From positions 310,001 to 374,000 of the forward strand of contig NZ_SJPW01000003.1 of assembly GCF_007860125.1 (NCBI RefSeq): 64,000 nt of DNA, read 5' to 3'. The notes under the pieces were generated by a model that did no database searches, was not told where the DNA came from, and saw nothing but the letters and a program-made list of their open reading frames with translations. A program made the translations under genes and the position numbers. This stretch comes from Rubripirellula tenax (GTDB lineage: Bacteria > Planctomycetota > Planctomycetia > Pirellulales > Pirellulaceae). Below, piece after piece: positions 1 to 64,000 of the stretch (positions are counted from its first letter, which is position 1; every line of letters starts with the position of its first letter).

Positions 1-2008
1 TCTTGTCGCACTTCATCGTCGTTTCGGCTTTCTCGCTGTGGCCGTTTAAGCCCACCGCGACCAGCCGCATTGAGAATCGATTTCCACGCGAAGTCCCACT
101 ATAAACCCCCGAAATGCCACCCGATTCGGGATGAATCGAAGCCTCTAGAAATTCGTTCTGCAACCTGCCGCCTTCAGCGATCGACGTGGGGTTCCCCAGC
201 CACTTGTTGCGCAGCCAGCCCTTCATCGACGACTGCTTGTTACTTTTCCCCGGCTTCAGCGAGACAAAACCGCACGCCGGCACATCGGCCGTGGCGGCGA
301 CGCCACCGGACACCGACGATGCCGCGAAAACGTGATCCGCCGCGCCAACGTCCTTCTGCATCAGCGTTTGATGGCGGACGCCGTTGGAATAGGGATTGAT
401 GATCAATTTGGATTGGCCAGTCGCGTCGGACGGTTTGGCTCCGACGGCGGTGGCGAACGATTCCGCCGCATCGATCGCGTTATCGTCAGACGCCGTTCCC
501 CGAACCAAGGCGGCCATGCCACGAATCATCGCGTCACGTTCGGCGACGATCCCGGCGCGATAATGGGCGGCGATGCTGGACACCGGATCAGCCGTTTCGG
601 CCTCGACCAGATCGTTCAAAAGGACCGCGGAATCGTTGGTCGTTGCCGACGTATTGGCGTGATGATAGGGGTGTTCGCCTTCGGTAAAGTAGCGATCGAT
701 ACGCCAGAAACGGCCGAGCGAAACGCCCCACGACGCCGACCGTCGTAGGTCATGAAAACTTTCACAACCTTGGCCGGGCCAGTGCACCAACAGGGCCGTC
801 GCAATCTCGCCGCTGTCGATCGCTTCGCCCAGTTTTGCGCCGATGGCTAGAAACGACGCATCGCTTGCCGCATCGATGGGTTTCGCCGTCAACGCTTCGA
901 TTTCGGCGCCACCGGCCTGCAAAATGACCTTGGCCTCGTCGCCGAATCCGCTTCCGCCGGCGAAATCGATCGGGATCATTCCTTGATATCCCAGTTTTGT
1001 AATCGTCGCGGTCATGTCCGAGGGCGTCGCGCCCGTCAAACGCCCGTACACCAGTGGCGCAATGCCGATCGCTTCGGTCGCCTGTTGATGCGCGGCAACG
1101 AATGCGTCTTGTGACTGCACAAGTGTCATCGCATCCAAATGGCGATCCGAATCGGGTCCCCCCCCGGCCCATCCGATCTCGCCGCCGCGAAGCCGGCCCA
1201 GCAGATCCACCGACGGCGCGTCCGTTCGCGTCGATAGGGCGATGGCTGCCCGCCCATCAAACAGCAGATTGCCGGGGGTCGCCAGTTGCGGCGAATCGGA
1301 ATTCGGAACCGACTGCAGCGACATAGGACGCGCGGCCCACGCATCGATCAGGGCGTCGACCGTCGAATCGGTGACCAACGTCAGATCGATCAGATGGGGA
1401 TCCGACGTGAAATAGTGGTCTCTTTCTTCGGCCAGCGCGTCGAAAACCTCATGCAGGGCAGCCGTCGCGGCTGGTCCGTCACCCTGCAAAAACGCCTTCG
1501 CCGCGGTTACTAAGCGAGTTTGCAGGAAAATTTCGTCCAGATTGCTTGTGTAGCGAAGCCGGCGGGTCATGATCTGGATCTGTAGGGCGACGAACCCTGC
1601 CGCATAGAAGTCCTCGACACCGATTTTCCGGCCTGAACCATCCACCACCGAGGGATCAGCATCGCAAGGGTCGCACGGATCCAGCCCCAGCGCAGCCTCC
1701 ATCTCGGCCCGATTTGCCCCTGTGATCCAGCGGCAATCGGCGTCGGCGATGGCGCGCTGGGCGTATGCCTGGGGCAGTTTCGCCAGACTGGGCGCCGGCG
1801 CGACGATCATCCGTTTAGCGGGAGGTTCGGGCGGGGCATCGGCGCGGTACCATGCGGGCGTTTGCTCGGTTTGAGCCAATAAACGCGGGTGCCAAAGCAC
1901 GGTCCAGCCCGCCAGCAGGCTGCGGGCATCGTCGTCGGACAACTTGGTCGGAAAGTCCTCCAGCGTCGACGCCGGAATCAATACACAACACTCGTCAAAG
2001 ACAGGCAT
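1..2008 (-). CDS. Glycoside hydrolase 38-like protein, 5' part only (gene runs off the window)
   Basis: The minus strand is open without a stop from the ATG at 2008 to base 1, giving 669 residues. The frame reads MPVFDECCVLIPASTLEDFP at the start. Its last visible part, LQNEFLEASIHPESGGISG followed by RGNRFSMRLV, resembles the beta-sandwich region of family 38 alpha-mannosidases, where a 'NEFLE-I-PE-GGI' segment is common. I see no signal peptide. The N-terminal half has the loose look of a GH38 catalytic barrel but I could not place its metal-binding or nucleophile residues. A role in glycan breakdown is inference from the C-terminal similarity. The stop codon lies outside the window. It is transcribed away from the pilus operon. 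The existence of a coding sequence is very likely; the family call is tentative. Confidence 0.8.
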   Translation of the reverse strand, partial: MPVFDECCVLIPASTLEDFPTKLSDDDARSLLAGWTVLWHPRLLAQTEQTPAWYRADAPPEPPAKRMIVAPAPSLAKLPQAYAQRAIADADCRWITGANRAEMEAALGLDPCDPCDADPSVVDGSGRKIGVEDFYAAGFVALQIQIMTRRLRYTSNLDEIFLQTRLVTAAKAFLQGDGPAATAALHEVFDALAEERDHYFTSDPHLIDLTLVTDSTVDALIDAWAARPMSLQSVPNSDSPQLATPGNLLFDGRAAIALSTRTDAPSVDLLGRLRGGEIGWAGGGPDSDRHLDAMTLVQSQDAFVAAHQQATEAIGIAPLVYGRLTGATPSDMTATITKLGYQGMIPIDFAGGSGFGDEAKVILQAGGAEIEALTAKPIDAASDASFLAIGAKLGEAIDSGEIATALLVHWPGQGCESFHDLRRSASWGVSLGRFWRIDRYFTEGEHPYHHANTSATTNDSAVLLNDLVEAETADPVSSIAAHYRAGIVAERDAMIRGMAALVRGTASDDNAIDAAESFATAVGAKPSDATGQSKLIINPYSNGVRHQTLMQKDVGAADHVFAASSVSGGVAATADVPACGFVSLKPGKSNKQSSMKGWLRNKWLGNPTSIAEGGRLQNEFLEASIHPESGGISGVYSGTSRGNRFSMRLVAVGLNGHSEKAETTMKCDK

Positions 2009-2374
2009 AGTCAGGGTAAAAAGTTTGACTTAGGGTTCTAGGAATCAGTAGAATGAGGTTCGGTCGTTGGAATGACAGTTTTATTCGCCAAAGGCTTCTT
2101 TTCGAACTTTTTCAAAATCATTCAGGCGATCCGTCATAGTCGGCCTGGAAGCTGACGAGAATCGTCGAGCATCTCATTCTTTGCGCACTATTTACGTTGA
2201 TTCCCAGTAAACTAGCGGTTCGGCCGATTCGGACCTGGAAAATCATGTGTCCGGCGATTGTAGCGGCGAGCGGGCCATCAGTCCCGGGCACGTCATCAGC
2301 GTAGTCGGTTTCGCGAACAAGTTTTTAGTTGACTCATCCTCACGTTTACCCATTTCCCTCGATAAGCATCACTC
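2009..2374. other. Intergenic region between divergent genes
   Basis: These 366 bases separate the minus-strand glycosidase-like gene from the pilus operon. A plus-strand promoter-like pair lies at 2025-2054. The remaining sequence would then be a leader of about 310 bases in front of the pilM-like gene. Short open frames here lack a ribosome binding site and any family resemblance. I see no tRNA or riboswitch that I can name. Confidence 0.5.
2025..2054 (+). promoter_or_regulatory. Candidate sigma70-type promoter for the pilus operon
   Basis: TTGACT at 2025-2030 and TAGAAT at 2049-2054 are separated by 18 bases. The same -35 hexamer appears at three other promoter-like sites in this window. 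The distance to the ATG at 2375 is long, so a second promoter nearer the gene is possible. Confidence 0.4.
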
Positions 2375-4534
2375 ATGGCAAGAAGCAGTTCCAGCGTTTG
2401 GGGAATTGAGATCGGACAAACGGCGCTCAAGGCGCTTCGCTGTTCGTTGGTCGATGGCGAGCCGGTTGCCGATGCGTTCGATTTCATCGAATACCCGAAG
2501 ATCCTGAGTCAGCCCGAAGCCGTCGCCGAAGAATTGATCGCCGACGCGCTGAACCAATTGCTCGAGCGCAACGACGCGATCAACGAGAAGGTCGTCATCA
2601 GCGTTCCCGGTCAAAGCGGTCTGGCAAAGTTCTTCAAGCCGCCGCCGGTCGAAGTCAAGAAGATTGCCGACATCGTTCGCTACGAAGCTCGCCAACAAAT
2701 TCCGTTCGACTTGGCCGACGTCGTTTGGGACTTCCAAATGATGCCCGGCAGTATGGTCGAAGAAGGCTACGCGCTGGAAAGCGAAGTCGGCCTATTTGCC
2801 ATGAAGCGAGAACAGGCATATCGTCAAATGGCGCCCTTCGACGATGTCAAAATCGAAGTCGACCAAGTTCAGTTGGCGCCGCTTGCGCTTTACAACATGT
2901 TGGCATTCGACCGCATGCACGAACGCGTCGACGCTGGCATGTTCGACCCCGATGATCCGCCGCCATCAACCGTGCTGTTGTCGATCGGCACGGATTCGAG
3001 CGATTTGATCGTGACCAACGGTTTTCGGATTTGGCAGCGCAGCATGCCGATCGGTGGTAACCACTTCACGCGTCAATTGACCAAAGACTTGAAGATGACG
3101 TTCGCCAAGGCGGAGCATCTTAAACGCAACGCTCGGGAAGCCGTTGATCCCAAGTTGGTCTTCCAAACGATGCGACCGGTCTTCAACGATTTGGTGACCG
3201 AGGTTCAACGTTCGATCGGATTCTTCCGTAGCATCGACAAGAAAGCCGAAATCGGCGAACTGATCATCACCGGTAACACGGTCAAGATGCCCGGGTTGGC
3301 CGCTTACTTAGGCAAGAACCTTGGCTTTGATGTCCACGTTCTTGACCGATTCAATCGGCTCGGTGGCGAAGACGTGCTCGCGATCCCCACGTTCCGTGAC
3401 AACATCCCGACGTTCGCGGTTTGTTACGGCTTGTGCCTGCAAGGATTGGGCGTTTCGCAGATCCACGCTTCCTTGGTGCCACAAGAAATCTTGACCCAAC
3501 GAATGATCCGCGCGAAAAAGCCGTGGACCGTGGCCGCACTTGCGACGCTGATGATCGGCATGACCGCGCACTACGCGTTCACCGAACGCTCGTGGGCAAC
3601 CACGCACGACGACCTTTGGAAGGCGCCGCAGAACGAAGTTCAAACGATGAAGAGCTATGCGGACTTGCAAACCGGCGAAGACGGCGACCTGAACAGCAAG
3701 CTGACTTATCTGAACGAAATCGGCAAAGAAGTTTCCGGCGACAGCGAAGCTCGCTTGAAATGGCTTGAGATCATCAAGGTTGTCAACGATGCGATCCCGC
3801 GTGTCGACTTTCCTGATGGCAAGATTCTTAGCCCGAAAGAACTGCCGTATTTGGATCGGAAAGATATTCACGTCCAGCAATTCGAAACCAAGTACTACGA
3901 AGACCTTTCGCTGTGGTACACCGAACGCGTTGCGCGGCGCTATCGCGACGAAATCCGCAGTTGGGCTCGGATCACCAACAATCAAGAAGACCCAATCGTG
4001 CTGAACTTGGCCGAAGACGTAGGTCCGACCGAATCAGGATGGGTAATCCAGATGAACTGTTATCACTACTACAACAGCCCCGACCGGATCGGCCTGGAAG
4101 GCAGCAACCACGTCCGAAATATACTGACGACGTCGTTCCTAAAGAGCTCGGCAACGTTGCCGATTGGGGTCGACGCAGCCGGCAATGCGGTCTTGGAAAA
4201 ATTCACGCTACCGGAAATGGGCCTGACCTATCCGCTGCTGCTCGATGACAAGAAAGACCAACCGATCCAAATTCCCAACCCAGACTATGACCCCGAAGCC
4301 ATCATGGCGGTGCAGATGAGGCTTACCGAGGGCGAAGAAGTGACTCCCGAGATGGAAGCGGTGCTCAAAGAACCGCCGGTGTTGCAAGTTCGCAAGTTGG
4401 AATTCGTCTACCAAATCGTTTGGCAAGAAAAAGTGCTTTCCGAGCGACTCGAAGCCAAAGAAGAAGCCCGCAAGGCGGCCGAAGAAGAAGCCGCTGCGAC
4501 GGCGGTCGAAGAGTCAGTCGCTGTTGTCCCTTGA
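2375..4534 (+). CDS. pilM: Type IV pilus assembly ATPase PilM with a PilN-like C-terminal extension
   Basis: 719 residues. Residues 1 to about 355 are an actin-like PilM domain: phosphate-1 motif VWGIEIGQTALKA near residue 8, phosphate-2 region TVLLSIGTDSSDLIVTNG near 199, and an adenosine-binding stretch GELIITGNTVKMPGL near 295. PilM normally ends there at about 350 residues. This protein continues with HASLVPQEILTQR near 364, one transmembrane helix at about 383-402, and some 310 residues that should be periplasmic. That order matches PilN, whose short cytoplasmic INLLP motif binds PilM just before its single membrane helix. The natural reading is a PilM-PilN fusion forming the inner-membrane alignment complex. 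It heads a same-strand set with the two genes at 4624 and 6402. The C-terminus (about 695-719) is a charged Glu/Lys/Ala helix. PilM identity is strong; the fusion is inferred from motif order. Confidence 0.88.
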   Translation: MARSSSSVWGIEIGQTALKALRCSLVDGEPVADAFDFIEYPKILSQPEAVAEELIADALNQLLERNDAINEKVVISVPGQSGLAKFFKPPPVEVKKIADIVRYEARQQIPFDLADVVWDFQMMPGSMVEEGYALESEVGLFAMKREQAYRQMAPFDDVKIEVDQVQLAPLALYNMLAFDRMHERVDAGMFDPDDPPPSTVLLSIGTDSSDLIVTNGFRIWQRSMPIGGNHFTRQLTKDLKMTFAKAEHLKRNAREAVDPKLVFQTMRPVFNDLVTEVQRSIGFFRSIDKKAEIGELIITGNTVKMPGLAAYLGKNLGFDVHVLDRFNRLGGEDVLAIPTFRDNIPTFAVCYGLCLQGLGVSQIHASLVPQEILTQRMIRAKKPWTVAALATLMIGMTAHYAFTERSWATTHDDLWKAPQNEVQTMKSYADLQTGEDGDLNSKLTYLNEIGKEVSGDSEARLKWLEIIKVVNDAIPRVDFPDGKILSPKELPYLDRKDIHVQQFETKYYEDLSLWYTERVARRYRDEIRSWARITNNQEDPIVLNLAEDVGPTESGWVIQMNCYHYYNSPDRIGLEGSNHVRNILTTSFLKSSATLPIGVDAAGNAVLEKFTLPEMGLTYPLLLDDKKDQPIQIPNPDYDPEAIMAVQMRLTEGEEVTPEMEAVLKEPPVLQVRKLEFVYQIVWQEKVLSERLEAKEEARKAAEEEAAATAVEESVAVVP

Positions 4535-4623
4535 TCGAACTTTGATCGAACAGACGCGTTCGTTACGTCTGCCAAATCTTCAATCACCTTTTCAACTATC
4601 CGTCAAATTGATCGCAAACTGCC

Positions 4624-6264
4624 ATGGATAAAGTCAAAGCTCAACTCGCCATCGCGATGAAATACGGATTTTGGATTGGGTCCGCGGTCGTCTTCCTTGG
4701 CTCGCTCGGCATCTGGTGGTGGACGACGTCCAAGTTGGCGACGGAGAGCGCGAGCCAAACGGCGAAGATCAAGCAAGACATCCAAACCGTCGCCACGGTT
4801 GAAGGGGAACTCCCCAGCCACCCCAACGAAACATCGCACATCGAGATGAATAAGTTGATCGCCAAACGCCAAGGCGAAGTGCTCGAGTCATGGAAGCTGC
4901 TTTACGATCGACAGCGAGACATCCTGACGTGGCCCGAACAAGACCTGACCAAAGACTTTGTGGATGAGTTTCGCGATCTGATCCCCATCGAAGTGTTCGT
5001 GGAACACCCGACATTGGAGGAAGACGAAAAAGAAATCACGCTTCGTGCGACGTACCAGCGATACATCAAGAACGCCCTCCCCGCGATCGCTGAAATTGCC
5101 AAAGCCAAGTGGACCGCCGAGTTCGAGGCCACCGCGAACATGGGAATGGACATGGGGATGGGAATGGATATGGGCATGGGAATGGGAATGGGAATGGGCA
5201 ACCCAATGATGCCTGGCATGGTTGATATCTCTGGCGACAACAGCGGCCCATTGGTCCGATGGTCAGCCGGCAGCCAATCCAGCTTGTTGACGGACCTGTT
5301 CCCATGGCGAGGATCGCTGCCAACAACATTGGAAGTCTATTACTCGCAAGAAAACTTGTGGATGCTGAAGCAAATGCTTCAGATCGTCGCGGAGGTCAAT
5401 GGCGAAGCTCGCCAGGCCTACCAAGCCAAAATTCATGAAATCGTCAAAATCGGCATCGGCAGCTCCGTGAAAAGCGGTGCCGGCAAGATTTCCAAGCCCG
5501 GCGAAGGTGGCGGCATGGGAATGGGCATGGGAATGGAAATGGAAGACTACGACATGGGCGGCATGGAAGAAATGGGGATGATGTCCGGCATGGGAATGGA
5601 AGGCGAAATGATGGAAGGCGCTGACCCGGCCGACAATCGATACGTCAATGTAGCGATGGAACCGATCGAGGGCTCAGCACTGCGAGCAGCACTCAACAGT
5701 GACAGCCCCAGTGATGTTGCGCTGGCGGTCGCGAAACGCGTTCCCGTGATGATGTCGCTAAAGATGGACCAACGCGCCGTGCCTGATCTGTTGGCCGCAT
5801 GCGGCAGTGCACCCTTGATGGTTCAAGTCACTCAAGTTCGCATCTTGCCGCCAAGCGGAGCGGCCGCCGGTGGTATGGACATGGGAATGGGAATGGACAT
5901 GGGAATGGGAATGGGGATGGATGAGGGAATGGGAATGGGAATGGGAATGGGCGGTGCCGCGTCGCAAGGCCCCGTCGCGGAATTTCCTCTCGATATGAAC
6001 GTCGAAATTTATGGCCTCATTTTCATTTACAATCCGCCGGACCCTGCCAAGCTGGCGATCGAGAAAGTCAACAAGGAGAACGTCGACGAACTGATCGAAG
6101 ATGTCCCAGTTGCCGGCAAGCCGGAAGAATCCACCGACGAATTGCCGACGCCGCAAGATACCGATCCCGCGGAACCGGCGCCTGATGCAACCGCGCCGGC
6201 AACGCCGCCAGTCGCCGACCCGACCACGACCGCACCCGCGGCCACCGAACCGGTCGCCAATTGA
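4624..6264 (+). CDS. Membrane-anchored Met/Gly-repeat protein of the pilus operon (possible PilO-like)
   Basis: 546 residues. A short cytoplasmic start is followed by one transmembrane helix at about 14-35 (YGFWIGSAVVFLGSLGIWWW) and a polar, probably coiled stretch, the topology of PilO/PilN partners. Three low-complexity segments built from MGM, MDM and GMGMG words lie at about residues 175-200, 297-335 and 417-445. They are encoded largely by repeated ATGGGA-type hexamers. Between them are mixed alpha/beta stretches, including QSSLLTDLFPWRGSLPTTLE and NRYVNVAMEPIEGSALRAAL. The C-terminus (from about 495) is a Pro/Ala/Thr-rich tail. It starts 89 bases after pilM. No named family is certain; position and topology suggest an inner-membrane pilus assembly component. 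The Met-rich parts could bind Cu(I) or Ag(I) or self-associate, which is speculation. Confidence 0.82.
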   Translation: MDKVKAQLAIAMKYGFWIGSAVVFLGSLGIWWWTTSKLATESASQTAKIKQDIQTVATVEGELPSHPNETSHIEMNKLIAKRQGEVLESWKLLYDRQRDILTWPEQDLTKDFVDEFRDLIPIEVFVEHPTLEEDEKEITLRATYQRYIKNALPAIAEIAKAKWTAEFEATANMGMDMGMGMDMGMGMGMGMGNPMMPGMVDISGDNSGPLVRWSAGSQSSLLTDLFPWRGSLPTTLEVYYSQENLWMLKQMLQIVAEVNGEARQAYQAKIHEIVKIGIGSSVKSGAGKISKPGEGGGMGMGMGMEMEDYDMGGMEEMGMMSGMGMEGEMMEGADPADNRYVNVAMEPIEGSALRAALNSDSPSDVALAVAKRVPVMMSLKMDQRAVPDLLAACGSAPLMVQVTQVRILPPSGAAAGGMDMGMGMDMGMGMGMDEGMGMGMGMGGAASQGPVAEFPLDMNVEIYGLIFIYNPPDPAKLAIEKVNKENVDELIEDVPVAGKPEESTDELPTPQDTDPAEPAPDATAPATPPVADPTTTAPAATEPVAN

Positions 6265-6401
6265 GACCGTGACCACCGCCTGACTTCAGGCAAACCGCAG
6301 TGCGAGACGCTTGCCGACCTGCGTTAAAATGATCGCAAAGTGCCGAATCGCTTTGTGATGAACCGATTGTTGAACGCCCCTTATCACCTAGGTAGCCGAC
6401 C

Positions 6402-8444
6402 ATGGACGCCGACAGAATCAAACAGTTCTTCATCACTCACATCGAGAAAATGATTCTCGGTGTGATCGTGGCTCTTTCCGGCTTTCTGATTTTCAGCGGG
6501 TCGAAATTGCCGAATTTTTTGGACGAACATCAACCCGATAAGTTGGCCGCCAAAGCGACTCAAGTGAAGTTGGCGATCGATAACGATCACAACGAAGCGA
6601 TCTTGGAAGAGCGCCTGCAAGAGATCGAAGCATTCGACATCATGAAGGAGACGAAAAAGATCTACACGGGCATCGATCCTTCGATTTACAAACTTTCCAA
6701 ACCCTGGGAAGCGCAAAACGAACAGTCTGTCGTTCGCCGCCAAGACCCGCAACTTTTACCGCCCGTCGATTTGCGTACCCACGGTGTCCTGACTTCGATC
6801 GCAATCAAAGGAAGCGTCGTCGATCCACTGGACTACCCCCTGGCGGCTCTTGAACCGGCCGATGCCGTCGAGAAGGTCGAAGCACCGAAGCCTCGCACGC
6901 GCCGCTCGCGAAGTCGCAACATGGGCATGGACGGAATGGACGGCATGGGCGGCGATATGATGATGGAAGAGATGATGATGATGGAGGAGATGAGCGGCAT
7001 GATGGGTGGCCCAGACTCCGGCATGGCAGGCATGGCCGGTCCGACGCGAAAATTTGCCAGTGAGTTTGACTTTGGCCATCGCCCAGTCGTTGGCGAAGAC
7101 AAGCGGAACCCGAAACCGACGGTGGGTTGGTTCATTGCCGGAACCGCATTGCTGCCACACCGGGCGATTTACGAAGCCTATGAGTTGGCACTCAAAGATG
7201 CAGACGCTTATGATCCGCGACGCGACACGCCGCTGTATTTCAACTTCGAAGTTCAACGTGCTGACGTTACCGACAAGCCCATCGAACAGTTGGCCGACGC
7301 CGATTGGATCGACGTGTGGCACTTGAAACGGTACGCGCTGCTGGCCGACAAGTATTGGGCCGGCTACGCGCCGGAAATCGTGCCAGACGATTACCGCGAT
7401 GATCAATTGACGGTCTGGATTCCGCCGGTCTTGCTAGATGATTATCGACCGTACTCGCTTCACCCCAAAATCCCGATGCAAACGCGATCGGAACTGGAAT
7501 TGCTCGAAATCGAAAAGAAAAAACGGGAGGAGGCCGAGAATCCAGGGATCTTCAAGTTCGACGAAGACGAAGAGTTCGAACTTGCCGTTCCTGGCGGCGC
7601 ACCAGGAATGGCGGGCGGCGGAATGGAGATGATGGATATGATGGGATCGGGCATGGGGATGGATCCGATGGACATGATGTCGGGCGGCGGCATGATGATG
7701 ATGGGCCGCGGCAAAGTCGAAAAAGACCCCGTCAAATACAAACTGCTTCGCTTCTATGACTTCGCCGGATCCGACCTATTCAGGACGGCGCCCGTCTTCG
7801 GCCGAACGTATGTGTATCGACTTCGATACGCAGTGATCGATCCGAACTTCCCGGCCAGCCAAATGATGCAGCCCAAGAGCAGTTCGCTGGCGCCCGAAGT
7901 TGCTCGCCGAGTTACCGACAAAATGGCTAGCGCGATCAAGGAAAACAAACGCGACTTCCAACGATGGAGCGAATGGAGTGCGGCGTCGGAACCGGCAACG
8001 TTACCGACATTTGAAACCTACCGTGTCGGCCCGGTTCAGGGCGGTTCTTCGTCGACGTGGAACGTCGCTGGCAAACCCGTCGAATATCAACGTGACACAC
8101 CCAGCGCCAAGATTTCGGTTTCCCAGTTCATGCCAAAGTATGGCGTGAAAGTACCGCTTCAATTCGAGATCACCGAAGGCAGCGTGCTAAGCCACAAAGC
8201 CGAATCGACCGATGTGGTGGATCCGATCACTTTGGAAGTCAAGAAGTTGCCGGAACCGGATTTTGTTAGCACAACAACGGTGGTCGATATCGATGGCGGC
8301 AAGAGCTTGCAGATCGCACCGGAGTTAACCGAACCGGGAATGATCTTGATGTTCGATCAATCCGGGCAACTGCGATTGTCCAACGAAATTGTGGACCAAG
8401 AACTCTATCGCATCGAAACGTATGCAAAGGAAAAGGGCGAGTAA
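6402..8444 (+). CDS. Membrane-anchored Met-rich protein of the pilus operon, unknown function
   Basis: 680 residues. One transmembrane helix lies at about 17-34 (MILGVIVALSGFLIFSG) after a short cytoplasmic start; the rest should be periplasmic. Met-rich low-complexity stretches lie at about residues 173-212 (GMDGMDGMGGDMMMEEMMM and following) and about 403-440, in the same style as the preceding gene product. The sequences between them look folded, for example PTVGWFIAGTALLPHRAIYEAYELA and YDFAGSDLFRTAPVFGRTYVYRLRYAV; the latter, a beta-rich 'R-RY-V-DPN' stretch, may be a fibronectin-like or pilus-accessory fold. The gene begins 137 bases after its neighbour. The shared repeat type suggests that the two proteins pack against each other. 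I do not recognise the family. Confidence 0.82.
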   Translation: MDADRIKQFFITHIEKMILGVIVALSGFLIFSGSKLPNFLDEHQPDKLAAKATQVKLAIDNDHNEAILEERLQEIEAFDIMKETKKIYTGIDPSIYKLSKPWEAQNEQSVVRRQDPQLLPPVDLRTHGVLTSIAIKGSVVDPLDYPLAALEPADAVEKVEAPKPRTRRSRSRNMGMDGMDGMGGDMMMEEMMMMEEMSGMMGGPDSGMAGMAGPTRKFASEFDFGHRPVVGEDKRNPKPTVGWFIAGTALLPHRAIYEAYELALKDADAYDPRRDTPLYFNFEVQRADVTDKPIEQLADADWIDVWHLKRYALLADKYWAGYAPEIVPDDYRDDQLTVWIPPVLLDDYRPYSLHPKIPMQTRSELELLEIEKKKREEAENPGIFKFDEDEEFELAVPGGAPGMAGGGMEMMDMMGSGMGMDPMDMMSGGGMMMMGRGKVEKDPVKYKLLRFYDFAGSDLFRTAPVFGRTYVYRLRYAVIDPNFPASQMMQPKSSSLAPEVARRVTDKMASAIKENKRDFQRWSEWSAASEPATLPTFETYRVGPVQGGSSSTWNVAGKPVEYQRDTPSAKISVSQFMPKYGVKVPLQFEITEGSVLSHKAESTDVVDPITLEVKKLPEPDFVSTTTVVDIDGGKSLQIAPELTEPGMILMFDQSGQLRLSNEIVDQELYRIETYAKEKGE

Positions 8445-8519
8445 CGGGAAACGTCATGCCGGCTCGGCCGACGACGGGGATTGGCCCGCCCGGCCGAGGT
8501 GCCGGTTCGGCGCCGATCG

Positions 8520-9776
8520 TCATTTTGGAAATCGCGTCTCGCAACATAATTGATGATGGGCCCGTCGGACCCTTCGATAGAAATCGGGGTCTGACGGTCT
8601 GCCCTTTGCGATCACCGAACATATCGGTGTTCCGCGCGGTACGACTGAACCGTCAACCGGGATATCAGCGATTTGCAGATTGCAATCGACCACGGAAGCA
8701 ATCCGTTCCCGCTGAAAAAGCAAACGCCGCCGGGCGAAGCAAACCTTTTTGTAGTAGGCGTCGGACTCTCCTTGCTTACGCCTGCGTGGCGAAACCGCGA
8801 CATGGGCAGTCGTATCGTCGAGCCACCACTGGATCAACGAATCGTCCGCCCCGAGCACACCGTCATCAATCATTCGGCGTTCGACTAACTCGGTCGATCC
8901 GCTCCATCGCGGATTGATTTCCAGAAGCCACAGTGTCCCCATCGGATCGATCAAAAAATCGACGTTGCACGGACCTTGGTACCCACATTCACTGGACAGA
9001 TGGCGGCTCAATGCCAATAACGGGTCGACCACGCTTGGCTGGCAATCGATCGGCCCGAATGAACCGCTGTATACGAATGGGTTGTTCGCAAACAGATTCT
9101 TCGCGGACGATTGGGTCGTCATGCGATGAAACATCGACCGACAAACGCCTAGCAAGACCGTCCGTCGGGGACCGATCCATAGCGTTGCGCCGAACGACCG
9201 CCCGGGGATCCAATGCTGTAACCAACGAGATTGTGGATCGGTCCGATCGGGTAGTGTGCCCCCGGTGTGCCAACGAATCCCGATTCCACCGGACCCATGC
9301 TTGGGTTTGCTGAGCCATCGCTGCGGTGAAACGGTGCGGATTATGCGACCTGACGCATCTAGAGTCTCGGGAAAGGACATCCCGGCCCGTCCAGCCAAGG
9401 ACGACAGCATCAGGGGATCGTCGATCGATTGCCTGGTTTCGGCCGAAATTACCCAACGCCGGGCGGCTTGCGGGTGACGATCCAACCACCGCTCGAGATC
9501 GGAAATGCCACCCACCGGGACGACCAACGCGTCCGGATGCCGCGAAAGTGCGGCATCGACGCCTTCACGATCCTCCAGATCCACAAACTCGTCGCAAGCG
9601 TTTCTGGCGTCCCAGTCGCCAAATTGGTCGATGCCAATCACCGTAAATCCTGCCCGCCGAGCCGATTGGGCAGCCGCACGCACCGAAGCGCCCACCATGA
9701 TAATCGTCCGAGGCTGGATCCCGATGTCCGATTCCAACGTTCGGCTACCAAGGTTTGGGGGTTCAGGTGCTTGCAT
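8520..9776 (-). CDS. ATP-grasp domain protein of the H4MPT/C1 cluster
   Basis: 418 residues. The N-terminus has a Rossmann-like start (TIIMVGASVRAAAQSARRAGF, near residue 24) as in the pre-ATP-grasp domain. The C-terminal part has the metal-binding motif LLEINPRWSGSTELVE typical of ATP-grasp ligases. ATP-grasp enzymes join a carboxylate to an amine or thiol through an acyl phosphate. In methylotrophs an ATP-grasp gene of this type (orf17) lies in the tetrahydromethanopterin gene cluster and is thought to act in making that cofactor. Here it is divergent from fae, which supports the same role. I chose the ATG at 9776; an in-frame ATG 26 residues later (MVGASVRAAAQ) is an alternative. The substrate is unknown. 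Confidence 0.82.
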   Translation of the reverse strand: MQAPEPPNLGSRTLESDIGIQPRTIIMVGASVRAAAQSARRAGFTVIGIDQFGDWDARNACDEFVDLEDREGVDAALSRHPDALVVPVGGISDLERWLDRHPQAARRWVISAETRQSIDDPLMLSSLAGRAGMSFPETLDASGRIIRTVSPQRWLSKPKHGSGGIGIRWHTGGTLPDRTDPQSRWLQHWIPGRSFGATLWIGPRRTVLLGVCRSMFHRMTTQSSAKNLFANNPFVYSGSFGPIDCQPSVVDPLLALSRHLSSECGYQGPCNVDFLIDPMGTLWLLEINPRWSGSTELVERRMIDDGVLGADDSLIQWWLDDTTAHVAVSPRRRKQGESDAYYKKVCFARRRLLFQRERIASVVDCNLQIADIPVDGSVVPRGTPICSVIAKGRPSDPDFYRRVRRAHHQLCCETRFPK

Positions 9777-9839
9777 CAGCGGTAATGTCTGCTACTTTCT
9801 GGACCGGGCCTGGCGGCATGACGGCGGGGGCTAGCGGTG

Positions 9840-9868
9840 TTTACACGTGCGGCATTCTACAAAGTCAA
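9840..9868 (-). promoter_or_regulatory. Candidate promoter for the ATP-grasp gene
   Basis: On the minus strand TTGACT (9868-9863) and TGTAAA (9845-9840) are 17 bases apart, which would give a leader of roughly 60 bases before the ATG at 9776. It sits in the 192-base divergent region shared with fae. I did not find an equally good plus-strand pair for fae. Confidence 0.4.
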
Positions 9869-9968
9869 AGTTTTTGGCTAGCGTCGGTCACCCAAGGACG
9901 TCGATCGGCCCTCCTTCCCAGTTCCAAAACCTCCTCCCTGAACCACTCGAAATAAAGGTACCCCTACG

Positions 9969-10466
9969 ATGCATTTGAATGTTGGTGAAGCACTTGTTGG
10001 CGATGGCAATGAAGTCGCTCACATTGACTTGATGATCGGCAGCAAGAACGGTCCCGTCGGAACCGCGTTCGCAAACGCATTGGCCACCCAAAGCGAAGGC
10101 CACACGAACTTGATGGCCGTTTTGGCTCCCAACGTTGCCGTCAAGCCTTCGACCGTCATGGTGACCAAGGTCACGATGAAGGGCATGAAGCAAGTCGTAC
10201 AAATGTTCGGCCCTGCACAAGCAGCCGTCGCCAAAGCAGTCGCCGACTCGGTCGCCGAAGGCATCATCCCTAAGGATCAAGCCGAAGACTTGGTTTGCGT
10301 TTGCGGCGTGTTCATTCACCCAGCGGCCGACGACGATGAAAAGATCTACAAGTACAACTACGAAGCCGTCAAGCAATCACTTGCTAACGCAATGGGTTGC
10401 AAGCCAAGTGTTGACGAAATGATCGCCCAGAAAGACACTGCGGCGCACCCTTTCAAGGGCTTCTAG
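9969..10466 (+). CDS. fae: Formaldehyde-activating enzyme
   Basis: 165 residues, the usual length of Fae. Fae condenses formaldehyde with tetrahydromethanopterin to methylene-H4MPT in the cytoplasm. The sequence is recognisable throughout: the N-terminal GEALVGDGNEVAHIDLMIG with the catalytic histidine (His18 here), then GPVGTAFANALA, EGHTNLMAVLAPN, KPSTVMVTKVT and the C-terminal AHPFKGF. The start is supported by an AAAGG ribosome binding site about 10 bases upstream. It is followed by its own strong terminator at 10503 and then by the next enzyme of the pathway. Planctomycetes are known to carry this archaeal-type C1 pathway, so the gene is at home here. Confidence 0.97.
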   Translation: MHLNVGEALVGDGNEVAHIDLMIGSKNGPVGTAFANALATQSEGHTNLMAVLAPNVAVKPSTVMVTKVTMKGMKQVVQMFGPAQAAVAKAVADSVAEGIIPKDQAEDLVCVCGVFIHPAADDDEKIYKYNYEAVKQSLANAMGCKPSVDEMIAQKDTAAHPFKGF

Positions 10467-10502
10467 TCTTTCGAGTTTGGCGAGCGCCAAAACAATACGA
10501 AG

Positions 10503-10536
10503 AGCTTTCCGGTCCATGTGCCGGAAGGCTTTTTTT
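10503..10536 (+). terminator. Intrinsic terminator of fae
   Basis: A 10-base stem AGCTTTCCGG / CCGGAAGGCT with one G-T pair and an 8-base loop is followed by TTTTTT. It lies 36 bases after the fae stop and before the dehydrogenase gene, so fae can be transcribed alone. Confidence 0.85.
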
Positions 10537-10645
10537 GTGCAAACGTCGCAACGTTGACGCCAATCGGCAAAGCCCACCGAAGCGACGTCTGGCACTCCCA
10601 TGTCCTTTCATGCACCCGATTCGTGATTAGAGCGACAGACCCATC

Positions 10646-11509
10646 ATGACCAAAAAGATCTTGATCCAATTCGACATCGACACCCAACCCAGCTCGTTTG
10701 ACTCGGTCGTCGCAATCGACGCCGGCGTCGATCACTTGCTTCGCTACGAAGGCGTGCAGGTCACCAACGCCACCGGATTGATCCACGGCGCGATGTTCAC
10801 TCGAGGTGGTGAAGATCTTAAGAACACGGCGATTTTCATCGGAGGCAGTGACGTGTCGGCCGCCGAAAAACTGCTCGTCGCTTGCCAGAAAGTTTTCTTT
10901 GGACCGGTGCGCGTTTCGTTGATGCTGGATGCCAACGGATGCAACACCACCGCTTCGGCAGCGGTCGTCGCGGCCAGCCGTCACATTGACCTAGCCGGCG
11001 CTAAAGCTGTCGTGCTGGGCGGTACCGGACCGGTCGGACGTCGTGTTGCCCAATTGCTGGCCAGCGACGGCGCCGATGTCGTCGTGACCAGCCGAACGCT
11101 GTCGCGGGCCCAATCGGCAGCCGACGAAATTCGCGGCAAAGTATCCTCGGGCACACTTTCCGCCGGACAAGCCGGCACACCCTCGCAAACCGCCGAAGTG
11201 CTGGCCAGCGCCCAGATCGTCATTGCCTGCGGTGCCGCCGGGGTTGAACTGGTTTCCGAGAACACGATGAAGTCATTGTCGACGCTGAAGGTGGCGATCG
11301 ACTTGAATGCAGTCCCGCCCGCCGGCATCGAAGGCATCGGCGTATCGGACAAGGCAAAGTCCTATGGCAGCGGCGTCGGCTACGGAGCCATAGGCGTGGG
11401 CGGCTTGAAGATGAAAACTCACCGCCAAGCCATTGCATCGTTGTTCGACAGCAACGACAAGGTCCTCGACGCAGCCGAGATCTACGCAATCGCGAAATCG
11501 ATTGGCTAA
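10646..11509 (+). CDS. mtdC: Methylene-tetrahydromethanopterin dehydrogenase (MtdB/MtdC type)
   Basis: 287 residues, the family's usual size. It oxidises methylene-H4MPT to methenyl-H4MPT with NAD(P)+, the step after Fae. Visible features are the N-terminal domain MTKKILIQFDIDTQPSSFDSVVAID, the segment YEGVQVTNATGLIHGAMFTRG, and the dinucleotide-binding loop VVLGGTGPVGRRVAQLL near residues 122-138. The C-terminal YGAIGVGGLKMKTHRQAI is also typical. A planctomycete-specific branch has been named MtdC; choosing it over MtdB rests on the host lineage and not on a residue I can point to. No clear Shine-Dalgarno precedes the ATG. It lies 179 bases downstream of fae beyond a terminator, so it probably has its own promoter or depends on readthrough. 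Confidence 0.88.
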   Translation: MTKKILIQFDIDTQPSSFDSVVAIDAGVDHLLRYEGVQVTNATGLIHGAMFTRGGEDLKNTAIFIGGSDVSAAEKLLVACQKVFFGPVRVSLMLDANGCNTTASAAVVAASRHIDLAGAKAVVLGGTGPVGRRVAQLLASDGADVVVTSRTLSRAQSAADEIRGKVSSGTLSAGQAGTPSQTAEVLASAQIVIACGAAGVELVSENTMKSLSTLKVAIDLNAVPPAGIEGIGVSDKAKSYGSGVGYGAIGVGGLKMKTHRQAIASLFDSNDKVLDAAEIYAIAKSIG

Positions 11510-11549
11510 GGGTCGTGCCGGCCCATCGATCGAATTCTTAAAACGAAAA

Positions 11550-11583
11550 AAGGCGGGTGAGCTCTTAAGAACTCACCCGCCTT
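11550..11583. terminator. Bidirectional terminator between the dehydrogenase and prc genes
   Basis: A perfect 10-base stem GGCGGGTGAG (11552-11561) / CTCACCCGCC (11572-11581) is flanked by an A-rich run on the left and a T-containing run on the right. It stands between two convergent genes and can serve both strands. Confidence 0.8.
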
Positions 11584-11611
11584 CGTTGTTTCAACGGAGA
11601 CCAAAAATCGC

Positions 11612-13705
11612 TCAGTTGGCCTTCGCCAAGTTTTGCTTTCGCAGTCCGTCAATGTAGTCGTGCGTCACGTTCAACACTTCTTTGTTATAGAAGTTATCAC
11701 GATAGATCTCCTCTGGATTCAGTTGAGTCTCGAGAGTCTCGTCTTCCTCTTCCTTTTGAGCATCAAGTTCCTTGCGGCGAGCCATGAATTGATCCTCTTC
11801 AAGCGATACCGTGTTCTGCTCTTTTTGCGCGACATAAAGTTCGATGCGACGCAGCAAATCGCCAAACTCTTTGTCTTCCCCAACACGCGTCATCGAACGC
11901 TGGCGAAGCATCCCGATCAGGTCCGCCGGCTTCATATTATAGACCTCGTGACGTGCCTGCTTGACTCGGTCGTGCTCGAGCGCGAACTTCAAGTCACCTT
12001 CGCTGACATCCATCTTCGATGTGATGCTGGGCAAAATCACGTCGGCCAAAACGCCCTTCCGCTGGGTGCTTTCGCCATCGGGTAGATAGAACTGTTGCAA
12101 CGTGACCTTCAACGCACCGAAGTTGGCTCGGTTGTTTCGGAACAACTGTTGTCCAAGATCCATCAACGTTTGGACCGTTCCCTTGCCGTGAGTCGCCGGA
12201 TCACCGACCACGATGCCGCGACGATAATCTTGGATCGCACCGGCAAAAATCTCGCTGGCACTTGCGCTGAACTTGCTGGTCAAAACGACCAACGGGCCGT
12301 CCCACGCGGTGCCGGCTTCTTCGTCGGCGTACTGTTGGACGCTGCCGTCCGAATTTTTCACCTGTACGACCGGACCACGATCGATGAACAATCCGGTCAA
12401 GTTGATCGCTTCGGTCAGGCTTCCGCCGCCGTTCTTGCTGAGGTCCAACACGATTCCGTCGACGCCCTTGGCATTGAAGTCATCCAAGATGCGGCGAACG
12501 TCACGTGTGCTGCTGCGAAAGTTCTGCTTGTCCTGACGCGCCGATTCCATGTCCAGGTAGAAGCTCGGCAAATTGATGTAGCCGATTTTCAGCTTGCTAC
12601 CCATGTCGTGTTCGATGATCTCGCCACGAGCGGCGGACTCTTCTAATTCGATGCGAGCGCGAACGACTTTATATTCCTCGACCACACCGACACCGCCGGG
12701 TTTGACACCCAAACGGACCGTTGTACCGGCCCGACCGCGGATCAAAGTCACCACGTCGGTAAGTGGCATTTCCACCACATCTACCATTTCGCCGCTATCG
12801 TCTTGGCCGACCGAAACGATCACATCGTCGGTTTGCAACTTGCCGTGCTTGGCCGCTGCACCGCCGGGAATCACACGAGTCACGGTCGTTTTGCCGTCTT
12901 TTTCGCTCAACTGGGCACCGATGCCATCCAAGTTCAAACGCATTTGGATGTTGAAGTCCTCCAGCGTCTGGGGCGACATATACGTCGAGTGCGGGTCGTA
13001 GCCCATCGTCACGGCGGTCAGAAACATTTCCAGCAAATCGTCGCTGTCGGTTTGCTTCCAACGCCGAGCGTAACGTGCATAGCGACGTTGCAATTGCTCT
13101 ACGGCTTCTTCGTCAGTTTTTTCTTCGTCCTTCAAATCCAACAACGAGTACTTGATTTGGCGGCGCCATCGATCACGTGCTTCGTCGGGGTTGGTTGCAT
13201 ATTGGATGGAATCGGGATCAATGACGATGGATTCGTCGGAATCAAATTCGAAATCGCTCTTGAGCAATTCCTGAGCAACAGCGACCTGTTCGTCGACTCG
13301 CTGGACGAAGCGACCGAAAATGTCGTAAGCCAACTTCAAGTCGCCTTGGCGAACCATGTCGTCGATGAAATTTTCTTGAGCCGCGAATTCGTCGATGTCG
13401 CTGCGATAAAAGTACAGCTTCAATGGGTCAAGCGAATCGACAAACAGTTGCAGGGCTCGCTTACTGATCGTGTCGTTGAGTCCTTGTCCCGAAATGTGGT
13501 TTTCCGGCATCAGCTTGGCAATCGTGCGGGCAACGACGCTGTCGCGAGCCGAAGGAACCGCAAGCGGCGCGGCGACGGGTGCTTCGGCAATGGCGGGCTG
13601 GGCCGCAACCGGCGATTGCATCATGCCGACGAGCGTGGCGACCGCCAAAAGAGGCAACACCGTGACACGGCGGGCGAAATGGTTCGGACGCAGACGACTG
13701 TCCAT
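11612..13705 (-). CDS. prc: Carboxy-terminal processing protease (Prc/Tsp type, S41)
   Basis: 697 residues, the length of the long Prc/Tsp branch of S41. A signal peptide covers about residues 1-35 (VTVLPLLAVATLVGMMQ, then APVAAQ). An alpha-helical N-terminal domain is followed by a PDZ domain (DGIGAQLSEKDGKTTVTRVIPGGAAAKHG, about 245-335). The S41 core carries the Ser-Lys dyad: serine in SKFSASASEIFAGA near residue 480 and lysine in ATHGKGTVQ near 505. The C-terminal part is long and charged, like the Prc C-terminal domain. These periplasmic enzymes cut proteins near their C-terminus and control envelope proteins such as peptidoglycan enzymes and lipoproteins. It faces the dehydrogenase gene across a shared terminator. 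It is probably monocistronic. Confidence 0.93.
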   Translation of the reverse strand: MDSRLRPNHFARRVTVLPLLAVATLVGMMQSPVAAQPAIAEAPVAAPLAVPSARDSVVARTIAKLMPENHISGQGLNDTISKRALQLFVDSLDPLKLYFYRSDIDEFAAQENFIDDMVRQGDLKLAYDIFGRFVQRVDEQVAVAQELLKSDFEFDSDESIVIDPDSIQYATNPDEARDRWRRQIKYSLLDLKDEEKTDEEAVEQLQRRYARYARRWKQTDSDDLLEMFLTAVTMGYDPHSTYMSPQTLEDFNIQMRLNLDGIGAQLSEKDGKTTVTRVIPGGAAAKHGKLQTDDVIVSVGQDDSGEMVDVVEMPLTDVVTLIRGRAGTTVRLGVKPGGVGVVEEYKVVRARIELEESAARGEIIEHDMGSKLKIGYINLPSFYLDMESARQDKQNFRSSTRDVRRILDDFNAKGVDGIVLDLSKNGGGSLTEAINLTGLFIDRGPVVQVKNSDGSVQQYADEEAGTAWDGPLVVLTSKFSASASEIFAGAIQDYRRGIVVGDPATHGKGTVQTLMDLGQQLFRNNRANFGALKVTLQQFYLPDGESTQRKGVLADVILPSITSKMDVSEGDLKFALEHDRVKQARHEVYNMKPADLIGMLRQRSMTRVGEDKEFGDLLRRIELYVAQKEQNTVSLEEDQFMARRKELDAQKEEEDETLETQLNPEEIYRDNFYNKEVLNVTHDYIDGLRKQNLAKAN

Positions 13706-13919
13706 AGCGGATTCCTAGAAGGGTTGATTTCAAGCGAGCTGGTCGGCAGGCAGGGCAAAGTGCGCCGTGGTTGCCCACGTTCCTACCGAGTTTGAATCGT
13801 AGGAAAGCGGCAAAAATCGGGCAACTCCGTTTCTTCGCCCACTTTACCAACTTCCCACACGCACAATTGTCGCCCAAGGCGGGGTTTCCGCCAAATTGGG
13901 TCGACAAATAGGTCGACAA

Positions 13920-14336
13920 TCAGCCGTAAACGAAATCGATCGGGGCGTCGATATCGGGGTGAATACTGCGATGAACGGGGCATTGGCGTGCCGCGGTTTC
14001 CAAACGTTTCCGCATTTCGACATCGATCGAGACTTCGCCGGGAACCGTCACGACCGTCCGCAGCGATCCGATCCGGCGAATGGGATCGGCCACCATCTCT
14101 TTCTCGACATGGACGTGGGTCCCCGTCAGATCCAGGTCATGTCGCTGGGCGACCAAACCCAAAATCGTCATCACGCATGATCCCAATGCCGTCGCAACCA
14201 AATCCGTCGGCGAAAACGACGCACCCTGGCCGCCATTGTCAGTCGGCGCGTCGGTGTGCAGTTTCATGCCACTGGGGCCGTGGACGGCATCACAGCGAAG
14301 GCCGCCGGAGTACCGAATGTCGATGGACACTGCCAT
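13920..14336 (-). CDS. OsmC-family protein
   Basis: 138 residues, normal for OsmC/Ohr-like thiol peroxidases. The family motifs are visible: PTDNGGQGASFSPTDLVATALGSCVMTILG, with the first redox cysteine near residue 53, and ETAARQCPVHRSI, with the second near 118. OsmC proteins reduce organic hydroperoxides using two cysteines. The gene starts 6 bases after the rlmN stop on the same strand, so the two are probably cotranscribed. The exact substrate cannot be told from sequence. Confidence 0.9.
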   Translation of the reverse strand: MAVSIDIRYSGGLRCDAVHGPSGMKLHTDAPTDNGGQGASFSPTDLVATALGSCVMTILGLVAQRHDLDLTGTHVHVEKEMVADPIRRIGSLRTVVTVPGEVSIDVEMRKRLETAARQCPVHRSIHPDIDAPIDFVYG

Positions 14337-14342
14337 TTGTGC

Positions 14343-15461
14343 TTAGCCTTGAGTGGATGGGAGTGCGATGGAGCCTCGGTTGCGACGCAGTTGGCCGCAC
14401 GCCGCATCGATCTCGCCACCTTTGCGTTGGCGAAACTGAACATTGACGCCGCCGTTTTCTAAAATCGTGCGAAAGTTCTCGATCGCTTTCTTCGTCGGCG
14501 TTTTATACGGCAAACCGGCGACCGGGTTGTAGGGAATCACGTTCAGCATCGCCGTGCGACGTCGCAGCAGCGATGCAAGTTGGCGTGCCTCGTCATCGGA
14601 ATCGTTGACACCGCCCAACAACACGTATTCGAACGTTAACCGGCGTCCGCACGAATCAAAGTAGCGATCGGCGGCTTCCAACACAGCGTCGACGCCGATC
14701 TTGCGATTGACGGGCACCAGTTGGTTCCGCAGTTCGTCGTTGGGCGCGTGCAACGAAACCGCCAAATTGTACGGTACTGCGGCACGGGCGAGTCGATCGA
14801 TCGCGGGCGGCAAGCCGACGGTGCTGATCGTGATGCGACGGGGGCTGATCGCCAAACCGTCTTTGCTGCGCGCGACGTCCAATGCCCCGAGGACTCGGTC
14901 CAAGTTCGCCAACGGTTCCCCCATCCCCATCATGACGATGTGACTGAGCCGTTCGTCCTCTTTGAGCCGGGCCTGCAAACGAAGCATCTGTTCCAGAATC
15001 TCGCCGGTCGTCAAATTGCGATCGACGCCGTCTAATCCGCTGGCGCAAAACACGCATCCCATCGCACAACCGACTTGGCTGCTGACACAAATGCTGCGTC
15101 TCGCCGCGTCTCGCAACAGCACGCATTCGACTTCGCCACCGTCGGGCAATCGCACCAGCAACTTGTCCGTACCGTCGGACGACTGAACATGATGCGCCTC
15201 GTCGGTGACCCAGATCCGAAACGACTGATCAAGCGTTTCGCGAAGTCCTTTTGGCAAATCGCTCATCTGGGCAAAATCGCGAGCCCGACGCTGGAAAACC
15301 CAATGAACGATCTGCTTGGCGCGGAACCCGGGCTGGCCCTGTTCGACCAACCACTGTTTCAAATCGTCGATCGAAACGTCCAGCAAGTGGCGTCTCGGAT
15401 CGGCCGGTGGTGCCTTCGAGGTTTGCTCAGACGACGATGGATCGATGACAGGAAGATTCAC
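14343..15461 (-). CDS. rlmN: 23S rRNA (adenine2503-C2)-methyltransferase RlmN
   Basis: A radical-SAM enzyme that methylates A2503 of 23S rRNA (and A37 of some tRNAs). The sequence shows the 4Fe-4S motif CAMGCVFC, the RlmN segments SHIVMMGMGEPLANLD and LAVSLHAPNDELRNQLVPVNRK, and the C-terminal IDAACGQLR with the second catalytic cysteine. The open frame runs far upstream into the neighbouring gene's territory, so I set the start at the GTG at 15461, giving 372 residues, a normal RlmN length. No ATG is available nearby. This start is only 22 bases from the divergent peptidase start. osmC follows directly downstream. Confidence 0.93.
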   Translation of the reverse strand: MNLPVIDPSSSEQTSKAPPADPRRHLLDVSIDDLKQWLVEQGQPGFRAKQIVHWVFQRRARDFAQMSDLPKGLRETLDQSFRIWVTDEAHHVQSSDGTDKLLVRLPDGGEVECVLLRDAARRSICVSSQVGCAMGCVFCASGLDGVDRNLTTGEILEQMLRLQARLKEDERLSHIVMMGMGEPLANLDRVLGALDVARSKDGLAISPRRITISTVGLPPAIDRLARAAVPYNLAVSLHAPNDELRNQLVPVNRKIGVDAVLEAADRYFDSCGRRLTFEYVLLGGVNDSDDEARQLASLLRRRTAMLNVIPYNPVAGLPYKTPTKKAIENFRTILENGGVNVQFRQRKGGEIDAACGQLRRNRGSIALPSTQG

Positions 15462-15483
15462 GAGAGTCCGTGGACGTGTTGAG

Positions 15484-16776
15484 ATGGCGCCGAGAAACGA
15501 GGATGATGGAAACGAGAAGCCCAGCGAACCGAAAATCATCATCCCCGAACACCCCGAGTGTAACGTGCCCGTGAAAGATAACGAAGCTGCCCAGCCGCAC
15601 GAAGTCGACGCCCAAGCTGCTCTCGACCGATTCTTGGCGATCACCCAAATCCCCGGAAAGAGCGGGGAGGAGGCCGCTGTGGCCACCGCCATCGTGCAAT
15701 TTTTGGTGGATGCAGGGCTGGACGAGTCGCAAATCCGATTCGACGAAGCCAACAAGCGGACGAAATTGCCCGGCGACTGCGGCAACTTGATCGTCACCCT
15801 ACCCGGCAACGGCTCGGGTCCACGAACCATGTTGTCGGCCCACATGGATACGGTCCCGATCTGTGTCGGCAGCCAACCGGTCATCGATGGCGACGAAGTC
15901 CGCAGCAGCGTCGCCACGGGATTGGGAGCGGACGACCGCGGCGGATGCGGCGCCATCCTGACCGCGATCGTCGAACGACTCCGCCGCGGCGACTCGCAAT
16001 TCCCACCGGCGGTGGTCACGTTTTTGATCCAGGAAGAAATCGGGCTGCACGGCGCAAAGAACATCGACCGCGACAGGGTCGGCAACGTCGACCGCGCGTT
16101 CAACTTCGACGGCGGCACGGTCGAGAAACTGACCATCGGCGCGATCGGCGGCGAGCGAATGTCGATCAAGTTGACGGGCATTCCCTCGCACGCCGGTGTC
16201 GCACCCGAAAAAGGTGCCAGCGCGATCGTTATGGCCGCCCGCGCAATCGCCGACCTGGACGCTCGCGGCTGGCTGGGCAAAGTCGTCCAAGACTGCGGCG
16301 TCGGGACATCCAACGTCGGCGTCATCAACGGCGGTGAAGCCACCAACGTGATCACGCCAGAAGTAACGCTGCGCGCCGAAGCTCGCAGCCACGACGCCGA
16401 AATGCGGACGCGTATCGTGGCTGAAATCCGACAAGCCTTCGAGCGAGCCGCCGCCGAGGTAAAAACCGACGACGGCCGATCGGGCCGCGTCGATTTTGAT
16501 TCCAATGTCGACTACGACTCGTTCAAACTTGCCGACGATCATCCGTCGATCAAAGCAGCAAGCCATGCAATCCGTGTGTTCGGACGCGAACCGTTCGCCG
16601 AAGTTTCCAACGGCGGCTTGGATGCGAACTGGTTGTTCCGACACGGTATCGAAGCGGTCACTTTGGGATGCGGCCAACGCAACATTCACACAGCCGACGA
16701 AACGCTAGTCATCACGGACTATCTTGACGCTTGTCGCATCGCGACATGGTTGATCACCGACGGAGCAGCGGGATGA
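15484..16776 (+). CDS. M20 family metallopeptidase (PepT-like)
   Basis: 430 residues with the ATG at 15484. Motifs of dizinc M20 aminopeptidases are clear: MLSAHMDTVP (zinc-binding His and Asp), GLGADDRGGCGAIL (bridging Asp), FLIQEEIGLHGAKN (catalytic Glu pair), and a C-terminal QRNIHTADE with the last zinc histidine. The insert GERMSIKLTGIPSHAGVAPEKGASAI is the dimerisation domain. The order and wording fit the peptidase T / PepT2 branch, which removes N-terminal residues from short peptides in the cytoplasm. The first 30 or so residues are hydrophilic and may not all be translated; a later GTG is possible. The stop overlaps the next gene's start as ATGA, so the two are translationally coupled. 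Confidence 0.9.
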   Translation: MAPRNEDDGNEKPSEPKIIIPEHPECNVPVKDNEAAQPHEVDAQAALDRFLAITQIPGKSGEEAAVATAIVQFLVDAGLDESQIRFDEANKRTKLPGDCGNLIVTLPGNGSGPRTMLSAHMDTVPICVGSQPVIDGDEVRSSVATGLGADDRGGCGAILTAIVERLRRGDSQFPPAVVTFLIQEEIGLHGAKNIDRDRVGNVDRAFNFDGGTVEKLTIGAIGGERMSIKLTGIPSHAGVAPEKGASAIVMAARAIADLDARGWLGKVVQDCGVGTSNVGVINGGEATNVITPEVTLRAEARSHDAEMRTRIVAEIRQAFERAAAEVKTDDGRSGRVDFDSNVDYDSFKLADDHPSIKAASHAIRVFGREPFAEVSNGGLDANWLFRHGIEAVTLGCGQRNIHTADETLVITDYLDACRIATWLITDGAAG

Positions 16777-17021
16777 CCCACGACGATCAAGAACTGTGCT
16801 TGTGCTTTCACGTCACCCGACGAAAAGTCATCCAGTACATTCGCGTCAACCGTCCCACCGTCACTAGCCAACTGTCGGAGTGTTACGGCGCCGGCACCGG
16901 ATGCGGCTGGTGTCGTCCGTTCTTGGAACGCTTGATGCAGCAGACCGATCCGGAATCCGTGCCACTTCCCGACGCGGAGACTTACGCAAAGGACCGCGCC
17001 GTGTATCGAGAGACGCGTTAA
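16773..17021 (+). CDS. BFD-like [2Fe-2S]-binding protein
   Basis: 82 residues with the ATG at 16773 overlapping the preceding stop by four bases. Cysteines in LCLCFHV and GTGCGWC form the CxC ... CxxC pattern of bacterioferritin-associated-ferredoxin (fer2_BFD) domains, which bind one 2Fe-2S cluster. Such proteins act in iron release or as small redox modules of larger enzymes. Coupling to an M20 peptidase suggests coordinated expression but does not reveal the partner. A bidirectional terminator follows. Confidence 0.85.
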   Translation: MTHDDQELCLCFHVTRRKVIQYIRVNRPTVTSQLSECYGAGTGCGWCRPFLERLMQQTDPESVPLPDAETYAKDRAVYRETR

Positions 17022-17039
17022 CGGAACAGCAAAGAAAAA

Positions 17040-17070
17040 CCTCGGCACCCTTTCGAGTGCCGAGGCTTTT
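17040..17070. terminator. Bidirectional terminator between the BFD gene and YTV gene 1
   Basis: A perfect 9-base stem CCTCGGCAC (17040-17048) / GTGCCGAGG (17057-17065) has T-runs on both exits: CTTTTT on the plus strand and TTTTTC on the minus strand. Both flanking genes converge on it. Confidence 0.85.
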
Positions 17071-17119
17071 TGTGGTTCCTGCGTCCACAAGACGCCGGAG
17101 AATTGAACTCTCGTGGGAA

Positions 17120-19522
17120 CTAGTTGCAGTTCGTGCAACCAGCGCCCGTTTCCATCACAGCACCTTCGCTGATGATGCCGTCGCTGTGTCCACCGTCGAT
17201 GATGGTTTCGCCCATCACCGAACCGCCGAAGTCATCAATGCTTCCGCCGTTAACCATCGGAGCAGCCGACATCGCCGGTGCACCGTAGTTGTAGACAGGA
17301 ACTTGAATCGTTTCGGCAACCGGACGGCAAACGCGAACGTTGACCGAACGAGTCGCTTGAACGGGAACACAAACGCTGTACGTTTCCGGAGTCTGCTCGG
17401 TCACGTTGTCGTAAACGGTGACGTTGTAGTTGCGGACGCGTTGCTCGGGAACACAAACGGTGAAGCTGACTTCGCGGCTACGCGATTGTGTTTCCATGCG
17501 AGTGCGATTGACGGTGCGAGTACGAGTCTCGGTCGTCATCGTCGTTTGCGGAACCATGCGAGTGCGGGTTTCCAATCGCGTGCGTTGGACCGGAACCATG
17601 CGAGTACGGGTTTCGGTGGTCATCGTTGTGACGGGAACCATGCGAGTACGTGTTTCGGTACGGCTCTTGGTCACTTGGAATTGACGCGTGCGAGTTTCTT
17701 GACGAACCCGTTGTACCGGAACCATGCGAGTGCGGGTTTCGGTGTTGAACTCGGTGTAAGGAACCGTACGAGTACGTGTTTCCGTGCGACAGCGAGAAAC
17801 GGGAACCATGCGGCTTCGCGTTTGAGTCGTCATCGTTACCACAGGAACTTCGCGAGTACGAGTTTCCATGCGAGTGCGAGTGACAGGCACTTGGCGGTCA
17901 CGAGTTTCGGTACGGTACTTCGTCACATTGTATTGACGCGAACGTTGTTCGGTACGGCAGCGAGTCACGGGAACCGATCGGCTACGAGTTTCAGTCGTGT
18001 ACTTGGTCACGTTAACGGTACGAGTACGAGTCTCGGTGCGGCAACGTGTGACGGGCACCATGCGAGTGCGTGTTTCGCATGTGTAGCTGGTCGTCGTGTA
18101 CGTATAGGGCTCTTGCGAGCACTGGGTTTGATACGTGGTGCAAGGAACTTGCTCGCAAACCAGGTTGGGAACGTAAACCTTGCGATAAACGATGGTTGGG
18201 CAGCATGCATCACCAACGACGCCACCGCCACAAGGATCGGCACAGGGATCCGCACAAGGATCAACACAGGCATCGTTGCAATGACCACAACCACAACCAC
18301 CGGTCAAACCGCTCAGCAATCCGCCCAGCAGACCACGACCGCGTGACAGGCACGACGATGCACCCGAACCGAAGGACGCCACAGGTGACGAAGCAACTTC
18401 CGTTGCCACGCACTTATAGCTTCCCATGTCACGAGTCACCGTCTTCATCGTCGTCACGGGAACGCTACGAGATACCGTTCGGTATGCCGTGTGCGTTTGC
18501 GTGACGGGAACTTGAATTTGATAGTTTTGGGCAACGTGTTCGGTGTAAGGAACGTTGACCGTGTAGTTCTGTTGGATCGCTTCGGTGTAAGGAACCGTAA
18601 CGGTGTACGGTTGTTCGATCGTTTCCGAGTAGGGAACTTGAACGTTGTAGACTTGCGTCGCAGTTTCCGTATAAGGAACTTGAACGCTGTACGTTTGAGT
18701 CAGCGTTTCCGTGTAAGGAACGCAAACTTGATAAGACTCCGTACGTGACGATGTTACGGGGACTTGAACGGTGTAGGTCTGTTCCACATGCTCTGTATAG
18801 GGAACGTTTACCGTGTACGTTTCTTCACGAGTACGTTGCACGGGAACTTGAACGGTGTAAGCCTGTTCGATTTGTTCCGTGTATGGAACGCTGACCGTGT
18901 AGTCTTGTGACTGTGTTTCGGTGTAAGGGACGCTAACCGTGTAAGTTTGCGCGACCTGATCGGTTCGCGGAACTTGAACGGTGTAGTTTTGAGTCACTTG
19001 TTCGGTGTAAGGAACCGAAACTTGGAAGGACTGTTCCACCTGAGTCGTCACCGGAACCTGAACGGTGTAAGGGACTTCTTCGGTGTAAGGAATCGCAACC
19101 TGAACGTTGTAGTTCTCGGTGCGGGTTTGCGTCGTCGGGACATTGACGGTGTAGGTTTGTTGGCGCGTTTCAACACGGGCAACTCGCTTCGTCACGCTTC
19201 GCATACGCGTGCGTGTTTCGCGCTGATGTGTCGTGTACGGGATTTCGCGAGTCTCCGTCACGTACTGGGATCGCATCACGGTGCGAGTTTCGTAAGTGAC
19301 CGATGGTCCACATGCGTCGCCCGCACCGAAACCTCCGACCGAACTGATAACCGATCCGCCCATGCCGGATCCGTCAACGACCATACCGGCACCGTCTGAT
19401 CCACCCAAACAAGCTCCGCCGCCACCAAGGCATGCCGAACATCCACAATCGTCGCCCAGAGCGACGCCAGACGTCGTGAGCGCGAGCGCTGACATCCATA
19501 CAAACTTAAAGACCCAATTCAC
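17120..19522 (-). CDS. Planctomycete YTV-repeat cell-wall protein 1
   Basis: I set the start at the GTG at 19522, preceded by AAGGA, giving 800 residues; the upstream ATG-initiated extension would place 27 charged residues before the signal peptide. A signal peptide (FVWMSALALTTSGVALG) leads to a Cys/Gly-rich head (DCGCSACLGGG). Then come about 14 units of a 14-residue repeat of the type YTVxVPYTExxxQx, rich in Glu and Thr. A Cys/Gly/Asp-rich linker follows (CGCGHCNDACVDPCADPC). Next are about 15 units of another 14-residue repeat of the type (R/T)TETRTRxVPVTxx, rich in Arg. The tail is GAGCTNCN. YTV-domain proteins were found in the cell wall of Rhodopirellula baltica and are confined to planctomycetes. 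The role is probably structural, with cysteines available for disulfide cross-links. A paralogue lies at 51549. Confidence 0.9.
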   Translation of the reverse strand: MNWVFKFVWMSALALTTSGVALGDDCGCSACLGGGGACLGGSDGAGMVVDGSGMGGSVISSVGGFGAGDACGPSVTYETRTVMRSQYVTETREIPYTTHQRETRTRMRSVTKRVARVETRQQTYTVNVPTTQTRTENYNVQVAIPYTEEVPYTVQVPVTTQVEQSFQVSVPYTEQVTQNYTVQVPRTDQVAQTYTVSVPYTETQSQDYTVSVPYTEQIEQAYTVQVPVQRTREETYTVNVPYTEHVEQTYTVQVPVTSSRTESYQVCVPYTETLTQTYSVQVPYTETATQVYNVQVPYSETIEQPYTVTVPYTEAIQQNYTVNVPYTEHVAQNYQIQVPVTQTHTAYRTVSRSVPVTTMKTVTRDMGSYKCVATEVASSPVASFGSGASSCLSRGRGLLGGLLSGLTGGCGCGHCNDACVDPCADPCADPCGGGVVGDACCPTIVYRKVYVPNLVCEQVPCTTYQTQCSQEPYTYTTTSYTCETRTRMVPVTRCRTETRTRTVNVTKYTTETRSRSVPVTRCRTEQRSRQYNVTKYRTETRDRQVPVTRTRMETRTREVPVVTMTTQTRSRMVPVSRCRTETRTRTVPYTEFNTETRTRMVPVQRVRQETRTRQFQVTKSRTETRTRMVPVTTMTTETRTRMVPVQRTRLETRTRMVPQTTMTTETRTRTVNRTRMETQSRSREVSFTVCVPEQRVRNYNVTVYDNVTEQTPETYSVCVPVQATRSVNVRVCRPVAETIQVPVYNYGAPAMSAAPMVNGGSIDDFGGSVMGETIIDGGHSDGIISEGAVMETGAGCTNCN

Positions 19523-19729
19523 AATCGATTTCCTTCTGACAGGCTTGAAACTTTGAGGCACACGGGCATGGCGACGAGGCATAAAACACTGCCCAACCAA
19601 CACACCTTCCCTACGTGTCTCAAACCTAAACCCGCCCCCCCGTAAAACAATCGATCACTGGACAAAACGTACCGTTTGGTTCATCACGTGTGACGATCGT
19701 AGGGGCAAAGCGATTTGGGCTAAGCAAAG

Positions 19730-19761
19730 AAAAAACGGCGACTCGATTGATGAGCCGCCGT
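19730..19761 (-). terminator. Orphan minus-strand intrinsic terminator
   Basis: Read on the minus strand: ACGGCGGCTC, a 7-base loop, GAGTCGCCGT (one mismatch), then TTTTTT. No intact gene precedes it on that strand before the repeats at 20.0-20.2 kb, so it probably marks a lost gene or an unrecognised RNA. Confidence 0.65.
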
Positions 19762-20025
19762 TGGCGGAAAGGTCGAAGGATGGTCGTGTCTGTTTTAACG
19801 ATTAACCGATCGATCGAGTTCGGTAGTATTGCTGTGGGACGGTATTGTAAGGCGATCTGAGCGTCGTCGTTTAGCGCGAGGTCGCGGGCTGAACCTCGCT
19901 GACCGGTGCAGGGTCCGCTTTGACCTTCGCCACGTTCCATCACTTGCCGTTTAAACTCGACCCAGAATGTCAATCGAGTCGGGTGCAGTCAGGCTGGTAG
20001 CAGTTGAGCGATGTGGATGAGTCCA

Positions 20026-20104
20026 GGTAGGGTGCGTGCTCGTCACGCACAAGACGCCACCCCTAAGCGAGCCGTAGCGGTGCGTGGCACGAACGCACCC
20101 TACC
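20026..20104. repeat. Imperfect palindromic repeat (MITE/REP-like)
   Basis: A left arm of about 25 bases starting GGTAGGGTGCGTGCT (20026) pairs imperfectly with a right arm ending GAACGCACCCTACC (20104) around a 29-base centre. Related arms occur at 25785-25850, and the centre plus right arm recur at 21905. It looks like a dispersed, non-coding palindromic element. Confidence 0.75.
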
Positions 20105-20156
20105 CGAACTCACTTGAAACCCGAAACCCGAGTCAGACCCCACGCGAAGCGTTTCC
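20044..20156 (+). repeat. 113-bp direct repeat, copy A
   Basis: Bases 20044-20156 are identical to 21905-22017 over 113 positions. The repeat contains the right part of the palindromic element and the adjoining sequence ending GCGAAGCGTTTCC. The two copies are in direct orientation and bracket the chemoreceptor-like gene. Confidence 0.95.
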
Positions 20157-20276
20157 CCTGCGACGCGACCAGTCCCTACCCGAGCCCAAACCAACCGCCA
20201 TCCATAACGAGTAAACTCAATGCAGACGGACCACTAGGCCCCTTTGATGGTTCCCTTTCATGGTTCGCTGCGGCGG

Positions 20277-21425
20277 CTACGCTTTGCCGATACTCTGCAT
20301 GATCAAGGAGTTCCAACCGGTGGTGTAGGTTTCGTAACCCGGAGCGTGCGCGAATCCGAGGCAGAAGGGTATTCCGTCGATCGAAATCGTGGAGAAGCGT
20401 TTGTGTTTCTTCACCAATTCCATCCACGAGGACGGCACCGATTCATTCATTGCTTGACCGCCTGAATCGGCGAGGACACGACCGGCTTCATCGACGATCA
20501 TCACGCGAGTGGTCTCTTTCTCGCCCTCGCGAAGCGGCGTGTTCTCGATCACCGATTGGGCCAACGCGTCCCAGTTAAAAATGATTCCCAGCACACCCAG
20601 GATGCTGCCGTCGACGCGACCACCCTGACGAACCGCTGCGGAATAAATCAGTGACGCTTCGTCATTGACCAGCGAGCTTTTATGTGCCGTTTCGAATGCA
20701 AAATCCTCGCCACTGCGCGTCGTCATGGCTCTGTCGAACCAGACCGCTCGCGATACATCTCGGTCAATCGATCGATACCGATCGGGACGACCGTTCGCGA
20801 TTACTTTCCCTTTGGTGTCTGCCAAAACCAAGTCCCAATAGACGGTGTAGGAGTTCAAGATCGTTCCTAGCCGTCCGCAGGCGTGTTCGGTCGCTGCAGC
20901 GGTCTTTTCCGAAAGTGCGTCGACGACACTCGAATCGGTCGCCCACCAACGCACATCGCAACTGCGCTCATACAGATTACGGTCAATCAGATCGATGTTC
21001 ACAAGCGCCATATCGCTGAGCCGGTTGCCGCGGACGCTGGTGCCAATCAAATCCAATAGCAACTGGATCGTTCGCTGCGTCCGACTGGCCATCTGGTTGG
21101 CAGCGTCGGTGGTATTGCTCGCCAGTTTTTGCATCTCAGCGGCAACGACGCCGAAAGCGGCTCCATAACTTCCCGCTCGCGCCGCTTCGATCCTCGCGTT
21201 GAGCGCCAAAAGTTTGGTTCGAGAGTTGATCTCGTTGATTTCATCGATTGCAGAATCCATCGTCAGATTCAGTTGCCGAACCAATCCCAATACGTCGTCA
21301 CTACCTCCATCGCCGACGGACATTTCATCGCTTTCGGCAAACGGACGGTCATGGGTTTGTTTGATGTTGTTGTTGGTTTTGAGTGAAGGACGCGGGGCGG
21401 GGCTGCTCAATTGAGTCGCGGACAT
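20277..21425 (-). CDS. Soluble chemoreceptor-like protein: MCP signalling segment followed by a Cache/PDC-like domain
   Basis: 382 residues from the ATG at 21425, which has GGAG about 10 bases upstream. Near residues 45-100 is a short but clear methyl-accepting chemotaxis signalling tip: [20 protein letters not shown] and [20 protein letters not shown]. The rest (about 120-380) resembles a Cache/PDC sensor, with [48 protein letters not shown] and [21 protein letters not shown]. There is no signal peptide or transmembrane helix. The order (signalling part first, sensor last) is the reverse of classical receptors. It may sense a small molecule in the cytoplasm and signal to a CheA array. It lies between two identical 113-bp direct repeats. 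Confidence 0.82.
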
Positions 21426-21691
21426 TCTAGAGGGTCTCCATGCGCGTATTGACGCGTCCGCGCTCGCGAATCGCATCAATCGCTGGATGGTTGGGGCATT
21501 GGGGCATTCACGACCGGTTGATTCCGCCCAAAAACGGGTCGCGCACATCCCAAACGATCGGCAATGTTCTCTCGGATCACGAAACGGAATGCGAAAACGC
21601 GGCGATGCGGAGTGAGTTTGCGTCGAACCCCACGGTTCTGAGGCATCGCACGATCGCAGCGATTGTCCCGGTCGCCCTGCAAGCAAAGGGG

Positions 21692-21761
21692 CCCGTCCCA
21701 AATGCCGCGTGGTTAAGCCGTAAATCACTACATAAGGTTCCGCGCCAGCTTTGCTATCGGG
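21692..21761 (+). repeat. 70-bp dispersed repeat, copy 1
   Basis: A 70-base unit beginning CCCGTCCCAAATGCCGCG and ending GCTTTGCTATCGGG also occurs at 25465-25534 with only a few differences. Both copies adjoin ATAATGGGACGGGGG-type palindromes. It resembles the non-coding ends moved by REP/IS200-like systems; no transposase is visible. Confidence 0.85.
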
Positions 21762-21833
21762 CGAAGATAATGGGACGGGGGTAATATGTGACAAACTTGC
21801 TTAAAACTACCTCCATCCCATTATCTTCGCCCG
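21758..21833. repeat. REP-like inverted repeat
   Basis: CGGGCGAAGATAATGGGA (21758-21775) is perfectly inverted at 21816-21833. The inner sides, GGGGGTA and TACCTCC, partly extend the pairing. The loop is about 25 bases. The same GGGACGGGGGTA arm recurs at 25432. Confidence 0.85.
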
Positions 21834-21904
21834 GACACCTTTTCGGCATCCGTCATCTTTGATCGTCGCCATCTAAATTACCTCCGTCCCATTTGATCCC
21901 TCCG

Positions 21905-22017
21905 CACGCACAAGACGCCACCCCTAAGCGAGCCGTAGCGGTGCGTGGCACGAACGCACCCTACCCGAACTCACTTGAAACCCGAAACCCGAGTCAGACC
22001 CCACGCGAAGCGTTTCC
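21905..22017 (+). repeat. 113-bp direct repeat, copy B
   Basis: Identical to 20044-20156. This copy lacks the left arm of the palindromic element; it instead follows REP-like sequence and runs straight into the truncated beta-helix gene. Confidence 0.95.
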
Positions 22018-22056
22018 TCCCGAAACCCGAGTCAGACCCCACGCGAAGCGTTTCCT
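21981..22056 (+). repeat. 38-bp tandem duplication at the gene breakpoint
   Basis: The 38-base unit beginning CCCGAAACCCGAGTCAGA occurs twice in perfect tandem (21981-22018 and 22019-22056). The first copy is the end of the 113-bp repeat. The beta-helix coding sequence starts immediately after the second copy. Confidence 0.93.
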
Positions 22057-22057
22057 C

Positions 22058-24742
22058 CTGGATGTCGTTGCCGATGATGGCGTCGTTAGCCTTCGTGAAG
22101 CAATCGAATCCGCAAATGGCTTAGCTGGCACCGACACGATCACGTTTGCGCCAACGATCGACGGCCAACCTATCCAATTGTCCGCAGAGCTCGGGCAGCT
22201 TTCGATCACTGACTCGGTAGGCATTTCAGGCAATGGATCAACCCAGACGATCGTCGACGCGAACCAACAGTCACGGGTCTTGAGCATCGAAGGGGATGCG
22301 ATCGACGTGAACTTGTCGGGGTTAGCGGTCACTGGCGGCAAAACGACGGGAAGCAATGAGTGGAATGTGCAACCGATAGACGATCACGGTGGCGGTGGGA
22401 TTCGTTTTTTATCCAGTGGCACACTCACCGCTACTGATAGCGTCTTGTCAGCGAACAGCACTTCGGGCGAACTCGCGGCAGGCGGCGGGATCTTTACGTC
22501 GACTGGTAACGTCACGTTGATTCGCAGCACATTGTCGAACAACCGCACAACTGGAGGTTTCGCGTATGGCGGCGGCGTGCGTTCGGAATTTGGCGTCGTC
22601 ACGCTGATAGATAGCACTGTGTCTGATAACCACACGACGGGCATTGCATCAGATGGTGGTGGGATCTCGGCGGGGGGAGGGAATGTGACATTGACAGGCA
22701 GCACGGTGTCAAGCAACAGCACCGCAGGTGAGAATGCGAAAGGTGCTGGGATCCAAGCCTATCAAGGCGATGTGACAGTGACGGAAAGCACGATATCAAA
22801 TAACGTCACCGAGGGCTTTTTGGGGAAAGGCGGCGGCATCTTTGCACATTCCGGTAAAGTGACGCTGACGGACAGTATACTGTCAGGCAACCGCACGGCC
22901 GGACCTGCGGCGGGTCAAGGCGGCGGGATCTACTTAGGGATGGGCTCTGGCAGCGCGACGCTTCTAAACAGCACGTTGTCGGGCAACAGTACAAGCGGCG
23001 CTGATTCGTGGGGCGGCGGAATCTATTCGTTCGGCAGCAGTGTGACGCTGACGGGCAGCACATTGTCGGGGAATCGAACGACGGGCAACGGTTCAAGTGG
23101 CGGCGGGATCGCTTCGTATGGCAAAGTGACGCTATTCGGCAGCACCTTGTCAAACAATCGAGCGGATGGAACAGACTCGGACGGTGGCGGGCTGTGGTTC
23201 GGTCCAACGTCAGTATCGATCATGGGCAGCACCGTCACCGGAAATACTGCTTCCGGGACTGGCGGAGGTCTAGCGACACCCGAGGATGTGTATGACCGGA
23301 ATCTGAAAATCCATAATTCGATCATCGCGGGCAACACCGCGCGGATCAACTCCGACTTGGAATTGCCGATCACGCCAGAGTCCCCGTTTGATTTGAAGTC
23401 AAGCATCATCGGTGACAATGAAGGCACGAGTCTCACGGCCTCGGAAACCGCCGACGCCAACGGTAATCTGATCGGAACGCCCGCGGCACTGATCGATCCA
23501 CTGCTTGGTCCTTTGCAAGACAACGGCGGTCTGACGTTGACGCACGACCTGCTGCCGAACAGTCCGGCGATCGATGCAGGAGACAACGGGTTGCTAGCCG
23601 GGCAAATGCATGACCAACGTGGTGCTGCGTTCACTCGGACGTTCAATGTTAGAGCCGACATCGGTGCTGTCGAATATGTGGACCCGTCGATTGTCACCCT
23701 GCCGAATGCCACGTCCTCGATCGCCATCGAATCGGGCGACATCGTGGTCCGATCTGCCGATCAGGTTGTCTTTCAGTCGGCAATCGAGACGCTAACACGA
23801 CTGCGAACCGTCGGCACCCCTGGGGACGACACGATCGAACTGAAGACGGCGCATCTTTCCGATACAGCCGTTCTGGAGGTCAGCGGCGGGCCTGGCGAGA
23901 ACACACTTTTGGTCGACGTCGCGTCGCTTGACCTGACGAAACAAGAATCTCTATCGGTCGAGAACTTCTCGCGAATCGATTTGCGAGACGACCGACCAAA
24001 CGTGCTGACACTCGATGCCCGAGCAGTCTCTACTATGTCGCCCGTCGATAAGGCGATCACCATCCTAGGCGATTTGGGAATCGATCAGTTCGTGTTCTCG
24101 GATGTTGCAAACTGGCGAATGGATGCACCGGAGAATTTCGATGGACAGGATATGCAAGTGACCGTCAACCAGATCACGGGCGAGAGGGTGCGGAGCAACA
24201 CGTCATCGGGCTGGCACAACTTATTGGTGCCTTCCGACATCAATAACAGCGGTGATGTGACGGCAAGCGATGCTTTGCTGATCATCAACGAACTCGGCCG
24301 CAGAGCCTATTCGATCGCAACATCAGGCGTGTTAAACAGCCCCGTTACTGACGCCCCATTCCCAGGCAACTTCTACGACCAAAACAGTGACGGTAGCGTT
24401 ACCTCGGTTGATGCACTACGCGTAATCAACCAACTATCCAGGATGAACTCCCGCGATGATGTACCGGGCGAAGTTCAGCAGTCGACGGACACGTTCAATC
24501 AAATTGTCGTGGAGCCGCCGCTAGGGTCAGACTTCGTCTTGCGGAGAGAACCTCTCGAGTCCTATTCACTCAGTTTGCTGCCATGGCAATCTCAAGTTTC
24601 TTCTTCGCAGTCAACTTCCACATTGGCCATAGGGGAATCAGAAACTGTTCCCGCGCAGTCCGAATCGCCTGAAAGTTCGGCCGAGCGAATCGACCAGTGG
24701 CTCACTGAAATGGCCGTGGCGACGAAGATCAGCGAAACCTAG
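22058..24742 (+). pseudogene. Beta-helix/dockerin-type secreted protein, 5' end lost
   Basis: From about 22058 the frame encodes LDVVADDGVVSLREAIESAN, the usual opening of planctomycete parallel beta-helix domains. Many repeats of the form GSTLSGNxTxGxGGGI follow, ending with the typical DQRGAAFTRTFNVRADIGAVEY. The C-terminus has a dockerin type I pair: DINNSGDVTASDALLIINEL and DQNSDGSVTSVDALRVINQL, whose Asp/Asn loops bind calcium. Upstream, where a signal peptide should be, the frame reads only through the 113-bp and 38-bp repeats to a TTG at 21893. There is no ATG and no secretion signal. The intact gene would encode an exported adhesin or carbohydrate-binding protein; this copy is probably non-functional or not exported. 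The coding part itself is free of frameshifts, so the loss looks recent. Confidence 0.8.
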
Positions 24743-24803
24743 TCTTAACGGGTATCGAAATTGATCGCCGGTCGGCAAACGCAACGATTCGGCACGGTTT
24801 CAA

Positions 24804-25400
24804 TCAATTTCGCCCTCCGACGTCGGTTTCTCGAGCGTCGGAATATTTCGGATTGGCGGTGGGGAATTGCGCTCCCACCGTTTTTTGCCATTGGTGCAAC
24901 TTGGTTTGCAGTTGCCCGGCTTTTTCGGGCTGCGATGCCGCCAGGTCATGTTGCTCGCTAATGTCTTTGGCGAGGTTGTACAGTTCGACGCGTTTGTCTT
25001 CGTGGAATTCAATCAGCCGAAACTCGCCCGAGCGGATCACGCTGTAGGGGCCGTCACCGCCCGCATGATAATGTGGGTAGTGCCAAAACAGGTCTCGATC
25101 GATCTTGGCCGTCTGTGTCCGCAGCAACGTGACCAGACTTGTGCCATCCGACGCCGCGTTAGAGTCCGACTGGACACCGGCCATTTCTTGAAACGTGGAA
25201 AACAAATCCATCGTGATGATCGGAGTATCACAGACGGTGCCGGGAGTGGTGACGCCTGGCCAATGGACGATCGCTGGTTCCCGCAGGCCGCCCTCGTAAG
25301 CGGATCCCTTGCCGCGTCGCAAAGGGGGGTTTTTGGTGAAGCCAGTTGCCTTACCGTACCGTTGGGCTAGGCCGCCGTTGTCGCTGTAGAACACGATCAC
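24804..25400 (-). pseudogene. Sulfatase, C-terminal fragment
   Basis: 198 residues that begin inside a sulfatase core: VIVFYSDNGG carries the Asp-Asn metal-binding pair found about 300 residues into intact sulfatases. Next come KGSAYEGGLREPAIVHWPG and the C-terminal subdomain (ELYNLAKDISEQHDLAASQPE). The catalytic Cys motif and the whole N-terminal two-thirds are missing. The break is exactly where REP-like sequence starts (about 25404). No sulfatase N-terminus is present elsewhere in the window. It converges with the truncated beta-helix gene. Confidence 0.88.
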
Positions 25401-25406
25401 CGGAGA

Positions 25407-25472
25407 AGAATAATGGGACGAGGAGAATAATGGGACGGGGGTAGTGTTCGGTGTCTTTATTACCCCCGTCCC
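25407..25472. repeat. REP-like tandem and inverted repeat
   Basis: AGAATAATGGGACG occurs at 25407 and 25424. GGGACGGGGGTA (25432-25443) is perfectly inverted at 25461-25472. The array abuts the broken end of the sulfatase. Confidence 0.85.
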
Positions 25473-25534
25473 GAATGCCGCGTGGTTAAGCCGTAAATCA
25501 CTACATGCGGTTCCCGGCCAGCTTTGCTATCGGG
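25465..25534 (+). repeat. 70-bp dispersed repeat, copy 2
   Basis: The same unit as 21692-21761, in the same orientation and with the same length of 70 bases. The differences cluster at the middle dinucleotides around ACTACAT..GGTTCC, which leaves the flanks intact. Confidence 0.85.
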
Positions 25535-25784
25535 AGGGGTAGTAACAGCAAAACTGGCCAAGCACTATTCGTGCCAGCCAAGCTTTCAAACACGACCAAG
25601 CTCCGCTCTGATGGACTGAACTTCTAAACCCAGTTCACCAAAACGAGAGCCCAGCCGTGCCGTCAAGTTCTAACCAATCGTTGGCCCAAGTGGTCGCTAG
25701 TCTTCAACTACGCGGCATTCGGGTCAGGCCTCTTTGATGATATGAGAGCGTGTAAAGGAAGGGGTTTTACAAACTTACGTGCCA

Positions 25785-25850
25785 AGGTGGGTGTGTGCTT
25801 GCCAAGCACCGTCACGCCTTGCTGGTGCGTGACGAGCACGCACCCTACCT
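25785..25850. repeat. Imperfect palindromic repeat related to 20026-20104
   Basis: AGGTGGGTGTGTGCTTGCC on the left pairs imperfectly with GACGAGCACGCACCCTACCT on the right. The right arm is the reverse complement of the left arm of the 20026 element. Confidence 0.7.
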
Positions 25851-26006
25851 GGACTCCGCAGGAGCATTGGCCCGCGTGTGTGAATTGCGGAGGTCTTGGA
25901 TGTCAAGCGAATGGGGACAAACGAATGCCAAGCGGATTAAGAGCAGCCGTCGAATCGAAATACTCGCAAGTGGCTTTCCCTTTTTCTTGGTGCTCCGTTC
26001 TGGGAA

Positions 26007-28181
26007 TCAGAACTTACGCGTTACAGCGATCCGCTTGCGATTCATGTCGACTTCCATCACCTTCACTTTCACGACGTCGCCGACTGCGACCACTTCGCTG
26101 GGGTCGGCAACGTATTTGTCGGCAAGCTGCGAAATGTGAATCAAGCCGTCCTGGTGGACTCCCAAGTTAATGAAGGCGCCGAAGTGGGTCACGTTGGTGA
26201 TGACACCTTCCAACACCATGCCCTCTTTCAAGTCCTTCATGTCGTTGACCTTGTCGTCGAACTTAACCGCGCGAAATTCACTTCGCGGGTCACGACCGGG
26301 CTTGGCCAGTTCGCCGATGATGTCGGTGATGGTCGGTACTCCGAATCGGTCGCCGGCGAATTCTTCGGGCCGAAGTTTTTGGCTTAGCGTTGCATTCCCG
26401 ACCAACGACTTCGGATCCGTCCCTAGTCGCTTGGCCATCGCCGAAACGACCGAATAACATTCCGGGTGAACGGCCGATTCGTCCAGTGGTTGATCGCCAC
26501 CGCGAATCCGCAGGAAACCGGCCGCCTGTTCGAACGCCTTTTTTCCAAGCTTTGCAACCTTGGTCAACTCCGATCGACTTCCAAAGCGTCCGTTCGCGTT
26601 ACGATACTCGACGATGTTTTCGGCCAACTTCGGACCAATGCCAGCGACGTGCGACAACAACGGGACGCTGGCCATGTTCAAGTCCACGCCGACTTGGTTG
26701 ACGCACGACTCGACCGTTCGATCCAAGCACTTGCGCAGCTTGGTTTGATTCACATCGTGCTGGTATTGGCCGACGCCGATCGACTTGGGATCCGACTTGA
26801 CCAACTCGGCCAACGGATCTTGCAAACGCCGGGCAATGCTGATGGCGCCGCGGACGGTGATATCCAAATCGGGAAACTCTTTCCCGGCTAGTTCGCTGGC
26901 CGAATAGATCGACGCACCGGCTTCGCTGACCATGACTTTGGTGACGTCCAATTTTTCCTTCTTGATCAGTTCGCCAACGAACGCATCGGTTTCTCGTGAT
27001 GCCGTTCCGTTGCCGATCGCGATCAATTCGACGTTGAACTTCTGGATCAAGCCTAGCAATACCTTCGCCGCGCCGACCGTATCGTTCTTTGGCGCGGTCG
27101 GGTAGATCGTCGCGTTGGTCAAGTACTTGCCAGTCGCGTCGATCAACGCAACCTTGCATCCGGTTCGAAAACCGGGGTCGATCCCGATCGTGACGCGAGG
27201 CCCTGCCGGGGCCGCCATCAACAACTCTCGCAAGTTCTTCCCGAACACGTTGATCGCTTCTTCATCGGCTTTTTCTTTCAACGATTGCATCAGCGTTGAT
27301 TCGGTCGCGGGCATCAACAAACGCTGGTAGCAGTCTTCGGCTGCCGCTGAAAGGGCGTCGTAAAACTCGAAATCGCGGTTGTGGATCAACTTCGGTTTGA
27401 TTCGTCGGACGGTTTCTTCGTCATCCAGTGCAACGCCGACCTTCAGCAAGCCTTCGGCCTCGCCGCGAAGCATCGCCAACAATCGGTGCGACGGGATCCG
27501 CGAAGCCGACTCGTTGTGGTCCGTGTACGAGTCATACTTCTCAGCGGCAGCTTCTTTTTTCCCACGTTTGGTGGTGGACGTGATCCGGCCGAATTTCGTC
27601 GCTTGGTCGTTCATCCAAGTAAGAATTTCGGCGTCTTCCGACCACAGTTCGGCAACAATATCCATCGCACCCTGGATGGCCGCGTCGGCGTCGGGAACTT
27701 CTTTGGATGCGTCGATGAACGGAGCCACAATGTCTTTCTTGCTTTTTCCGATTCGTTTCTGCGCCAGCATCAGATACGCCAACGGTTCAAGTCCGCGTTC
27801 GCGAGCGATCGTCGCACGGGTTCTTCGTTTTGGTTTGAACGGCAGATAGATCGCTTCCAACGTGGCCAGGTCATTGCAGGCTTCGATCTTTTTACGAAGT
27901 GCATCCGTCAACTGTCCCTGGCTTTCGATCGTTTTCAACACAGTCGCCTTACGCGCGGCCAACGCGATCGCCTTTTCGAGTCCGTCCTCGATCGCACGCA
28001 GCGCTACCTCATCCAACCCGCCGGTGGCTTCCTTGCGATATCGGGCGATGAACGGAATCGTATTGCCGTCTTGCAACAACTCGATCGCAGCGGCGACTTG
28101 GTGCTCCCCAGCATTGATTTCGGTTGCAATCTCACGAGTGACTTGAGCAAGGGAAAGGTCGTTGGATGTCTTGGTTGCCAT
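26007..28181 (-). CDS. tex: Tex-family RNA-binding transcription accessory protein
   Basis: 724 residues, close to the usual 720-780. The N-terminal helical part contains IELLQDGNTIPFIARYRKEATGGLDE, a Tex hallmark. The YqgF/RNase H-like domain has TIGIDPGFRTGCKVALID. The helix-hairpin-helix region reads LLSHVAGIGPKLAENIVEYRNANGRF. The C-terminus is an S1 domain (GMVLEGVITNVTHFGAFINLGVHQDGLIHISQL). Tex binds nucleic acid in the cytoplasm and affects transcription and stress tolerance. It is the last gene of an operon with the YaiI-like and M41-like genes, 14 bases after the latter. Confidence 0.95.
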   Translation of the reverse strand: MATKTSNDLSLAQVTREIATEINAGEHQVAAAIELLQDGNTIPFIARYRKEATGGLDEVALRAIEDGLEKAIALAARKATVLKTIESQGQLTDALRKKIEACNDLATLEAIYLPFKPKRRTRATIARERGLEPLAYLMLAQKRIGKSKKDIVAPFIDASKEVPDADAAIQGAMDIVAELWSEDAEILTWMNDQATKFGRITSTTKRGKKEAAAEKYDSYTDHNESASRIPSHRLLAMLRGEAEGLLKVGVALDDEETVRRIKPKLIHNRDFEFYDALSAAAEDCYQRLLMPATESTLMQSLKEKADEEAINVFGKNLRELLMAAPAGPRVTIGIDPGFRTGCKVALIDATGKYLTNATIYPTAPKNDTVGAAKVLLGLIQKFNVELIAIGNGTASRETDAFVGELIKKEKLDVTKVMVSEAGASIYSASELAGKEFPDLDITVRGAISIARRLQDPLAELVKSDPKSIGVGQYQHDVNQTKLRKCLDRTVESCVNQVGVDLNMASVPLLSHVAGIGPKLAENIVEYRNANGRFGSRSELTKVAKLGKKAFEQAAGFLRIRGGDQPLDESAVHPECYSVVSAMAKRLGTDPKSLVGNATLSQKLRPEEFAGDRFGVPTITDIIGELAKPGRDPRSEFRAVKFDDKVNDMKDLKEGMVLEGVITNVTHFGAFINLGVHQDGLIHISQLADKYVADPSEVVAVGDVVKVKVMEVDMNRKRIAVTRKF

Positions 28182-28195
28182 GAAACTATTCGGGT

Positions 28196-28723
28196 CTATC
28201 GGGAGTTTTGCTGGATCGCTTGGTCGATGAAGTGACGGACGGCGCGGCCGCTGATGGTGGTCTTTGCGATCAATTCGGTCGCGACCAACTGAATCGCCGC
28301 CGCGTGTCCATCATCTCGCAGAATGTGTTCAGTCTTGTCAAGAAATCGTCGCTCGATTCGTTCGAGTTGCCGAGCGCTGCCGGGACGCGACCGGATCAAC
28401 CGGCCGATCGAGCGCAGGTCGGCCGAAGCACCGGCGACGCAATATTTACCGGTGAAGTGCGATTCGGCGACCATCCCGGCGAACAAAATCAAGACTTCGT
28501 CTTCCAGCCAATCATTGGAAGACTTCGCGCGTTTCTTTTGCAGTTGGCACGACCCCAGGCGCTTCTCCCCCGCCATCATCTTGGCCGGTTCGATCGTCAC
28601 CTTTTGAATCGACCGTCCCAACAGCACCGCCATGACGGCATGACCGGCTTCGTGAAACGCAGTCGCCATTCGGTCGTCGATCGCATCATTATCAGGTTTG
28701 GCGGGTTCCGCTTTGTCGTTCAT
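28196..28723 (-). CDS. Stand-alone M41-like (FtsH peptidase-type) protein
   Basis: 175 residues. [19 protein letters not shown] places the zinc motif HEAGH at residues 24-28, as in the protease domain of Fts[22 protein letters not shown] matches the following FtsH helix, which includes the glycine-rich 'LAGRAAE' equivalent. There is no AAA+ ATPase domain, no transmembrane helix and no third-ligand segment that I can identify with certainty. The start overlaps the stop of the YaiI-like gene as ATGA, and tex follows. It may be a small ATP-independent metalloprotease or a catalytically altered relative. Confidence 0.8.
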
Positions 28724-29199
28724 TCGGTCGGCTTCGCCTGTTCAGATTTGCGAATCGCGCGGGTCAACAAACGGTCGAAGGTCGACGCAAAAGCCTTTTT
28801 GTCCGTTTCGCTGTAGGGCGCGGTGTAACCCACCGTCATTCCTTCGCCGCGCAAATCGTCCATAAAGTTTCGCATCGACAACCGCGACGCGATCGAATCG
28901 GCCGAGTACTCATCGCCGCGTGGATCGATCACGAAAAGGCCTCCATCGACCAACTGGCCCGCCAAAGGCACGTCGGCCGTGATTGCCAAGTCGCCCGACT
29001 TCGCGGTCATTGCAATGTAACGATCCGCCTCATCGGCGCCTTCGCGAACCGTAATCGAACGGACGTTTGCGTAACCCGGCGGCGCGACCACGGGCCGATT
29101 GGCGACCAAAATCGTTTCGATCCCCAACCGCTTGGAAGCCCGAAAAACGATCTCTTTCACTTCCGTGGGAGCCGCGTCGGCATCGATCCAGATCTTCAA
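28720..29199 (-). CDS. YaiI/YqxD family (UPF0178) protein
   Basis: 159 residues, the family's usual length. Conserved blocks are visible: [21 protein letters not shown] at the start, [29 protein letters not shown] and the C-terminal [11 protein letters not shown]. The family adopts a PIN-like fold with conserved aspartates, but its function is unknown. It is the first gene of the operon with the M41-like and tex genes. Confidence 0.92.
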
Positions 29200-29355
29200 A
29201 GCGACGATTCTCCAGCGAAATCGGTGATGTAGCGAGGGTTTTGGGAGCCCGGACCAGACGTGTCAATCGTCGCCCCGATGATGATTTCTGTCGAGGGCAA
29301 GCATTTGCAACCGCCCCGGCGACTCCATCATCTCACAAACACGGAAGGTTTTACG

Positions 29356-29670
29356 ATGCCGAAGTTTTACGCTCAATCCGGTTCGCGGTCGATCATCATC
29401 AGCGCCGAAAACGCATTCGAAGCCGCGACCAAATTGGTCGATCACGTCATGGACGTCCACGTTTGGATTTACGGCGAACCGACGCTCAGCGAAGACGACC
29501 GCCGGGCCCACCTTGCGATCGAATCGCTATTGACGATGGATACCGAAATCAACGTCAGCATCCGCGGGGAAGGCCGATCCGACGCAGGCACTTTTCAGGT
29601 CGCCGATTTGGTCCACGACTGGCACCGATTGATGACCGCAACGGCGATCATGTTCGGACAAATGGTGTGA
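29356..29670 (+). CDS. Hypothetical protein, 104 residues
   Basis: I placed the start at the ATG at 29356 (MPKFYAQSGSRSIIISAENA), which has GGAAGG about 10 bases upstream; the longer frame from 29260 lacks such a site. The product is a small soluble protein with alternating strands and helices (FEAATKLVDHVMDVHVWIYGEPTLSEDD) and no signal peptide. I do not recognise the family. It is transcribed divergently from the yaiI operon and converges on the sulfatase gene. Confidence 0.75.
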   Translation: MPKFYAQSGSRSIIISAENAFEAATKLVDHVMDVHVWIYGEPTLSEDDRRAHLAIESLLTMDTEINVSIRGEGRSDAGTFQVADLVHDWHRLMTATAIMFGQMV

Positions 29671-29678
29671 TTCGTCGA

Positions 29679-31295
29679 TCATTTGGCCGACCGTACACCG
29701 GGGCGACGAGCGTCCAGCCACGGCAGCACCGGGGGTGGTGATTCGACAGCCCAATCGGGAACGGGAAACCATCGTAGCGCACTGTGCCGCGGATAGGTTT
29801 CCCAAACTTCGGCCAGCGACGGATCGGTTTGTCGCAGGTCACCGGTCTTGGTCAAGTAGTTAGCCAACCGCGCCGCCAAGTCCTTTCGCACCGCATCCGC
29901 TTCGGCCCTGCCAGCCAGATTGTTCAAACAGCTTGGATCAATACGAATGTCGAACAGTTCTTCGTCCGGGCGTTTTGCCGTTGCCAATTCCAGAAATCCT
30001 GCGTACTCCGGTGCATCGACCTGCTCAATCATTGCCGTTAGCGTCGGTCCCGAATCGATATCGTGATATCCGCCGTGCCGAGGCCCCAGCATTGACGACA
30101 CCAATCGACCCGCGTCGTCGTAGGCCGCCCTTGCGTAAACTTGGCCGGGGCCGGCCGGCCAACGCTTTGGCGCATAGTTGCGGATGTACAAGTGCGATTG
30201 TGTGCGGATACTCCGGCATGGGTACCCGAGCGTGTTGTAGCGTGACGACGAATGACGTTCTCGCCCGCTGTAGGCCGCCGACCGCGGCCACTCGACCGAA
30301 CCCAATTTGTCTCGCATTCGCTCCACCAGACTGTGACCGGGCATCGAAGCACCGTCGATCGGTTCGACTTCGGTGGCGGTAAAAATCGTGCGAGTGACAT
30401 CGATCAAGCTGACCAAGTCGTCATTGACTTGGCCCGGCGGAACAACCGCCGGCCAACTGATCGCCAGCGGCATGTGGATGCCGTATTCATACAGGTTCGC
30501 CTTCGCGCGAGGAAACGGCATGCCGTTATCGCTTGTCACGATCACCAAGGTGTTCTCGAGTTCTCCCGTGGCCGATAACCGATCGACCATGCGACCAAGG
30601 TGCTGATCAAACCACTGGATTTCGTAAAGGTAGTCGGCGATGTCGTTGCGAACGATCTCGTCATCGGGCAAGAAACCGGGCACAGTAATCTTGGCGGGAT
30701 CGATTCCGTTTCTCGCACCAATGCCGGGATCGTAGCCGCGATGGGGTTCGTGGCTGCCGAACCAAAAGCAGAACGGTTGGTCGTCGGATCGGCCATCCAA
30801 GAAGTCGTCGAAGTTCGCCGCGTAGTCGACTTCCGAGACGCCCTTGGGCGACTTCGACTTTTTAGCCGTGTACGCCTTTCCCGCCGGGTTTTGCGGCCAT
30901 CCGATCGCTTTCCCTGGTCCCCAACCTTTACCGGTCATGCCAACGTGGTACCCGGCGGTGGCAAGCTGATTGGTAAAAACGGGCAGATCGGTTGGAAACG
31001 AACTGGCGTGGGTGCCAGCTTCTCGAATCTGCCAAATTTCACGCCCGGTCAAAAACGCAGCCCGCATGGGACTGCATCCTGGCGCGGGCGTGAATGCTTG
31101 GCTGAATAGAACGCCGGCCTTGGCGATCCGATCGAATGCCGGAGTTTGAACCGCGGCATCGCCGTAAGCCGACGCGTGCGGAAATGACTGATCGTCGGCA
31201 ATCGCGATCAAGATGTTCGGACGGGCGGCATCCGTGCGATTGGCGAAGGCGATTGTCAGAACCAGTCCGCAGAAAACGCCATAAATCAATCGCAT
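29679..31295 (-). CDS. Secreted sulfatase (type I)
   Basis: 538 residues from the ATG at 31295; a TTG codon lies just before it. A signal peptide (LIYGVFCGLVLTIAFANRTDA) precedes the sulfatase core RPNILIAIADDQSF with the Asp-Asp calcium ligands. The modification motif CSPMR, with the formylglycine-forming Cys at residue 74, is followed by AAFLTGRE. The segment VIVTSDNGMPFPRAK carries the second metal-binding pair. The overall sequence suggests the N-sulfoglucosamine sulfohydrolase-like branch. It would cleave sulfate esters or N-sulfates from polysaccharides outside the cytoplasm. It lies 58 bases downstream of the PEP-CTERM gene on the same strand, so cotranscription is possible. Confidence 0.92.
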   Translation of the reverse strand: MRLIYGVFCGLVLTIAFANRTDAARPNILIAIADDQSFPHASAYGDAAVQTPAFDRIAKAGVLFSQAFTPAPGCSPMRAAFLTGREIWQIREAGTHASSFPTDLPVFTNQLATAGYHVGMTGKGWGPGKAIGWPQNPAGKAYTAKKSKSPKGVSEVDYAANFDDFLDGRSDDQPFCFWFGSHEPHRGYDPGIGARNGIDPAKITVPGFLPDDEIVRNDIADYLYEIQWFDQHLGRMVDRLSATGELENTLVIVTSDNGMPFPRAKANLYEYGIHMPLAISWPAVVPPGQVNDDLVSLIDVTRTIFTATEVEPIDGASMPGHSLVERMRDKLGSVEWPRSAAYSGRERHSSSRYNTLGYPCRSIRTQSHLYIRNYAPKRWPAGPGQVYARAAYDDAGRLVSSMLGPRHGGYHDIDSGPTLTAMIEQVDAPEYAGFLELATAKRPDEELFDIRIDPSCLNNLAGRAEADAVRKDLAARLANYLTKTGDLRQTDPSLAEVWETYPRHSALRWFPVPDWAVESPPPVLPWLDARRPGVRSAK

Positions 31296-31353
31296 CAAAT
31301 CTATCCACCGGTACGCGAATCAATCGAAAGATCGTCGCACCAGCGACAATCGA

Positions 31354-32811
31354 CTATGCCCGGCGACCATGGTAGCGGCGGCGAAACCGCAATGCCAAAC
31401 CGCCACCGAAAATGGCCAAGGTGACGAACGTCGATGGTTCGGGAACCGCCACCGCCGAAACACTGCTTCGCCAAGCCAAACCGTACTCGGTCGCCCGATC
31501 ACCGCTGACTTCCAACGTGTAGGTGCCCGCGCTCAAACCGGTCAGGTAGATGTGTTCAAAGTTATCAACGCTGCTGATCGATTGATCCACCAACGAATTG
31601 TTCGAGTCGTAAAAGTGCAAATCCAAATTCGCCAATCCACCACCAAGCAACGGGTCCGTGCTGGGGATGAATTCCATTGGTATAGTGCTGGCATTGACGA
31701 CGTCCATGCTCCACTGCAAGAAGATGGACAGTTCATCCATGACTTGGCCGCTAGGCACGTCGAACTGATACAAAAAACTGGACGACATCGACACCGGTTC
31801 ATTGAAGTCGTATCCGAACAGGCCAACTGAACTGGTGGGCGCGATCACGGTACCGTTGTACTCGCCACCTTCCAAGATTTTGTAACTGTTGTAGACGTTC
31901 AGTTCACCGGCACCAAACGTTTCGTCGATCGGCCGCGTTGCTGTGCGGTCCCAATCAGCGAACTGATCTTTCGTTGCTCCGGCCATCAACACCGCGCGCA
32001 TCGCTTCGACGTTGTTCGCATTCGACGAACCGGCAACCTCGTACAGCAGTGCCGCGGCAGAGGACACCATCGGGGTTGAACTGCTAGTAACGCCAGCCTG
32101 TGCGACGATGTCGGGGCGAGGACGACCGGGCCCATAGCCGGCCAATGTTGTGTTTCCCTGCGAATGATTGCCCACGGTACGCTCGACGTTAGTAATACCG
32201 ACATTGATCGCGTTGTAAGAGTGCGCCAATAGATGTGGCACACTGGATGTCGAACCGTTATTCGCGCCGCCGATGATCAGTACGTTGTCGCGATTGGCTA
32301 GATAGTCCACTCGCTTGGCTGCATCAATCACTTCGGGAATCTCGGCCGTCGTTCCGTTTGCAATCCAACTGTGGTTTTGAACCGAATACGGGTGAGCCAC
32401 GGGCGCCGTTGTGGTTGTTAAACCGAGTGCATCGTTTATCCAACTGTTGGCTTCAAAAGCGGCGACACTGGTTACCCCAGGGGCAACACTGGTCGTGTTT
32501 CCAAAAAACAGGCCGGCCACGCCCGACGCGTGCGAGTTGAAGCCCGTTGATGAGGCTGTTTCATTCGTCACTGTCTTGCCGGTGAAATTCGTTCCAGACG
32601 TGTTGGGCAGATATCTTGCCGAAGCGTCCGGTGCTTCGGCCATCGAAACGGCAACACCCGCGCCGGTCGGCGTTGCGACGCCAAGTTCATTCGTCAACTG
32701 TGTATACCCGATATCGTCACGCCAATCGGCCGATGCCGTTTGCGTTGCAGCGGCGATAAGGATCAGGATTGCGAAAGTAAGTCGAGATGTTCGTTGGCTG
32801 TGGAGAGACAT
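31354..32811 (-). CDS. PEP-CTERM protein with a degenerate subtilase (S8) domain
   Basis: 485 residues. Signal peptide at about 1-28 (LTFAILILIAAATQTASA). An S8-like domain follows, with the histidine motif FNSHASGVAGLFFG near residue 94 and the serine motif TSSSTPMVSSAAALL near 245. The expected aspartate motif (V-V-D-T/S-G) reads GVAVSMAEAP instead, so the Asp is missing or replaced. A beta-rich domain (about 370-450) contains LTGLSAGTYTLEVSGDRATEYGL. The end is a PEP-CTERM sorting signal: VPEPS, a hydrophobic helix and RFRRRY. The protein should be exported and cell-surface processed. Proteolytic activity is doubtful. Confidence 0.85.
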   Translation of the reverse strand: MSLHSQRTSRLTFAILILIAAATQTASADWRDDIGYTQLTNELGVATPTGAGVAVSMAEAPDASARYLPNTSGTNFTGKTVTNETASSTGFNSHASGVAGLFFGNTTSVAPGVTSVAAFEANSWINDALGLTTTTAPVAHPYSVQNHSWIANGTTAEIPEVIDAAKRVDYLANRDNVLIIGGANNGSTSSVPHLLAHSYNAINVGITNVERTVGNHSQGNTTLAGYGPGRPRPDIVAQAGVTSSSTPMVSSAAALLYEVAGSSNANNVEAMRAVLMAGATKDQFADWDRTATRPIDETFGAGELNVYNSYKILEGGEYNGTVIAPTSSVGLFGYDFNEPVSMSSSFLYQFDVPSGQVMDELSIFLQWSMDVVNASTIPMEFIPSTDPLLGGGLANLDLHFYDSNNSLVDQSISSVDNFEHIYLTGLSAGTYTLEVSGDRATEYGLAWRSSVSAVAVPEPSTFVTLAIFGGGLALRFRRRYHGRRA

Positions 32812-33013
32812 TGAACTCGAACTCTGCGAAGCGTGAAGAAAAGCGTCTCGTCATCGCGTGGCTGACGGCGTCACAGTATTCTAGCTGGTGTGACCTCGAA
32901 AGGGCGAACCGCCGAACAACATCCGCCGACGCCGCCCCATTATGATGTCCAGCCACCGGAGTGAAACCCGCTGCTAAGTCCCCCTGCCCATCCCCCACCT
33001 GACGAACGATCCG

Positions 33014-34546
33014 ATGATACACCGCTTGATGACGCTGGCCGTCATGACGTTTTTGCTGCCGATGGTTGCCCATGCCGAATTGAAATTTTCGCCAATTTTT
33101 GGCGACTCGATGGTGATCCAACGCGACATGCCGATCCACGTCTGGGGATGGACGTCACCGGGCACGGCGGTTGCTGCGACGATCGCTGGCCATTCGGCCG
33201 AAGCCACCGCCGACGCAATGGGACGCTTCGATTTGAAACTCGACGCGCTACCCGCCGGCGGCCCCCACGAGATGGTGATCGAAGCCGACGAGCGACGCGT
33301 TTTCAAAAACGTTTTGGTCGGCGAGGTCTGGGTTTGCTCGGGCCAATCCAACATGGGATTCACCGTTAGTCGGTCCAACGACCCCGATCTGGAATCGCTG
33401 ACGGCAAAGTACCCGAACCTGCGACTGATTTCGGTGCCTCAGGTCGGCACACAGGAACCGCAAAATGACTTCAACGGAAAATGGGAAGATTGCACGCCTG
33501 AGAGCGTCAAAGAGTTCTCCGCCGTCGGCTATTTCTTTGGCCGCCAACTGCATCAAACGCTCGACGTTCCCGTCGGCTTGATCGACAACGCTTGGGGCGG
33601 CTCGGCGGCCGAAGCTTGGGTGCCGCGCGATGTGCTGGAATCGGATGGCAAGTATGGCGAACTGCTCGAGCGATGGGACACGCTTGCCAAGACTTACGAC
33701 CATGAAGCGGAAGTCGCCAAGTGGAAAGACCGCGTTGCAAAATGGAAAGAGAACGGCAAGAAGGGTCGCCAGCCTGCTGCACCCAAGGACGCGTTGACCG
33801 GACAACATCGACCGGCCAATCTTTACAACGGTGTTCTGAACCCGATCATCGGCTACACGATCCGTGGTGCGATCTGGTACCAAGGGGAAACCAATGCTTC
33901 TCGCGCCTATCAGTATCGTGATTTGTTTCCATTGATGATTCAAACGTGGCGCGACGATTGGGGCCAAGGCGACTTTCCGTTCTACTGGGTCCAACTTGCG
34001 GACTACCGCCAAGAGTCCGCCGAACCCGGCGATAGCGATTGGGCAGAACTTCGCGAAGCGCAAACCATGACAATGTCGCGACTGCCTGCCACCGGCCAAG
34101 CCGTCATCACCGACTTGGGCGAAGCATCGGACATTCACCCCAAAAACAAACAAGACGTTGCCAAGCGATTGGCGCGTTGGCCACTGGCGAACCTTTACGG
34201 CTACAACATTCCTTACCAAAGTCCGACCTTCCGATCGGTGACAATCGAAGGCAACAAAGCGGTCGTGAAATTCGATCACGTCGGTGGCGGACTGGATACC
34301 TTCGACGTCAACAAACCGATTGGTTTCACGATTGCCGGTGAGGACAAAAAATTCGTGCCTGCCAACGCCAAGATTGTCGGCAAGGATACCATCGAAGTCA
34401 CTGCCGATTCGGTCGAAGCACCTGTGGCGGTCCGATTCGCGTGGGCCGACAACCCGGTCGCCAACATGCAAAGCAGCTCCGGTCTGCCGATGACACCGTT
34501 TCGCACCGACGACTGGCCGGGCATGACGGCTGGCAGCGTGAAGTAG
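33014..34546 (+). CDS. Sialate O-acetylesterase-like SGNH hydrolase, secreted
   Basis: 510 residues. Signal peptide at about 1-21 ([16 protein letters not shown]). An N-terminal beta domain ([26 protein letters not shown]) is typical of the family. VCSGQSNM places the nucleophilic serine at residue 112, and [10 protein letters not shown] is the conserved block around the oxyanion asparagine region. The C-terminal [21 protein letters not shown] contributes the Asp-x-x-His part of the triad. The family removes O-acetyl groups from sialic acid or other sugars. Together with the neighbouring sulfatase it fits breakdown of decorated polysaccharides. A charged helical insert (about 225-265) is present. 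Confidence 0.92.
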
Positions 34547-34653
34547 TCGCTTTCGGCGATGCGTCAATGCGGGATGACCTTCCGGTGGCACTGGGGTAAG
34601 CTAAACCAATCGCTTCGCCCCCGTGTTTTCCGTGCTCGCGCAAGGATGTTCCC

Positions 34654-37600
34654 ATGAGTGATTTGGTCACCGAATCGGCTGAAAAGCAGCCGATCAAGCC
34701 GTTCGTCCACCTCCATTGCCACAGCCACTATTCGCTGTTGGATGGTGCCGGTGACATCGGCCGCTTGGTCAACCGGGCGGTCGATCATGGGATGAATGCA
34801 CTGGCGTTGACCGACCATGGCAACCTGCACGGTGCGCTCGAATTTTACCGCAAGGCCAAAGCCGCCCAGATCAATCCGATCATCGGATACGAAGCCTACA
34901 TCGCGCCCGGATCGCGATTCGAAAAAGGTGGCGCCAGCAGCAGCAAGGATGCCAGCTACCACTTGACGCTGTTGGCCAAGAATCACACCGGCTACAAGAA
35001 CCTGATCAAATTGGCCAGCGCCGCATCGTTGGAAGGGTTTTACTTCAAGCCGCGAATCGACAAAGAAATTCTCGAGCGATACAACGAAGGGATCGTTTGT
35101 TTATCGGGATGCGTCAGCAGCGAATTCAGCCGCGCCGTGATGAAGGGCATCGACACCGCCGATGTCGAACGCGAAGCACGTGACGTCGCCGGTTGGTTCC
35201 AAGGCGTCTTCGGCGATCGTTACTTCATCGAAATCATGAACAACGGCATCGACATCCAGCGGTTGCAATTGGAAGGCGCCGTCGAGATGTCCAAGCGCAT
35301 GGGCATCCCCTTGGTCGCGACCAGCGATTGTCACTACGTCAATCAAGAGGACAGCGAAGCCCAAGACATCATGCTGTGCATCAACACGGGACGCTTCCGA
35401 ACGGATACGTCACGGATGAAGATGGAGAACGACCAGTTCTTCTTACGCAGCCCCGACCAGATGTACCAGAGTTTTCCGGGCTTAGAAGACGCCTGCGCGC
35501 GAAGCCAAGAAATCGCCGATTCGGTCGACATCAATATCGAGTTCAACAAATACTTCTTCCCCAACTTCGAATGCCCTAACGAGGCAACACCGCTCGATTA
35601 CTTGCGTGAACTGTGCATCAAAGGCTTGCTCGAACGTTACGAAGATGACAACGACCGGATCATCGACGGAAAGCTATCCGACGAGGTGATGGCGAGGCTG
35701 GATCGCGAACTCGATGTGATCAAAAAGCTGGGCTATCCGACTTACTTCTTGATCGTTTGGGACTTCGTCAACCACGCTCGATCCGTCGGAATCTCGGCGA
35801 CGGCCCGGGGCAGCGGTGTCGGTGCAATCGTTTGTTACGCGCTTTACATGTCGCACGTTTGCCCGTTGCGATACGACTTGCTGTTCGAACGGTTCTTAGA
35901 CGAAAGTCGTACCGAACCGCCAGATATCGACATCGACTTCGAAAAAGAACGTCGAATCGAGGTGATCGATTACGTCAAGGAGCGATACGGCAGCGAAATG
36001 GTTTGCCAAATCGGGACCTTCGGAACCTTGGCGGCGAAAGCGGCGATCAAGGACGTCGGCCGCGCCCTCGGGGTGCCGCTGGGCCGAGTGAACCAAATCA
36101 CCGAGATGATCCCCGACGAGCTGAAGATTACGATCAAAAAGGCGCTCGAAAAGAGTGCCGATTTGAAAATGTCGTACGACGGCGATCCGGAAATCCGTGA
36201 ACTGCTCGACTTGGCGATGAAGATCGAGGGTCTCGCCCGCAACATCGGCACGCACGCCGCGGCAGTCGTGATCGCGGACAAACCGTTGTCCGAATATGTT
36301 CCCCTGACGCGAGTTCCCGGTAAACAGGACGTCATCACACAGTGGTCGATGAACGACGTCGAAGCGTCGGGTCTGCTGAAGATGGACTTCTTGGGACTGC
36401 GCAACCTGACGATCTTGTCGCGAACGGTGAAGTTAATCGAGCAGACGACCGGCAAGGTGGTGGACCCGCTGAAGTTTCCGCTGGATGACAAAGAATCGTA
36501 CGCGCTGCTCCAGCGCGGTGAAACCAAGGGCGTCTTCCAGTTGGAATCGGGCGGCATCCGTGACCTGCTATGTCGGATGAAGCCGGACAAGTTCAACGAC
36601 ATCATCGCGACCGCGGCGCTGTACCGCCCCGGGCCGCTCGAAGGCGGCATGGTCGATGACTATGTCAACATCAAACACGGTCGGCAACAGCCCGAATACA
36701 AGCACCCGGTGCTGAAGGAAGTTCTGGAGGAGACCAACTCGATCATGGTCTACCAAGAACAAGTCATGCGGATTCTGAACCGCTTGGGCAAGATCCCGCT
36801 GGCCAACGCGTACACTTGCATCAAGGCGATCAGCAAGAAGAAAGAATCTCTGATCAACCAAAACCACGAAGCTTTCATCGTCGGCGCAGTCGAAAACGGC
36901 TTGGCCGAAAAAGACGCCAACGACATCTGGAACCTGATCGTCAAGTTTGCGGGCTACGGCTTCAATAAATCACATAGCACCGCGTACGCGTTGGTTGCTT
37001 ATCAGACCGCCTACCTGAAAGCTCACTATCCCGTCGAGTTCATGGCGGCATTATTGTCGAGCGACATTTCGGGACGCAACTTTGTTCGCAAGGATGCGAT
37101 GGTCGAACACATGGAAGACTGCGATCGGATGGAGATCGAGGTCGTGGCGCCCTGTGTGAACAAGAGCGCGGCCGATTTTTCGGTCGAAGGCAAACAAGTC
37201 TTCTTTGCGATGTCTGCGATCAAGGGGTGCGGCGGTGCAACGGCCATTTCGATCGAAGAAGAACGCTTGAAGAACGGCCCATTCAAGGACATCTTCGATT
37301 TCTGTGAACGCGTCGACCCGGCGGCTTGCAACAAGAGCGCGATCCTGACGCTGGTCAAAGCCGGCGCGATGGACTGCTTTGGCGCCAAACGTAGCCAGTT
37401 GGCCGCTGCCATCGAACGCGCGGTTCAAGCCGGCGCAGCGGTGCAAGCCGACAAAAAGAGTGGACAAACGAGCCTGTTCGGCGCGTTCGATGACGAAGAA
37501 GTGGAAGCCAACGACGCGGCGCCGGCGCCATTGCCCGAAATCGACGAGTGGCCCGAGCGAGAGAAACTGATTGCCGAGAAAGAAGTCCTGGGCTTCTACT

Positions 37601-38220
37601 TAGAAAGCCACCCGCTTGCTGAGTTTGAGCAGCGATTGTCTACCTTCCGCACCCACATGACCGACAAATTGGCGAACGTCAAAGATCGCGCGGAAGTCGT
37701 TCTCGGCGGCATGATCAGCAGCGTCAAGATCGCTCACACCAAAAGCCCAAAACCAGGGCAACCGTCGAAGTATGCCAACTTCGATTTGGAAGACATGCAA
37801 GGCGCGATACGCTGCATCCTGTGGCCGAAAGGTTTCGCCGACTGGGGCGACCGCGTGATCCCCGACGCCGTCGTGCTGGCCCGCGGAAAGGTTGACCGTC
37901 GCGGTGGTGGGGATGAAGCCAACCTGATCATCGACGAACTGATCCCGTTCACCGATCTTGAAACTCGCTACACCCACGGCATGCGAATTCGATTGAACGA
38001 GAACGAGCACGACGGACCAACCGTCACGCGGCTCAAAGAGATCGTGCGAGGCTACCCGGGAACGCAAGAACTGCTGTTCACGATCCAACTGAAAGACGGC
38101 GAGTCGGTTCACTTGAAAGCCGATAAATCGAGAGTCGACATCACGCCCGAATTGCGAGAACGACTCGACGATTTTCTGGGCGCCGGCCACTATCGACTGC
38201 TGATGACGAAGCCTCGTTAG
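34654..38220 (+). CDS. dnaE: DNA polymerase III alpha subunit
   Basis: 1188 residues, the usual DnaE length. A PHP domain opens the protein: FVHLHCHSHYSLLDGAGDI and ALTDHGNLHGALEFY. The palm domain has PPDIDIDFEKERR with catalytic aspartates at about residues 424-428. FGYGFNKSHSTAYALVAYQTAYLKAHYPVEFMAALL is the signature before the tandem HhH region. An OB-fold near the C-terminus reads VLGGMISSVKIAHTKSPKPG, followed by the tau-binding tail. It is the replicative polymerase subunit. The gene stands alone, about 100 bases after the esterase. Confidence 0.98.
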   Translation: MSDLVTESAEKQPIKPFVHLHCHSHYSLLDGAGDIGRLVNRAVDHGMNALALTDHGNLHGALEFYRKAKAAQINPIIGYEAYIAPGSRFEKGGASSSKDASYHLTLLAKNHTGYKNLIKLASAASLEGFYFKPRIDKEILERYNEGIVCLSGCVSSEFSRAVMKGIDTADVEREARDVAGWFQGVFGDRYFIEIMNNGIDIQRLQLEGAVEMSKRMGIPLVATSDCHYVNQEDSEAQDIMLCINTGRFRTDTSRMKMENDQFFLRSPDQMYQSFPGLEDACARSQEIADSVDINIEFNKYFFPNFECPNEATPLDYLRELCIKGLLERYEDDNDRIIDGKLSDEVMARLDRELDVIKKLGYPTYFLIVWDFVNHARSVGISATARGSGVGAIVCYALYMSHVCPLRYDLLFERFLDESRTEPPDIDIDFEKERRIEVIDYVKERYGSEMVCQIGTFGTLAAKAAIKDVGRALGVPLGRVNQITEMIPDELKITIKKALEKSADLKMSYDGDPEIRELLDLAMKIEGLARNIGTHAAAVVIADKPLSEYVPLTRVPGKQDVITQWSMNDVEASGLLKMDFLGLRNLTILSRTVKLIEQTTGKVVDPLKFPLDDKESYALLQRGETKGVFQLESGGIRDLLCRMKPDKFNDIIATAALYRPGPLEGGMVDDYVNIKHGRQQPEYKHPVLKEVLEETNSIMVYQEQVMRILNRLGKIPLANAYTCIKAISKKKESLINQNHEAFIVGAVENGLAEKDANDIWNLIVKFAGYGFNKSHSTAYALVAYQTAYLKAHYPVEFMAALLSSDISGRNFVRKDAMVEHMEDCDRMEIEVVAPCVNKSAADFSVEGKQVFFAMSAIKGCGGATAISIEEERLKNGPFKDIFDFCERVDPAACNKSAILTLVKAGAMDCFGAKRSQLAAAIERAVQAGAAVQADKKSGQTSLFGAFDDEEVEANDAAPAPLPEIDEWPEREKLIAEKEVLGFYLESHPLAEFEQRLSTFRTHMTDKLANVKDRAEVVLGGMISSVKIAHTKSPKPGQPSKYANFDLEDMQGAIRCILWPKGFADWGDRVIPDAVVLARGKVDRRGGGDEANLIIDELIPFTDLETRYTHGMRIRLNENEHDGPTVTRLKEIVRGYPGTQELLFTIQLKDGESVHLKADKSRVDITPELRERLDDFLGAGHYRLLMTKPR

Positions 38221-38261
38221 CTACCACGGCAAAACGGCTAGAAAAAAGTACCCAAAAACGA

Positions 38262-38300
38262 TTGACTTTGCTCCTGCGCCTGGTGTACTATCGCACTAGT
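38262..38300 (+). promoter_or_regulatory. Promoter and possible operator of the GntR-ABC operon
   Basis: TTGACT (38262-38267) and TACTAT (38286-38291) are 18 bases apart. A palindrome ACTA-N6-TAGT (38287-38300) overlaps the -10 box. YtrA-type GntR regulators often repress their own ABC operon by binding such a site, so this is a candidate operator. Confidence 0.6.
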
Positions 38301-38335
38301 GAACCACGCGACCGAGGCTCTTGCCCGAGGGTGCC

Positions 38336-38791
38336 ATGTTTTTGTCAATCGATTTTCATTCGGACGTCGCGATCTATTTGCAGATCGTGCGTCAAATCAA
38401 AGCGGCGATCGCGGCGGGATCGATGCGACCAGGGCAACTCTTGCCCAGCGGCCGTGTCTTGTCCGGGCAACTCGCCATCAACCCCAACACTGTCGCCCGG
38501 GCCTTTACGGAACTTCAAAACGATGGGGTCATCGAACCACTTCGCGGTCGCGGGATGGTGATCGCCACCGGCGCCGCGGCGCTGTGCCGGCGGGACCGCG
38601 ACGGTGTGATTGCCGATCGGATCGGCGAAGCACTAGCCGAAGCGTGGAATGCCGGCCTCGATGCGTCGAAGATCCAGTCGATCATCGATAGCGAATTGAA
38701 GAAGCTGGCCAAAACGACGCCGATGGTACACGTCGACGCCAACGGCGACTCCTCATCTCCCAACACGAAATCTCCCAGCACGAAGGGCTAA
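38336..38791 (+). CDS. GntR-family regulator, YtrA type
   Basis: 151 residues from the ATG at 38336, with GAGGG just upstream. The N-terminal winged helix shows PIYLQ-like YLQIVRQIKAAIAAGSMRPGQLLPS and VLSGQLAINPNTVARAFTELQNDGVIEPLRGRGMVI, the standard GntR DNA-binding domain. The short helical C-terminus (about 85-130) is typical of YtrA regulators. The last 20 residues are polar and Ser/Thr-rich. It is the first gene of a four-gene operon with ABC transporter genes and probably represses it. Confidence 0.92.
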   Translation: MFLSIDFHSDVAIYLQIVRQIKAAIAAGSMRPGQLLPSGRVLSGQLAINPNTVARAFTELQNDGVIEPLRGRGMVIATGAAALCRRDRDGVIADRIGEALAEAWNAGLDASKIQSIIDSELKKLAKTTPMVHVDANGDSSSPNTKSPSTKG

Positions 38792-38795
38792 CGTC

Positions 38796-39737
38796 ATGCA
38801 ACCAGTCATCACGGCCAAGCAATTGACGATGCACTTTCGTCGCTGTGAAGCCCTCCGCGGCGTCGATCTGCAAATCGAACCGGGTACGGTGTTCGCGTTG
38901 TTGGGTGAAAACGGCGCGGGCAAGACCACGCTGATTCGGATCCTGACGGGATTTCAAAAGCCTTCCAGCGGTGCCTGTACCGTCGCTGGCGTTGATCCAT
39001 CAAAAGACCCGCTCGCGGTGCGGCGCAGCATCGGTTATGTGTCGGATTCGCCGGCGCTTTACGATTGGATGACGGTTGCCCAAATCGGTGGCTTCGCGGC
39101 ATCGTTCTACGATCGCGAGTTTCTGACGCGTTACGAGGAATCGATCCGTCGCTACGAAATCACGGCGGATCAAAAGATCAAGCATCTAAGCAAGGGACAA
39201 CGAGCCAAAGTCGCCCTGTCGTTGTCGCTTGCCCATGACCCAGCGCTGTTGATTTTGGATGAACCGACGTCGGGATTGGATCCGAAGGTGCGTCGCAGTT
39301 TCTTAGAGAGCATGATCGATCGAGCGGCGACGGGACGAACGGTATTTCTGTCGAGCCACCAAATCAGTGAAGTCGAACGTGTCGCCGATACGATCGCCAT
39401 TTTGCATCGAGGCAAGATCGTATTACACGGTCCGCTTGCCGAAATTCGTCAATCGATCTGGCAGGTTGTCGTCGACGTCGACGATCCGCTGCGGGCGATC
39501 GCGGTGATGCCCGAACCGGCACAAGTACTGAGCGAAGAAACGGCTGGGGCGCAGAGGCAAATTTTTGTCCGCCATCTCGATCCTTCGATGATCGACGAAC
39601 TGCGCAGAACACCCGGAGTCGTTGATGTTCGTCACCGCGTCGCGACGCTGGAGGAAACGTTTGTGGCCTGTACATCCGGTGAGTTACCGGCGCAGCCGTC
39701 GATAGCGAGCGTCCCCGTGAGGGAGGCGGTTCAATGA
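38796..39737 (+). CDS. ABC transporter ATP-binding protein
   Basis: 313 residues. Walker A GENGAGKT at 37-44, signature LSKGQ near 130, Walker B LLILDEPTSGLD near 151, and the H-loop in FLSSHQISEVE. The C-terminal extension (about 215-313) is the accessory domain seen in ABC-2-type exporters. It hydrolyses ATP for the permease encoded by the next gene, whose start overlaps its stop as ATGA. It begins 4 bases after the regulator gene. The substrate is unknown. Confidence 0.95.
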   Translation: MQPVITAKQLTMHFRRCEALRGVDLQIEPGTVFALLGENGAGKTTLIRILTGFQKPSSGACTVAGVDPSKDPLAVRRSIGYVSDSPALYDWMTVAQIGGFAASFYDREFLTRYEESIRRYEITADQKIKHLSKGQRAKVALSLSLAHDPALLILDEPTSGLDPKVRRSFLESMIDRAATGRTVFLSSHQISEVERVADTIAILHRGKIVLHGPLAEIRQSIWQVVVDVDDPLRAIAVMPEPAQVLSEETAGAQRQIFVRHLDPSMIDELRRTPGVVDVRHRVATLEETFVACTSGELPAQPSIASVPVREAVQ

Positions 39738-42196
39738 ACGTGATCGATTCTCTCGTCAGCCGGAACCGCTGGTTGTGGTGGAAAGAGTTCCGGATGCTGA
39801 TTCCGCTTGTTGGCTTGCTGATCGGCGTCGCAGTGCTGCTGTTTGTCATCAGCACTTTTTCGAGCCAGGTGACGCTAAGGATGAACGGCCCCATCAATGA
39901 CCTGGAACGGTTGGTTCCGCTGGTTTTCCCGCTGCTGTTTGCCGTCGGTGCCGGCGCCGTCCTGGTCGGCCAGGAACGCGAACATCGAACGATCGATTGG
40001 ATGTCGTCGCTTCCGCTTGCACCGACCAAGTGGGTCGCAGTGAAGATCATCGTCGCTTCGTGGGGACTTGTCGCGATGTGGGCGTTTGCCGCGGTGTGCT
40101 TGTCATTGACGGATTACTCGGGACCGGCAATTTCGCGTTGGCGATTGGGTAGCGTGCCCGGCGTATCAAATGCACCGATCGGCTATCCGTTCTGGCTTCT
40201 GTACAGCGTCTATTTGATGCTGGCGGGATTCTACGCTTCGTGGAAAGTGAAGGATCAATTTCACGCGATCATGCTGGTGATGTTCCTGGCGGCGCTGCCG
40301 GTGATTTTCACCGAAGGCTTTCGCTGGACAATCGACTTTGTCCGCAATCGCACCAGCGGATCGGCGGACTTGCAGGGAGTGACGTTTCTGATCACCGCGA
40401 TTTTGACGGGGATCATCGGATGGCGATCTTACCGTGCGGCGATGAAGACGCTTCAGCCCCAAGCCGCCGGCGAACATTTCGATCGTCCAGATCCGGCGAT
40501 AGCACCACCTTCATCATTCTGGTCCTCGGCACCACAACTCGGCTCATCCTGGTCATCGATGATTTGGCAATCGATTCGATCGGCGCCGCTTGCGTTGGGA
40601 CTTACCATCGCACTGGTTTTGGCTGGACTGATCGTGCCCACCCTTCCGGCAACGATGCAGTCCAACAGCATGCTGCGATCATTCTCGCCACTGCTGGTGC
40701 TGGCCGGCATGCTGGCAATGTCATGGTTGGGTGTGTTGGTATTCCAGAATGACGGGTCGGCCGACCGGTTGCGTTTCTTGGCCGACCGGGGAGTGTCCCC
40801 CACAAAGGTCTATCTGGCCCGACACGCGGTCCCGTCGGCAACGTTGGCATTTTGTTTGATCGTTTACATGGTGTTCGCATCGTGGCGGATGCAGCACGAC
40901 ACTTCGAGGCATCAACCCCCACTGGTTCCTTCGCTGTTGATGATGACGCTGGTGGGCGGGGTCGTGTATTCGGTTTCTCAGTGGACCAGCCAGTTGTTTC
41001 GCACCAAGGTGCTGTCGTTCATCGTCAGCCCCATCGTCGCGGCGATGACGTTGGGTTGGTTTGCATGGGCGGCATTTGCCCTTGGGACTCCGATTTGGAT
41101 TCTTGTGATTGGATCCCTGTTGCCGATGCTGGCCACGTGGTGGTTGATGCCCAAGTTCATGGACAAGCGTGATCGACCGATGTCGATGGTGTTAGCCGTG
41201 ATTGTGGCCGCGTTGATATTCGGCCTGCCGATCGCACGCGTGGCTTGGCAAATCCGCCAGATCCCCGGCATGACAACCTCGACGCGAAAGCCGCTGTTGG
41301 CCGAGGGGCAATCGATCCGCAAGGCGGTTGCGAATCCCTTCCCGATACGACTGGGCCGAAAGGACAGCGTGGTCTTTGACCGGGCCAAACAAGACTCCCC
41401 CGTACCCATCGAAACCGTTCTGAAATGGCTCGATCAGCCATCGACCAAGCCGATCGATTTGATTCCGGCGATAGCCGACCTTCGCAATCGCCCCGATGTT
41501 CCGGGGACCATGGAAGCGTCGGACCTTGACCGAATTTTCGACCATTTGATGTTGGTCCAACTGCAATTCGATGCGGACAATGATTGGGAGGCGTTTTCAC
41601 CGTGGTTGATCGCGGCTGCCGAGATCGCTGGATCGCTACGAAAGAACAGTACGTGGCGAGACCAAGACTTTGCGGACGTGATCGAAATCTGGATCGAAAA
41701 CGCCTTGAGTGCATCCAACGCGGATTCGCATCGAACCAGCGACGCCTATCGAACCACGCTCAATCACCTTTCCGACAAGGCGACCCGAAACGCGGCGCGT
41801 CGTGGGGGTGTTCTGGGTTCGTGGGCGACTCAGGAGTTCGGCAATCGAAACTCGAAAGACAGCAACGTGATCGACATGGGCTTGTCCCTTCAATCGAGCT
41901 ACCTGGCATCATGGGTGCAAAGGGCACGCTCCGAAGCGATCGTCGCGACAGCACTGCGAGCGAGCGAAGATCCCACCGAAAGCGATTGGCAGCGCGAGAT
42001 GCATACCTATCAAGTGTCACCTTTCGTTGCATTCGAGTACGGCCCCTACGCACCCCGATTCCGGAAGCACGCGGCCATCGAATTGATTCGAACCGCGGTC
42101 CGTTCGCCGGGCCAGTTCTGGGGCATGCCGTGGGAAGAAAACATCGAACGCATGAAGACCGAATCCGCCACACCCGCGAAGGAATCTCAACGATGA
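39734..42196 (+). CDS. ABC-2 type permease, two membrane modules plus a soluble tail
   Basis: 820 residues. About six transmembrane helices fall in residues 15-240 and about six or seven more in 285-510, so two ABC-2 permease units appear joined in one chain. From about 520 the protein is soluble: helical and hydrophilic, about 300 residues, with no family that I recognise. TIDWMSSLPLAPTKWVAVKII is a typical ABC-2 loop ('W-lPl-r--w-gKl'). The stop overlaps the next start as ATGA. It should form the membrane part of an exporter of unknown substrate. Confidence 0.88.
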   Translation: MNVIDSLVSRNRWLWWKEFRMLIPLVGLLIGVAVLLFVISTFSSQVTLRMNGPINDLERLVPLVFPLLFAVGAGAVLVGQEREHRTIDWMSSLPLAPTKWVAVKIIVASWGLVAMWAFAAVCLSLTDYSGPAISRWRLGSVPGVSNAPIGYPFWLLYSVYLMLAGFYASWKVKDQFHAIMLVMFLAALPVIFTEGFRWTIDFVRNRTSGSADLQGVTFLITAILTGIIGWRSYRAAMKTLQPQAAGEHFDRPDPAIAPPSSFWSSAPQLGSSWSSMIWQSIRSAPLALGLTIALVLAGLIVPTLPATMQSNSMLRSFSPLLVLAGMLAMSWLGVLVFQNDGSADRLRFLADRGVSPTKVYLARHAVPSATLAFCLIVYMVFASWRMQHDTSRHQPPLVPSLLMMTLVGGVVYSVSQWTSQLFRTKVLSFIVSPIVAAMTLGWFAWAAFALGTPIWILVIGSLLPMLATWWLMPKFMDKRDRPMSMVLAVIVAALIFGLPIARVAWQIRQIPGMTTSTRKPLLAEGQSIRKAVANPFPIRLGRKDSVVFDRAKQDSPVPIETVLKWLDQPSTKPIDLIPAIADLRNRPDVPGTMEASDLDRIFDHLMLVQLQFDADNDWEAFSPWLIAAAEIAGSLRKNSTWRDQDFADVIEIWIENALSASNADSHRTSDAYRTTLNHLSDKATRNAARRGGVLGSWATQEFGNRNSKDSNVIDMGLSLQSSYLASWVQRARSEAIVATALRASEDPTESDWQREMHTYQVSPFVAFEYGPYAPRFRKHAAIELIRTAVRSPGQFWGMPWEENIERMKTESATPAKESQR

Positions 42197-43584
42197 CCCG
42201 GCACCACCGAACCGGCCGCGACACCGCGCACTATGCGATCGTTGTGCTACCGCTTTTGATTTTGTGCGGAATGTTTGCCGCCAGCATGCTGCAGTGGCGA
42301 TCCGAACGTGCGAAGCTGGACGAAGCGGTTGAGATCATCGTCGGCCCGGGCAAGACGCTCAATTATTCGACGATGCCTCGTTTGTACGACGAACGGACAT
42401 CCGACGAATCGACGGCGACCTGGAAAGCCGTTTTGGCTGCTTCGGAAGCGCACAACGCAAAGTACGGCGGACCGTTCGCGTGGTCCAATGGTGACGAAAG
42501 CTACGACGACTTGGTCCCCCCCGGTCAAACGTGGCCGGTCGCCGAGATCATGTCACGGTATGCAAGCGATGCGAAGCCGATACTGGAACAAATCGAACCG
42601 TTGATGGATTCGGATGAAACCATATGGGTGCCGATTGTGTTTGAAGGAACGACGACGAATCTGAACGAAGTCCAGCAAATGCGGTCGGTCGCCCGAGTCT
42701 TGCACTACTCGTTTTTGGACGCAGTCCATCAAGGCGAAAACGCCCGAGCGATCAGGATGCTGGAGATGTCCGATCGGTTGTTCGGTCGAAACTATCAGTC
42801 GTCGTTCCTGGTCGACGAATTGGTTCGCATCGCGTGCTATTCGATCATGCTGAACGACGTACGGGAATCGACGGCGAATGGCATTTGGTCCGACGACGAG
42901 CGGCGGCAACTGACGACGATCATTTCCAAGCCGATTGATTGGGACGACGCTTGGCAGCAATCGATGGAAGCAGAAATGCTTTGCATTTTGCCGGCGATCG
43001 TTGCCAACGACCTCGGTGGCATGGCGAGGCATACGGGAATTCCAACGATGCCCTTTCAGTTTTCACCCAGCACGCTGCGGGCCATCGTCGAGAATCAACA
43101 TTCGTTGGCGTTGGTGCGCGGTGCCGGGACGTCGCGACACGTCGAAGATGTCGAACGGGCAAACAATCGCTTGGCATCAGATTCGGCATCGAACAACTCA
43201 TCGAAAAACGCGTCGATCGATCGCTGGATGCAGCTTGCCACACTGGACAGCGATTGGATCATGGCCATGGTCGCGCCAGCCTACCAATCGTTCGCCAGTG
43301 CGTTTCGGCGCACGGCCAACGAACACCGGTTCACACGAACGGTCGTTGCCATCGGCGACTATCAATCGAAGTTCGACAAATGGCCGGAGTCGCTCTCCGA
43401 CTTGGCCGATGTGGGACTGGCGCAATCAGAAACCGCGGCGTTTGATGGTGGACCGTTTCACTACGAGATCGGTGACAAGGAAGTCACGATCTACGACCAA
43501 AACTTGGTCGATCGGATGTATGCCGAGGTCGGCAGAAAGGCCGAAAAGATCGTGATGGTCAAACAACCGAACACCGAAGAGTGA
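42193..43584 (+). CDS. Membrane-anchored protein of the ABC operon, unknown function
   Basis: 463 residues from the ATG at 42193, which overlaps the permease stop by four bases. One transmembrane helix at about 15-35 (AIVVLPLLILCGMFAASML) is followed by a soluble, mainly helical domain. The end (YQSKFDKWPESLSDLADVGLAQSETAAFDGGPFHYEI) matches a motif common in planctomycete proteins of unknown function, in which a 'KWP-SL--L' turn precedes a short beta unit. The tight overlap suggests it acts with the transporter. No enzymatic motif is visible. Confidence 0.8.
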   Translation: MTRHHRTGRDTAHYAIVVLPLLILCGMFAASMLQWRSERAKLDEAVEIIVGPGKTLNYSTMPRLYDERTSDESTATWKAVLAASEAHNAKYGGPFAWSNGDESYDDLVPPGQTWPVAEIMSRYASDAKPILEQIEPLMDSDETIWVPIVFEGTTTNLNEVQQMRSVARVLHYSFLDAVHQGENARAIRMLEMSDRLFGRNYQSSFLVDELVRIACYSIMLNDVRESTANGIWSDDERRQLTTIISKPIDWDDAWQQSMEAEMLCILPAIVANDLGGMARHTGIPTMPFQFSPSTLRAIVENQHSLALVRGAGTSRHVEDVERANNRLASDSASNNSSKNASIDRWMQLATLDSDWIMAMVAPAYQSFASAFRRTANEHRFTRTVVAIGDYQSKFDKWPESLSDLADVGLAQSETAAFDGGPFHYEIGDKEVTIYDQNLVDRMYAEVGRKAEKIVMVKQPNTEE

Positions 43585-43612
43585 GCGTCCCGCGGACGTT
43601 ACCGCGGGACGC
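43585..43612. terminator. GC-rich hairpin between convergent genes
   Basis: A perfect 11-base stem GCGTCCCGCGG / CCGCGGGACGC with a 6-base loop starts at the stop codon of the upstream gene. It has no T-run on either strand, so it may be a weak terminator or an mRNA 3'-end stabiliser. Confidence 0.6.
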
Positions 43613-43632
43613 ATCGTTCGTCTACCAGCCAG

Positions 43633-46600
43633 TTACTTGGCTTCTTTGCCAAGCATGAACATCATCATAGGCTGCTGGGCCGAGGCTGCGTTGTAGGTAT
43701 AGCCGGCCTCGAGCGCCCGATCGATTCGCTCTTTCGTTTCCGAAAGGTGCGCCTTGGTGTACGCGTCCATCTTGTCGCCACACTTTTCAAGCGACGCGTC
43801 GATGTCTTCGGTCAACGTGCGAAGTTCCATGCGAGCCAGATTGCTGATCGGCTTGTACGCGGCCGTATCGTCCGACGATTCCAGGACCAAATCCAGCAAC
43901 CGCTGCATATGCTCGCGTTGTAAGTTACGACGCAGGCTGGAAATCATCGGCTTGCGATCGTTGCGACCTTCGGGGCATTCTTTCTTCAGTTCGCCCCAAA
44001 CAGCGGCATTGATCGTGGCCAACAACTCGGGCAACGTCAGCGCGTCCTCGTCTTCGGGCAAACGCAATTCGTTGTCGTAAACGCGGCGCAGGGTCGTCGG
44101 ATTCATCAACCATGTTAGCGCCGATGCTTGGACGCCCAAGATCCGGTCGTGGATTGGCCACGTTGCTTCCGATGACATCGACGAATGGAATCCGCCGTCG
44201 ATCCATTTATCAACACTCATTCGTTCCAGCAATTTCGGCGTTAACCCGTATGCCTCGTCGAAGAATGCTGAATCGATCACGAACTTCAGCGCCGCACGTT
44301 GCTGGTCGGCAGGCACGACTTCGACCGGGGGACGATCGCCGGGATCGCCTTTCTTGTCACGATAGACAAATGCTCCGCCGACCCAATTGGCCATCATGCT
44401 GGACGCTTTCGTTTGCAATCCCAACGTTAACTCGTAGCCACGTCGCGCCTTGCCCCACGTGTCACCCTCTTTGACAAACTTGTCCAAGATTCGTTCGCGG
44501 TAAAGCTTGACCAACTTCATTTGTTCGTTTGCATAGGCGAGCGGATCTTTGGCAAAGTCGTACCGGCGAGCCAGCGGGTCTGGGCCCGTGGTGTCTTCGT
44601 CGGTGGCGTATTGCAGCTCGGGCTCCGTACAACGACTCAGGATCTTTGGCAGTTCCTTGTCCTTGAACGTGTAACCGTATTCGATCGCCCAGAAGTCATA
44701 CGGGCCGATGTCGATCATCGCGTAATCGCCTTGCGCGTTGCCCGAATCGTATCGATAGTTGATCGGCGTGTAATCCATGACCGATGAGGCGATGGTCTTC
44801 TTACCCTTCAACGCTTCGCTGTTGATTTCGTCGAGGGTGTACAGCGACGATGCTTTGAAGTTGTGACGCAAACCGAGTGTGTGCCCGACTTCGTGCGCGA
44901 CCAAGTCGGCCAACAGAGGCCCGACGAACCATTCTGGCATGCCGTCGAGCAGGTGTTCGTCTTCTTTCTTCTCGTCATCGGCATCTTTGTCACCGACTTT
45001 TTTCGCGTCCTTATCGTCGGCGTCTTCGTCATCCAAATCGTCGTCTTTGTCAGCTTCTTCGGCATCGTCTTCTTCGGCGTCACCATCTTTCTTCGATGCG
45101 TCGGCTTTTTCGCCATCTTTGTCGGCCTTGTCTTCATCGTCTTTCTTCTTTTTCTTGGCAGCTTCTTCGTCCGCCATCAGGGTCAGCCCCCAATCCATTC
45201 GCGCGAACGCCAGATCAAGACTGCGACCGGATGCGGCCATACACAGACCGTTCTTCTGGCTGACCGATCCGAACAGACCATCGTATTCGTCATCGCCCAA
45301 CAGCGCCGGGTCGGCGCCGGCCATTGCGAAACCGCCCATCGGCTGCTGTGCTTGGCGAGCATATTCGGCGCGTCGAAAGTTCGCTTGCTCGGCCGGTGCC
45401 ATACGGACTCGTGGATCCCAAGTCGGGTGCGTGCCCAGCCATGACAACGTTTCGGCCGAGAAGCCTTCCATCGCCAATTTGGGCATCAGGTCTTCGTAGT
45501 TGAAATTGAAGTGACGAATCCAACCGTCGGTCAGCACAATGTCGGCGTCCAAGATCTCACCGGTTTCGGGATGCACACGGCTTGGTCCGATCGCGGTGCC
45601 GATGTTGTTGTTCAGCCAACGGATGAAGTTGTATCGAACGTCCTCGGGATCCTTTTCCATGTGAACGCCACTCTGGGCGTCTTGGTACTCGATCACGATT
45701 GCGTCAACGATGCCGACTTTTTCGAATGCTTTGTTCCAGTAGTCGACGCCGGCTTTGATCCAGCGACGGTATCGGACCGGCGCGGTGTGTTCGACATAAA
45801 AACGGATGGGTTCTTTGGGCGGGCTAAGCGAAAGTTTCGAGTCGCGTTTCTCTAAGTGCCACCGATTGATGTATCGGACTTGCGTATCGTCATCTTTGTA
45901 TTGCGACAAATCGGAATACGTCGTCGTGAAGTAACCGACTCGCTCGTCCGCATCGCGCGGCTTGTAGCCACCCGACGTGCTGGGGACTTCGCTAAAGGAA
46001 TAGTGAATGGTTTGCAGCTTGCCGCTGCCGTCGATGTTGCGTCCGCCATTGACAATATCGAACGCGATTTCGACGTTCTCGGGGAAGACCTTGGCCGACT
46101 TCAATTCGTTGATGCGTGGATTGCTGACACGAACGGACGGGCCGAAAAACTTGGTCGCGTGTCCGATCAACAACGCGTCCATATCAATGACGGGACCGCC
46201 ATTGGGGCCCATCGCCAAGATCGGAACGTCCAACATGACGGTATCAGTGAACAGTCGTTTGACCGACGCTTTGCTTTCGGCATCGCCCGTCGCGCGCGTT
46301 CGCAGGTTCGGCGCGATCAAGGCCAATCGATCGTCATAGCGGCGCCACTGGACGACCCAGTCGCCCGATTGCAAACCGGCGTACAGGTCACCGCTGCTGA
46401 CGGTCAGGGCGATGAAATAGTTCTTGCCGGCGAAGTTTTTTGGCAACTCGCCAATCAACTGAGAGTCTTTGTCACGTTTCCAGACGTTAAACAGCCCTTT
46501 GGTTGCTTGTTGGTCGGAAACCTCAACCTGCTCGTAGCCCTCGGAAACCTTGTCGAAGGACGGCAGGTCGGCGGCGCGGGCCGATGTGGCGGCAGCGAAT

Positions 46601-46668
46601 GACACCAGAGCCAAAACGGCGGCAGAGAGGCGAGGCAAGTATTTCATTCCGAGCACTGGAGCTTTCAT
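43633..46668 (-). CDS. Zinc-dependent metalloprotease (DUF5117/DUF4953 type), secreted
   Basis: I chose the ATG at 46668 (MKAPVLGMKYLPRLSAAVL), giving 1011 residues; the ATG at 46647 is an alternative, and the longer open frame to 46998 is unlikely. A signal peptide ends near TSARAAD. The N-terminal domain (about 30-200) matches DUF5117, with FNVWKRDKDSQLIGELPKNF. Then comes KAGVDYWNKAFEKVGI. The zinc motif HEVGHTLGLRHNF, of the HExxHxxGxxH type, lies near residue 590. About 75 residues just before it (roughly 498-572) are almost only Asp, Glu, Lys and Ala. The C-terminal domain contains SVMDYTPINY with the Met-turn-like 'SVMDY'. The protein is probably periplasmic or external. Confidence 0.88.
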   Translation of the reverse strand: MKAPVLGMKYLPRLSAAVLALVSFAAATSARAADLPSFDKVSEGYEQVEVSDQQATKGLFNVWKRDKDSQLIGELPKNFAGKNYFIALTVSSGDLYAGLQSGDWVVQWRRYDDRLALIAPNLRTRATGDAESKASVKRLFTDTVMLDVPILAMGPNGGPVIDMDALLIGHATKFFGPSVRVSNPRINELKSAKVFPENVEIAFDIVNGGRNIDGSGKLQTIHYSFSEVPSTSGGYKPRDADERVGYFTTTYSDLSQYKDDDTQVRYINRWHLEKRDSKLSLSPPKEPIRFYVEHTAPVRYRRWIKAGVDYWNKAFEKVGIVDAIVIEYQDAQSGVHMEKDPEDVRYNFIRWLNNNIGTAIGPSRVHPETGEILDADIVLTDGWIRHFNFNYEDLMPKLAMEGFSAETLSWLGTHPTWDPRVRMAPAEQANFRRAEYARQAQQPMGGFAMAGADPALLGDDEYDGLFGSVSQKNGLCMAASGRSLDLAFARMDWGLTLMADEEAAKKKKKDDEDKADKDGEKADASKKDGDAEEDDAEEADKDDDLDDEDADDKDAKKVGDKDADDEKKEDEHLLDGMPEWFVGPLLADLVAHEVGHTLGLRHNFKASSLYTLDEINSEALKGKKTIASSVMDYTPINYRYDSGNAQGDYAMIDIGPYDFWAIEYGYTFKDKELPKILSRCTEPELQYATDEDTTGPDPLARRYDFAKDPLAYANEQMKLVKLYRERILDKFVKEGDTWGKARRGYELTLGLQTKASSMMANWVGGAFVYRDKKGDPGDRPPVEVVPADQQRAALKFVIDSAFFDEAYGLTPKLLERMSVDKWIDGGFHSSMSSEATWPIHDRILGVQASALTWLMNPTTLRRVYDNELRLPEDEDALTLPELLATINAAVWGELKKECPEGRNDRKPMISSLRRNLQREHMQRLLDLVLESSDDTAAYKPISNLARMELRTLTEDIDASLEKCGDKMDAYTKAHLSETKERIDRALEAGYTYNAASAQQPMMMFMLGKEAK

Positions 46669-47052
46669 AGGGAGAGGAGGGGTGGGCGGAACCGTTTCGC
46701 CGAAGTCCCCCGGATCATCGGGCCCCCGAACGATTGGGCCCCGGTTTATTCGGCAAAGTTTGCCAAATCCGAACCGATTAATCTTACACCAAGGCGTCAA
46801 ACCCCGGCGAGTTGCTTTCGCCGGTGACGAATAAAACGATTCTGGCCGGTGATGAATGCGACGACATTGACGGTTTTCGCTGTGAGGCCGACAATCTTCG
46901 GCACGCCAACCCACTGGATGGTTCCTGTTGGACGCCCTTGCGTCGGCCCTCGAATCCGCCAGCACATGCCTTGGGCCAGGCAACCAAAAACCGTCCATTC
47001 GCCCACCTATTCCTCATTTCCACCCAGTTTCATGATCCAAGAGACTCGTCAA
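46669..47052. other. Divergent intergenic region between the metalloprotease and glyA genes
   Basis: About 380 bases. A small perfect inverted repeat GGCAAA-G-TTTGCC lies at 46752-46764 and could be a regulator site. I see no riboswitch structure that I can name and no supportable small gene; the glyA frame is open upstream of 47032 but lacks a ribosome binding site. Confidence 0.4.
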
Positions 47053-48318
47053 ATGAATCCGCTGGCCCAACAAGACTCCGCCGTTTGGGCGGCGATCGAA
47101 GCCGAAGCCGTCCGCCAGCAGGAAGGCCTCGAGATGATCGCGAGTGAAAATTACACCAGCGTGGCGATCATGCAGGCCGCCAGCAGCGTGCTAACCAACA
47201 AGTACGCCGAAGGCTATCCCGGCAAACGATATTACGGCGGATGCGAGCACGTTGACGTGGTCGAAACGATCGCGATCGACCGAGCCAAGGAATTGTTCGG
47301 CGCCGAAGCCGCCAACGTCCAGCCGCACGCCGGCTCTCAGGCCAACACAGCCGTTTACTTGTCGTGCTTGGAGGTCGGTGACACCGTCCTGGGCTTGGAT
47401 TTGGCTCAAGGTGGACACTTGACCCACGGGATGAAGTTGAACATCAGCGGTCGGCTGTACAACTTCATCAACTACGGCGTCGATAAAGAACACCATCGGC
47501 TGGACTTTGACCAAATCGCCAAGATGGCTCGCGAGCACAAGCCGAAACTGATCGTGGCGGGTGCCAGCGCGTACCCTCGCGAGATCCCTCACGACAAGTT
47601 TGCCGAGATCGCAAACGAAGTCGGTGCGAAGCTGATGGTCGACATGGCGCACTATGCCGGATTGGTTGCCGCCGGCATCCACAACAGCCCCGTGCCCTAC
47701 GCCGACTACGTCACCACGACGACGCACAAGACGCTGCGTGGACCGCGCAGCGGCTTGATCCTTTGCAAGGAAGAGCACTTGAAGCTGGTCAACCGCAATG
47801 TGTTCCCCGGCACACAAGGCGGTCCGCTGATGCACATGGTTGCCGCGAAAGCGATTTGCTTTGGCGAAGCACTTCGTCCCGATTATAAGGCGTACGGCCA
47901 AGCGGTCGTGGACAACGCCAAGACCCTTGCCGAGACTTTGATGACCGCCGGATTGCGATTGGTCAGCGGTGGCACCGACAACCACTTGATGTTGGTGGAC
48001 GTGACGGCCGTGGGTCTGGGTGGCAAGAAAGCCGAAGAGGCGCTCGACCAGTGCGGCATCACGGTCAACATGAACATGATCCCGTTTGACCAGCGGCGTC
48101 CGGCCGATCCATCGGGCATTCGTATCGGCACGCCGGCGCTGACGACTCGCGGTATGGGCACCGCAGAAATGAAACGCGTCGGCAGTTGGATCGCGAAAGC
48201 CTTGTCGAACCCCGACGACGCCTCGCTGCTGGAAAGCATCCGTGGCGACATCAAAGAAATGTGTGAACAGTTCCCCGTACCGGCCGGCCGCGATGCGGTG
48301 ATGGTGCCTGCGAGCTAA
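47053..48318 (+). CDS. glyA: Serine hydroxymethyltransferase
   Basis: 421 residues from the ATG at 47053 ([19 protein letters not shown]), the usual GlyA length; an ATG seven codons upstream at 47032 is possible. GlyA interconverts serine and glycine with transfer of a one-carbon unit to tetrahydrofolate. Conserved blocks are [56 protein letters not shown] and [17 protein letters not shown], where the lysine (near 227) binds pyridoxal phosphate. It is not visibly cotranscribed with its neighbours. Confidence 0.97.
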
Positions 48319-48336
48319 CGGAAAACTCGATGGGCT

Positions 48337-48406
48337 CCCGCGACGCCGCTCGCGGGTTTCACGTTTCCACTGCCATGCAGTTGGATCCCGCGAGCGGCGT
48401 CGCGGG
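48337..48406. repeat. Perfect 20-bp GC-rich inverted repeat after glyA
   Basis: CCCGCGACGCCGCTCGCGGG (48337-48356) is perfectly inverted at 48387-48406, with 30 bases between. Each arm is also internally part-palindromic (CCCGCGA...CGCGGG). There is no T-run. It lies between glyA and the response regulator gene and could end or stabilise the glyA message. Confidence 0.7.
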
Positions 48407-48422
48407 TGCACGAAGGGTAACC

Positions 48423-48854
48423 ATGAATCGAATTCTGATCGCCGACGACAACGACGCCAACCGCGAACTGCTGGAGGCCTACCTCGTCGGCGTCGATTGC
48501 GAACTCGAAACCGCCGTTGACGGCCAGGACACGCTCGACAAAGTCGCATCGTTCAAGCCCGACCTAGTGCTGCTTGACGTGATGATGCCGAAGTTGAGCG
48601 GGTTCGAAGTCTGCAAACGGCTGAAGGACTCGCCCGAGTTCCGCCGAGTGATGGTGCTGATGGTGACGGCGCTGAACGAGTTGGGCGATCACGAACGGGC
48701 CGTTGCAGCAGGCACGGATGATTTCTTGAGCAAGCCTGTCAACAAGATTGAACTGTTAAAACGGGTCGAAATCATGCTGAAGCTCAAGGGCACTGAAGAC
48801 GAACTCGAGCGGCTGCGGCAATACATTCAAGAAATGGAAGAGCAACGCAAGTAA
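48423..48854 (+). CDS. Single-domain response regulator with a coiled-coil tail
   Basis: 143 residues from the ATG at 48423. It is a receiver domain: ILIADDND with the acidic pair (residues 8-9), LVLLDVMMPKLSG with the phospho-acceptor Asp52, the Thr of VTAL near 82 and Lys104 in FLSKPVN. After the receiver, residues 118-143 (LKGTEDELERLRQYIQEMEEQRK) form a short coiled coil, which suggests dimerisation or partner binding. It has no output domain. It converges with the PAS-GAF-receiver gene, 10 bases away. Confidence 0.93.
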   Translation: MNRILIADDNDANRELLEAYLVGVDCELETAVDGQDTLDKVASFKPDLVLLDVMMPKLSGFEVCKRLKDSPEFRRVMVLMVTALNELGDHERAVAAGTDDFLSKPVNKIELLKRVEIMLKLKGTEDELERLRQYIQEMEEQRK

Positions 48855-48864
48855 CATACGAAGA

Positions 48865-50625
48865 CTACTCGTTTGTCGGAGCTGCCGATTCTGATTCCGC
48901 CGCACCGCCGACTTCCAACCTTGTCTTGATCACGTCGATCAACTGATCCAGTCGGAACGGTTTCGAAAGCACACATTTCGGTGGCAGCCCGGCCTGGCGG
49001 GCCTTCACAATCGAGTGCCCAGGGTCGTATCCAAACCCGGTCATCAAGACCATCGGCACATGCTCCATCAGATCGCCAAGTCGTAACATCAACTGATACC
49101 CGCTGTAATCGGGCAATCGAATGTCGCTGATGATGACGTCGTAACGTCCCGCGGCGCCGCTGTTGCGGACCATCCAAACCGCTTCGTCGCCCTTGTGAGC
49201 GGTTTCGACAACACAGCCGTAACGTTCAAGCAAACGGTGGGCGTCCTCTCGCACGGGTTCGTCGGCATCGACGACCAAAATTCGCTTGCCGCGAAGTCCC
49301 GCGTGTTGAGACGATTCAATGCCGACGGGAACGGCTTCCAACGGTGTCATCTTTTGACCGACCTGCTGGATCGTGTGCTTGATATCTCGCGCGTTTTGAA
49401 GGATCCGCTGCAACCTTTCAACGACTTCGGGGCTGTGCCCGATGTAGTCTTCCATCACGTTGACGGCGTCGTTCAAAATTTCGTCAACGGGCATCGCAAC
49501 GGCGCTGTGAATTGCATCACAACTCTGTTGGGCCGTGTTGGCCTTCTGCGCGACCAACAATTCCAACGTGTTCAGCGCGAAGGCCACGTCGCGTGCGAAG
49601 ATTTCCAAAAACTGCAGATCGCTATCGCCGAAAGCGTTTGATTCAGGACTCTCGACGTTGATCGTACCAAGCACTTGATCGTGTAGGATCAGCGGCGCCG
49701 TGATCGAACTTCGTGACGTCACGACGCCGGGAATAAACAGCGGATCGTTCTCAACATCCTGACACACATACGGCGAACCACTCGCCGCGACGTATCCCGT
49801 GACCCCGTTACCGTGTGGATGCGCAAACAACTGCCGATCGGCTGCGTCCTGGTCGATACCGACGCTTAGCAGCGGCACCAGGTTACCCGTCGCGTGTTCG
49901 AGTAAGCGAATTTCAATGACTTCGAAATTCAATAAGTCACTCAGATAGTGACGGATATTTTCTTTGAGCAATTCGATTCGCTCGTCAACTTCCATCATGA
50001 AGATTTCGGTCGGACGAAGATCCGCCAGCTCGCGGCCCGCCTTGTGGATCGCCTCCAGTTTCTGCTGCTGCAAAATTTCTTCGGTGATGTCACTGACGGT
50101 GACAATCAATTGCCGCGAATGACTCGGTTGGACCAGCGGTGCCGCGTGAACTTGAAAGTACCGGTTCTGGTCCGTGTGCAGGGTGCTGTTGCTTTCTTCG
50201 CCGGTTGCCAGCGCCGTGTGGAATGGACAGAAGTCCGGCCCCATGATTTCCGGATTGGACAACAACTCGTAGAAATTCATGCCTGTGATGTCAGTGTCTT
50301 TCCGACCGGCCCACTCGATCAACCGGCGGTTCCCCCACAGCAGGCGAATGTCGGAATCAAGCAGCGCGACCCCCTCGGGCATGTCCCGCAACATCAAGCC
50401 ACTTTGTGCGATCCCCCGCAACTCGCTTAACTGGGGCAACTGATCGCGAGCGATCCAAACGCCATCCACGTTCGCTTCGCTGAGCTCGTCGACGACGGCA
50501 ACGGACGTATCGACGACAATGATGGAGTCCGGATCGATATCGCCAGGCAAAGTCCGCGGATCGCCCACGCAAATGTATTTGCGAGGGTTAGCATTTGCCT
50601 GCGTCGCCTGTGGCGATCGGTTCAT
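48865..50625 (-). CDS. PAS-GAF-receiver signalling protein without a kinase domain
   Basis: 586 residues from the ATG at 50625, which has GGGAG upstream; a longer frame to 50718 exists. The N-terminal part (about 10-70) looks like a degenerate receiver-like region. A PAS domain follows (MPEGVALLDSDIRLLWGNRRLIEWAGRKDTDITGMNFYELL). A helical linker leads to a GAF domain (about 215-365, LLPLLSVGI-type and APLILHDQVLGTINVESPESNAFGDSDLQFLEIFARDVAFAL). A helical region (about 370-440) occupies the place of a DHp domain but has no clear H-box, and no HATPase is present. The C-terminus is a receiver (KRILVVDADEPVREDAHRLLERYG; IISDIRLPDYSG; LSKPF). It may be a phosphorelay intermediate or an altered histidine kinase. 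Confidence 0.85.
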   Translation of the reverse strand: MNRSPQATQANANPRKYICVGDPRTLPGDIDPDSIIVVDTSVAVVDELSEANVDGVWIARDQLPQLSELRGIAQSGLMLRDMPEGVALLDSDIRLLWGNRRLIEWAGRKDTDITGMNFYELLSNPEIMGPDFCPFHTALATGEESNSTLHTDQNRYFQVHAAPLVQPSHSRQLIVTVSDITEEILQQQKLEAIHKAGRELADLRPTEIFMMEVDERIELLKENIRHYLSDLLNFEVIEIRLLEHATGNLVPLLSVGIDQDAADRQLFAHPHGNGVTGYVAASGSPYVCQDVENDPLFIPGVVTSRSSITAPLILHDQVLGTINVESPESNAFGDSDLQFLEIFARDVAFALNTLELLVAQKANTAQQSCDAIHSAVAMPVDEILNDAVNVMEDYIGHSPEVVERLQRILQNARDIKHTIQQVGQKMTPLEAVPVGIESSQHAGLRGKRILVVDADEPVREDAHRLLERYGCVVETAHKGDEAVWMVRNSGAAGRYDVIISDIRLPDYSGYQLMLRLGDLMEHVPMVLMTGFGYDPGHSIVKARQAGLPPKCVLSKPFRLDQLIDVIKTRLEVGGAAESESAAPTNE

Positions 50626-51548
50626 CGGTCCACTCCCGCTATCGCGTGGTCGCGAAGCATGTGTAAACGCATCGGTTTCATTTCTTAGCATCATAGGACG
50701 AAAGCAGATTCCTGTCACAGCTTCTCACCCGACAATCCGAAATGAATGACCAATTTCGAACCCGAAACAGAAGCGATGCTTTCGACCCTTATCAGCATCG
50801 GCAAACCAACGAGCCTAACTCGACTGTCCATCGTTTCGTCGATGCAACCGGCGAATTTTCAATAGCACGAAAGCACCTGAGACGACGCCGCGAACATCTC
50901 GGAACGAAGCACTGCCCTTAGCCGACCAATAAGGAAAAATACCAACCAGTAAACCGCATCGACCGCCAACATCAGTCATTCGGATTCGATGGCTTATCCG
51001 TGACCGCGAATCATTCCAAGATGGGCTGACACTGCCGAACACGGATTCTGCGATGCCGCTGGAGGCTGGATCCTTCACCTTCATGGAATGTCCGGTAAAA
51101 TCAAACGGCCCCACGCACCGGTATCCCTCTGTTACGTCCCAAATCGCTGGAAGACCTCGTGTTCAATAGCTGCTCTCCCGCTGGGCAACGGGTCGCGCAC
51201 CCGCCTCGCGAAGACTTTTGGACCTCACTCGTCACCGATCGCAGACTGGCTTTGGCAGCCCGCACGCCGAACGAGAATCCGGGTAAAAGCCTTCGGATCA
51301 CAATGAATTGCAGTCATCTGACCCGTCGGATCGCACGCACAAAACAACTGCACCCGTTACCCAAAATCGCGGCTAACAATTTGCCATTTTTCAGAAATAC
51401 CATTTCTGTGCTTGTTGACTTTAGGTGTACAGGCTTTACCATGAGCAGTCGCTAGCCTTAATCGCCTAGCTTACGCAGCCGTTAAAACTTCCTCGTATTT
51501 CTTCTGTGGCCTCACGTGCTGTGAGATGTTTCCGGAGGGTTCCCCAAG
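50626..51548. other. Long upstream region of YTV gene 2
   Basis: About 920 bases without a supportable gene. Minus-strand and plus-strand open frames of about 100 codons occur (50815-51114, 51159-51455) but have no ribosome binding site or family resemblance. The last 160 bases hold a palindrome and promoter-like boxes for the YTV gene. Confidence 0.5.
51392..51442 (+). promoter_or_regulatory. Candidate promoter and operator of YTV gene 2
   Basis: A perfect palindrome CAGAAAT-ACC-ATTTCTG (51392-51408) lies 6 bases upstream of TTGACT (51415-51420). TACCAT (51437-51442) follows after 16 bases. The leader to the ATG at 51549 would be about 100 bases. The palindrome is well placed for an activator or repressor. 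Confidence 0.5.
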
Positions 51549-54089
51549 ATGAGAGCACAAGTGTTAAAAACCGTTTTCGGGCTCGTTGCAGCGTTGTTGT
51601 TCGCTGTTAATGCCCAAGCAGGATGTGGCGAATGTGGAGGCTGCGAAAGTGGCTCTGGTTGTGTCACAAGTGGCGGCGTCGCCATGGGTAGTGGCGGCGG
51701 CAGCGTCGTCTACAGCAGCGGCGATGCCGGTGCATATGGTATCGGAAGCGGCGCCTCAGGCGGAGCTTGTGGTCCCAGCGTTTCGTACGAAACGCGAACT
51801 GTCATGCAGTCGCAGTATGTGACCGAAACCCAAATGGTTCCGACCACATCGTATCAGCAGCAAACGCAAACGCGTATGCGAAACGTGACCCGCCGCGTGG
51901 CCAAGGTCCAAACCCGTCAACAAACTTACACGGTCAACGTGCCGCAAACCCAAACTCGTACGGAATCGTACAACGTTCAGGTCTGCGTCCCTTACACCGA
52001 AGAAGTGCCTTACACCGTACAAGTTCCGGTAACGACCCAGGTCGAAGAGTCGTACCAAGTTTCGGTCCCTTACACCGAAACCGTCGAACAAACCTACCAA
52101 GTGTCGGTTCCAAAGACGGAAGAGCGTACTGAAACCTACACCGTTTCAGTTCCTTACACCGAACAAGAAGCCTACACCGTTACGGTTCCTTACACCGAGC
52201 AAGTCGAACAGAGCTACCAAGTTCAAGTTCCTGTTCAAAAGACTCGTGAAGAAACTTACCAAGTTAGCGTTCCCTACACCGAGCAAGTCGAACAGACTTA
52301 CCAAGTGACGGTACCGGTAACCTCGACTCGCACCGAGTCGTATCAAGTTTCGGTTCCTTACACCGAGCAAATCGAGCAAACTTACACGGTCCAAGTACCG
52401 GTCACCTCGACCCGCACCGAATCGTACCAAGTCTCGGTTCCTTACACCGAAACGTCGACCCAAAGCTACACGGTTCAGGTTCCTTACCAAGAAACCAAGA
52501 CCCAAACTTACATGGTCAACGTTCCTTACACCGAGACCCTCGAGCAACCGTACAGCGTGACGGTTCCTTACACCGAGCAAGTCGCTCAAAACTACACCGT
52601 CCAAGTTCCTTACACCGAACAAGTCGCACAAAACTACACCGTGCGAGTTCCGGTTCAAGAAACCAAGACTGCGTATCGCACCGAAACCAAGTGTGTTCCG
52701 GTTACTTCGATGCGAACCGTAACGAAGGACCTTGGCAGCTACCAGTGCCAAGCCGTTGTTAGCGGCGGCGGAGCGTCCTATGGCGGCGGTGTCGTCGGCG
52801 GATCGATGGGCGGCGTTGTTGGCTCGGGAAGCGGAAACGGCTGCGGTTGTTGCTGCTGTGTTTCGACCTGCAACAGCGGTTGCGACGACGGCTGCGGCGG
52901 TTCGGGCATGAGCTCGGGCGGCGGCATGGGTGCTGGCGCTGCTTGTGGCCCAACGGTTTCTTACCGTCAAGTCTATGTGCCCAACATGGTCACCGAGCAA
53001 GTTCCAACGACGACCTACCAACGTCAATCGCAACAAGTTCCTTACTCGTACACAACGACCAGCTACACCACGCAGACTCAAACCCGCATGGTTCCTGTCC
53101 AACGTTGCCGTACCGAAACGCGTACTCGCATGGTCAACGTGACCAAGTACCGTACCGAACAACGCAGTCGCACTGTTCAAGTACAAAAGTCGCGTCAGGA
53201 ACAGCGTACGCGTGACTATGTTGTCACCAACTACCGCACCGAAACCAAGACTCGCGAAGTTCCTGTTACTCGCACTCGCTTGGAAACTCGCACCCGCGAA
53301 GTTCCTGTGACCACGATGAGCACCGAAAATCGCACTCGCATGGTATCGGTTCAAAAGACTCGCCTGGAAACTCGCACCCGCGAAGTTCCTGTGACCACGA
53401 TGTCGACCGAAACTCGGTCACGTATGGTTCCGGTTACCCGTACTCGCGTCGAAGATCGCACTCGTACGGTCAACTACACCGAGATGTCGACCGAAACTCG
53501 TACTCGCATGGTTTCGCAACAACGTACTCGTCAAGAGCAACGTAGCCGCGACGTCACCAAGTACCGCAGCGAAGAACGTACGCGTACGGTTCCTTACACC
53601 ACCATGGTTAGCGAAACCCGTACCCGCAGCGTTCCTGTGACGAAGACTCGCTTGGAAACACGCACTCGCATGGTTCCCAAGACGACCTACACGACGGAAA
53701 CCCGCACCAACACGGTCACCAAGCAACGCATGGAAACGCAACAGCGTTCACGCGAAGTTGCCTACACCGTCAACGTGCCACAAACCCGTACCCGTAACTA
53801 CAACGTGACTGTTTATGAAAACATCACCGAACAAGTTCCGGAAACCTACTCGGTTTGTGTCCCGGTCCAGTCGATGAAGGCTGTTCAAGTTCGTAAGTGC
53901 GTTTCGGTTCCGACCACTGTAACCGTTCCGGTTTACAACTCGGCACCTGCAATGAGCACTGGCGTCATGATGGACAGCAGCAGCTACGGCAGCGGCGAAG
54001 TCATCATGGACGGCGGCAGCTACGGCGGCGAAGTCATGACGGAATCGGCTCCGATGGCAACAGGTGCTGGTTGCACCAACTGCCAGTAG
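51549..54089 (+). CDS. Planctomycete YTV-repeat cell-wall protein 2
   Basis: 846 residues; the ATG is preceded by GGAGGG. Signal peptide at about 1-24 (VFGLVAALLFAVNAQA). A Cys/Gly head follows (GCGECGGCESGSGC). About 16 units of the 14-residue Glu/Thr-rich repeat come next, such as YQVSVPYTEQVEQT. One unit (YTVSVPYTEQEA) is two residues short. A Gly/Cys linker (GCGCCCCVSTCNSGCDDGCGG) leads to about 15 units of the 14-residue Arg-rich repeat, such as RLETRTREVPVTTM. The end is GAGCTNCQ, as in paralogue 1. The protein probably forms part of the proteinaceous cell wall and may be disulfide-linked. A strong terminator follows, so it is a single-gene unit. Confidence 0.92.
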   Translation: MRAQVLKTVFGLVAALLFAVNAQAGCGECGGCESGSGCVTSGGVAMGSGGGSVVYSSGDAGAYGIGSGASGGACGPSVSYETRTVMQSQYVTETQMVPTTSYQQQTQTRMRNVTRRVAKVQTRQQTYTVNVPQTQTRTESYNVQVCVPYTEEVPYTVQVPVTTQVEESYQVSVPYTETVEQTYQVSVPKTEERTETYTVSVPYTEQEAYTVTVPYTEQVEQSYQVQVPVQKTREETYQVSVPYTEQVEQTYQVTVPVTSTRTESYQVSVPYTEQIEQTYTVQVPVTSTRTESYQVSVPYTETSTQSYTVQVPYQETKTQTYMVNVPYTETLEQPYSVTVPYTEQVAQNYTVQVPYTEQVAQNYTVRVPVQETKTAYRTETKCVPVTSMRTVTKDLGSYQCQAVVSGGGASYGGGVVGGSMGGVVGSGSGNGCGCCCCVSTCNSGCDDGCGGSGMSSGGGMGAGAACGPTVSYRQVYVPNMVTEQVPTTTYQRQSQQVPYSYTTTSYTTQTQTRMVPVQRCRTETRTRMVNVTKYRTEQRSRTVQVQKSRQEQRTRDYVVTNYRTETKTREVPVTRTRLETRTREVPVTTMSTENRTRMVSVQKTRLETRTREVPVTTMSTETRSRMVPVTRTRVEDRTRTVNYTEMSTETRTRMVSQQRTRQEQRSRDVTKYRSEERTRTVPYTTMVSETRTRSVPVTKTRLETRTRMVPKTTYTTETRTNTVTKQRMETQQRSREVAYTVNVPQTRTRNYNVTVYENITEQVPETYSVCVPVQSMKAVQVRKCVSVPTTVTVPVYNSAPAMSTGVMMDSSSYGSGEVIMDGGSYGGEVMTESAPMATGAGCTNCQ

Positions 54090-54132
54090 TCTGAATCGTT
54101 GCCCGCCAAAGGCGGGCGTCTGAAAATCTGAG

Positions 54133-54166
54133 AGCCTCGGAAACGAAAGTTTCCGAGGCTTTTTTT
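54133..54166 (+). terminator. Intrinsic terminator of YTV gene 2
   Basis: A perfect 12-base stem AGCCTCGGAAAC / GTTTCCGAGGCT with a GAAA tetraloop is followed by TTTTTT. It is the strongest terminator in the window. Confidence 0.93.
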
Positions 54167-54293
54167 ATGCGCGAAGGAAATGGATGTCGTGGTCGGTTCC
54201 TGGCTGTGCCCGTGATGCTAAACTTTCGTCAAAGCCCACAAGGCGGCTAGCAATGCCGCTGGAGAACAAACGCCCCGATTTGGAGTCACCGCC

Positions 54294-55079
54294 ATGCAGT
54301 ACGTCGACGTGAAGATCCACGAAAACGTCGCAACGCTGTTAATGGACCGCGCGGGCATGCGAAACTCGCTCAATCCACAATTGATCGACGACCTGAAGAC
54401 GGCTTTCTCGGATGTCCACCAAGAAAAGCGAGTCCGCGCCGTGGTGCTGGCCGGATCCGGGGAACACTTCTGCGCGGGAATCGACTTGCGTGTCTTTGGC
54501 GAGATCGCAGCTTTGCCGACCGAAGAGGCGCTCGGACAGTGGCACGCCGCTTGGTGGCATTTGACGGAGTTATTCGAACAGATGCTTCGATTCCCCAAGC
54601 CCATTGTCGCGGCCGTTGACGGATCGGCGATCGGCGCGGGACTGGGGCTGGCGTTGGCCTGCGACATCATCGTGCCCTCGACTCGTGCCCACTTGGGCGC
54701 TGGTGCCGTTCGCGTTGGCTTGGTGGGCGGTGCGACGGCGGCACTATTGACGTTTCGTGCCGGCGGCGCAACGGCGTCTCGAATGCTATTGACCAGTGAA
54801 TCGGTCGATGCCGACGAAGCGTACCGGCTGAATCTGACGATCGCACCCGTTTCATCGGAACACATCTGGATCGCCGCCAAAGACGCGGCCCAAAAATGTT
54901 CTCATGGTCCCTACGAAGCCGTGCAAGCGACCAAGCGATTGCTGAACGAAAGCATCGGCGAGACTTTGATGACGCAGTTGACCGCCGGTGCCGCCGACAG
55001 CGCGACAGCATGCACGACCGAGTCAGCCGCCGAAGGGATTCGTTCGTTCCTAGACAAACGAGTACCCAAGTGGCCGTAA
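54294..55079 (+). CDS. Enoyl-CoA hydratase/isomerase family protein
   Basis: 261 residues, the usual crotonase length. VVLAGSGEHFCAGIDL and AAVDGSAIGAGLGLALACDIIV form the CoA-binding and oxyanion-hole regions. The segment that normally carries a catalytic glutamate (P-E-x-G) reads GAVRVGLVGGATAALL here. So a typical hydratase reaction is uncertain; an isomerase, thioesterase or decarboxylase-like role is equally possible. Its last bases overlap the GTG start of the nuclease gene by 10. Confidence 0.9.
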   Translation: MQYVDVKIHENVATLLMDRAGMRNSLNPQLIDDLKTAFSDVHQEKRVRAVVLAGSGEHFCAGIDLRVFGEIAALPTEEALGQWHAAWWHLTELFEQMLRFPKPIVAAVDGSAIGAGLGLALACDIIVPSTRAHLGAGAVRVGLVGGATAALLTFRAGGATASRMLLTSESVDADEAYRLNLTIAPVSSEHIWIAAKDAAQKCSHGPYEAVQATKRLLNESIGETLMTQLTAGAADSATACTTESAAEGIRSFLDKRVPKWP

Positions 55080-56056
55080 GACCCAACGCGATTGCAGCCA
55101 TCGCTTGCTTTGCGTTGCTCATCATCATGAACCGACCGGTACTCGGATGGTCAGCCAGCGGACATCACATGGTGGGCGTGATCGCTTATGACTTGATGAA
55201 CGCTGAGACTCGCTCCGAAGTGATGCGAATCCTTCGTCATCATCCCCAGTTCAACAAACACTTCTTGCCGCCCAAGAACGTTCATGACCCGGAATCGATT
55301 CATCGCTGGCAGATCGGCATCGCCGGTTGTTGGCCGGACTTCATTCGCGACTCCAACGAAGACCGTCCGAAGTGGCACTATGAATTGGGAGCCAGCTACG
55401 TGATCGGCAATGTTCGTCCACCCAACCCGGTTGGCCCGCCACCTCGCGGTGCGACCATGAAAGAGGAAGACCTGTATTTGTCGCAAGCGATTGAGGTTTG
55501 CACCCAGACGCTAGGGGATGCATCGAAGTCGGATGAAGAGCGAGCCGTCGCGCTGTGCTGGGTCCTGCATCTCTACGCGGACGGCCATCAACCCTGCCAC
55601 GCCGGATCACTTTACGCTCCTGCATTTCCCAAAGGTGACCGTGGCGGCAATCAGATCGAGTTGGCCGACGGCAGCAACCTGCACACGGCTTGGGACAACT
55701 TGCTGGGAAGCTATCCATCGGCCAACGAAGTGCGATCTCGCGTTGCCGCACTTGGCGACATTCGATCAGACATGATGAAGCTGTATCTACGCGGGGGCAA
55801 AGACAGGTGGATACTGCCCAAGACGTGGATCGAGGAATCATTAGTGGTCGCAAAGTCCTACGTGTACTCCGACGAAGTCACTGGCCCCATCATCGCGGCT
55901 TCACGCGGACTGACACCCCGCATCCCGCCTCTAAAACTTTCGACCGACTACTACCGGGTGGCCGGCGAAGTTGCACGGTACCGAATCAAGCAAGCCGGAT
56001 TTCGAGCCGGCGTTGCAGTCGTCCGATGTGTCGAGAAGCCGTCGCGCCGACCTTGA
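55070..56056 (+). CDS. S1/P1-type nuclease-like protein, exported
   Basis: I chose the GTG at 55070, giving 328 residues, because it supplies a full signal peptide (VRPNAIAAIACFALLIIMNRPVLG); the ATG at 55127 would leave too little. Cleavage before WSASGHHMVGVIAYD would leave Trp at the mature N-terminus, as in P1 nuclease, where Trp1 is a zinc ligand. GHHMV and later ALCWVLHLYADGHQPCHAG with NLHTAWDN match zinc-ligand blocks of the family. These enzymes cut single-stranded nucleic acid and also release 3'-phosphates. The start overlaps the crotonase gene, so the pair is probably cotranscribed although they are functionally unrelated. Confidence 0.85.
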   Translation: MAVRPNAIAAIACFALLIIMNRPVLGWSASGHHMVGVIAYDLMNAETRSEVMRILRHHPQFNKHFLPPKNVHDPESIHRWQIGIAGCWPDFIRDSNEDRPKWHYELGASYVIGNVRPPNPVGPPPRGATMKEEDLYLSQAIEVCTQTLGDASKSDEERAVALCWVLHLYADGHQPCHAGSLYAPAFPKGDRGGNQIELADGSNLHTAWDNLLGSYPSANEVRSRVAALGDIRSDMMKLYLRGGKDRWILPKTWIEESLVVAKSYVYSDEVTGPIIAASRGLTPRIPPLKLSTDYYRVAGEVARYRIKQAGFRAGVAVVRCVEKPSRRP

Positions 56057-56085
56057 TAAGCTGCTGATTTTACGCAACGGGGCAC

Positions 56086-56988
56086 TCAACCACGACTGAT
56101 AAGCACGACGCCTCCCAAGATGCCCGCGATGCACACCAACTTGGCTCGCCAATTCTTTTCGCCCAGTTTTAAAATCCCAAAAACGAAGGAAACGATCACG
56201 GACGTACGACGCACAGGCGAGATAACAGAGATCAACGCCTCGGGATCTGAAACGGCGGTGAAGTAGACGAAGTCGGCAACCAACAGAAAGATCGCAATCA
56301 GTGGGATCGACCACTTCCACTGAAACGGCTTTCTGGTTCGATCAACGAAGTACCAACGGATCGCAAGCGGCATCATCACGGGAACTAAGTAGATTGAAAA
56401 CCACGCCTGTACCGTGGCCGGCGGGATGGCGACGGTCTGCAACAAGTACTTGTCGTAAATCGCACTGATCGCGCCCAGCAGTGTCGCCACCACCATCAAC
56501 GCAACCGCTTTGCTGCGGTGGAAATGAATGCCTTCGCGTTTCCCAATCCGCGAGAACGAAAAGAACGCGATCAGAATAACGACCATGCCCATCCACTGCA
56601 TCATCGACGGCCGTTCGTGCATCGCGATCACCGCGATCGCTACCGTCCACAACGGACTGGTTGCCCGAATCGGCGTGGCGATCGAAATGGGCAATTGCTT
56701 CATCGCAAAGAAGGCGGCCGTCCACGACGCGCCGACCAAGACCGACTTCAGCAACAATCGAACGTGATCTTGGGCCGACACGTCCGTCAACGCGGAAAAG
56801 ATTCCGTCCCTGGCATCGCCCGAAAATGCCGACCACAGGATCGCCGGCAACCATACGATCGCTGCCGTCATCACGTTGAATAACAAGACGACGGGAACCG
56901 CATTGTCTTTGACCGCAGACTTCTTCGCGATGTCATAGAAGCCTAAGCAAACAGCCGAGACAATGCTCAGCAACACCCAATCCATCAC
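56086..56988 (-). CDS. DMT-superfamily (EamA-like) transporter
   Basis: 300 residues with about ten transmembrane helices in two EamA halves, starting WVLLSIVSAVCLGFYDIAKKSA. The loop WTAAFFAMKQLPISIATPIRATSPLWTVAIAVIAMHERPS is the typical end of the first half, and AVSDPEALISVISPVRRTSVIVSFVFGILKLGEKN that of the second. The GTG at 56988 overlaps the stop of the upstream sulfatase; an ATG follows at 56985. It moves a small metabolite across the inner membrane; the substrate is unknown, though a sugar or amino acid related to the sulfatase product is conceivable. Confidence 0.88.
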   Translation of the reverse strand: MMDWVLLSIVSAVCLGFYDIAKKSAVKDNAVPVVLLFNVMTAAIVWLPAILWSAFSGDARDGIFSALTDVSAQDHVRLLLKSVLVGASWTAAFFAMKQLPISIATPIRATSPLWTVAIAVIAMHERPSMMQWMGMVVILIAFFSFSRIGKREGIHFHRSKAVALMVVATLLGAISAIYDKYLLQTVAIPPATVQAWFSIYLVPVMMPLAIRWYFVDRTRKPFQWKWSIPLIAIFLLVADFVYFTAVSDPEALISVISPVRRTSVIVSFVFGILKLGEKNWRAKLVCIAGILGGVVLISRG

Positions 56989-58898
56989 GATCCGAGATGA
57001 TCCAACCGCAACTGTATGTCGCTTTTCGGATCCACTTTGAACAACATGATAACGCCGCGAAAATGGATGGGAAATCGACCATCGGTGTGGTCGTTCAAGT
57101 AAACCGCCGAGTTCAAAATCTGCAATGCTTCGGCTTCGCTGGTCGCACGTTCCAATGCCCTGATAACATACGGTCGCGGGTCTTGATCACCGACGATCGC
57201 AACAAATTCGGCCGCCCGGGCCACAACGATCGGCTCCAAGTCCTGAAGCCGGGCAGTGGCTTGCGGCAGTAACGACGCGGCTGTTTTCCCAAAACTTGCG
57301 GCCGCCGCCAACGCCCAATAACGCGACCAAGGATCCTGGCTGTCCAGTGCGATCCGCAACTTCGGTTCGGCCTCGGCCCAGGGCATCGCGGCTAAGTTGG
57401 CGATGTCGATCAGATCCGCGATCGCTTCTTTGTTGGCTTGCCCAAAGACGGTCGGGCTTCCAATCTCGTCATCCGACAAAACCGCTTCCGGAAAGAAACT
57501 GAGGTCGGGCATCGCTTTCAACCGGCCAACCAAACGGTTGCGTAGCCTGACCAAGTCCGCCGCATGTGACGGATCATCGGCGAGGTTATTGACTTCGTCG
57601 GGATCCGAATCCAAGTCGTATAACGCCTCGGTCGGCTTGGGCTGGAAGAACTGATCTTGAACCGGATCCAGCCGTCCCTCCTCGTGAAGCTTCCGCCACT
57701 GCTGGTATGCAGCCATCCTGTACCGATACGCGTTCAGCATGCCATCGGGATAATACGGTTCAAAGTTACGAACGTACTTAAGGTTCCCGACGCGAATCGT
57801 TCGCACCAGATCGTATTTTTCATCGAAACGATCGGCGTACCCAAATGCTTCATTACGCCGATCGACGTCATTTGCCGCGACGCCTGGACCGAGAAACGGC
57901 TTGCCGTCAACATCTTGGGGCGGCGTGATGCCAGCCAAGTTCAGAACGGTTGGACCGAAATCAACGAACTCGACAAAGCCACCTGCGCGATCACCACGCG
58001 AGCGATCGACAAGTCCCTTGAAGTTCTCTGGCACACGAACGACAAGCGGCACATGCAACCCGGATTCAAACACGTATCCTTTCGAGCGAGGCAAAACGCC
58101 ACCGTGGTCACCGAAGTAAAAGACGAAGGTGTTTTCGAGCTGACCGGCGGTCGACAATTCATCCAGCACTTTGCCAACCAATCGGTCAATGTCTGCCATC
58201 CGGTCGTGATAGCGGGCAACCGAGTATCGAAACACAGGCTGGTCGGGGAAATAGGGCGGCAGCCCCACCGAGCTTGGGTCCGTTTCGGTCGGCTTGCTCT
58301 CGACATCCGACGCCGGAAAGTGCAATCGACTCTCGTGCGAATCCGCGAACGTTTCGACATGGAAGAAAGGTGTCGCGTCCGACGGCCGATTCTTCCAAGA
58401 CGCCCGCTTGGACGAGTCGTCCCAAACGTCGCCGGCGCGGACGGCGTTGTAGTCTTCCTTGGAATGGTTGCTGGTGTAGTATCCGCCATCTCGCAAATAG
58501 GCAGGGAACATTCGCAAACCCGGCGGCATAGGGACCGTACGAATACGGCGATGAAATTGGGTGCCGATGCGTGGCCCGTAACACGACGTGATCAAGGTGG
58601 TCCGTGCAACCGAACACACAGGCGCGTTCGAAAAAGCATGGTCGAACGTAATACCAGCCGATGCCATGGCTTCGATCCGGGGCGCGACGGCGCCGTCTTG
58701 ATCAAAATGCCGCAGGTAGTCGGCTGAATTGTCTTCCGACATGATCCACACGATGTTGGGACGCTTCGCCGCGGTTGGTGGTTGGGCGGGTGTTTGGGAA
58801 AACCCCTGCTGCGATATCAAAACGGCGTGACCGGCAGTCAACGCAAAAACGAATACCGGGTAGAATCCAAAACCGAAGATGCGGCGTGAATTTTTCAA
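56985..58898 (-). CDS. Secreted sulfatase with a HEAT-like C-terminal domain
   Basis: 637 residues from the TTG at 58898; no ATG is available before the signal peptide (FYPVFVFALTAGHAVLIS). The sulfatase core begins RPNIVWIMSEDNSADYLRHF. The modification motif reads CSVAR rather than CxPxR. FVFYFGDHGGVLPRSKGYVFESGLHVPLVVRVP supplies the second metal site and the substrate loop. After the sulfatase domain (about residue 480 onward) there are helical repeats (AADLVRLRNRL, MPWAEAEPKLRIALDSQDPWSRYWALAAAASFG) that look like HEAT repeats. The stop overlaps the DMT transporter gene. The start is only 14 bases from the divergent S9 peptidase start. Confidence 0.88.
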   Translation of the reverse strand: MKNSRRIFGFGFYPVFVFALTAGHAVLISQQGFSQTPAQPPTAAKRPNIVWIMSEDNSADYLRHFDQDGAVAPRIEAMASAGITFDHAFSNAPVCSVARTTLITSCYGPRIGTQFHRRIRTVPMPPGLRMFPAYLRDGGYYTSNHSKEDYNAVRAGDVWDDSSKRASWKNRPSDATPFFHVETFADSHESRLHFPASDVESKPTETDPSSVGLPPYFPDQPVFRYSVARYHDRMADIDRLVGKVLDELSTAGQLENTFVFYFGDHGGVLPRSKGYVFESGLHVPLVVRVPENFKGLVDRSRGDRAGGFVEFVDFGPTVLNLAGITPPQDVDGKPFLGPGVAANDVDRRNEAFGYADRFDEKYDLVRTIRVGNLKYVRNFEPYYPDGMLNAYRYRMAAYQQWRKLHEEGRLDPVQDQFFQPKPTEALYDLDSDPDEVNNLADDPSHAADLVRLRNRLVGRLKAMPDLSFFPEAVLSDDEIGSPTVFGQANKEAIADLIDIANLAAMPWAEAEPKLRIALDSQDPWSRYWALAAAASFGKTAASLLPQATARLQDLEPIVVARAAEFVAIVGDQDPRPYVIRALERATSEAEALQILNSAVYLNDHTDGRFPIHFRGVIMLFKVDPKSDIQLRLDHLGS

Positions 58899-58912
58899 GA
58901 GAGACTCTTTCG

Positions 58913-61303
58913 ATGCGAGTGATTCAGTTGCGAACTTTCAAGCCAGATCATTGTAGGCGATCGCCGTTTGAGCGTTGCTTGCCACCACTTCGTCGAACGA
59001 TGCTTGGGGCCACTCTGTTCGTTGGTATCGTGGTTGGAGGAATTGGAACGGATCGTAGCGTGACCGGACAGGAGCCGCTCGTCACGGATCCCGCGAAAGC
59101 GAAATCCCCGCCCGAATTGACGCTGCGGTCGTTGTTGGATCCGAGCCACAAGAAAGATTTCACAACAACTCTGCCCGCCGTCCACTGGATCGATGACAAG
59201 CCGCCACAGTTATTGATCCAACGGGACAAAACTTGGATGCAGGTCGATCTAGAAGCGAGCGAAGGCAAAACCGCAAACGAGAAACCCTGGCCCGTCGTTT
59301 CTCGACTGGCCACCCAGTTGACGGCGCTAGACGGGGTCAAACCCGATCAAGCGGAAAAAATTGCTCGCCGCAGCGTCGCGAAAATGAATCGATCGACCGA
59401 CGCGGTACTGATCAAAATCGGCAAAGCGATTGCGTTGGCTTCGCCGAACCAGCCGGCTCGTTGGCTGACCCGCGACGGCAACGACTGGAAGAACGCGACC
59501 CTTGACCCAACCGCACGCCGAGTTGCCTACACGCGAGACGGCGATCAGTTTGTCGTTGACGTGACGTCGGGGATCACCATGCGTTTAACCGACGACGCGA
59601 CCGATACGCTGCTGGACGGGGAACTGGATTGGACTTACCAAGAAGAAATTTTCGGCCGCGGCAACTACCGCGGTTTTTGGTTCAGCCCCAACGGTGACTG
59701 GCTGGCAATGTTGCGAATCGACATCAGCGGCATTGAACCTTACGTATTGTCGGCAGCATCAAGTCCGCGCGGATCGGGCGTCGTTCGCCGTTACTCCAAA
59801 GCCGGTGATGCCATCCCACAGGCCAAACTTTACGTTTGGGATTTGCGTCATTCAGCGAACGGCCACGTTCCGCCTGCGCGGCTGATCGAAGAATCAACGC
59901 TCGAAGAACAGAAACTGATCACCGGCGTTTGGTGGCACCCACAACTTCCGCGCATGCTTTACTGCGTCAGCGACCGACTGCAAACGTGGCGAGAACTACG
60001 CTCGGTGGATTCGATGTTGCTCAACGGTGAAAAAACCCACAGCGACTTGGTCGTTCGCGAACAAAGCCCTGCTTGGGTCGAGCCGCCCGCGCCGCCACAG
60101 TGGTTCGATGACGGCAGCTTTCTTTGGCAAAGCGAAGTCCCCAGCGGACGAAATCGGCTCTACCATGTTTCGGCCGATGGCGGGATTGTGCGTCCGATTT
60201 CGCCAGAATCCTTCGATGCCGACATGTTTAAAATCGCGGGCGACAATACGCACGTGCTTGTCGGCGGTGACCAGCAACGCGGCGGGATGGAACACCACCT
60301 GTATCGGATCGAGCTTAGCCCCATGCTGGCCGGCGATGCCGCGCCGGGAACGACTCGAATCACCGACACGGCACAGCCTTGGCACGACGTCGACCCCAGC
60401 CCCGATGGGCGATGGTTTATCGACCGGGCAAGCAGCCCCGATCATCCGCCTCGCATGACCGTGCGATCGGCCGACGGGCGGCGGTCGTTCGAGCTGGCCG
60501 AATCGACGCTTAAGACAGAGTCACCCATCATTGCACCTGAGTTGTTCACGATCCCGACACCCGATGGAATGGAACTGCCGGCGATGCTGGTCAAGCCAAC
60601 GTTAACCAGCGACGACCAACGCGTTCCGGTTGTGATCGAAGTGTACGGCGGCCCACGATCGCCAAGCGTGTCGGGCCGATGGAGTGGCACCAAAACGTTG
60701 TACCGCGAACTACTCGCCCGCCGCGGAATCGCAACGCTGGTCGTCGACAATCGTTCTAGCGGAGGCCGTGGCATCGCCGACACCTGGACCATTCGCGGAC
60801 GATTCGGCGCGGTGGAGATGAAAGATCTGGAAACGACGGTGGCTTGGCTTCACCAACAACCGTGGGTGGCGACGGACCGGCTTGCGATTCGCGGATGGAG
60901 CTTCGGTGGTTTTTTGACGCTCTACGCGATGACACACTGCAAATCGTTTGCGGCGGGCATCGCCGGTGGATCGGTCACCGATTGGAAGGAATACGATTCG
61001 ATCTATACGGAACGGTACATGGGGCTGCCGGTCAATAATGTGGATGGCTACGCGGCCAGCTCGCCGCTCGAAAAAGCCAAAGACCTGCACGGCCGGTTGC
61101 TGATGATTCACGGCGAGGTCGACGACAACGTCCACCCGTCCAACACGCTGCGGATGGCCGAAGCGCTACAGAACGCCGGAATTGACTTCGAAATGATGAT
61201 TTATCCGGGTGCCGCCCACGCCGTCACCACCCCCTCCCAAGGATGGCACCTGGCCCAAATGACGGACCGATTCCTCGTTGAAACCCTGCTATCGGCCGAA
61301 TGA
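58913..61303 (+). CDS. S9 prolyl oligopeptidase-family peptidase (DPP IV-like), exported
   Basis: 796 residues from the ATG at 58913; an ATG at 59002 directly before the hydrophobic segment (LGATLFVGIVVGGIG) is an alternative start. The N-terminal beta-propeller (about 80-540) includes LDGELDWTYQEEIFGRGNYRGFWFSPNGDWLA, the double-Glu motif region of DPP IV. The alpha/beta hydrolase domain has RGWSFGGFLTL with Ser663, the aspartate in GEVDDNVHPSNT and the histidine in PGAAHAV. It should remove dipeptides from the N-terminus of peptides outside the cytoplasm. It is divergent from the sulfatase gene. Confidence 0.93.
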   Translation: MRVIQLRTFKPDHCRRSPFERCLPPLRRTMLGATLFVGIVVGGIGTDRSVTGQEPLVTDPAKAKSPPELTLRSLLDPSHKKDFTTTLPAVHWIDDKPPQLLIQRDKTWMQVDLEASEGKTANEKPWPVVSRLATQLTALDGVKPDQAEKIARRSVAKMNRSTDAVLIKIGKAIALASPNQPARWLTRDGNDWKNATLDPTARRVAYTRDGDQFVVDVTSGITMRLTDDATDTLLDGELDWTYQEEIFGRGNYRGFWFSPNGDWLAMLRIDISGIEPYVLSAASSPRGSGVVRRYSKAGDAIPQAKLYVWDLRHSANGHVPPARLIEESTLEEQKLITGVWWHPQLPRMLYCVSDRLQTWRELRSVDSMLLNGEKTHSDLVVREQSPAWVEPPAPPQWFDDGSFLWQSEVPSGRNRLYHVSADGGIVRPISPESFDADMFKIAGDNTHVLVGGDQQRGGMEHHLYRIELSPMLAGDAAPGTTRITDTAQPWHDVDPSPDGRWFIDRASSPDHPPRMTVRSADGRRSFELAESTLKTESPIIAPELFTIPTPDGMELPAMLVKPTLTSDDQRVPVVIEVYGGPRSPSVSGRWSGTKTLYRELLARRGIATLVVDNRSSGGRGIADTWTIRGRFGAVEMKDLETTVAWLHQQPWVATDRLAIRGWSFGGFLTLYAMTHCKSFAAGIAGGSVTDWKEYDSIYTERYMGLPVNNVDGYAASSPLEKAKDLHGRLLMIHGEVDDNVHPSNTLRMAEALQNAGIDFEMMIYPGAAHAVTTPSQGWHLAQMTDRFLVETLLSAE

Positions 61304-61469
61304 TCGGGCAGGGAGGGTGGCGTCGGCCAAGCGGCCGAATTGTCCCCTGATTTCACGCTGGAAGCCCTGTACGCAATTGCGATGCATCGCTAAACTACGC
61401 GGCTCGCCATCATGGCCGAGCAATTTTGATACCAAGTCATCTGACAAATTCGATAAACCAGAGGGTCCT

Positions 61470-61784
61470 ATGTACGCCATCATCGTTGACGGTGGTCGCC
61501 AATATCGCGTCCAACCAGGCATGGAATTGGATGTTGATTACCGCGACATCGCTCAGGGTGAAAACCTGACGTTCGAGAAAGTTTTGGCCGTCAGCGGCGA
61601 CGACGGAATGAAGCTGGGTGCTCCCACGGTCAGCGGCGTTTCCGTCACTGCATCCGTGATCGGCCCAAAATTGGACAAAAAGATCTATGTCCAAAAGTTT
61701 CGCCGCCGTAAACACAGCAAGAAGCGAACCGGACACCGTCAAATCCACACGCGTGTTCGCATCGAAAAAATCGCTGGCGTCTAG
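61470..61784 (+). CDS. rplU: 50S ribosomal protein L21
   Basis: 104 residues, the normal L21 length, starting MYAIIVDGGRQYRVQPGMEL at 61470 after GAGGG. VTASVIGPKLDKKIYVQKFRRRKHSKKRTGHRQ is the typical rRNA-binding C-terminus. In most bacteria rpmA (L27) follows directly; here a hairpin and a kinase gene follow instead, so L27 must be elsewhere. Confidence 0.97.
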   Translation: MYAIIVDGGRQYRVQPGMELDVDYRDIAQGENLTFEKVLAVSGDDGMKLGAPTVSGVSVTASVIGPKLDKKIYVQKFRRRKHSKKRTGHRQIHTRVRIEKIAGV

Positions 61785-61863
61785 CGAAAGCGAATTCACT
61801 CTCCCCTCGGGAGATTCGAGCCTAAGTGAGGATTCGGGACGCTGCTCGAATCCCTAGCCTCGA

Positions 61864-61895
61864 CTTGCGCCGCCTTTAAAAAAGGGCGGAGCAAG
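61864..61895. other. Hairpin downstream of rplU
   Basis: CTTGC-G-CCGCC pairs with GGCGG-A-GCAAG (one mismatch) around an A-rich loop. It has no T-run on the plus-strand side, so its role as a terminator is uncertain. Confidence 0.45.
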
Positions 61896-62008
61896 ACCGA
61901 TCGCCTGACTGGTCGTTCACGCTTGGCACACAAGATCGATTACAATGGGTTGGCAAACTGTCCGCCCCATCGCTTTCTTCCGCATTCTGCGGTCTCCCAG
62001 GCTCGCCC

Positions 62009-63031
62009 ATGCAAACGCCCGCGTTGACTGATTTTGAACTCGGTCCTGTGCTTGGCGTTGGCACGGTTGGAACGATCTACCTTGCCACAGAGAATGCGAC
62101 GGGGAACCGTGTTGCACTTAAGAAACTGCACCCTGGCGTCAGCCAAGACGTCAACATCCGCGCCCGATTTGAACGCGAGATGCTGATCCTCTCGCGGCTG
62201 CGGCACCCCAACATCATCGCCTATCACGGCGGCGGTGATGACGGGGGAACACTTTTCTACTCGATGGAACTGGTCGAGGGCGGCACAGTCCGGGATCTAC
62301 TTGAGACTCGCGGGGCATTCGCGTGGCCGGTTGTGGTCGAACTGGCTCGCCAGATCTGCTCGGCATTGCAGTACGCCCACAACCACGGAGTGATCCATCG
62401 CGACCTCAAGCCGGGCAACCTGTTCCTGACTCGCGAAGGGGAACTAAAACTCGGCGACTTCGGAATCGCTCGCGATCTCCATAACGCCGACCTGACATCC
62501 AGCGGGATGACCGTCGGGACGCACGCCTACATGGCCCCCGAACAGATCACAGGCGATACGTCGATCTCGGGAAAAGCCGACCTGTACGCACTCGGCTGCT
62601 GCCTCTACGAGATGCTAGTAGGCAAGAAGGCCTTCAGCGGCGAGAACTTTGCCCAGCTTTTCGAACAGCACCTTCGGGCGGCGCCGCCTCGCGTTCGCGA
62701 CTCGATCCCCGATTGCCCTCCCGAGCTGGACGAAATCATCAACCAATTGCTTGAAAAACGCCCGGAAGACCGCCCGTTCAATGCGCGCAAGGTTCAAGCA
62801 ACGATGCTGCAACTCGACGAGACCTATCACACTCACGACCTCGCCGCGGAAATGCAGCGAGACGTTGCGGCCGATGGTGTCGTCGTGTCGCGTGGTCGTC
62901 GAATCCTGGTCGACGAAATCCGAAACCGCATGGAAGGCGTCGAAGGCCGAACCATCAGCTGGAGTCGCTTGGCAATCCTTGCGGGCGTGATTGTCGCCGG
63001 AATCGCCATCGCCTCGACGCTTAGCCGTTAG
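62009..63031 (+). CDS. Hanks-type serine/threonine protein kinase, membrane-anchored
   Basis: 340 residues. Kinase domain at about 8-270: glycine loop LGVGTVGTIYLA, the lysine in RVALKKLHP, catalytic loop IHRDLKPGNLFL (Asp near 131), DFGIARD and MAPEQITG. After a linker, the C-terminus has one transmembrane helix (LAILAGVIVAGIAIASTL) and a very short end, so no external sensor domain exists. Planctomycetes carry many such kinases. Substrates are unknown. Confidence 0.95.
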   Translation: MQTPALTDFELGPVLGVGTVGTIYLATENATGNRVALKKLHPGVSQDVNIRARFEREMLILSRLRHPNIIAYHGGGDDGGTLFYSMELVEGGTVRDLLETRGAFAWPVVVELARQICSALQYAHNHGVIHRDLKPGNLFLTREGELKLGDFGIARDLHNADLTSSGMTVGTHAYMAPEQITGDTSISGKADLYALGCCLYEMLVGKKAFSGENFAQLFEQHLRAAPPRVRDSIPDCPPELDEIINQLLEKRPEDRPFNARKVQATMLQLDETYHTHDLAAEMQRDVAADGVVVSRGRRILVDEIRNRMEGVEGRTISWSRLAILAGVIVAGIAIASTLSR

Positions 63032-63201
63032 TGCACGACAATTCGATGACACCGTCACCGAGTCAGGGGGTCGTGAACGGATAGCGATTCACTGCTATTC
63101 TGCCTGCCCAGGATCCAACCCTCAGCGTGACGATCCGCAACCCAACACCATTCGAAAGCCAAATTCGGTCATCGAATGCAAACCCTATTAGGAATACCCT
63201 G

Positions 63202-63888
63202 ATGACCCCACGATGTTTAGTCGGCGGTTTGGCGATGTCGTTCTCGCTTTTGATCGCCCCCGCCGTGAACGCCCAAGAGAAAGACGCACCAAAAGTGGAT
63301 CGCAACGAAGCCCAATCAATCGGATACTTCCTAGGAGTCTCCGTCGGCCAACAGATGAGCCAAAACGGATTCGAACTCGGCGACATTGATATCGAAGCAA
63401 TGCTTGGCGGTTTCAAGGACGGGATCAACAAAGCCGAAGCGTCGATGAGCGATGACGAACTCCGCGAAACTCAAGCGAAGATCCAGAAACTTCTGGAAAC
63501 TCGGTTGCGCAGCAAGGGCGTCAACTACCTGGCCAAAAATGCCAAAGATGAAGGCGTCGAAGCACTCGAAGGCGGCCTGCAGTACAAGGTCATCAAGGCG
63601 GGCGACGGCGAGTCACCAGCGGCTACCGACACCGTCAAGGTTCACTACACCGGCACACTGATCGACGGTACCGTCTTTGACAGCTCCGTCAAACGTGGCG
63701 AACCGGCAACGTTCCGCGTTAATCAAGTCATCAAGGGATGGCAGATGGCACTGCAAAAAATGCACGTTGGCGACAAGTGGATGCTCTACATCCCTTCGGA
63801 CCTGGCCTATGGCGAACGCGGATCCCCGGGCGCAATCGGACCTCACGAAGTGCTCGTGTTCGAAGTCGAGCTGCTGGAAATCCAGTAG
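63202..63888 (+). CDS. FKBP-type peptidyl-prolyl cis-trans isomerase, exported
   Basis: 228 residues from the ATG at 63202, with AGGA 8 bases upstream. A signal peptide (VGGLAMSFSLLIAPAVNA) is followed by the FKBP N-terminal dimerisation domain (SIGYFLGVSVGQQMSQNGFELGDIDIEAMLGGFKDGI). The FKBP catalytic domain is at about 130-227 (VKVHYTGTLIDGTVFDSSVKRGEPATF, VIKGWQMALQKMHVGDKW, IPSDLAYGERGSPGAIGPHEVLVFEVEL). It resembles FkpA/Mip and would help fold proteins in the periplasm. Confidence 0.96.
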   Translation: MTPRCLVGGLAMSFSLLIAPAVNAQEKDAPKVDRNEAQSIGYFLGVSVGQQMSQNGFELGDIDIEAMLGGFKDGINKAEASMSDDELRETQAKIQKLLETRLRSKGVNYLAKNAKDEGVEALEGGLQYKVIKAGDGESPAATDTVKVHYTGTLIDGTVFDSSVKRGEPATFRVNQVIKGWQMALQKMHVGDKWMLYIPSDLAYGERGSPGAIGPHEVLVFEVELLEIQ

Positions 63889-63924
63889 TCGCCGCAAGCG
63901 ACTTCCAGCGATCCTGATGAACCT

Positions 63925-63956
63925 ACCCATGCGGCGATTTTGTTCGCCGCATGGCT
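63925..63956. terminator. Hairpin after the FKBP gene
   Basis: CCATGCGGCG (63927-63936) is perfectly inverted at 63945-63954, and the pairing extends to CGA/TCG on the loop side. It has no T-run. It lies between the FKBP gene and the tail of a convergent frame. Confidence 0.55.
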
Positions 63957-63963
63957 CGGGTGC

Positions 63964-64000
63964 TCACTTCGAATCAACTTGCAGGCGCGTTTCGATTTCG
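63964..64000 (-). CDS. Possible 3' end of a minus-strand gene
   Basis: On the minus strand the last bases read EIETRLQVDSK followed by TGA (63966-63964). The position just after a hairpin that faces the FKBP gene fits a convergent gene. Only twelve codons are visible, so this is weak. Confidence 0.3.
   Translation of the reverse strand, partial: EIETRLQVDSK

What the first reader, a model, noticed from the sequence alone, without database searches (positions are those of the whole stretch)
17120..54089. YTV proteins: acidic and basic halves share one 14-residue repeat register, with cysteine clusters at the ends and middle
Seen directly: both paralogues (17120-19522 minus, 51549-54089 plus) are built as Cys head, about 14-16 units of YxVxVPYTExxxQx (Glu-rich), Cys/Gly linker, about 15 units of xTETRTRxVPVTxx (Arg-rich), and the tail GAGCTNC. 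Both unit types are 14 residues long, so the two halves could stack or zip with each other, within a chain or between chains, by charge. The cysteines at both ends and in the linker could lock the assembly. Known: YTV proteins occur in the cell wall of Rhodopirellula. Inference: a self-complementary, disulfide-locked wall fibre.
Basis: partly seen in the sequence, partly recalled or inferred. Interest (0 to 1): 0.78.

Follow-up and report, generated by a model that had tools for sequence, protein, structure and literature searches.

The report
Giant hairpin-shaped wall proteins
Two bacterial wall proteins look like single chains folded once into a hairpin about 100 nanometres long, because in most relatives measured the two arms have kept matching lengths and charges while changing size.

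Summary
The A half is only weakly acidic; the B half is clearly basic.

Measured between conserved junctions, B minus A arm length is +2 in 55 and +1 in 2 of 57 measurable 14-unit homologues, over 27 lengths from 147 to 397. Units gained or lost in A are matched in B near the mirror-image position. Charge complementarity peaks at one antiparallel register, the one AlphaFold gives at low confidence.

Best reading: each chain is one giant antiparallel beta-hairpin, arms of 292-294 and 318-320 residues, roughly 100 nm if extended, with Cys-rich segments at both tips. Held-out 14-unit proteins agree in 25 of 27; 16-unit proteins chosen for varied length in only 6 of 12. No Cys faces a Cys across the arms, so the disulfide bonding known for such walls is more likely between molecules; that is inference. 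Pairing within one chain or between copies is undecided.

The parts
17123..17293 (-). P0001 C-terminal tail, residues 744-800, ending GAGCTNCN, 2 Cys
17294..18175 (-). P0001 B arm, residues 450-743 (Arg-rich), paired with the A arm by the rule i+j=819
   Evidence: register carried over from the family; AlphaFold was not run on P0001
18176..18415 (-). P0001 Cys/Gly loop between the arms, residues 370-449
18416..19291 (-). P0001 A arm, residues 78-369 (Tyr/Val/Glu/Gln units)
19292..19522 (-). P0001 N-terminal hydrophobic leader (by eye) and Cys/Gly head, residues 1-77; start codon uncertain
51549..51788 (+). P0002 leader (by eye) and Cys/Gly head, residues 1-80
51789..52742 (+). P0002 A arm, residues 81-398, ends at the anchor aromatic Tyr398 of GSY
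52743..52973 (+). P0002 Cys/Gly loop between the arms, residues 399-475
52974..53933 (+). P0002 B arm, residues 476-795, starts at the anchor aromatic Tyr476 of VYVP; paired with the A arm by the rule i+j=874
53934..54086 (+). P0002 C-terminal tail, residues 796-846, ending GAGCTNCQ

Best explanation
Each YTV protein of the window is, most likely, a secreted wall protein whose two repeat arrays are the two arms of one very long antiparallel beta-hairpin. The A arm runs out, the Cys/Gly segment turns, and the B arm runs back, pairing residue for residue (P0002: residue i faces 874-i; P0001: 819-i). Because the units have an even number of residues, one face of the ribbon is rich in Thr/Ser/Gln/Pro (with most arm cysteines) along its length, and the other carries Tyr, Val and nearly all the charges, with Glu of one arm next to Arg/Lys of the other. 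Head and tail meet at one tip and the loop forms the other, so Cys-rich knobs sit at both ends. Shown by sequence statistics: constant arm-length difference, mirrored compensated changes, complementary charges, face alternation. Predicted at low confidence: the hairpin fold. Inferred: that pairing is within one chain, that ribbons of about 100 nm join by disulfides at tips and Thr faces, and that this makes the insoluble wall.
For: (1) Arm lengths between conserved junctions: B-A = +2 in 55 and +1 in 2 of 57 measurable 14-unit proteins, A 147-397; 27 distinct lengths, SD of A 52.2, SD of the difference 0.19; so at least 26 length changes were matched, some of only 2 residues. (2) Arms are not recent copies: own A-B identity at the best ungapped shift is at most 0.31, while A-A means between proteins of one length class are 0.33-0.97; at least one junction profile from 14-unit proteins hits the same junction in 25 of 33 16-unit proteins, both in 7. 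(3) Mirrored indels in 21 disjoint pairs: mean mirror offset 6.2% of the arm, parallel 31%; 0 of 20000 permutations as good; example L076/L066. (4) Charge: of 91 shifts in each orientation the antiparallel position 2 residues from the AlphaFold register has the best net score (789:46; 16-unit 413:34); best attract:repel ratio 16.8 against 3.2 parallel (14-unit) and 20.4 against 6.5 (16-unit). Own arms beat swapped arms of equal length in 38 of 42, 2 ties, 2 worse; P0001 21:0, P0002 24:0. (5) AlphaFold: the L106 class gives two strands of 218 residues, i+j=523; P0002 gives i+j=736 (model numbering) for three strand pairs; both put the same two junction aromatics opposite each other. (6) Held-out: 15 of 16 and 10 of 11 measured 14-unit proteins at +2. 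(7) In 15 held-out proteins that mix 14- and 16-residue units, 108 of 122 B prolines lie where A predicts.
Against: AlphaFold confidence is low (mean pLDDT 58.7 and 51.4, pTM 0.19 and 0.22); the middle of P0002 is unresolved and partly slipped to i+j=762-764. Unequal arms: L039, L153 and L183, L191, L208, L214, L215, L218, L224, L225; all ten are in draft assemblies of 60-820 contigs, so repeat collapse is possible but unproven, and many equal ones are drafts too. The 16-unit held-out set was equal in only 6 of 12. 16 of 106 proteins could not be anchored. Of the 21 indel pairs 3 lie nearer the parallel reading and 1 is far from both. In the 16-unit class the best parallel net charge score (8.5 per 100) is not far below the antiparallel one (10.1). 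In the mixed-unit test a parallel alignment free to choose among 121 shifts does almost as well (100 of 122). The pairing could be between two copies of the protein.
Confidence: 0.78

Rival explanations
1. The same antiparallel residue-for-residue pairing forms between two copies of one protein (A arm of one with B arm of the next), giving a swapped dimer or an endless ribbon.
For: Length, indel and charge evidence does not tell one chain from two. Paralogues of the window's genome have different arm lengths (291/293, 317/319, 219/221, and 204/193 in the 16-unit scale), so the partner is at least the same gene product.
Against: The two paired ends are joined by a loop of only about 20-140 residues in the same chain (anchor distances), and single-chain AlphaFold models close the hairpin.
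Confidence: 0.15
2. Each half folds on its own (for example a beta-solenoid with one 14- or 16-residue coil per unit), and the halves are alike only because one arose from the other.
For: Repeats of 12-16 residues are typical of two-sided beta-solenoids (recalled). Both halves of P0002 begin with a similar cap (by eye).
Against: Does not explain matched length changes, including 2-residue ones, near mirrored positions, or own-arm charge matching. Thr/Ser keep one parity along whole arms (3094:488 and 3163:492), unlike a coil with corners.
Confidence: 0.03
3. The arms pair in parallel.
For: Equal lengths and the mixed-unit proline test fit a parallel pairing almost as well.
Against: Indels match at mirrored, not parallel, places (permutation: mirror 0 of 20000, parallel p=1.0); charge matching is better antiparallel, clearly so in the 14-unit class.
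Confidence: 0.02
4. The arms are flexible, weakly ordered polyampholytes that stick by charge without a fixed register.
For: Low pLDDT, repetitive sequence.
Against: Register-specific charge matching that fades one unit away, and a constant arm-length difference.
Confidence: 0.02

Closest known systems
YTV proteins (Pfam PF07639) of planctomycete cell walls
   Same: Both window proteins are members by profile. YTV proteins are reported as major constituents of SDS-boiled walls of Gemmata obscuriglobus (PMC5287468, passage) and as the two top-scoring proteins of a wall preparation of Tuwongella immobilis, found only in its SDS-solubilised fraction (PMC8567305, passages).
   Different: The Pfam model has 43 positions, about three units. 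The passages seen describe Cys-rich proteins with YTV motifs; none describes two matched arms. PF07639 stands in a table of trRosetta models of repeat families without template (score 0.59; PMC8078820, passages), with no description in the passages seen.
Long beta-hairpins of pore-forming proteins (lysenin, aerolysin) and a phage phi29 collar/tail chain
   Same: They fill the top of Foldseek's PDB list for both models; best E-value 4.5e-4 (6qz9, phi29, for P0002).
   Different: No usable match: TM-scores of the 50 rows listed per search are at most 0.16 (0.04/0.08 for 6qz9); no PDB relative by sequence (0 hits); their hairpins are far shorter (recalled).
Beta-solenoid repeat proteins
   Same: Short repeats of 12-16 residues, often rich in Thr (recalled).
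   Different: No mirrored pairing of two arrays is expected; strict parity and compensated 2-residue changes argue against coils.
Compensatory change in RNA helices
   Same: A change in one arm is matched in the facing arm (analogy, recalled).
   Different: Here in a protein, by indels and charges.

Membership tests
YTV (PF07639) | Match to the Pfam profile above its cut-off | tested here: met
   118.2 and 154.9 bits against a cut-off of 21
YTV (PF07639) | Confined to one class of Planctomycetota | tested here: met
   40 of 392 phylum genomes positive at E 1e-5, all 40 listed as own family, order or class; 0 of 14 control genomes. Only 20 of the 352 negatives are listed; other phyla were not searched beyond the controls.
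YTV (PF07639) | Found in the SDS-insoluble wall | not testable with these tools
   Literature for relatives only
YTV (PF07639) | Secreted, with signal peptide | not tested
   Hydrophobic leader seen by eye; no predictor was run
Giant antiparallel beta-hairpin (proposed) | Arms of matched length | tested here: met
   P0001 291/293, P0002 317/319; family rule +2 in 55 and +1 in 2 of 57; exceptions
Giant antiparallel beta-hairpin (proposed) | Predicted pairing i+j constant | tested here: inconclusive
   Met in most of both models, but pLDDT 51-59 and a slip in P0002
Beta-solenoid | Coils independent of a second array; parity breaks at corners | tested here: not met
Disulfide-locked assembly | Reducing agent dissolves the wall | not testable with these tools
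   PMC3035269 passage: SDS-resistant envelope protein rich in Pro and Cys, stabilised by disulfide bonds

The most novel reading that the evidence does not exclude
YTV proteins are a new class of fibrous protein: single-chain two-stranded beta-ribbons about 50-130 nm long whose two arms evolve in lockstep, a protein counterpart of a long RNA helix; joined by disulfides at Cys-rich tips and Thr faces, these ribbons form the load-bearing protein wall of planctomycetes.
Probability: 0.5. Interest if true: 0.92.

Novelty: new variant of a known kind. Interest (0 to 1): 0.82.

Why it matters
Planctomycete walls have been described as proteinaceous since the 1980s (as cited in PMC3422733), and a YTV protein is in the planctomycete-restricted group of essential genes of Planctopirus limnophila (PMC10632474, passage), yet no PDB chain matched this family by sequence. 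The matched-arm rule gives a concrete fold, a residue-by-residue contact map (i+j=874, i+j=819) and a length per protein, all directly testable. It also poses an evolutionary question: how two distant parts of one gene gain and lose facing units together, with few unmatched intermediates.

Tried and rejected
Bulk charge complementarity: net charges of the arms do not balance, and correlate only at -0.40 over 57 14-unit proteins (-0.06 over 21 16-unit ones), so I replaced the idea by pairwise complementarity. Cross-arm disulfides: 0 facing Cys-Cys pairs at shift 0 in both classes, but zeros also occur at other shifts in the 14-unit class, so this is only suggestive. Composition-based arm boundaries and first regex anchors mis-split many proteins and were replaced by profile anchors. 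In one search the 16-unit class gave -11 in 11, -35 in 10 and +86 in 1 of 22; after moving the end anchor 24 residues for the second group and re-anchoring L044 by hand, 21 of 22 are -11; those 21 hold only 5 distinct lengths. L228 gave 95/189 from anchors of 14.7 and 8.7 bits and is treated as mis-anchored. The mixed-unit barcode was first noted as proof of antiparallel order; the parallel control removed that claim. Foldseek on low-confidence models gave nothing usable. Literature searches showed no listing or passage that describes a hairpin or paired arms in these proteins; only open-licence papers are held, and Hieu 2008 and Mahajan 2020 were not read (one look-up failed).

Full report
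What is there. The window lies in an 8.0 Mb genome of 42 contigs; its YTV-bearing relatives are Planctomycetota. Window 17120-19522 minus (P0001, 800 aa) and 51549-54089 plus (P0002, 846 aa) are YTV proteins by Pfam. The same genome holds further YTV genes: L022 (14-residue units), L021 and L023 (16-residue units), a fragmentary region L024, and one YTV-like stretch inside a 3091-aa protein. Autocorrelation confirms 14- and 28-residue periods in both halves; the A half is close to neutral, the B half strongly basic. Eight nearby ORFs were scanned with Pfam: RlmN-like radical SAM, chemotaxis receptor, beta-helix/dockerin, response regulator, S1/P1 nuclease, sulfatase, tail-specific protease, and one without a hit; none suggests a wall operon.

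Survey. Relatives came from named genomes (73 loci) and from a phylum-wide profile search (40 of 392 genomes positive; 29 loci used). Three loci without a YTV-like ORF (L024, L114, L120) were dropped. Of the remaining 106 proteins, window included, 90 could be anchored at the two junctions beside the loop, 61 of 14-residue and 29 of 16-residue type; 16 could not (L023, L025, L040, L049, L051, L077, L081, L090, L093, L099, L101, L107, L123, L124, L125, L127). Arm ends were then set by profiles of the start of A and the end of B (built, applied; one A junction, L082, was set by hand). Both ends were found in 57 of 61 and 22 of 29. In all 79 the best repeat lag is the same in both arms: 57 at 14/14, 22 at 16/16.

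Matched arms. In the 57 14-unit proteins B minus A is +2 in 55 and +1 in 2 (L059 and L063, which have an extra Gly at the junction), while A ranges from 147 to 397 with 27 distinct values; r=0.99999, SD of the difference 0.19 residue. The constant itself depends only on where the profiles end. Length classes only 2 residues apart (147/149, 163/165, 191/193, 217/219/221, 315/317) keep the rule, so even 2-residue changes are matched. Twenty-seven states need at least 26 changes on any tree. Recent duplication cannot explain this: a protein's own arms share at most 31% identity at the best ungapped shift, whereas A arms of one length class share 33-97% on average between proteins. Junction profiles from 14-unit proteins recognise at least one of the same places in 25 of 33 16-unit proteins and both in 7 (for example L021, 26.4 and 32.2 bits), so the two-arm layout is probably older than the change in unit length.

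Orientation. For pairs of 14-unit proteins whose arms differ by up to 60 residues I placed a single gap in each arm and measured its distance from the loop. In 21 disjoint pairs with at least 50% identity the A and B gaps lie near mirror positions (mean offset 6.2% of arm length; parallel reading 31%; 0 of 20000 permutations as good; Pearson 0.79). Three pairs lie nearer the parallel reading (L056/L058, L086/L126, L095/L121) and one far from both (L063/L067). Over all 343 pairs at 50% identity or more, which are not independent, the mirror reading is closer in 291. The clearest case, L076 against L066 at 91% identity, differs by one 14-residue unit 187 residues from the loop in A and one 185 residues from it in B.

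Charges. At the AlphaFold register 336 facing pairs attract and 46 repel in 58 14-unit proteins; at the adjacent diagonal position 792 and 46; one unit away 483:245 and 404:310. In a scan of 91 shifts in each orientation the antiparallel register has the best net score in both classes (5.15 against 3.36 parallel per 100 pairs; 16-unit 10.1 against 8.5). Attraction exceeds repulsion in 57 of 57 and 21 of 21 proteins (L039 left out), including three in which A is the positive and B the negative arm (L092 29:1, L112 21:3, L116 19:2). Own arms pair better than swapped arms of equal length in 38 of 42, with 2 ties and 2 worse (Wilcoxon 9e-8, not corrected for relatedness). P0001 has 21 attracting and 0 repelling pairs, P0002 24 and 0.

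Faces and cysteines. Thr and Ser keep to one side along whole arms (3094:488 in A, 3163:492 in B), and so do most arm cysteines of the 14-unit class (200:21, 415:48; 16-unit 210:121, 260:133). Of five proteins tabulated, four (P0001, P0002, L106, L041) carry nearly all charges and most Tyr/Val on the other side; L027 is blurred. No Cys faces a Cys at the predicted register. Cysteines therefore look placed for bonds between ribbons or at tips rather than across the hairpin; this is inference.

Structure. AlphaFold on a 13-member alignment of one length class gave two unbroken strands of 218 residues, E16-233 and E290-507, i+j=523, mean pLDDT 58.7, pTM 0.19. On P0002 (residues 70-800 with 26 relatives) it gave E10-108/E628-726, E212-325/E411-524 and E328-336/E400-408, all i+j=736, with an unresolved and slipped middle; mean pLDDT 51.4, pTM 0.22. 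In both, the aromatic of the GSY junction lies opposite the aromatic of V[WY]VP. P0001 and 16-unit proteins were not modelled. At 0.33 nm per residue (recalled) the arms here would be 96 and 105 nm long. No PDB relative by sequence; no usable one by fold.

Held-out tests with the profiles frozen. New loci not within 97% identity of the earlier set: 14-unit 15 of 16 measured are +2 (1 more unmeasured), the exception L153 carrying an exact 28-residue tandem duplication in A; 16-unit 19 of 24 are -11, 4 within 2 residues, L183 at -25 (2 unmeasured). That set varies little in length (A = 204 in 21 of the 24), so it is a weak test for 16-unit proteins. A second set chosen for varied length: 14-unit 10 of 11 at +2 over A 137-345, exception L191 (4 unmeasured); 16-unit only 6 of 12 at -11 (5 unmeasured), with L208, L214, L215, L218, L224 and L225 unequal, three of them by whole 16-residue units. 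All ten exceptions, L039 included, lie in drafts of 60-820 contigs (contig counts), but many equal ones do too. In single-contig assemblies L210 and L236, L237, L238, L240 are -11, and L241 and L243 are -35 as in the second 16-unit group; most others of the set could not be measured. So the rule is strict in 14-unit proteins and uncertain for Cys-rich 16-unit proteins outside the window's family. Proteins of those families that mix 14- and 16-residue units have matching unit order in the two arms: 81 of 83 B prolines in the exploratory set (9 proteins) and 108 of 122 in 15 held-out proteins (of 20 fetched) lie at the position set by A with one fixed shift; the best free parallel shift gives 100 of 122, so this shows matched order, not direction.

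Literature. Seen as passages only: PMC8567305, PMC5287468, PMC10632474, PMC3422733, PMC8078820, PMC2754498, PMC3035269. They support a wall location, SDS resistance, disulfides, and essentiality of a YTV protein in P. limnophila. None of the passages describes paired arms.

Verdict. The best explanation is a giant antiparallel beta-hairpin; pairing of the arms is well supported, the fold is a low-confidence prediction, and assembly and disulfide locking are inference.

Noticed in passing
L025:5919-15194 minus (C5 of the window's genome): A 3091-aa ORF carries one YTV-like stretch that reads by eye as a miniature hairpin: an A-like strand, a short DGK turn and a B-like EQRTRM strand.
   Followed up: no
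L024:2322-3143 minus: Short overlapping ORFs with YTV-like pieces in different frames, possibly a broken YTV gene.
   Followed up: partly
L087, L092, L123: YTV proteins that by eye have a 28-residue composite unit in both arms; in L092 the charge polarity of the arms is reversed.
   Followed up: partly
L153 residues about 160-220 of its ORF: Exact 28-residue tandem duplication in the A arm only: a possible unmatched intermediate or an assembly artefact.
   Followed up: partly
L227 (single-contig genome): A YTV protein with about three near-identical super-repeats of mixed 14- and 16-residue units in each arm (by eye); its C-terminus reads like a frameshift.
   Followed up: partly
window 21981-22058: A perfect 38-base tandem repeat (2.1 copies) near the start of the ORF 21893-24742 (beta-helix/dockerin protein).
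   Followed up: no
window 5139-5200 and 5881-5951: Runs of 6- to 18-base ATGGGA-type repeats inside the ORF 4624-6264.
   Followed up: no
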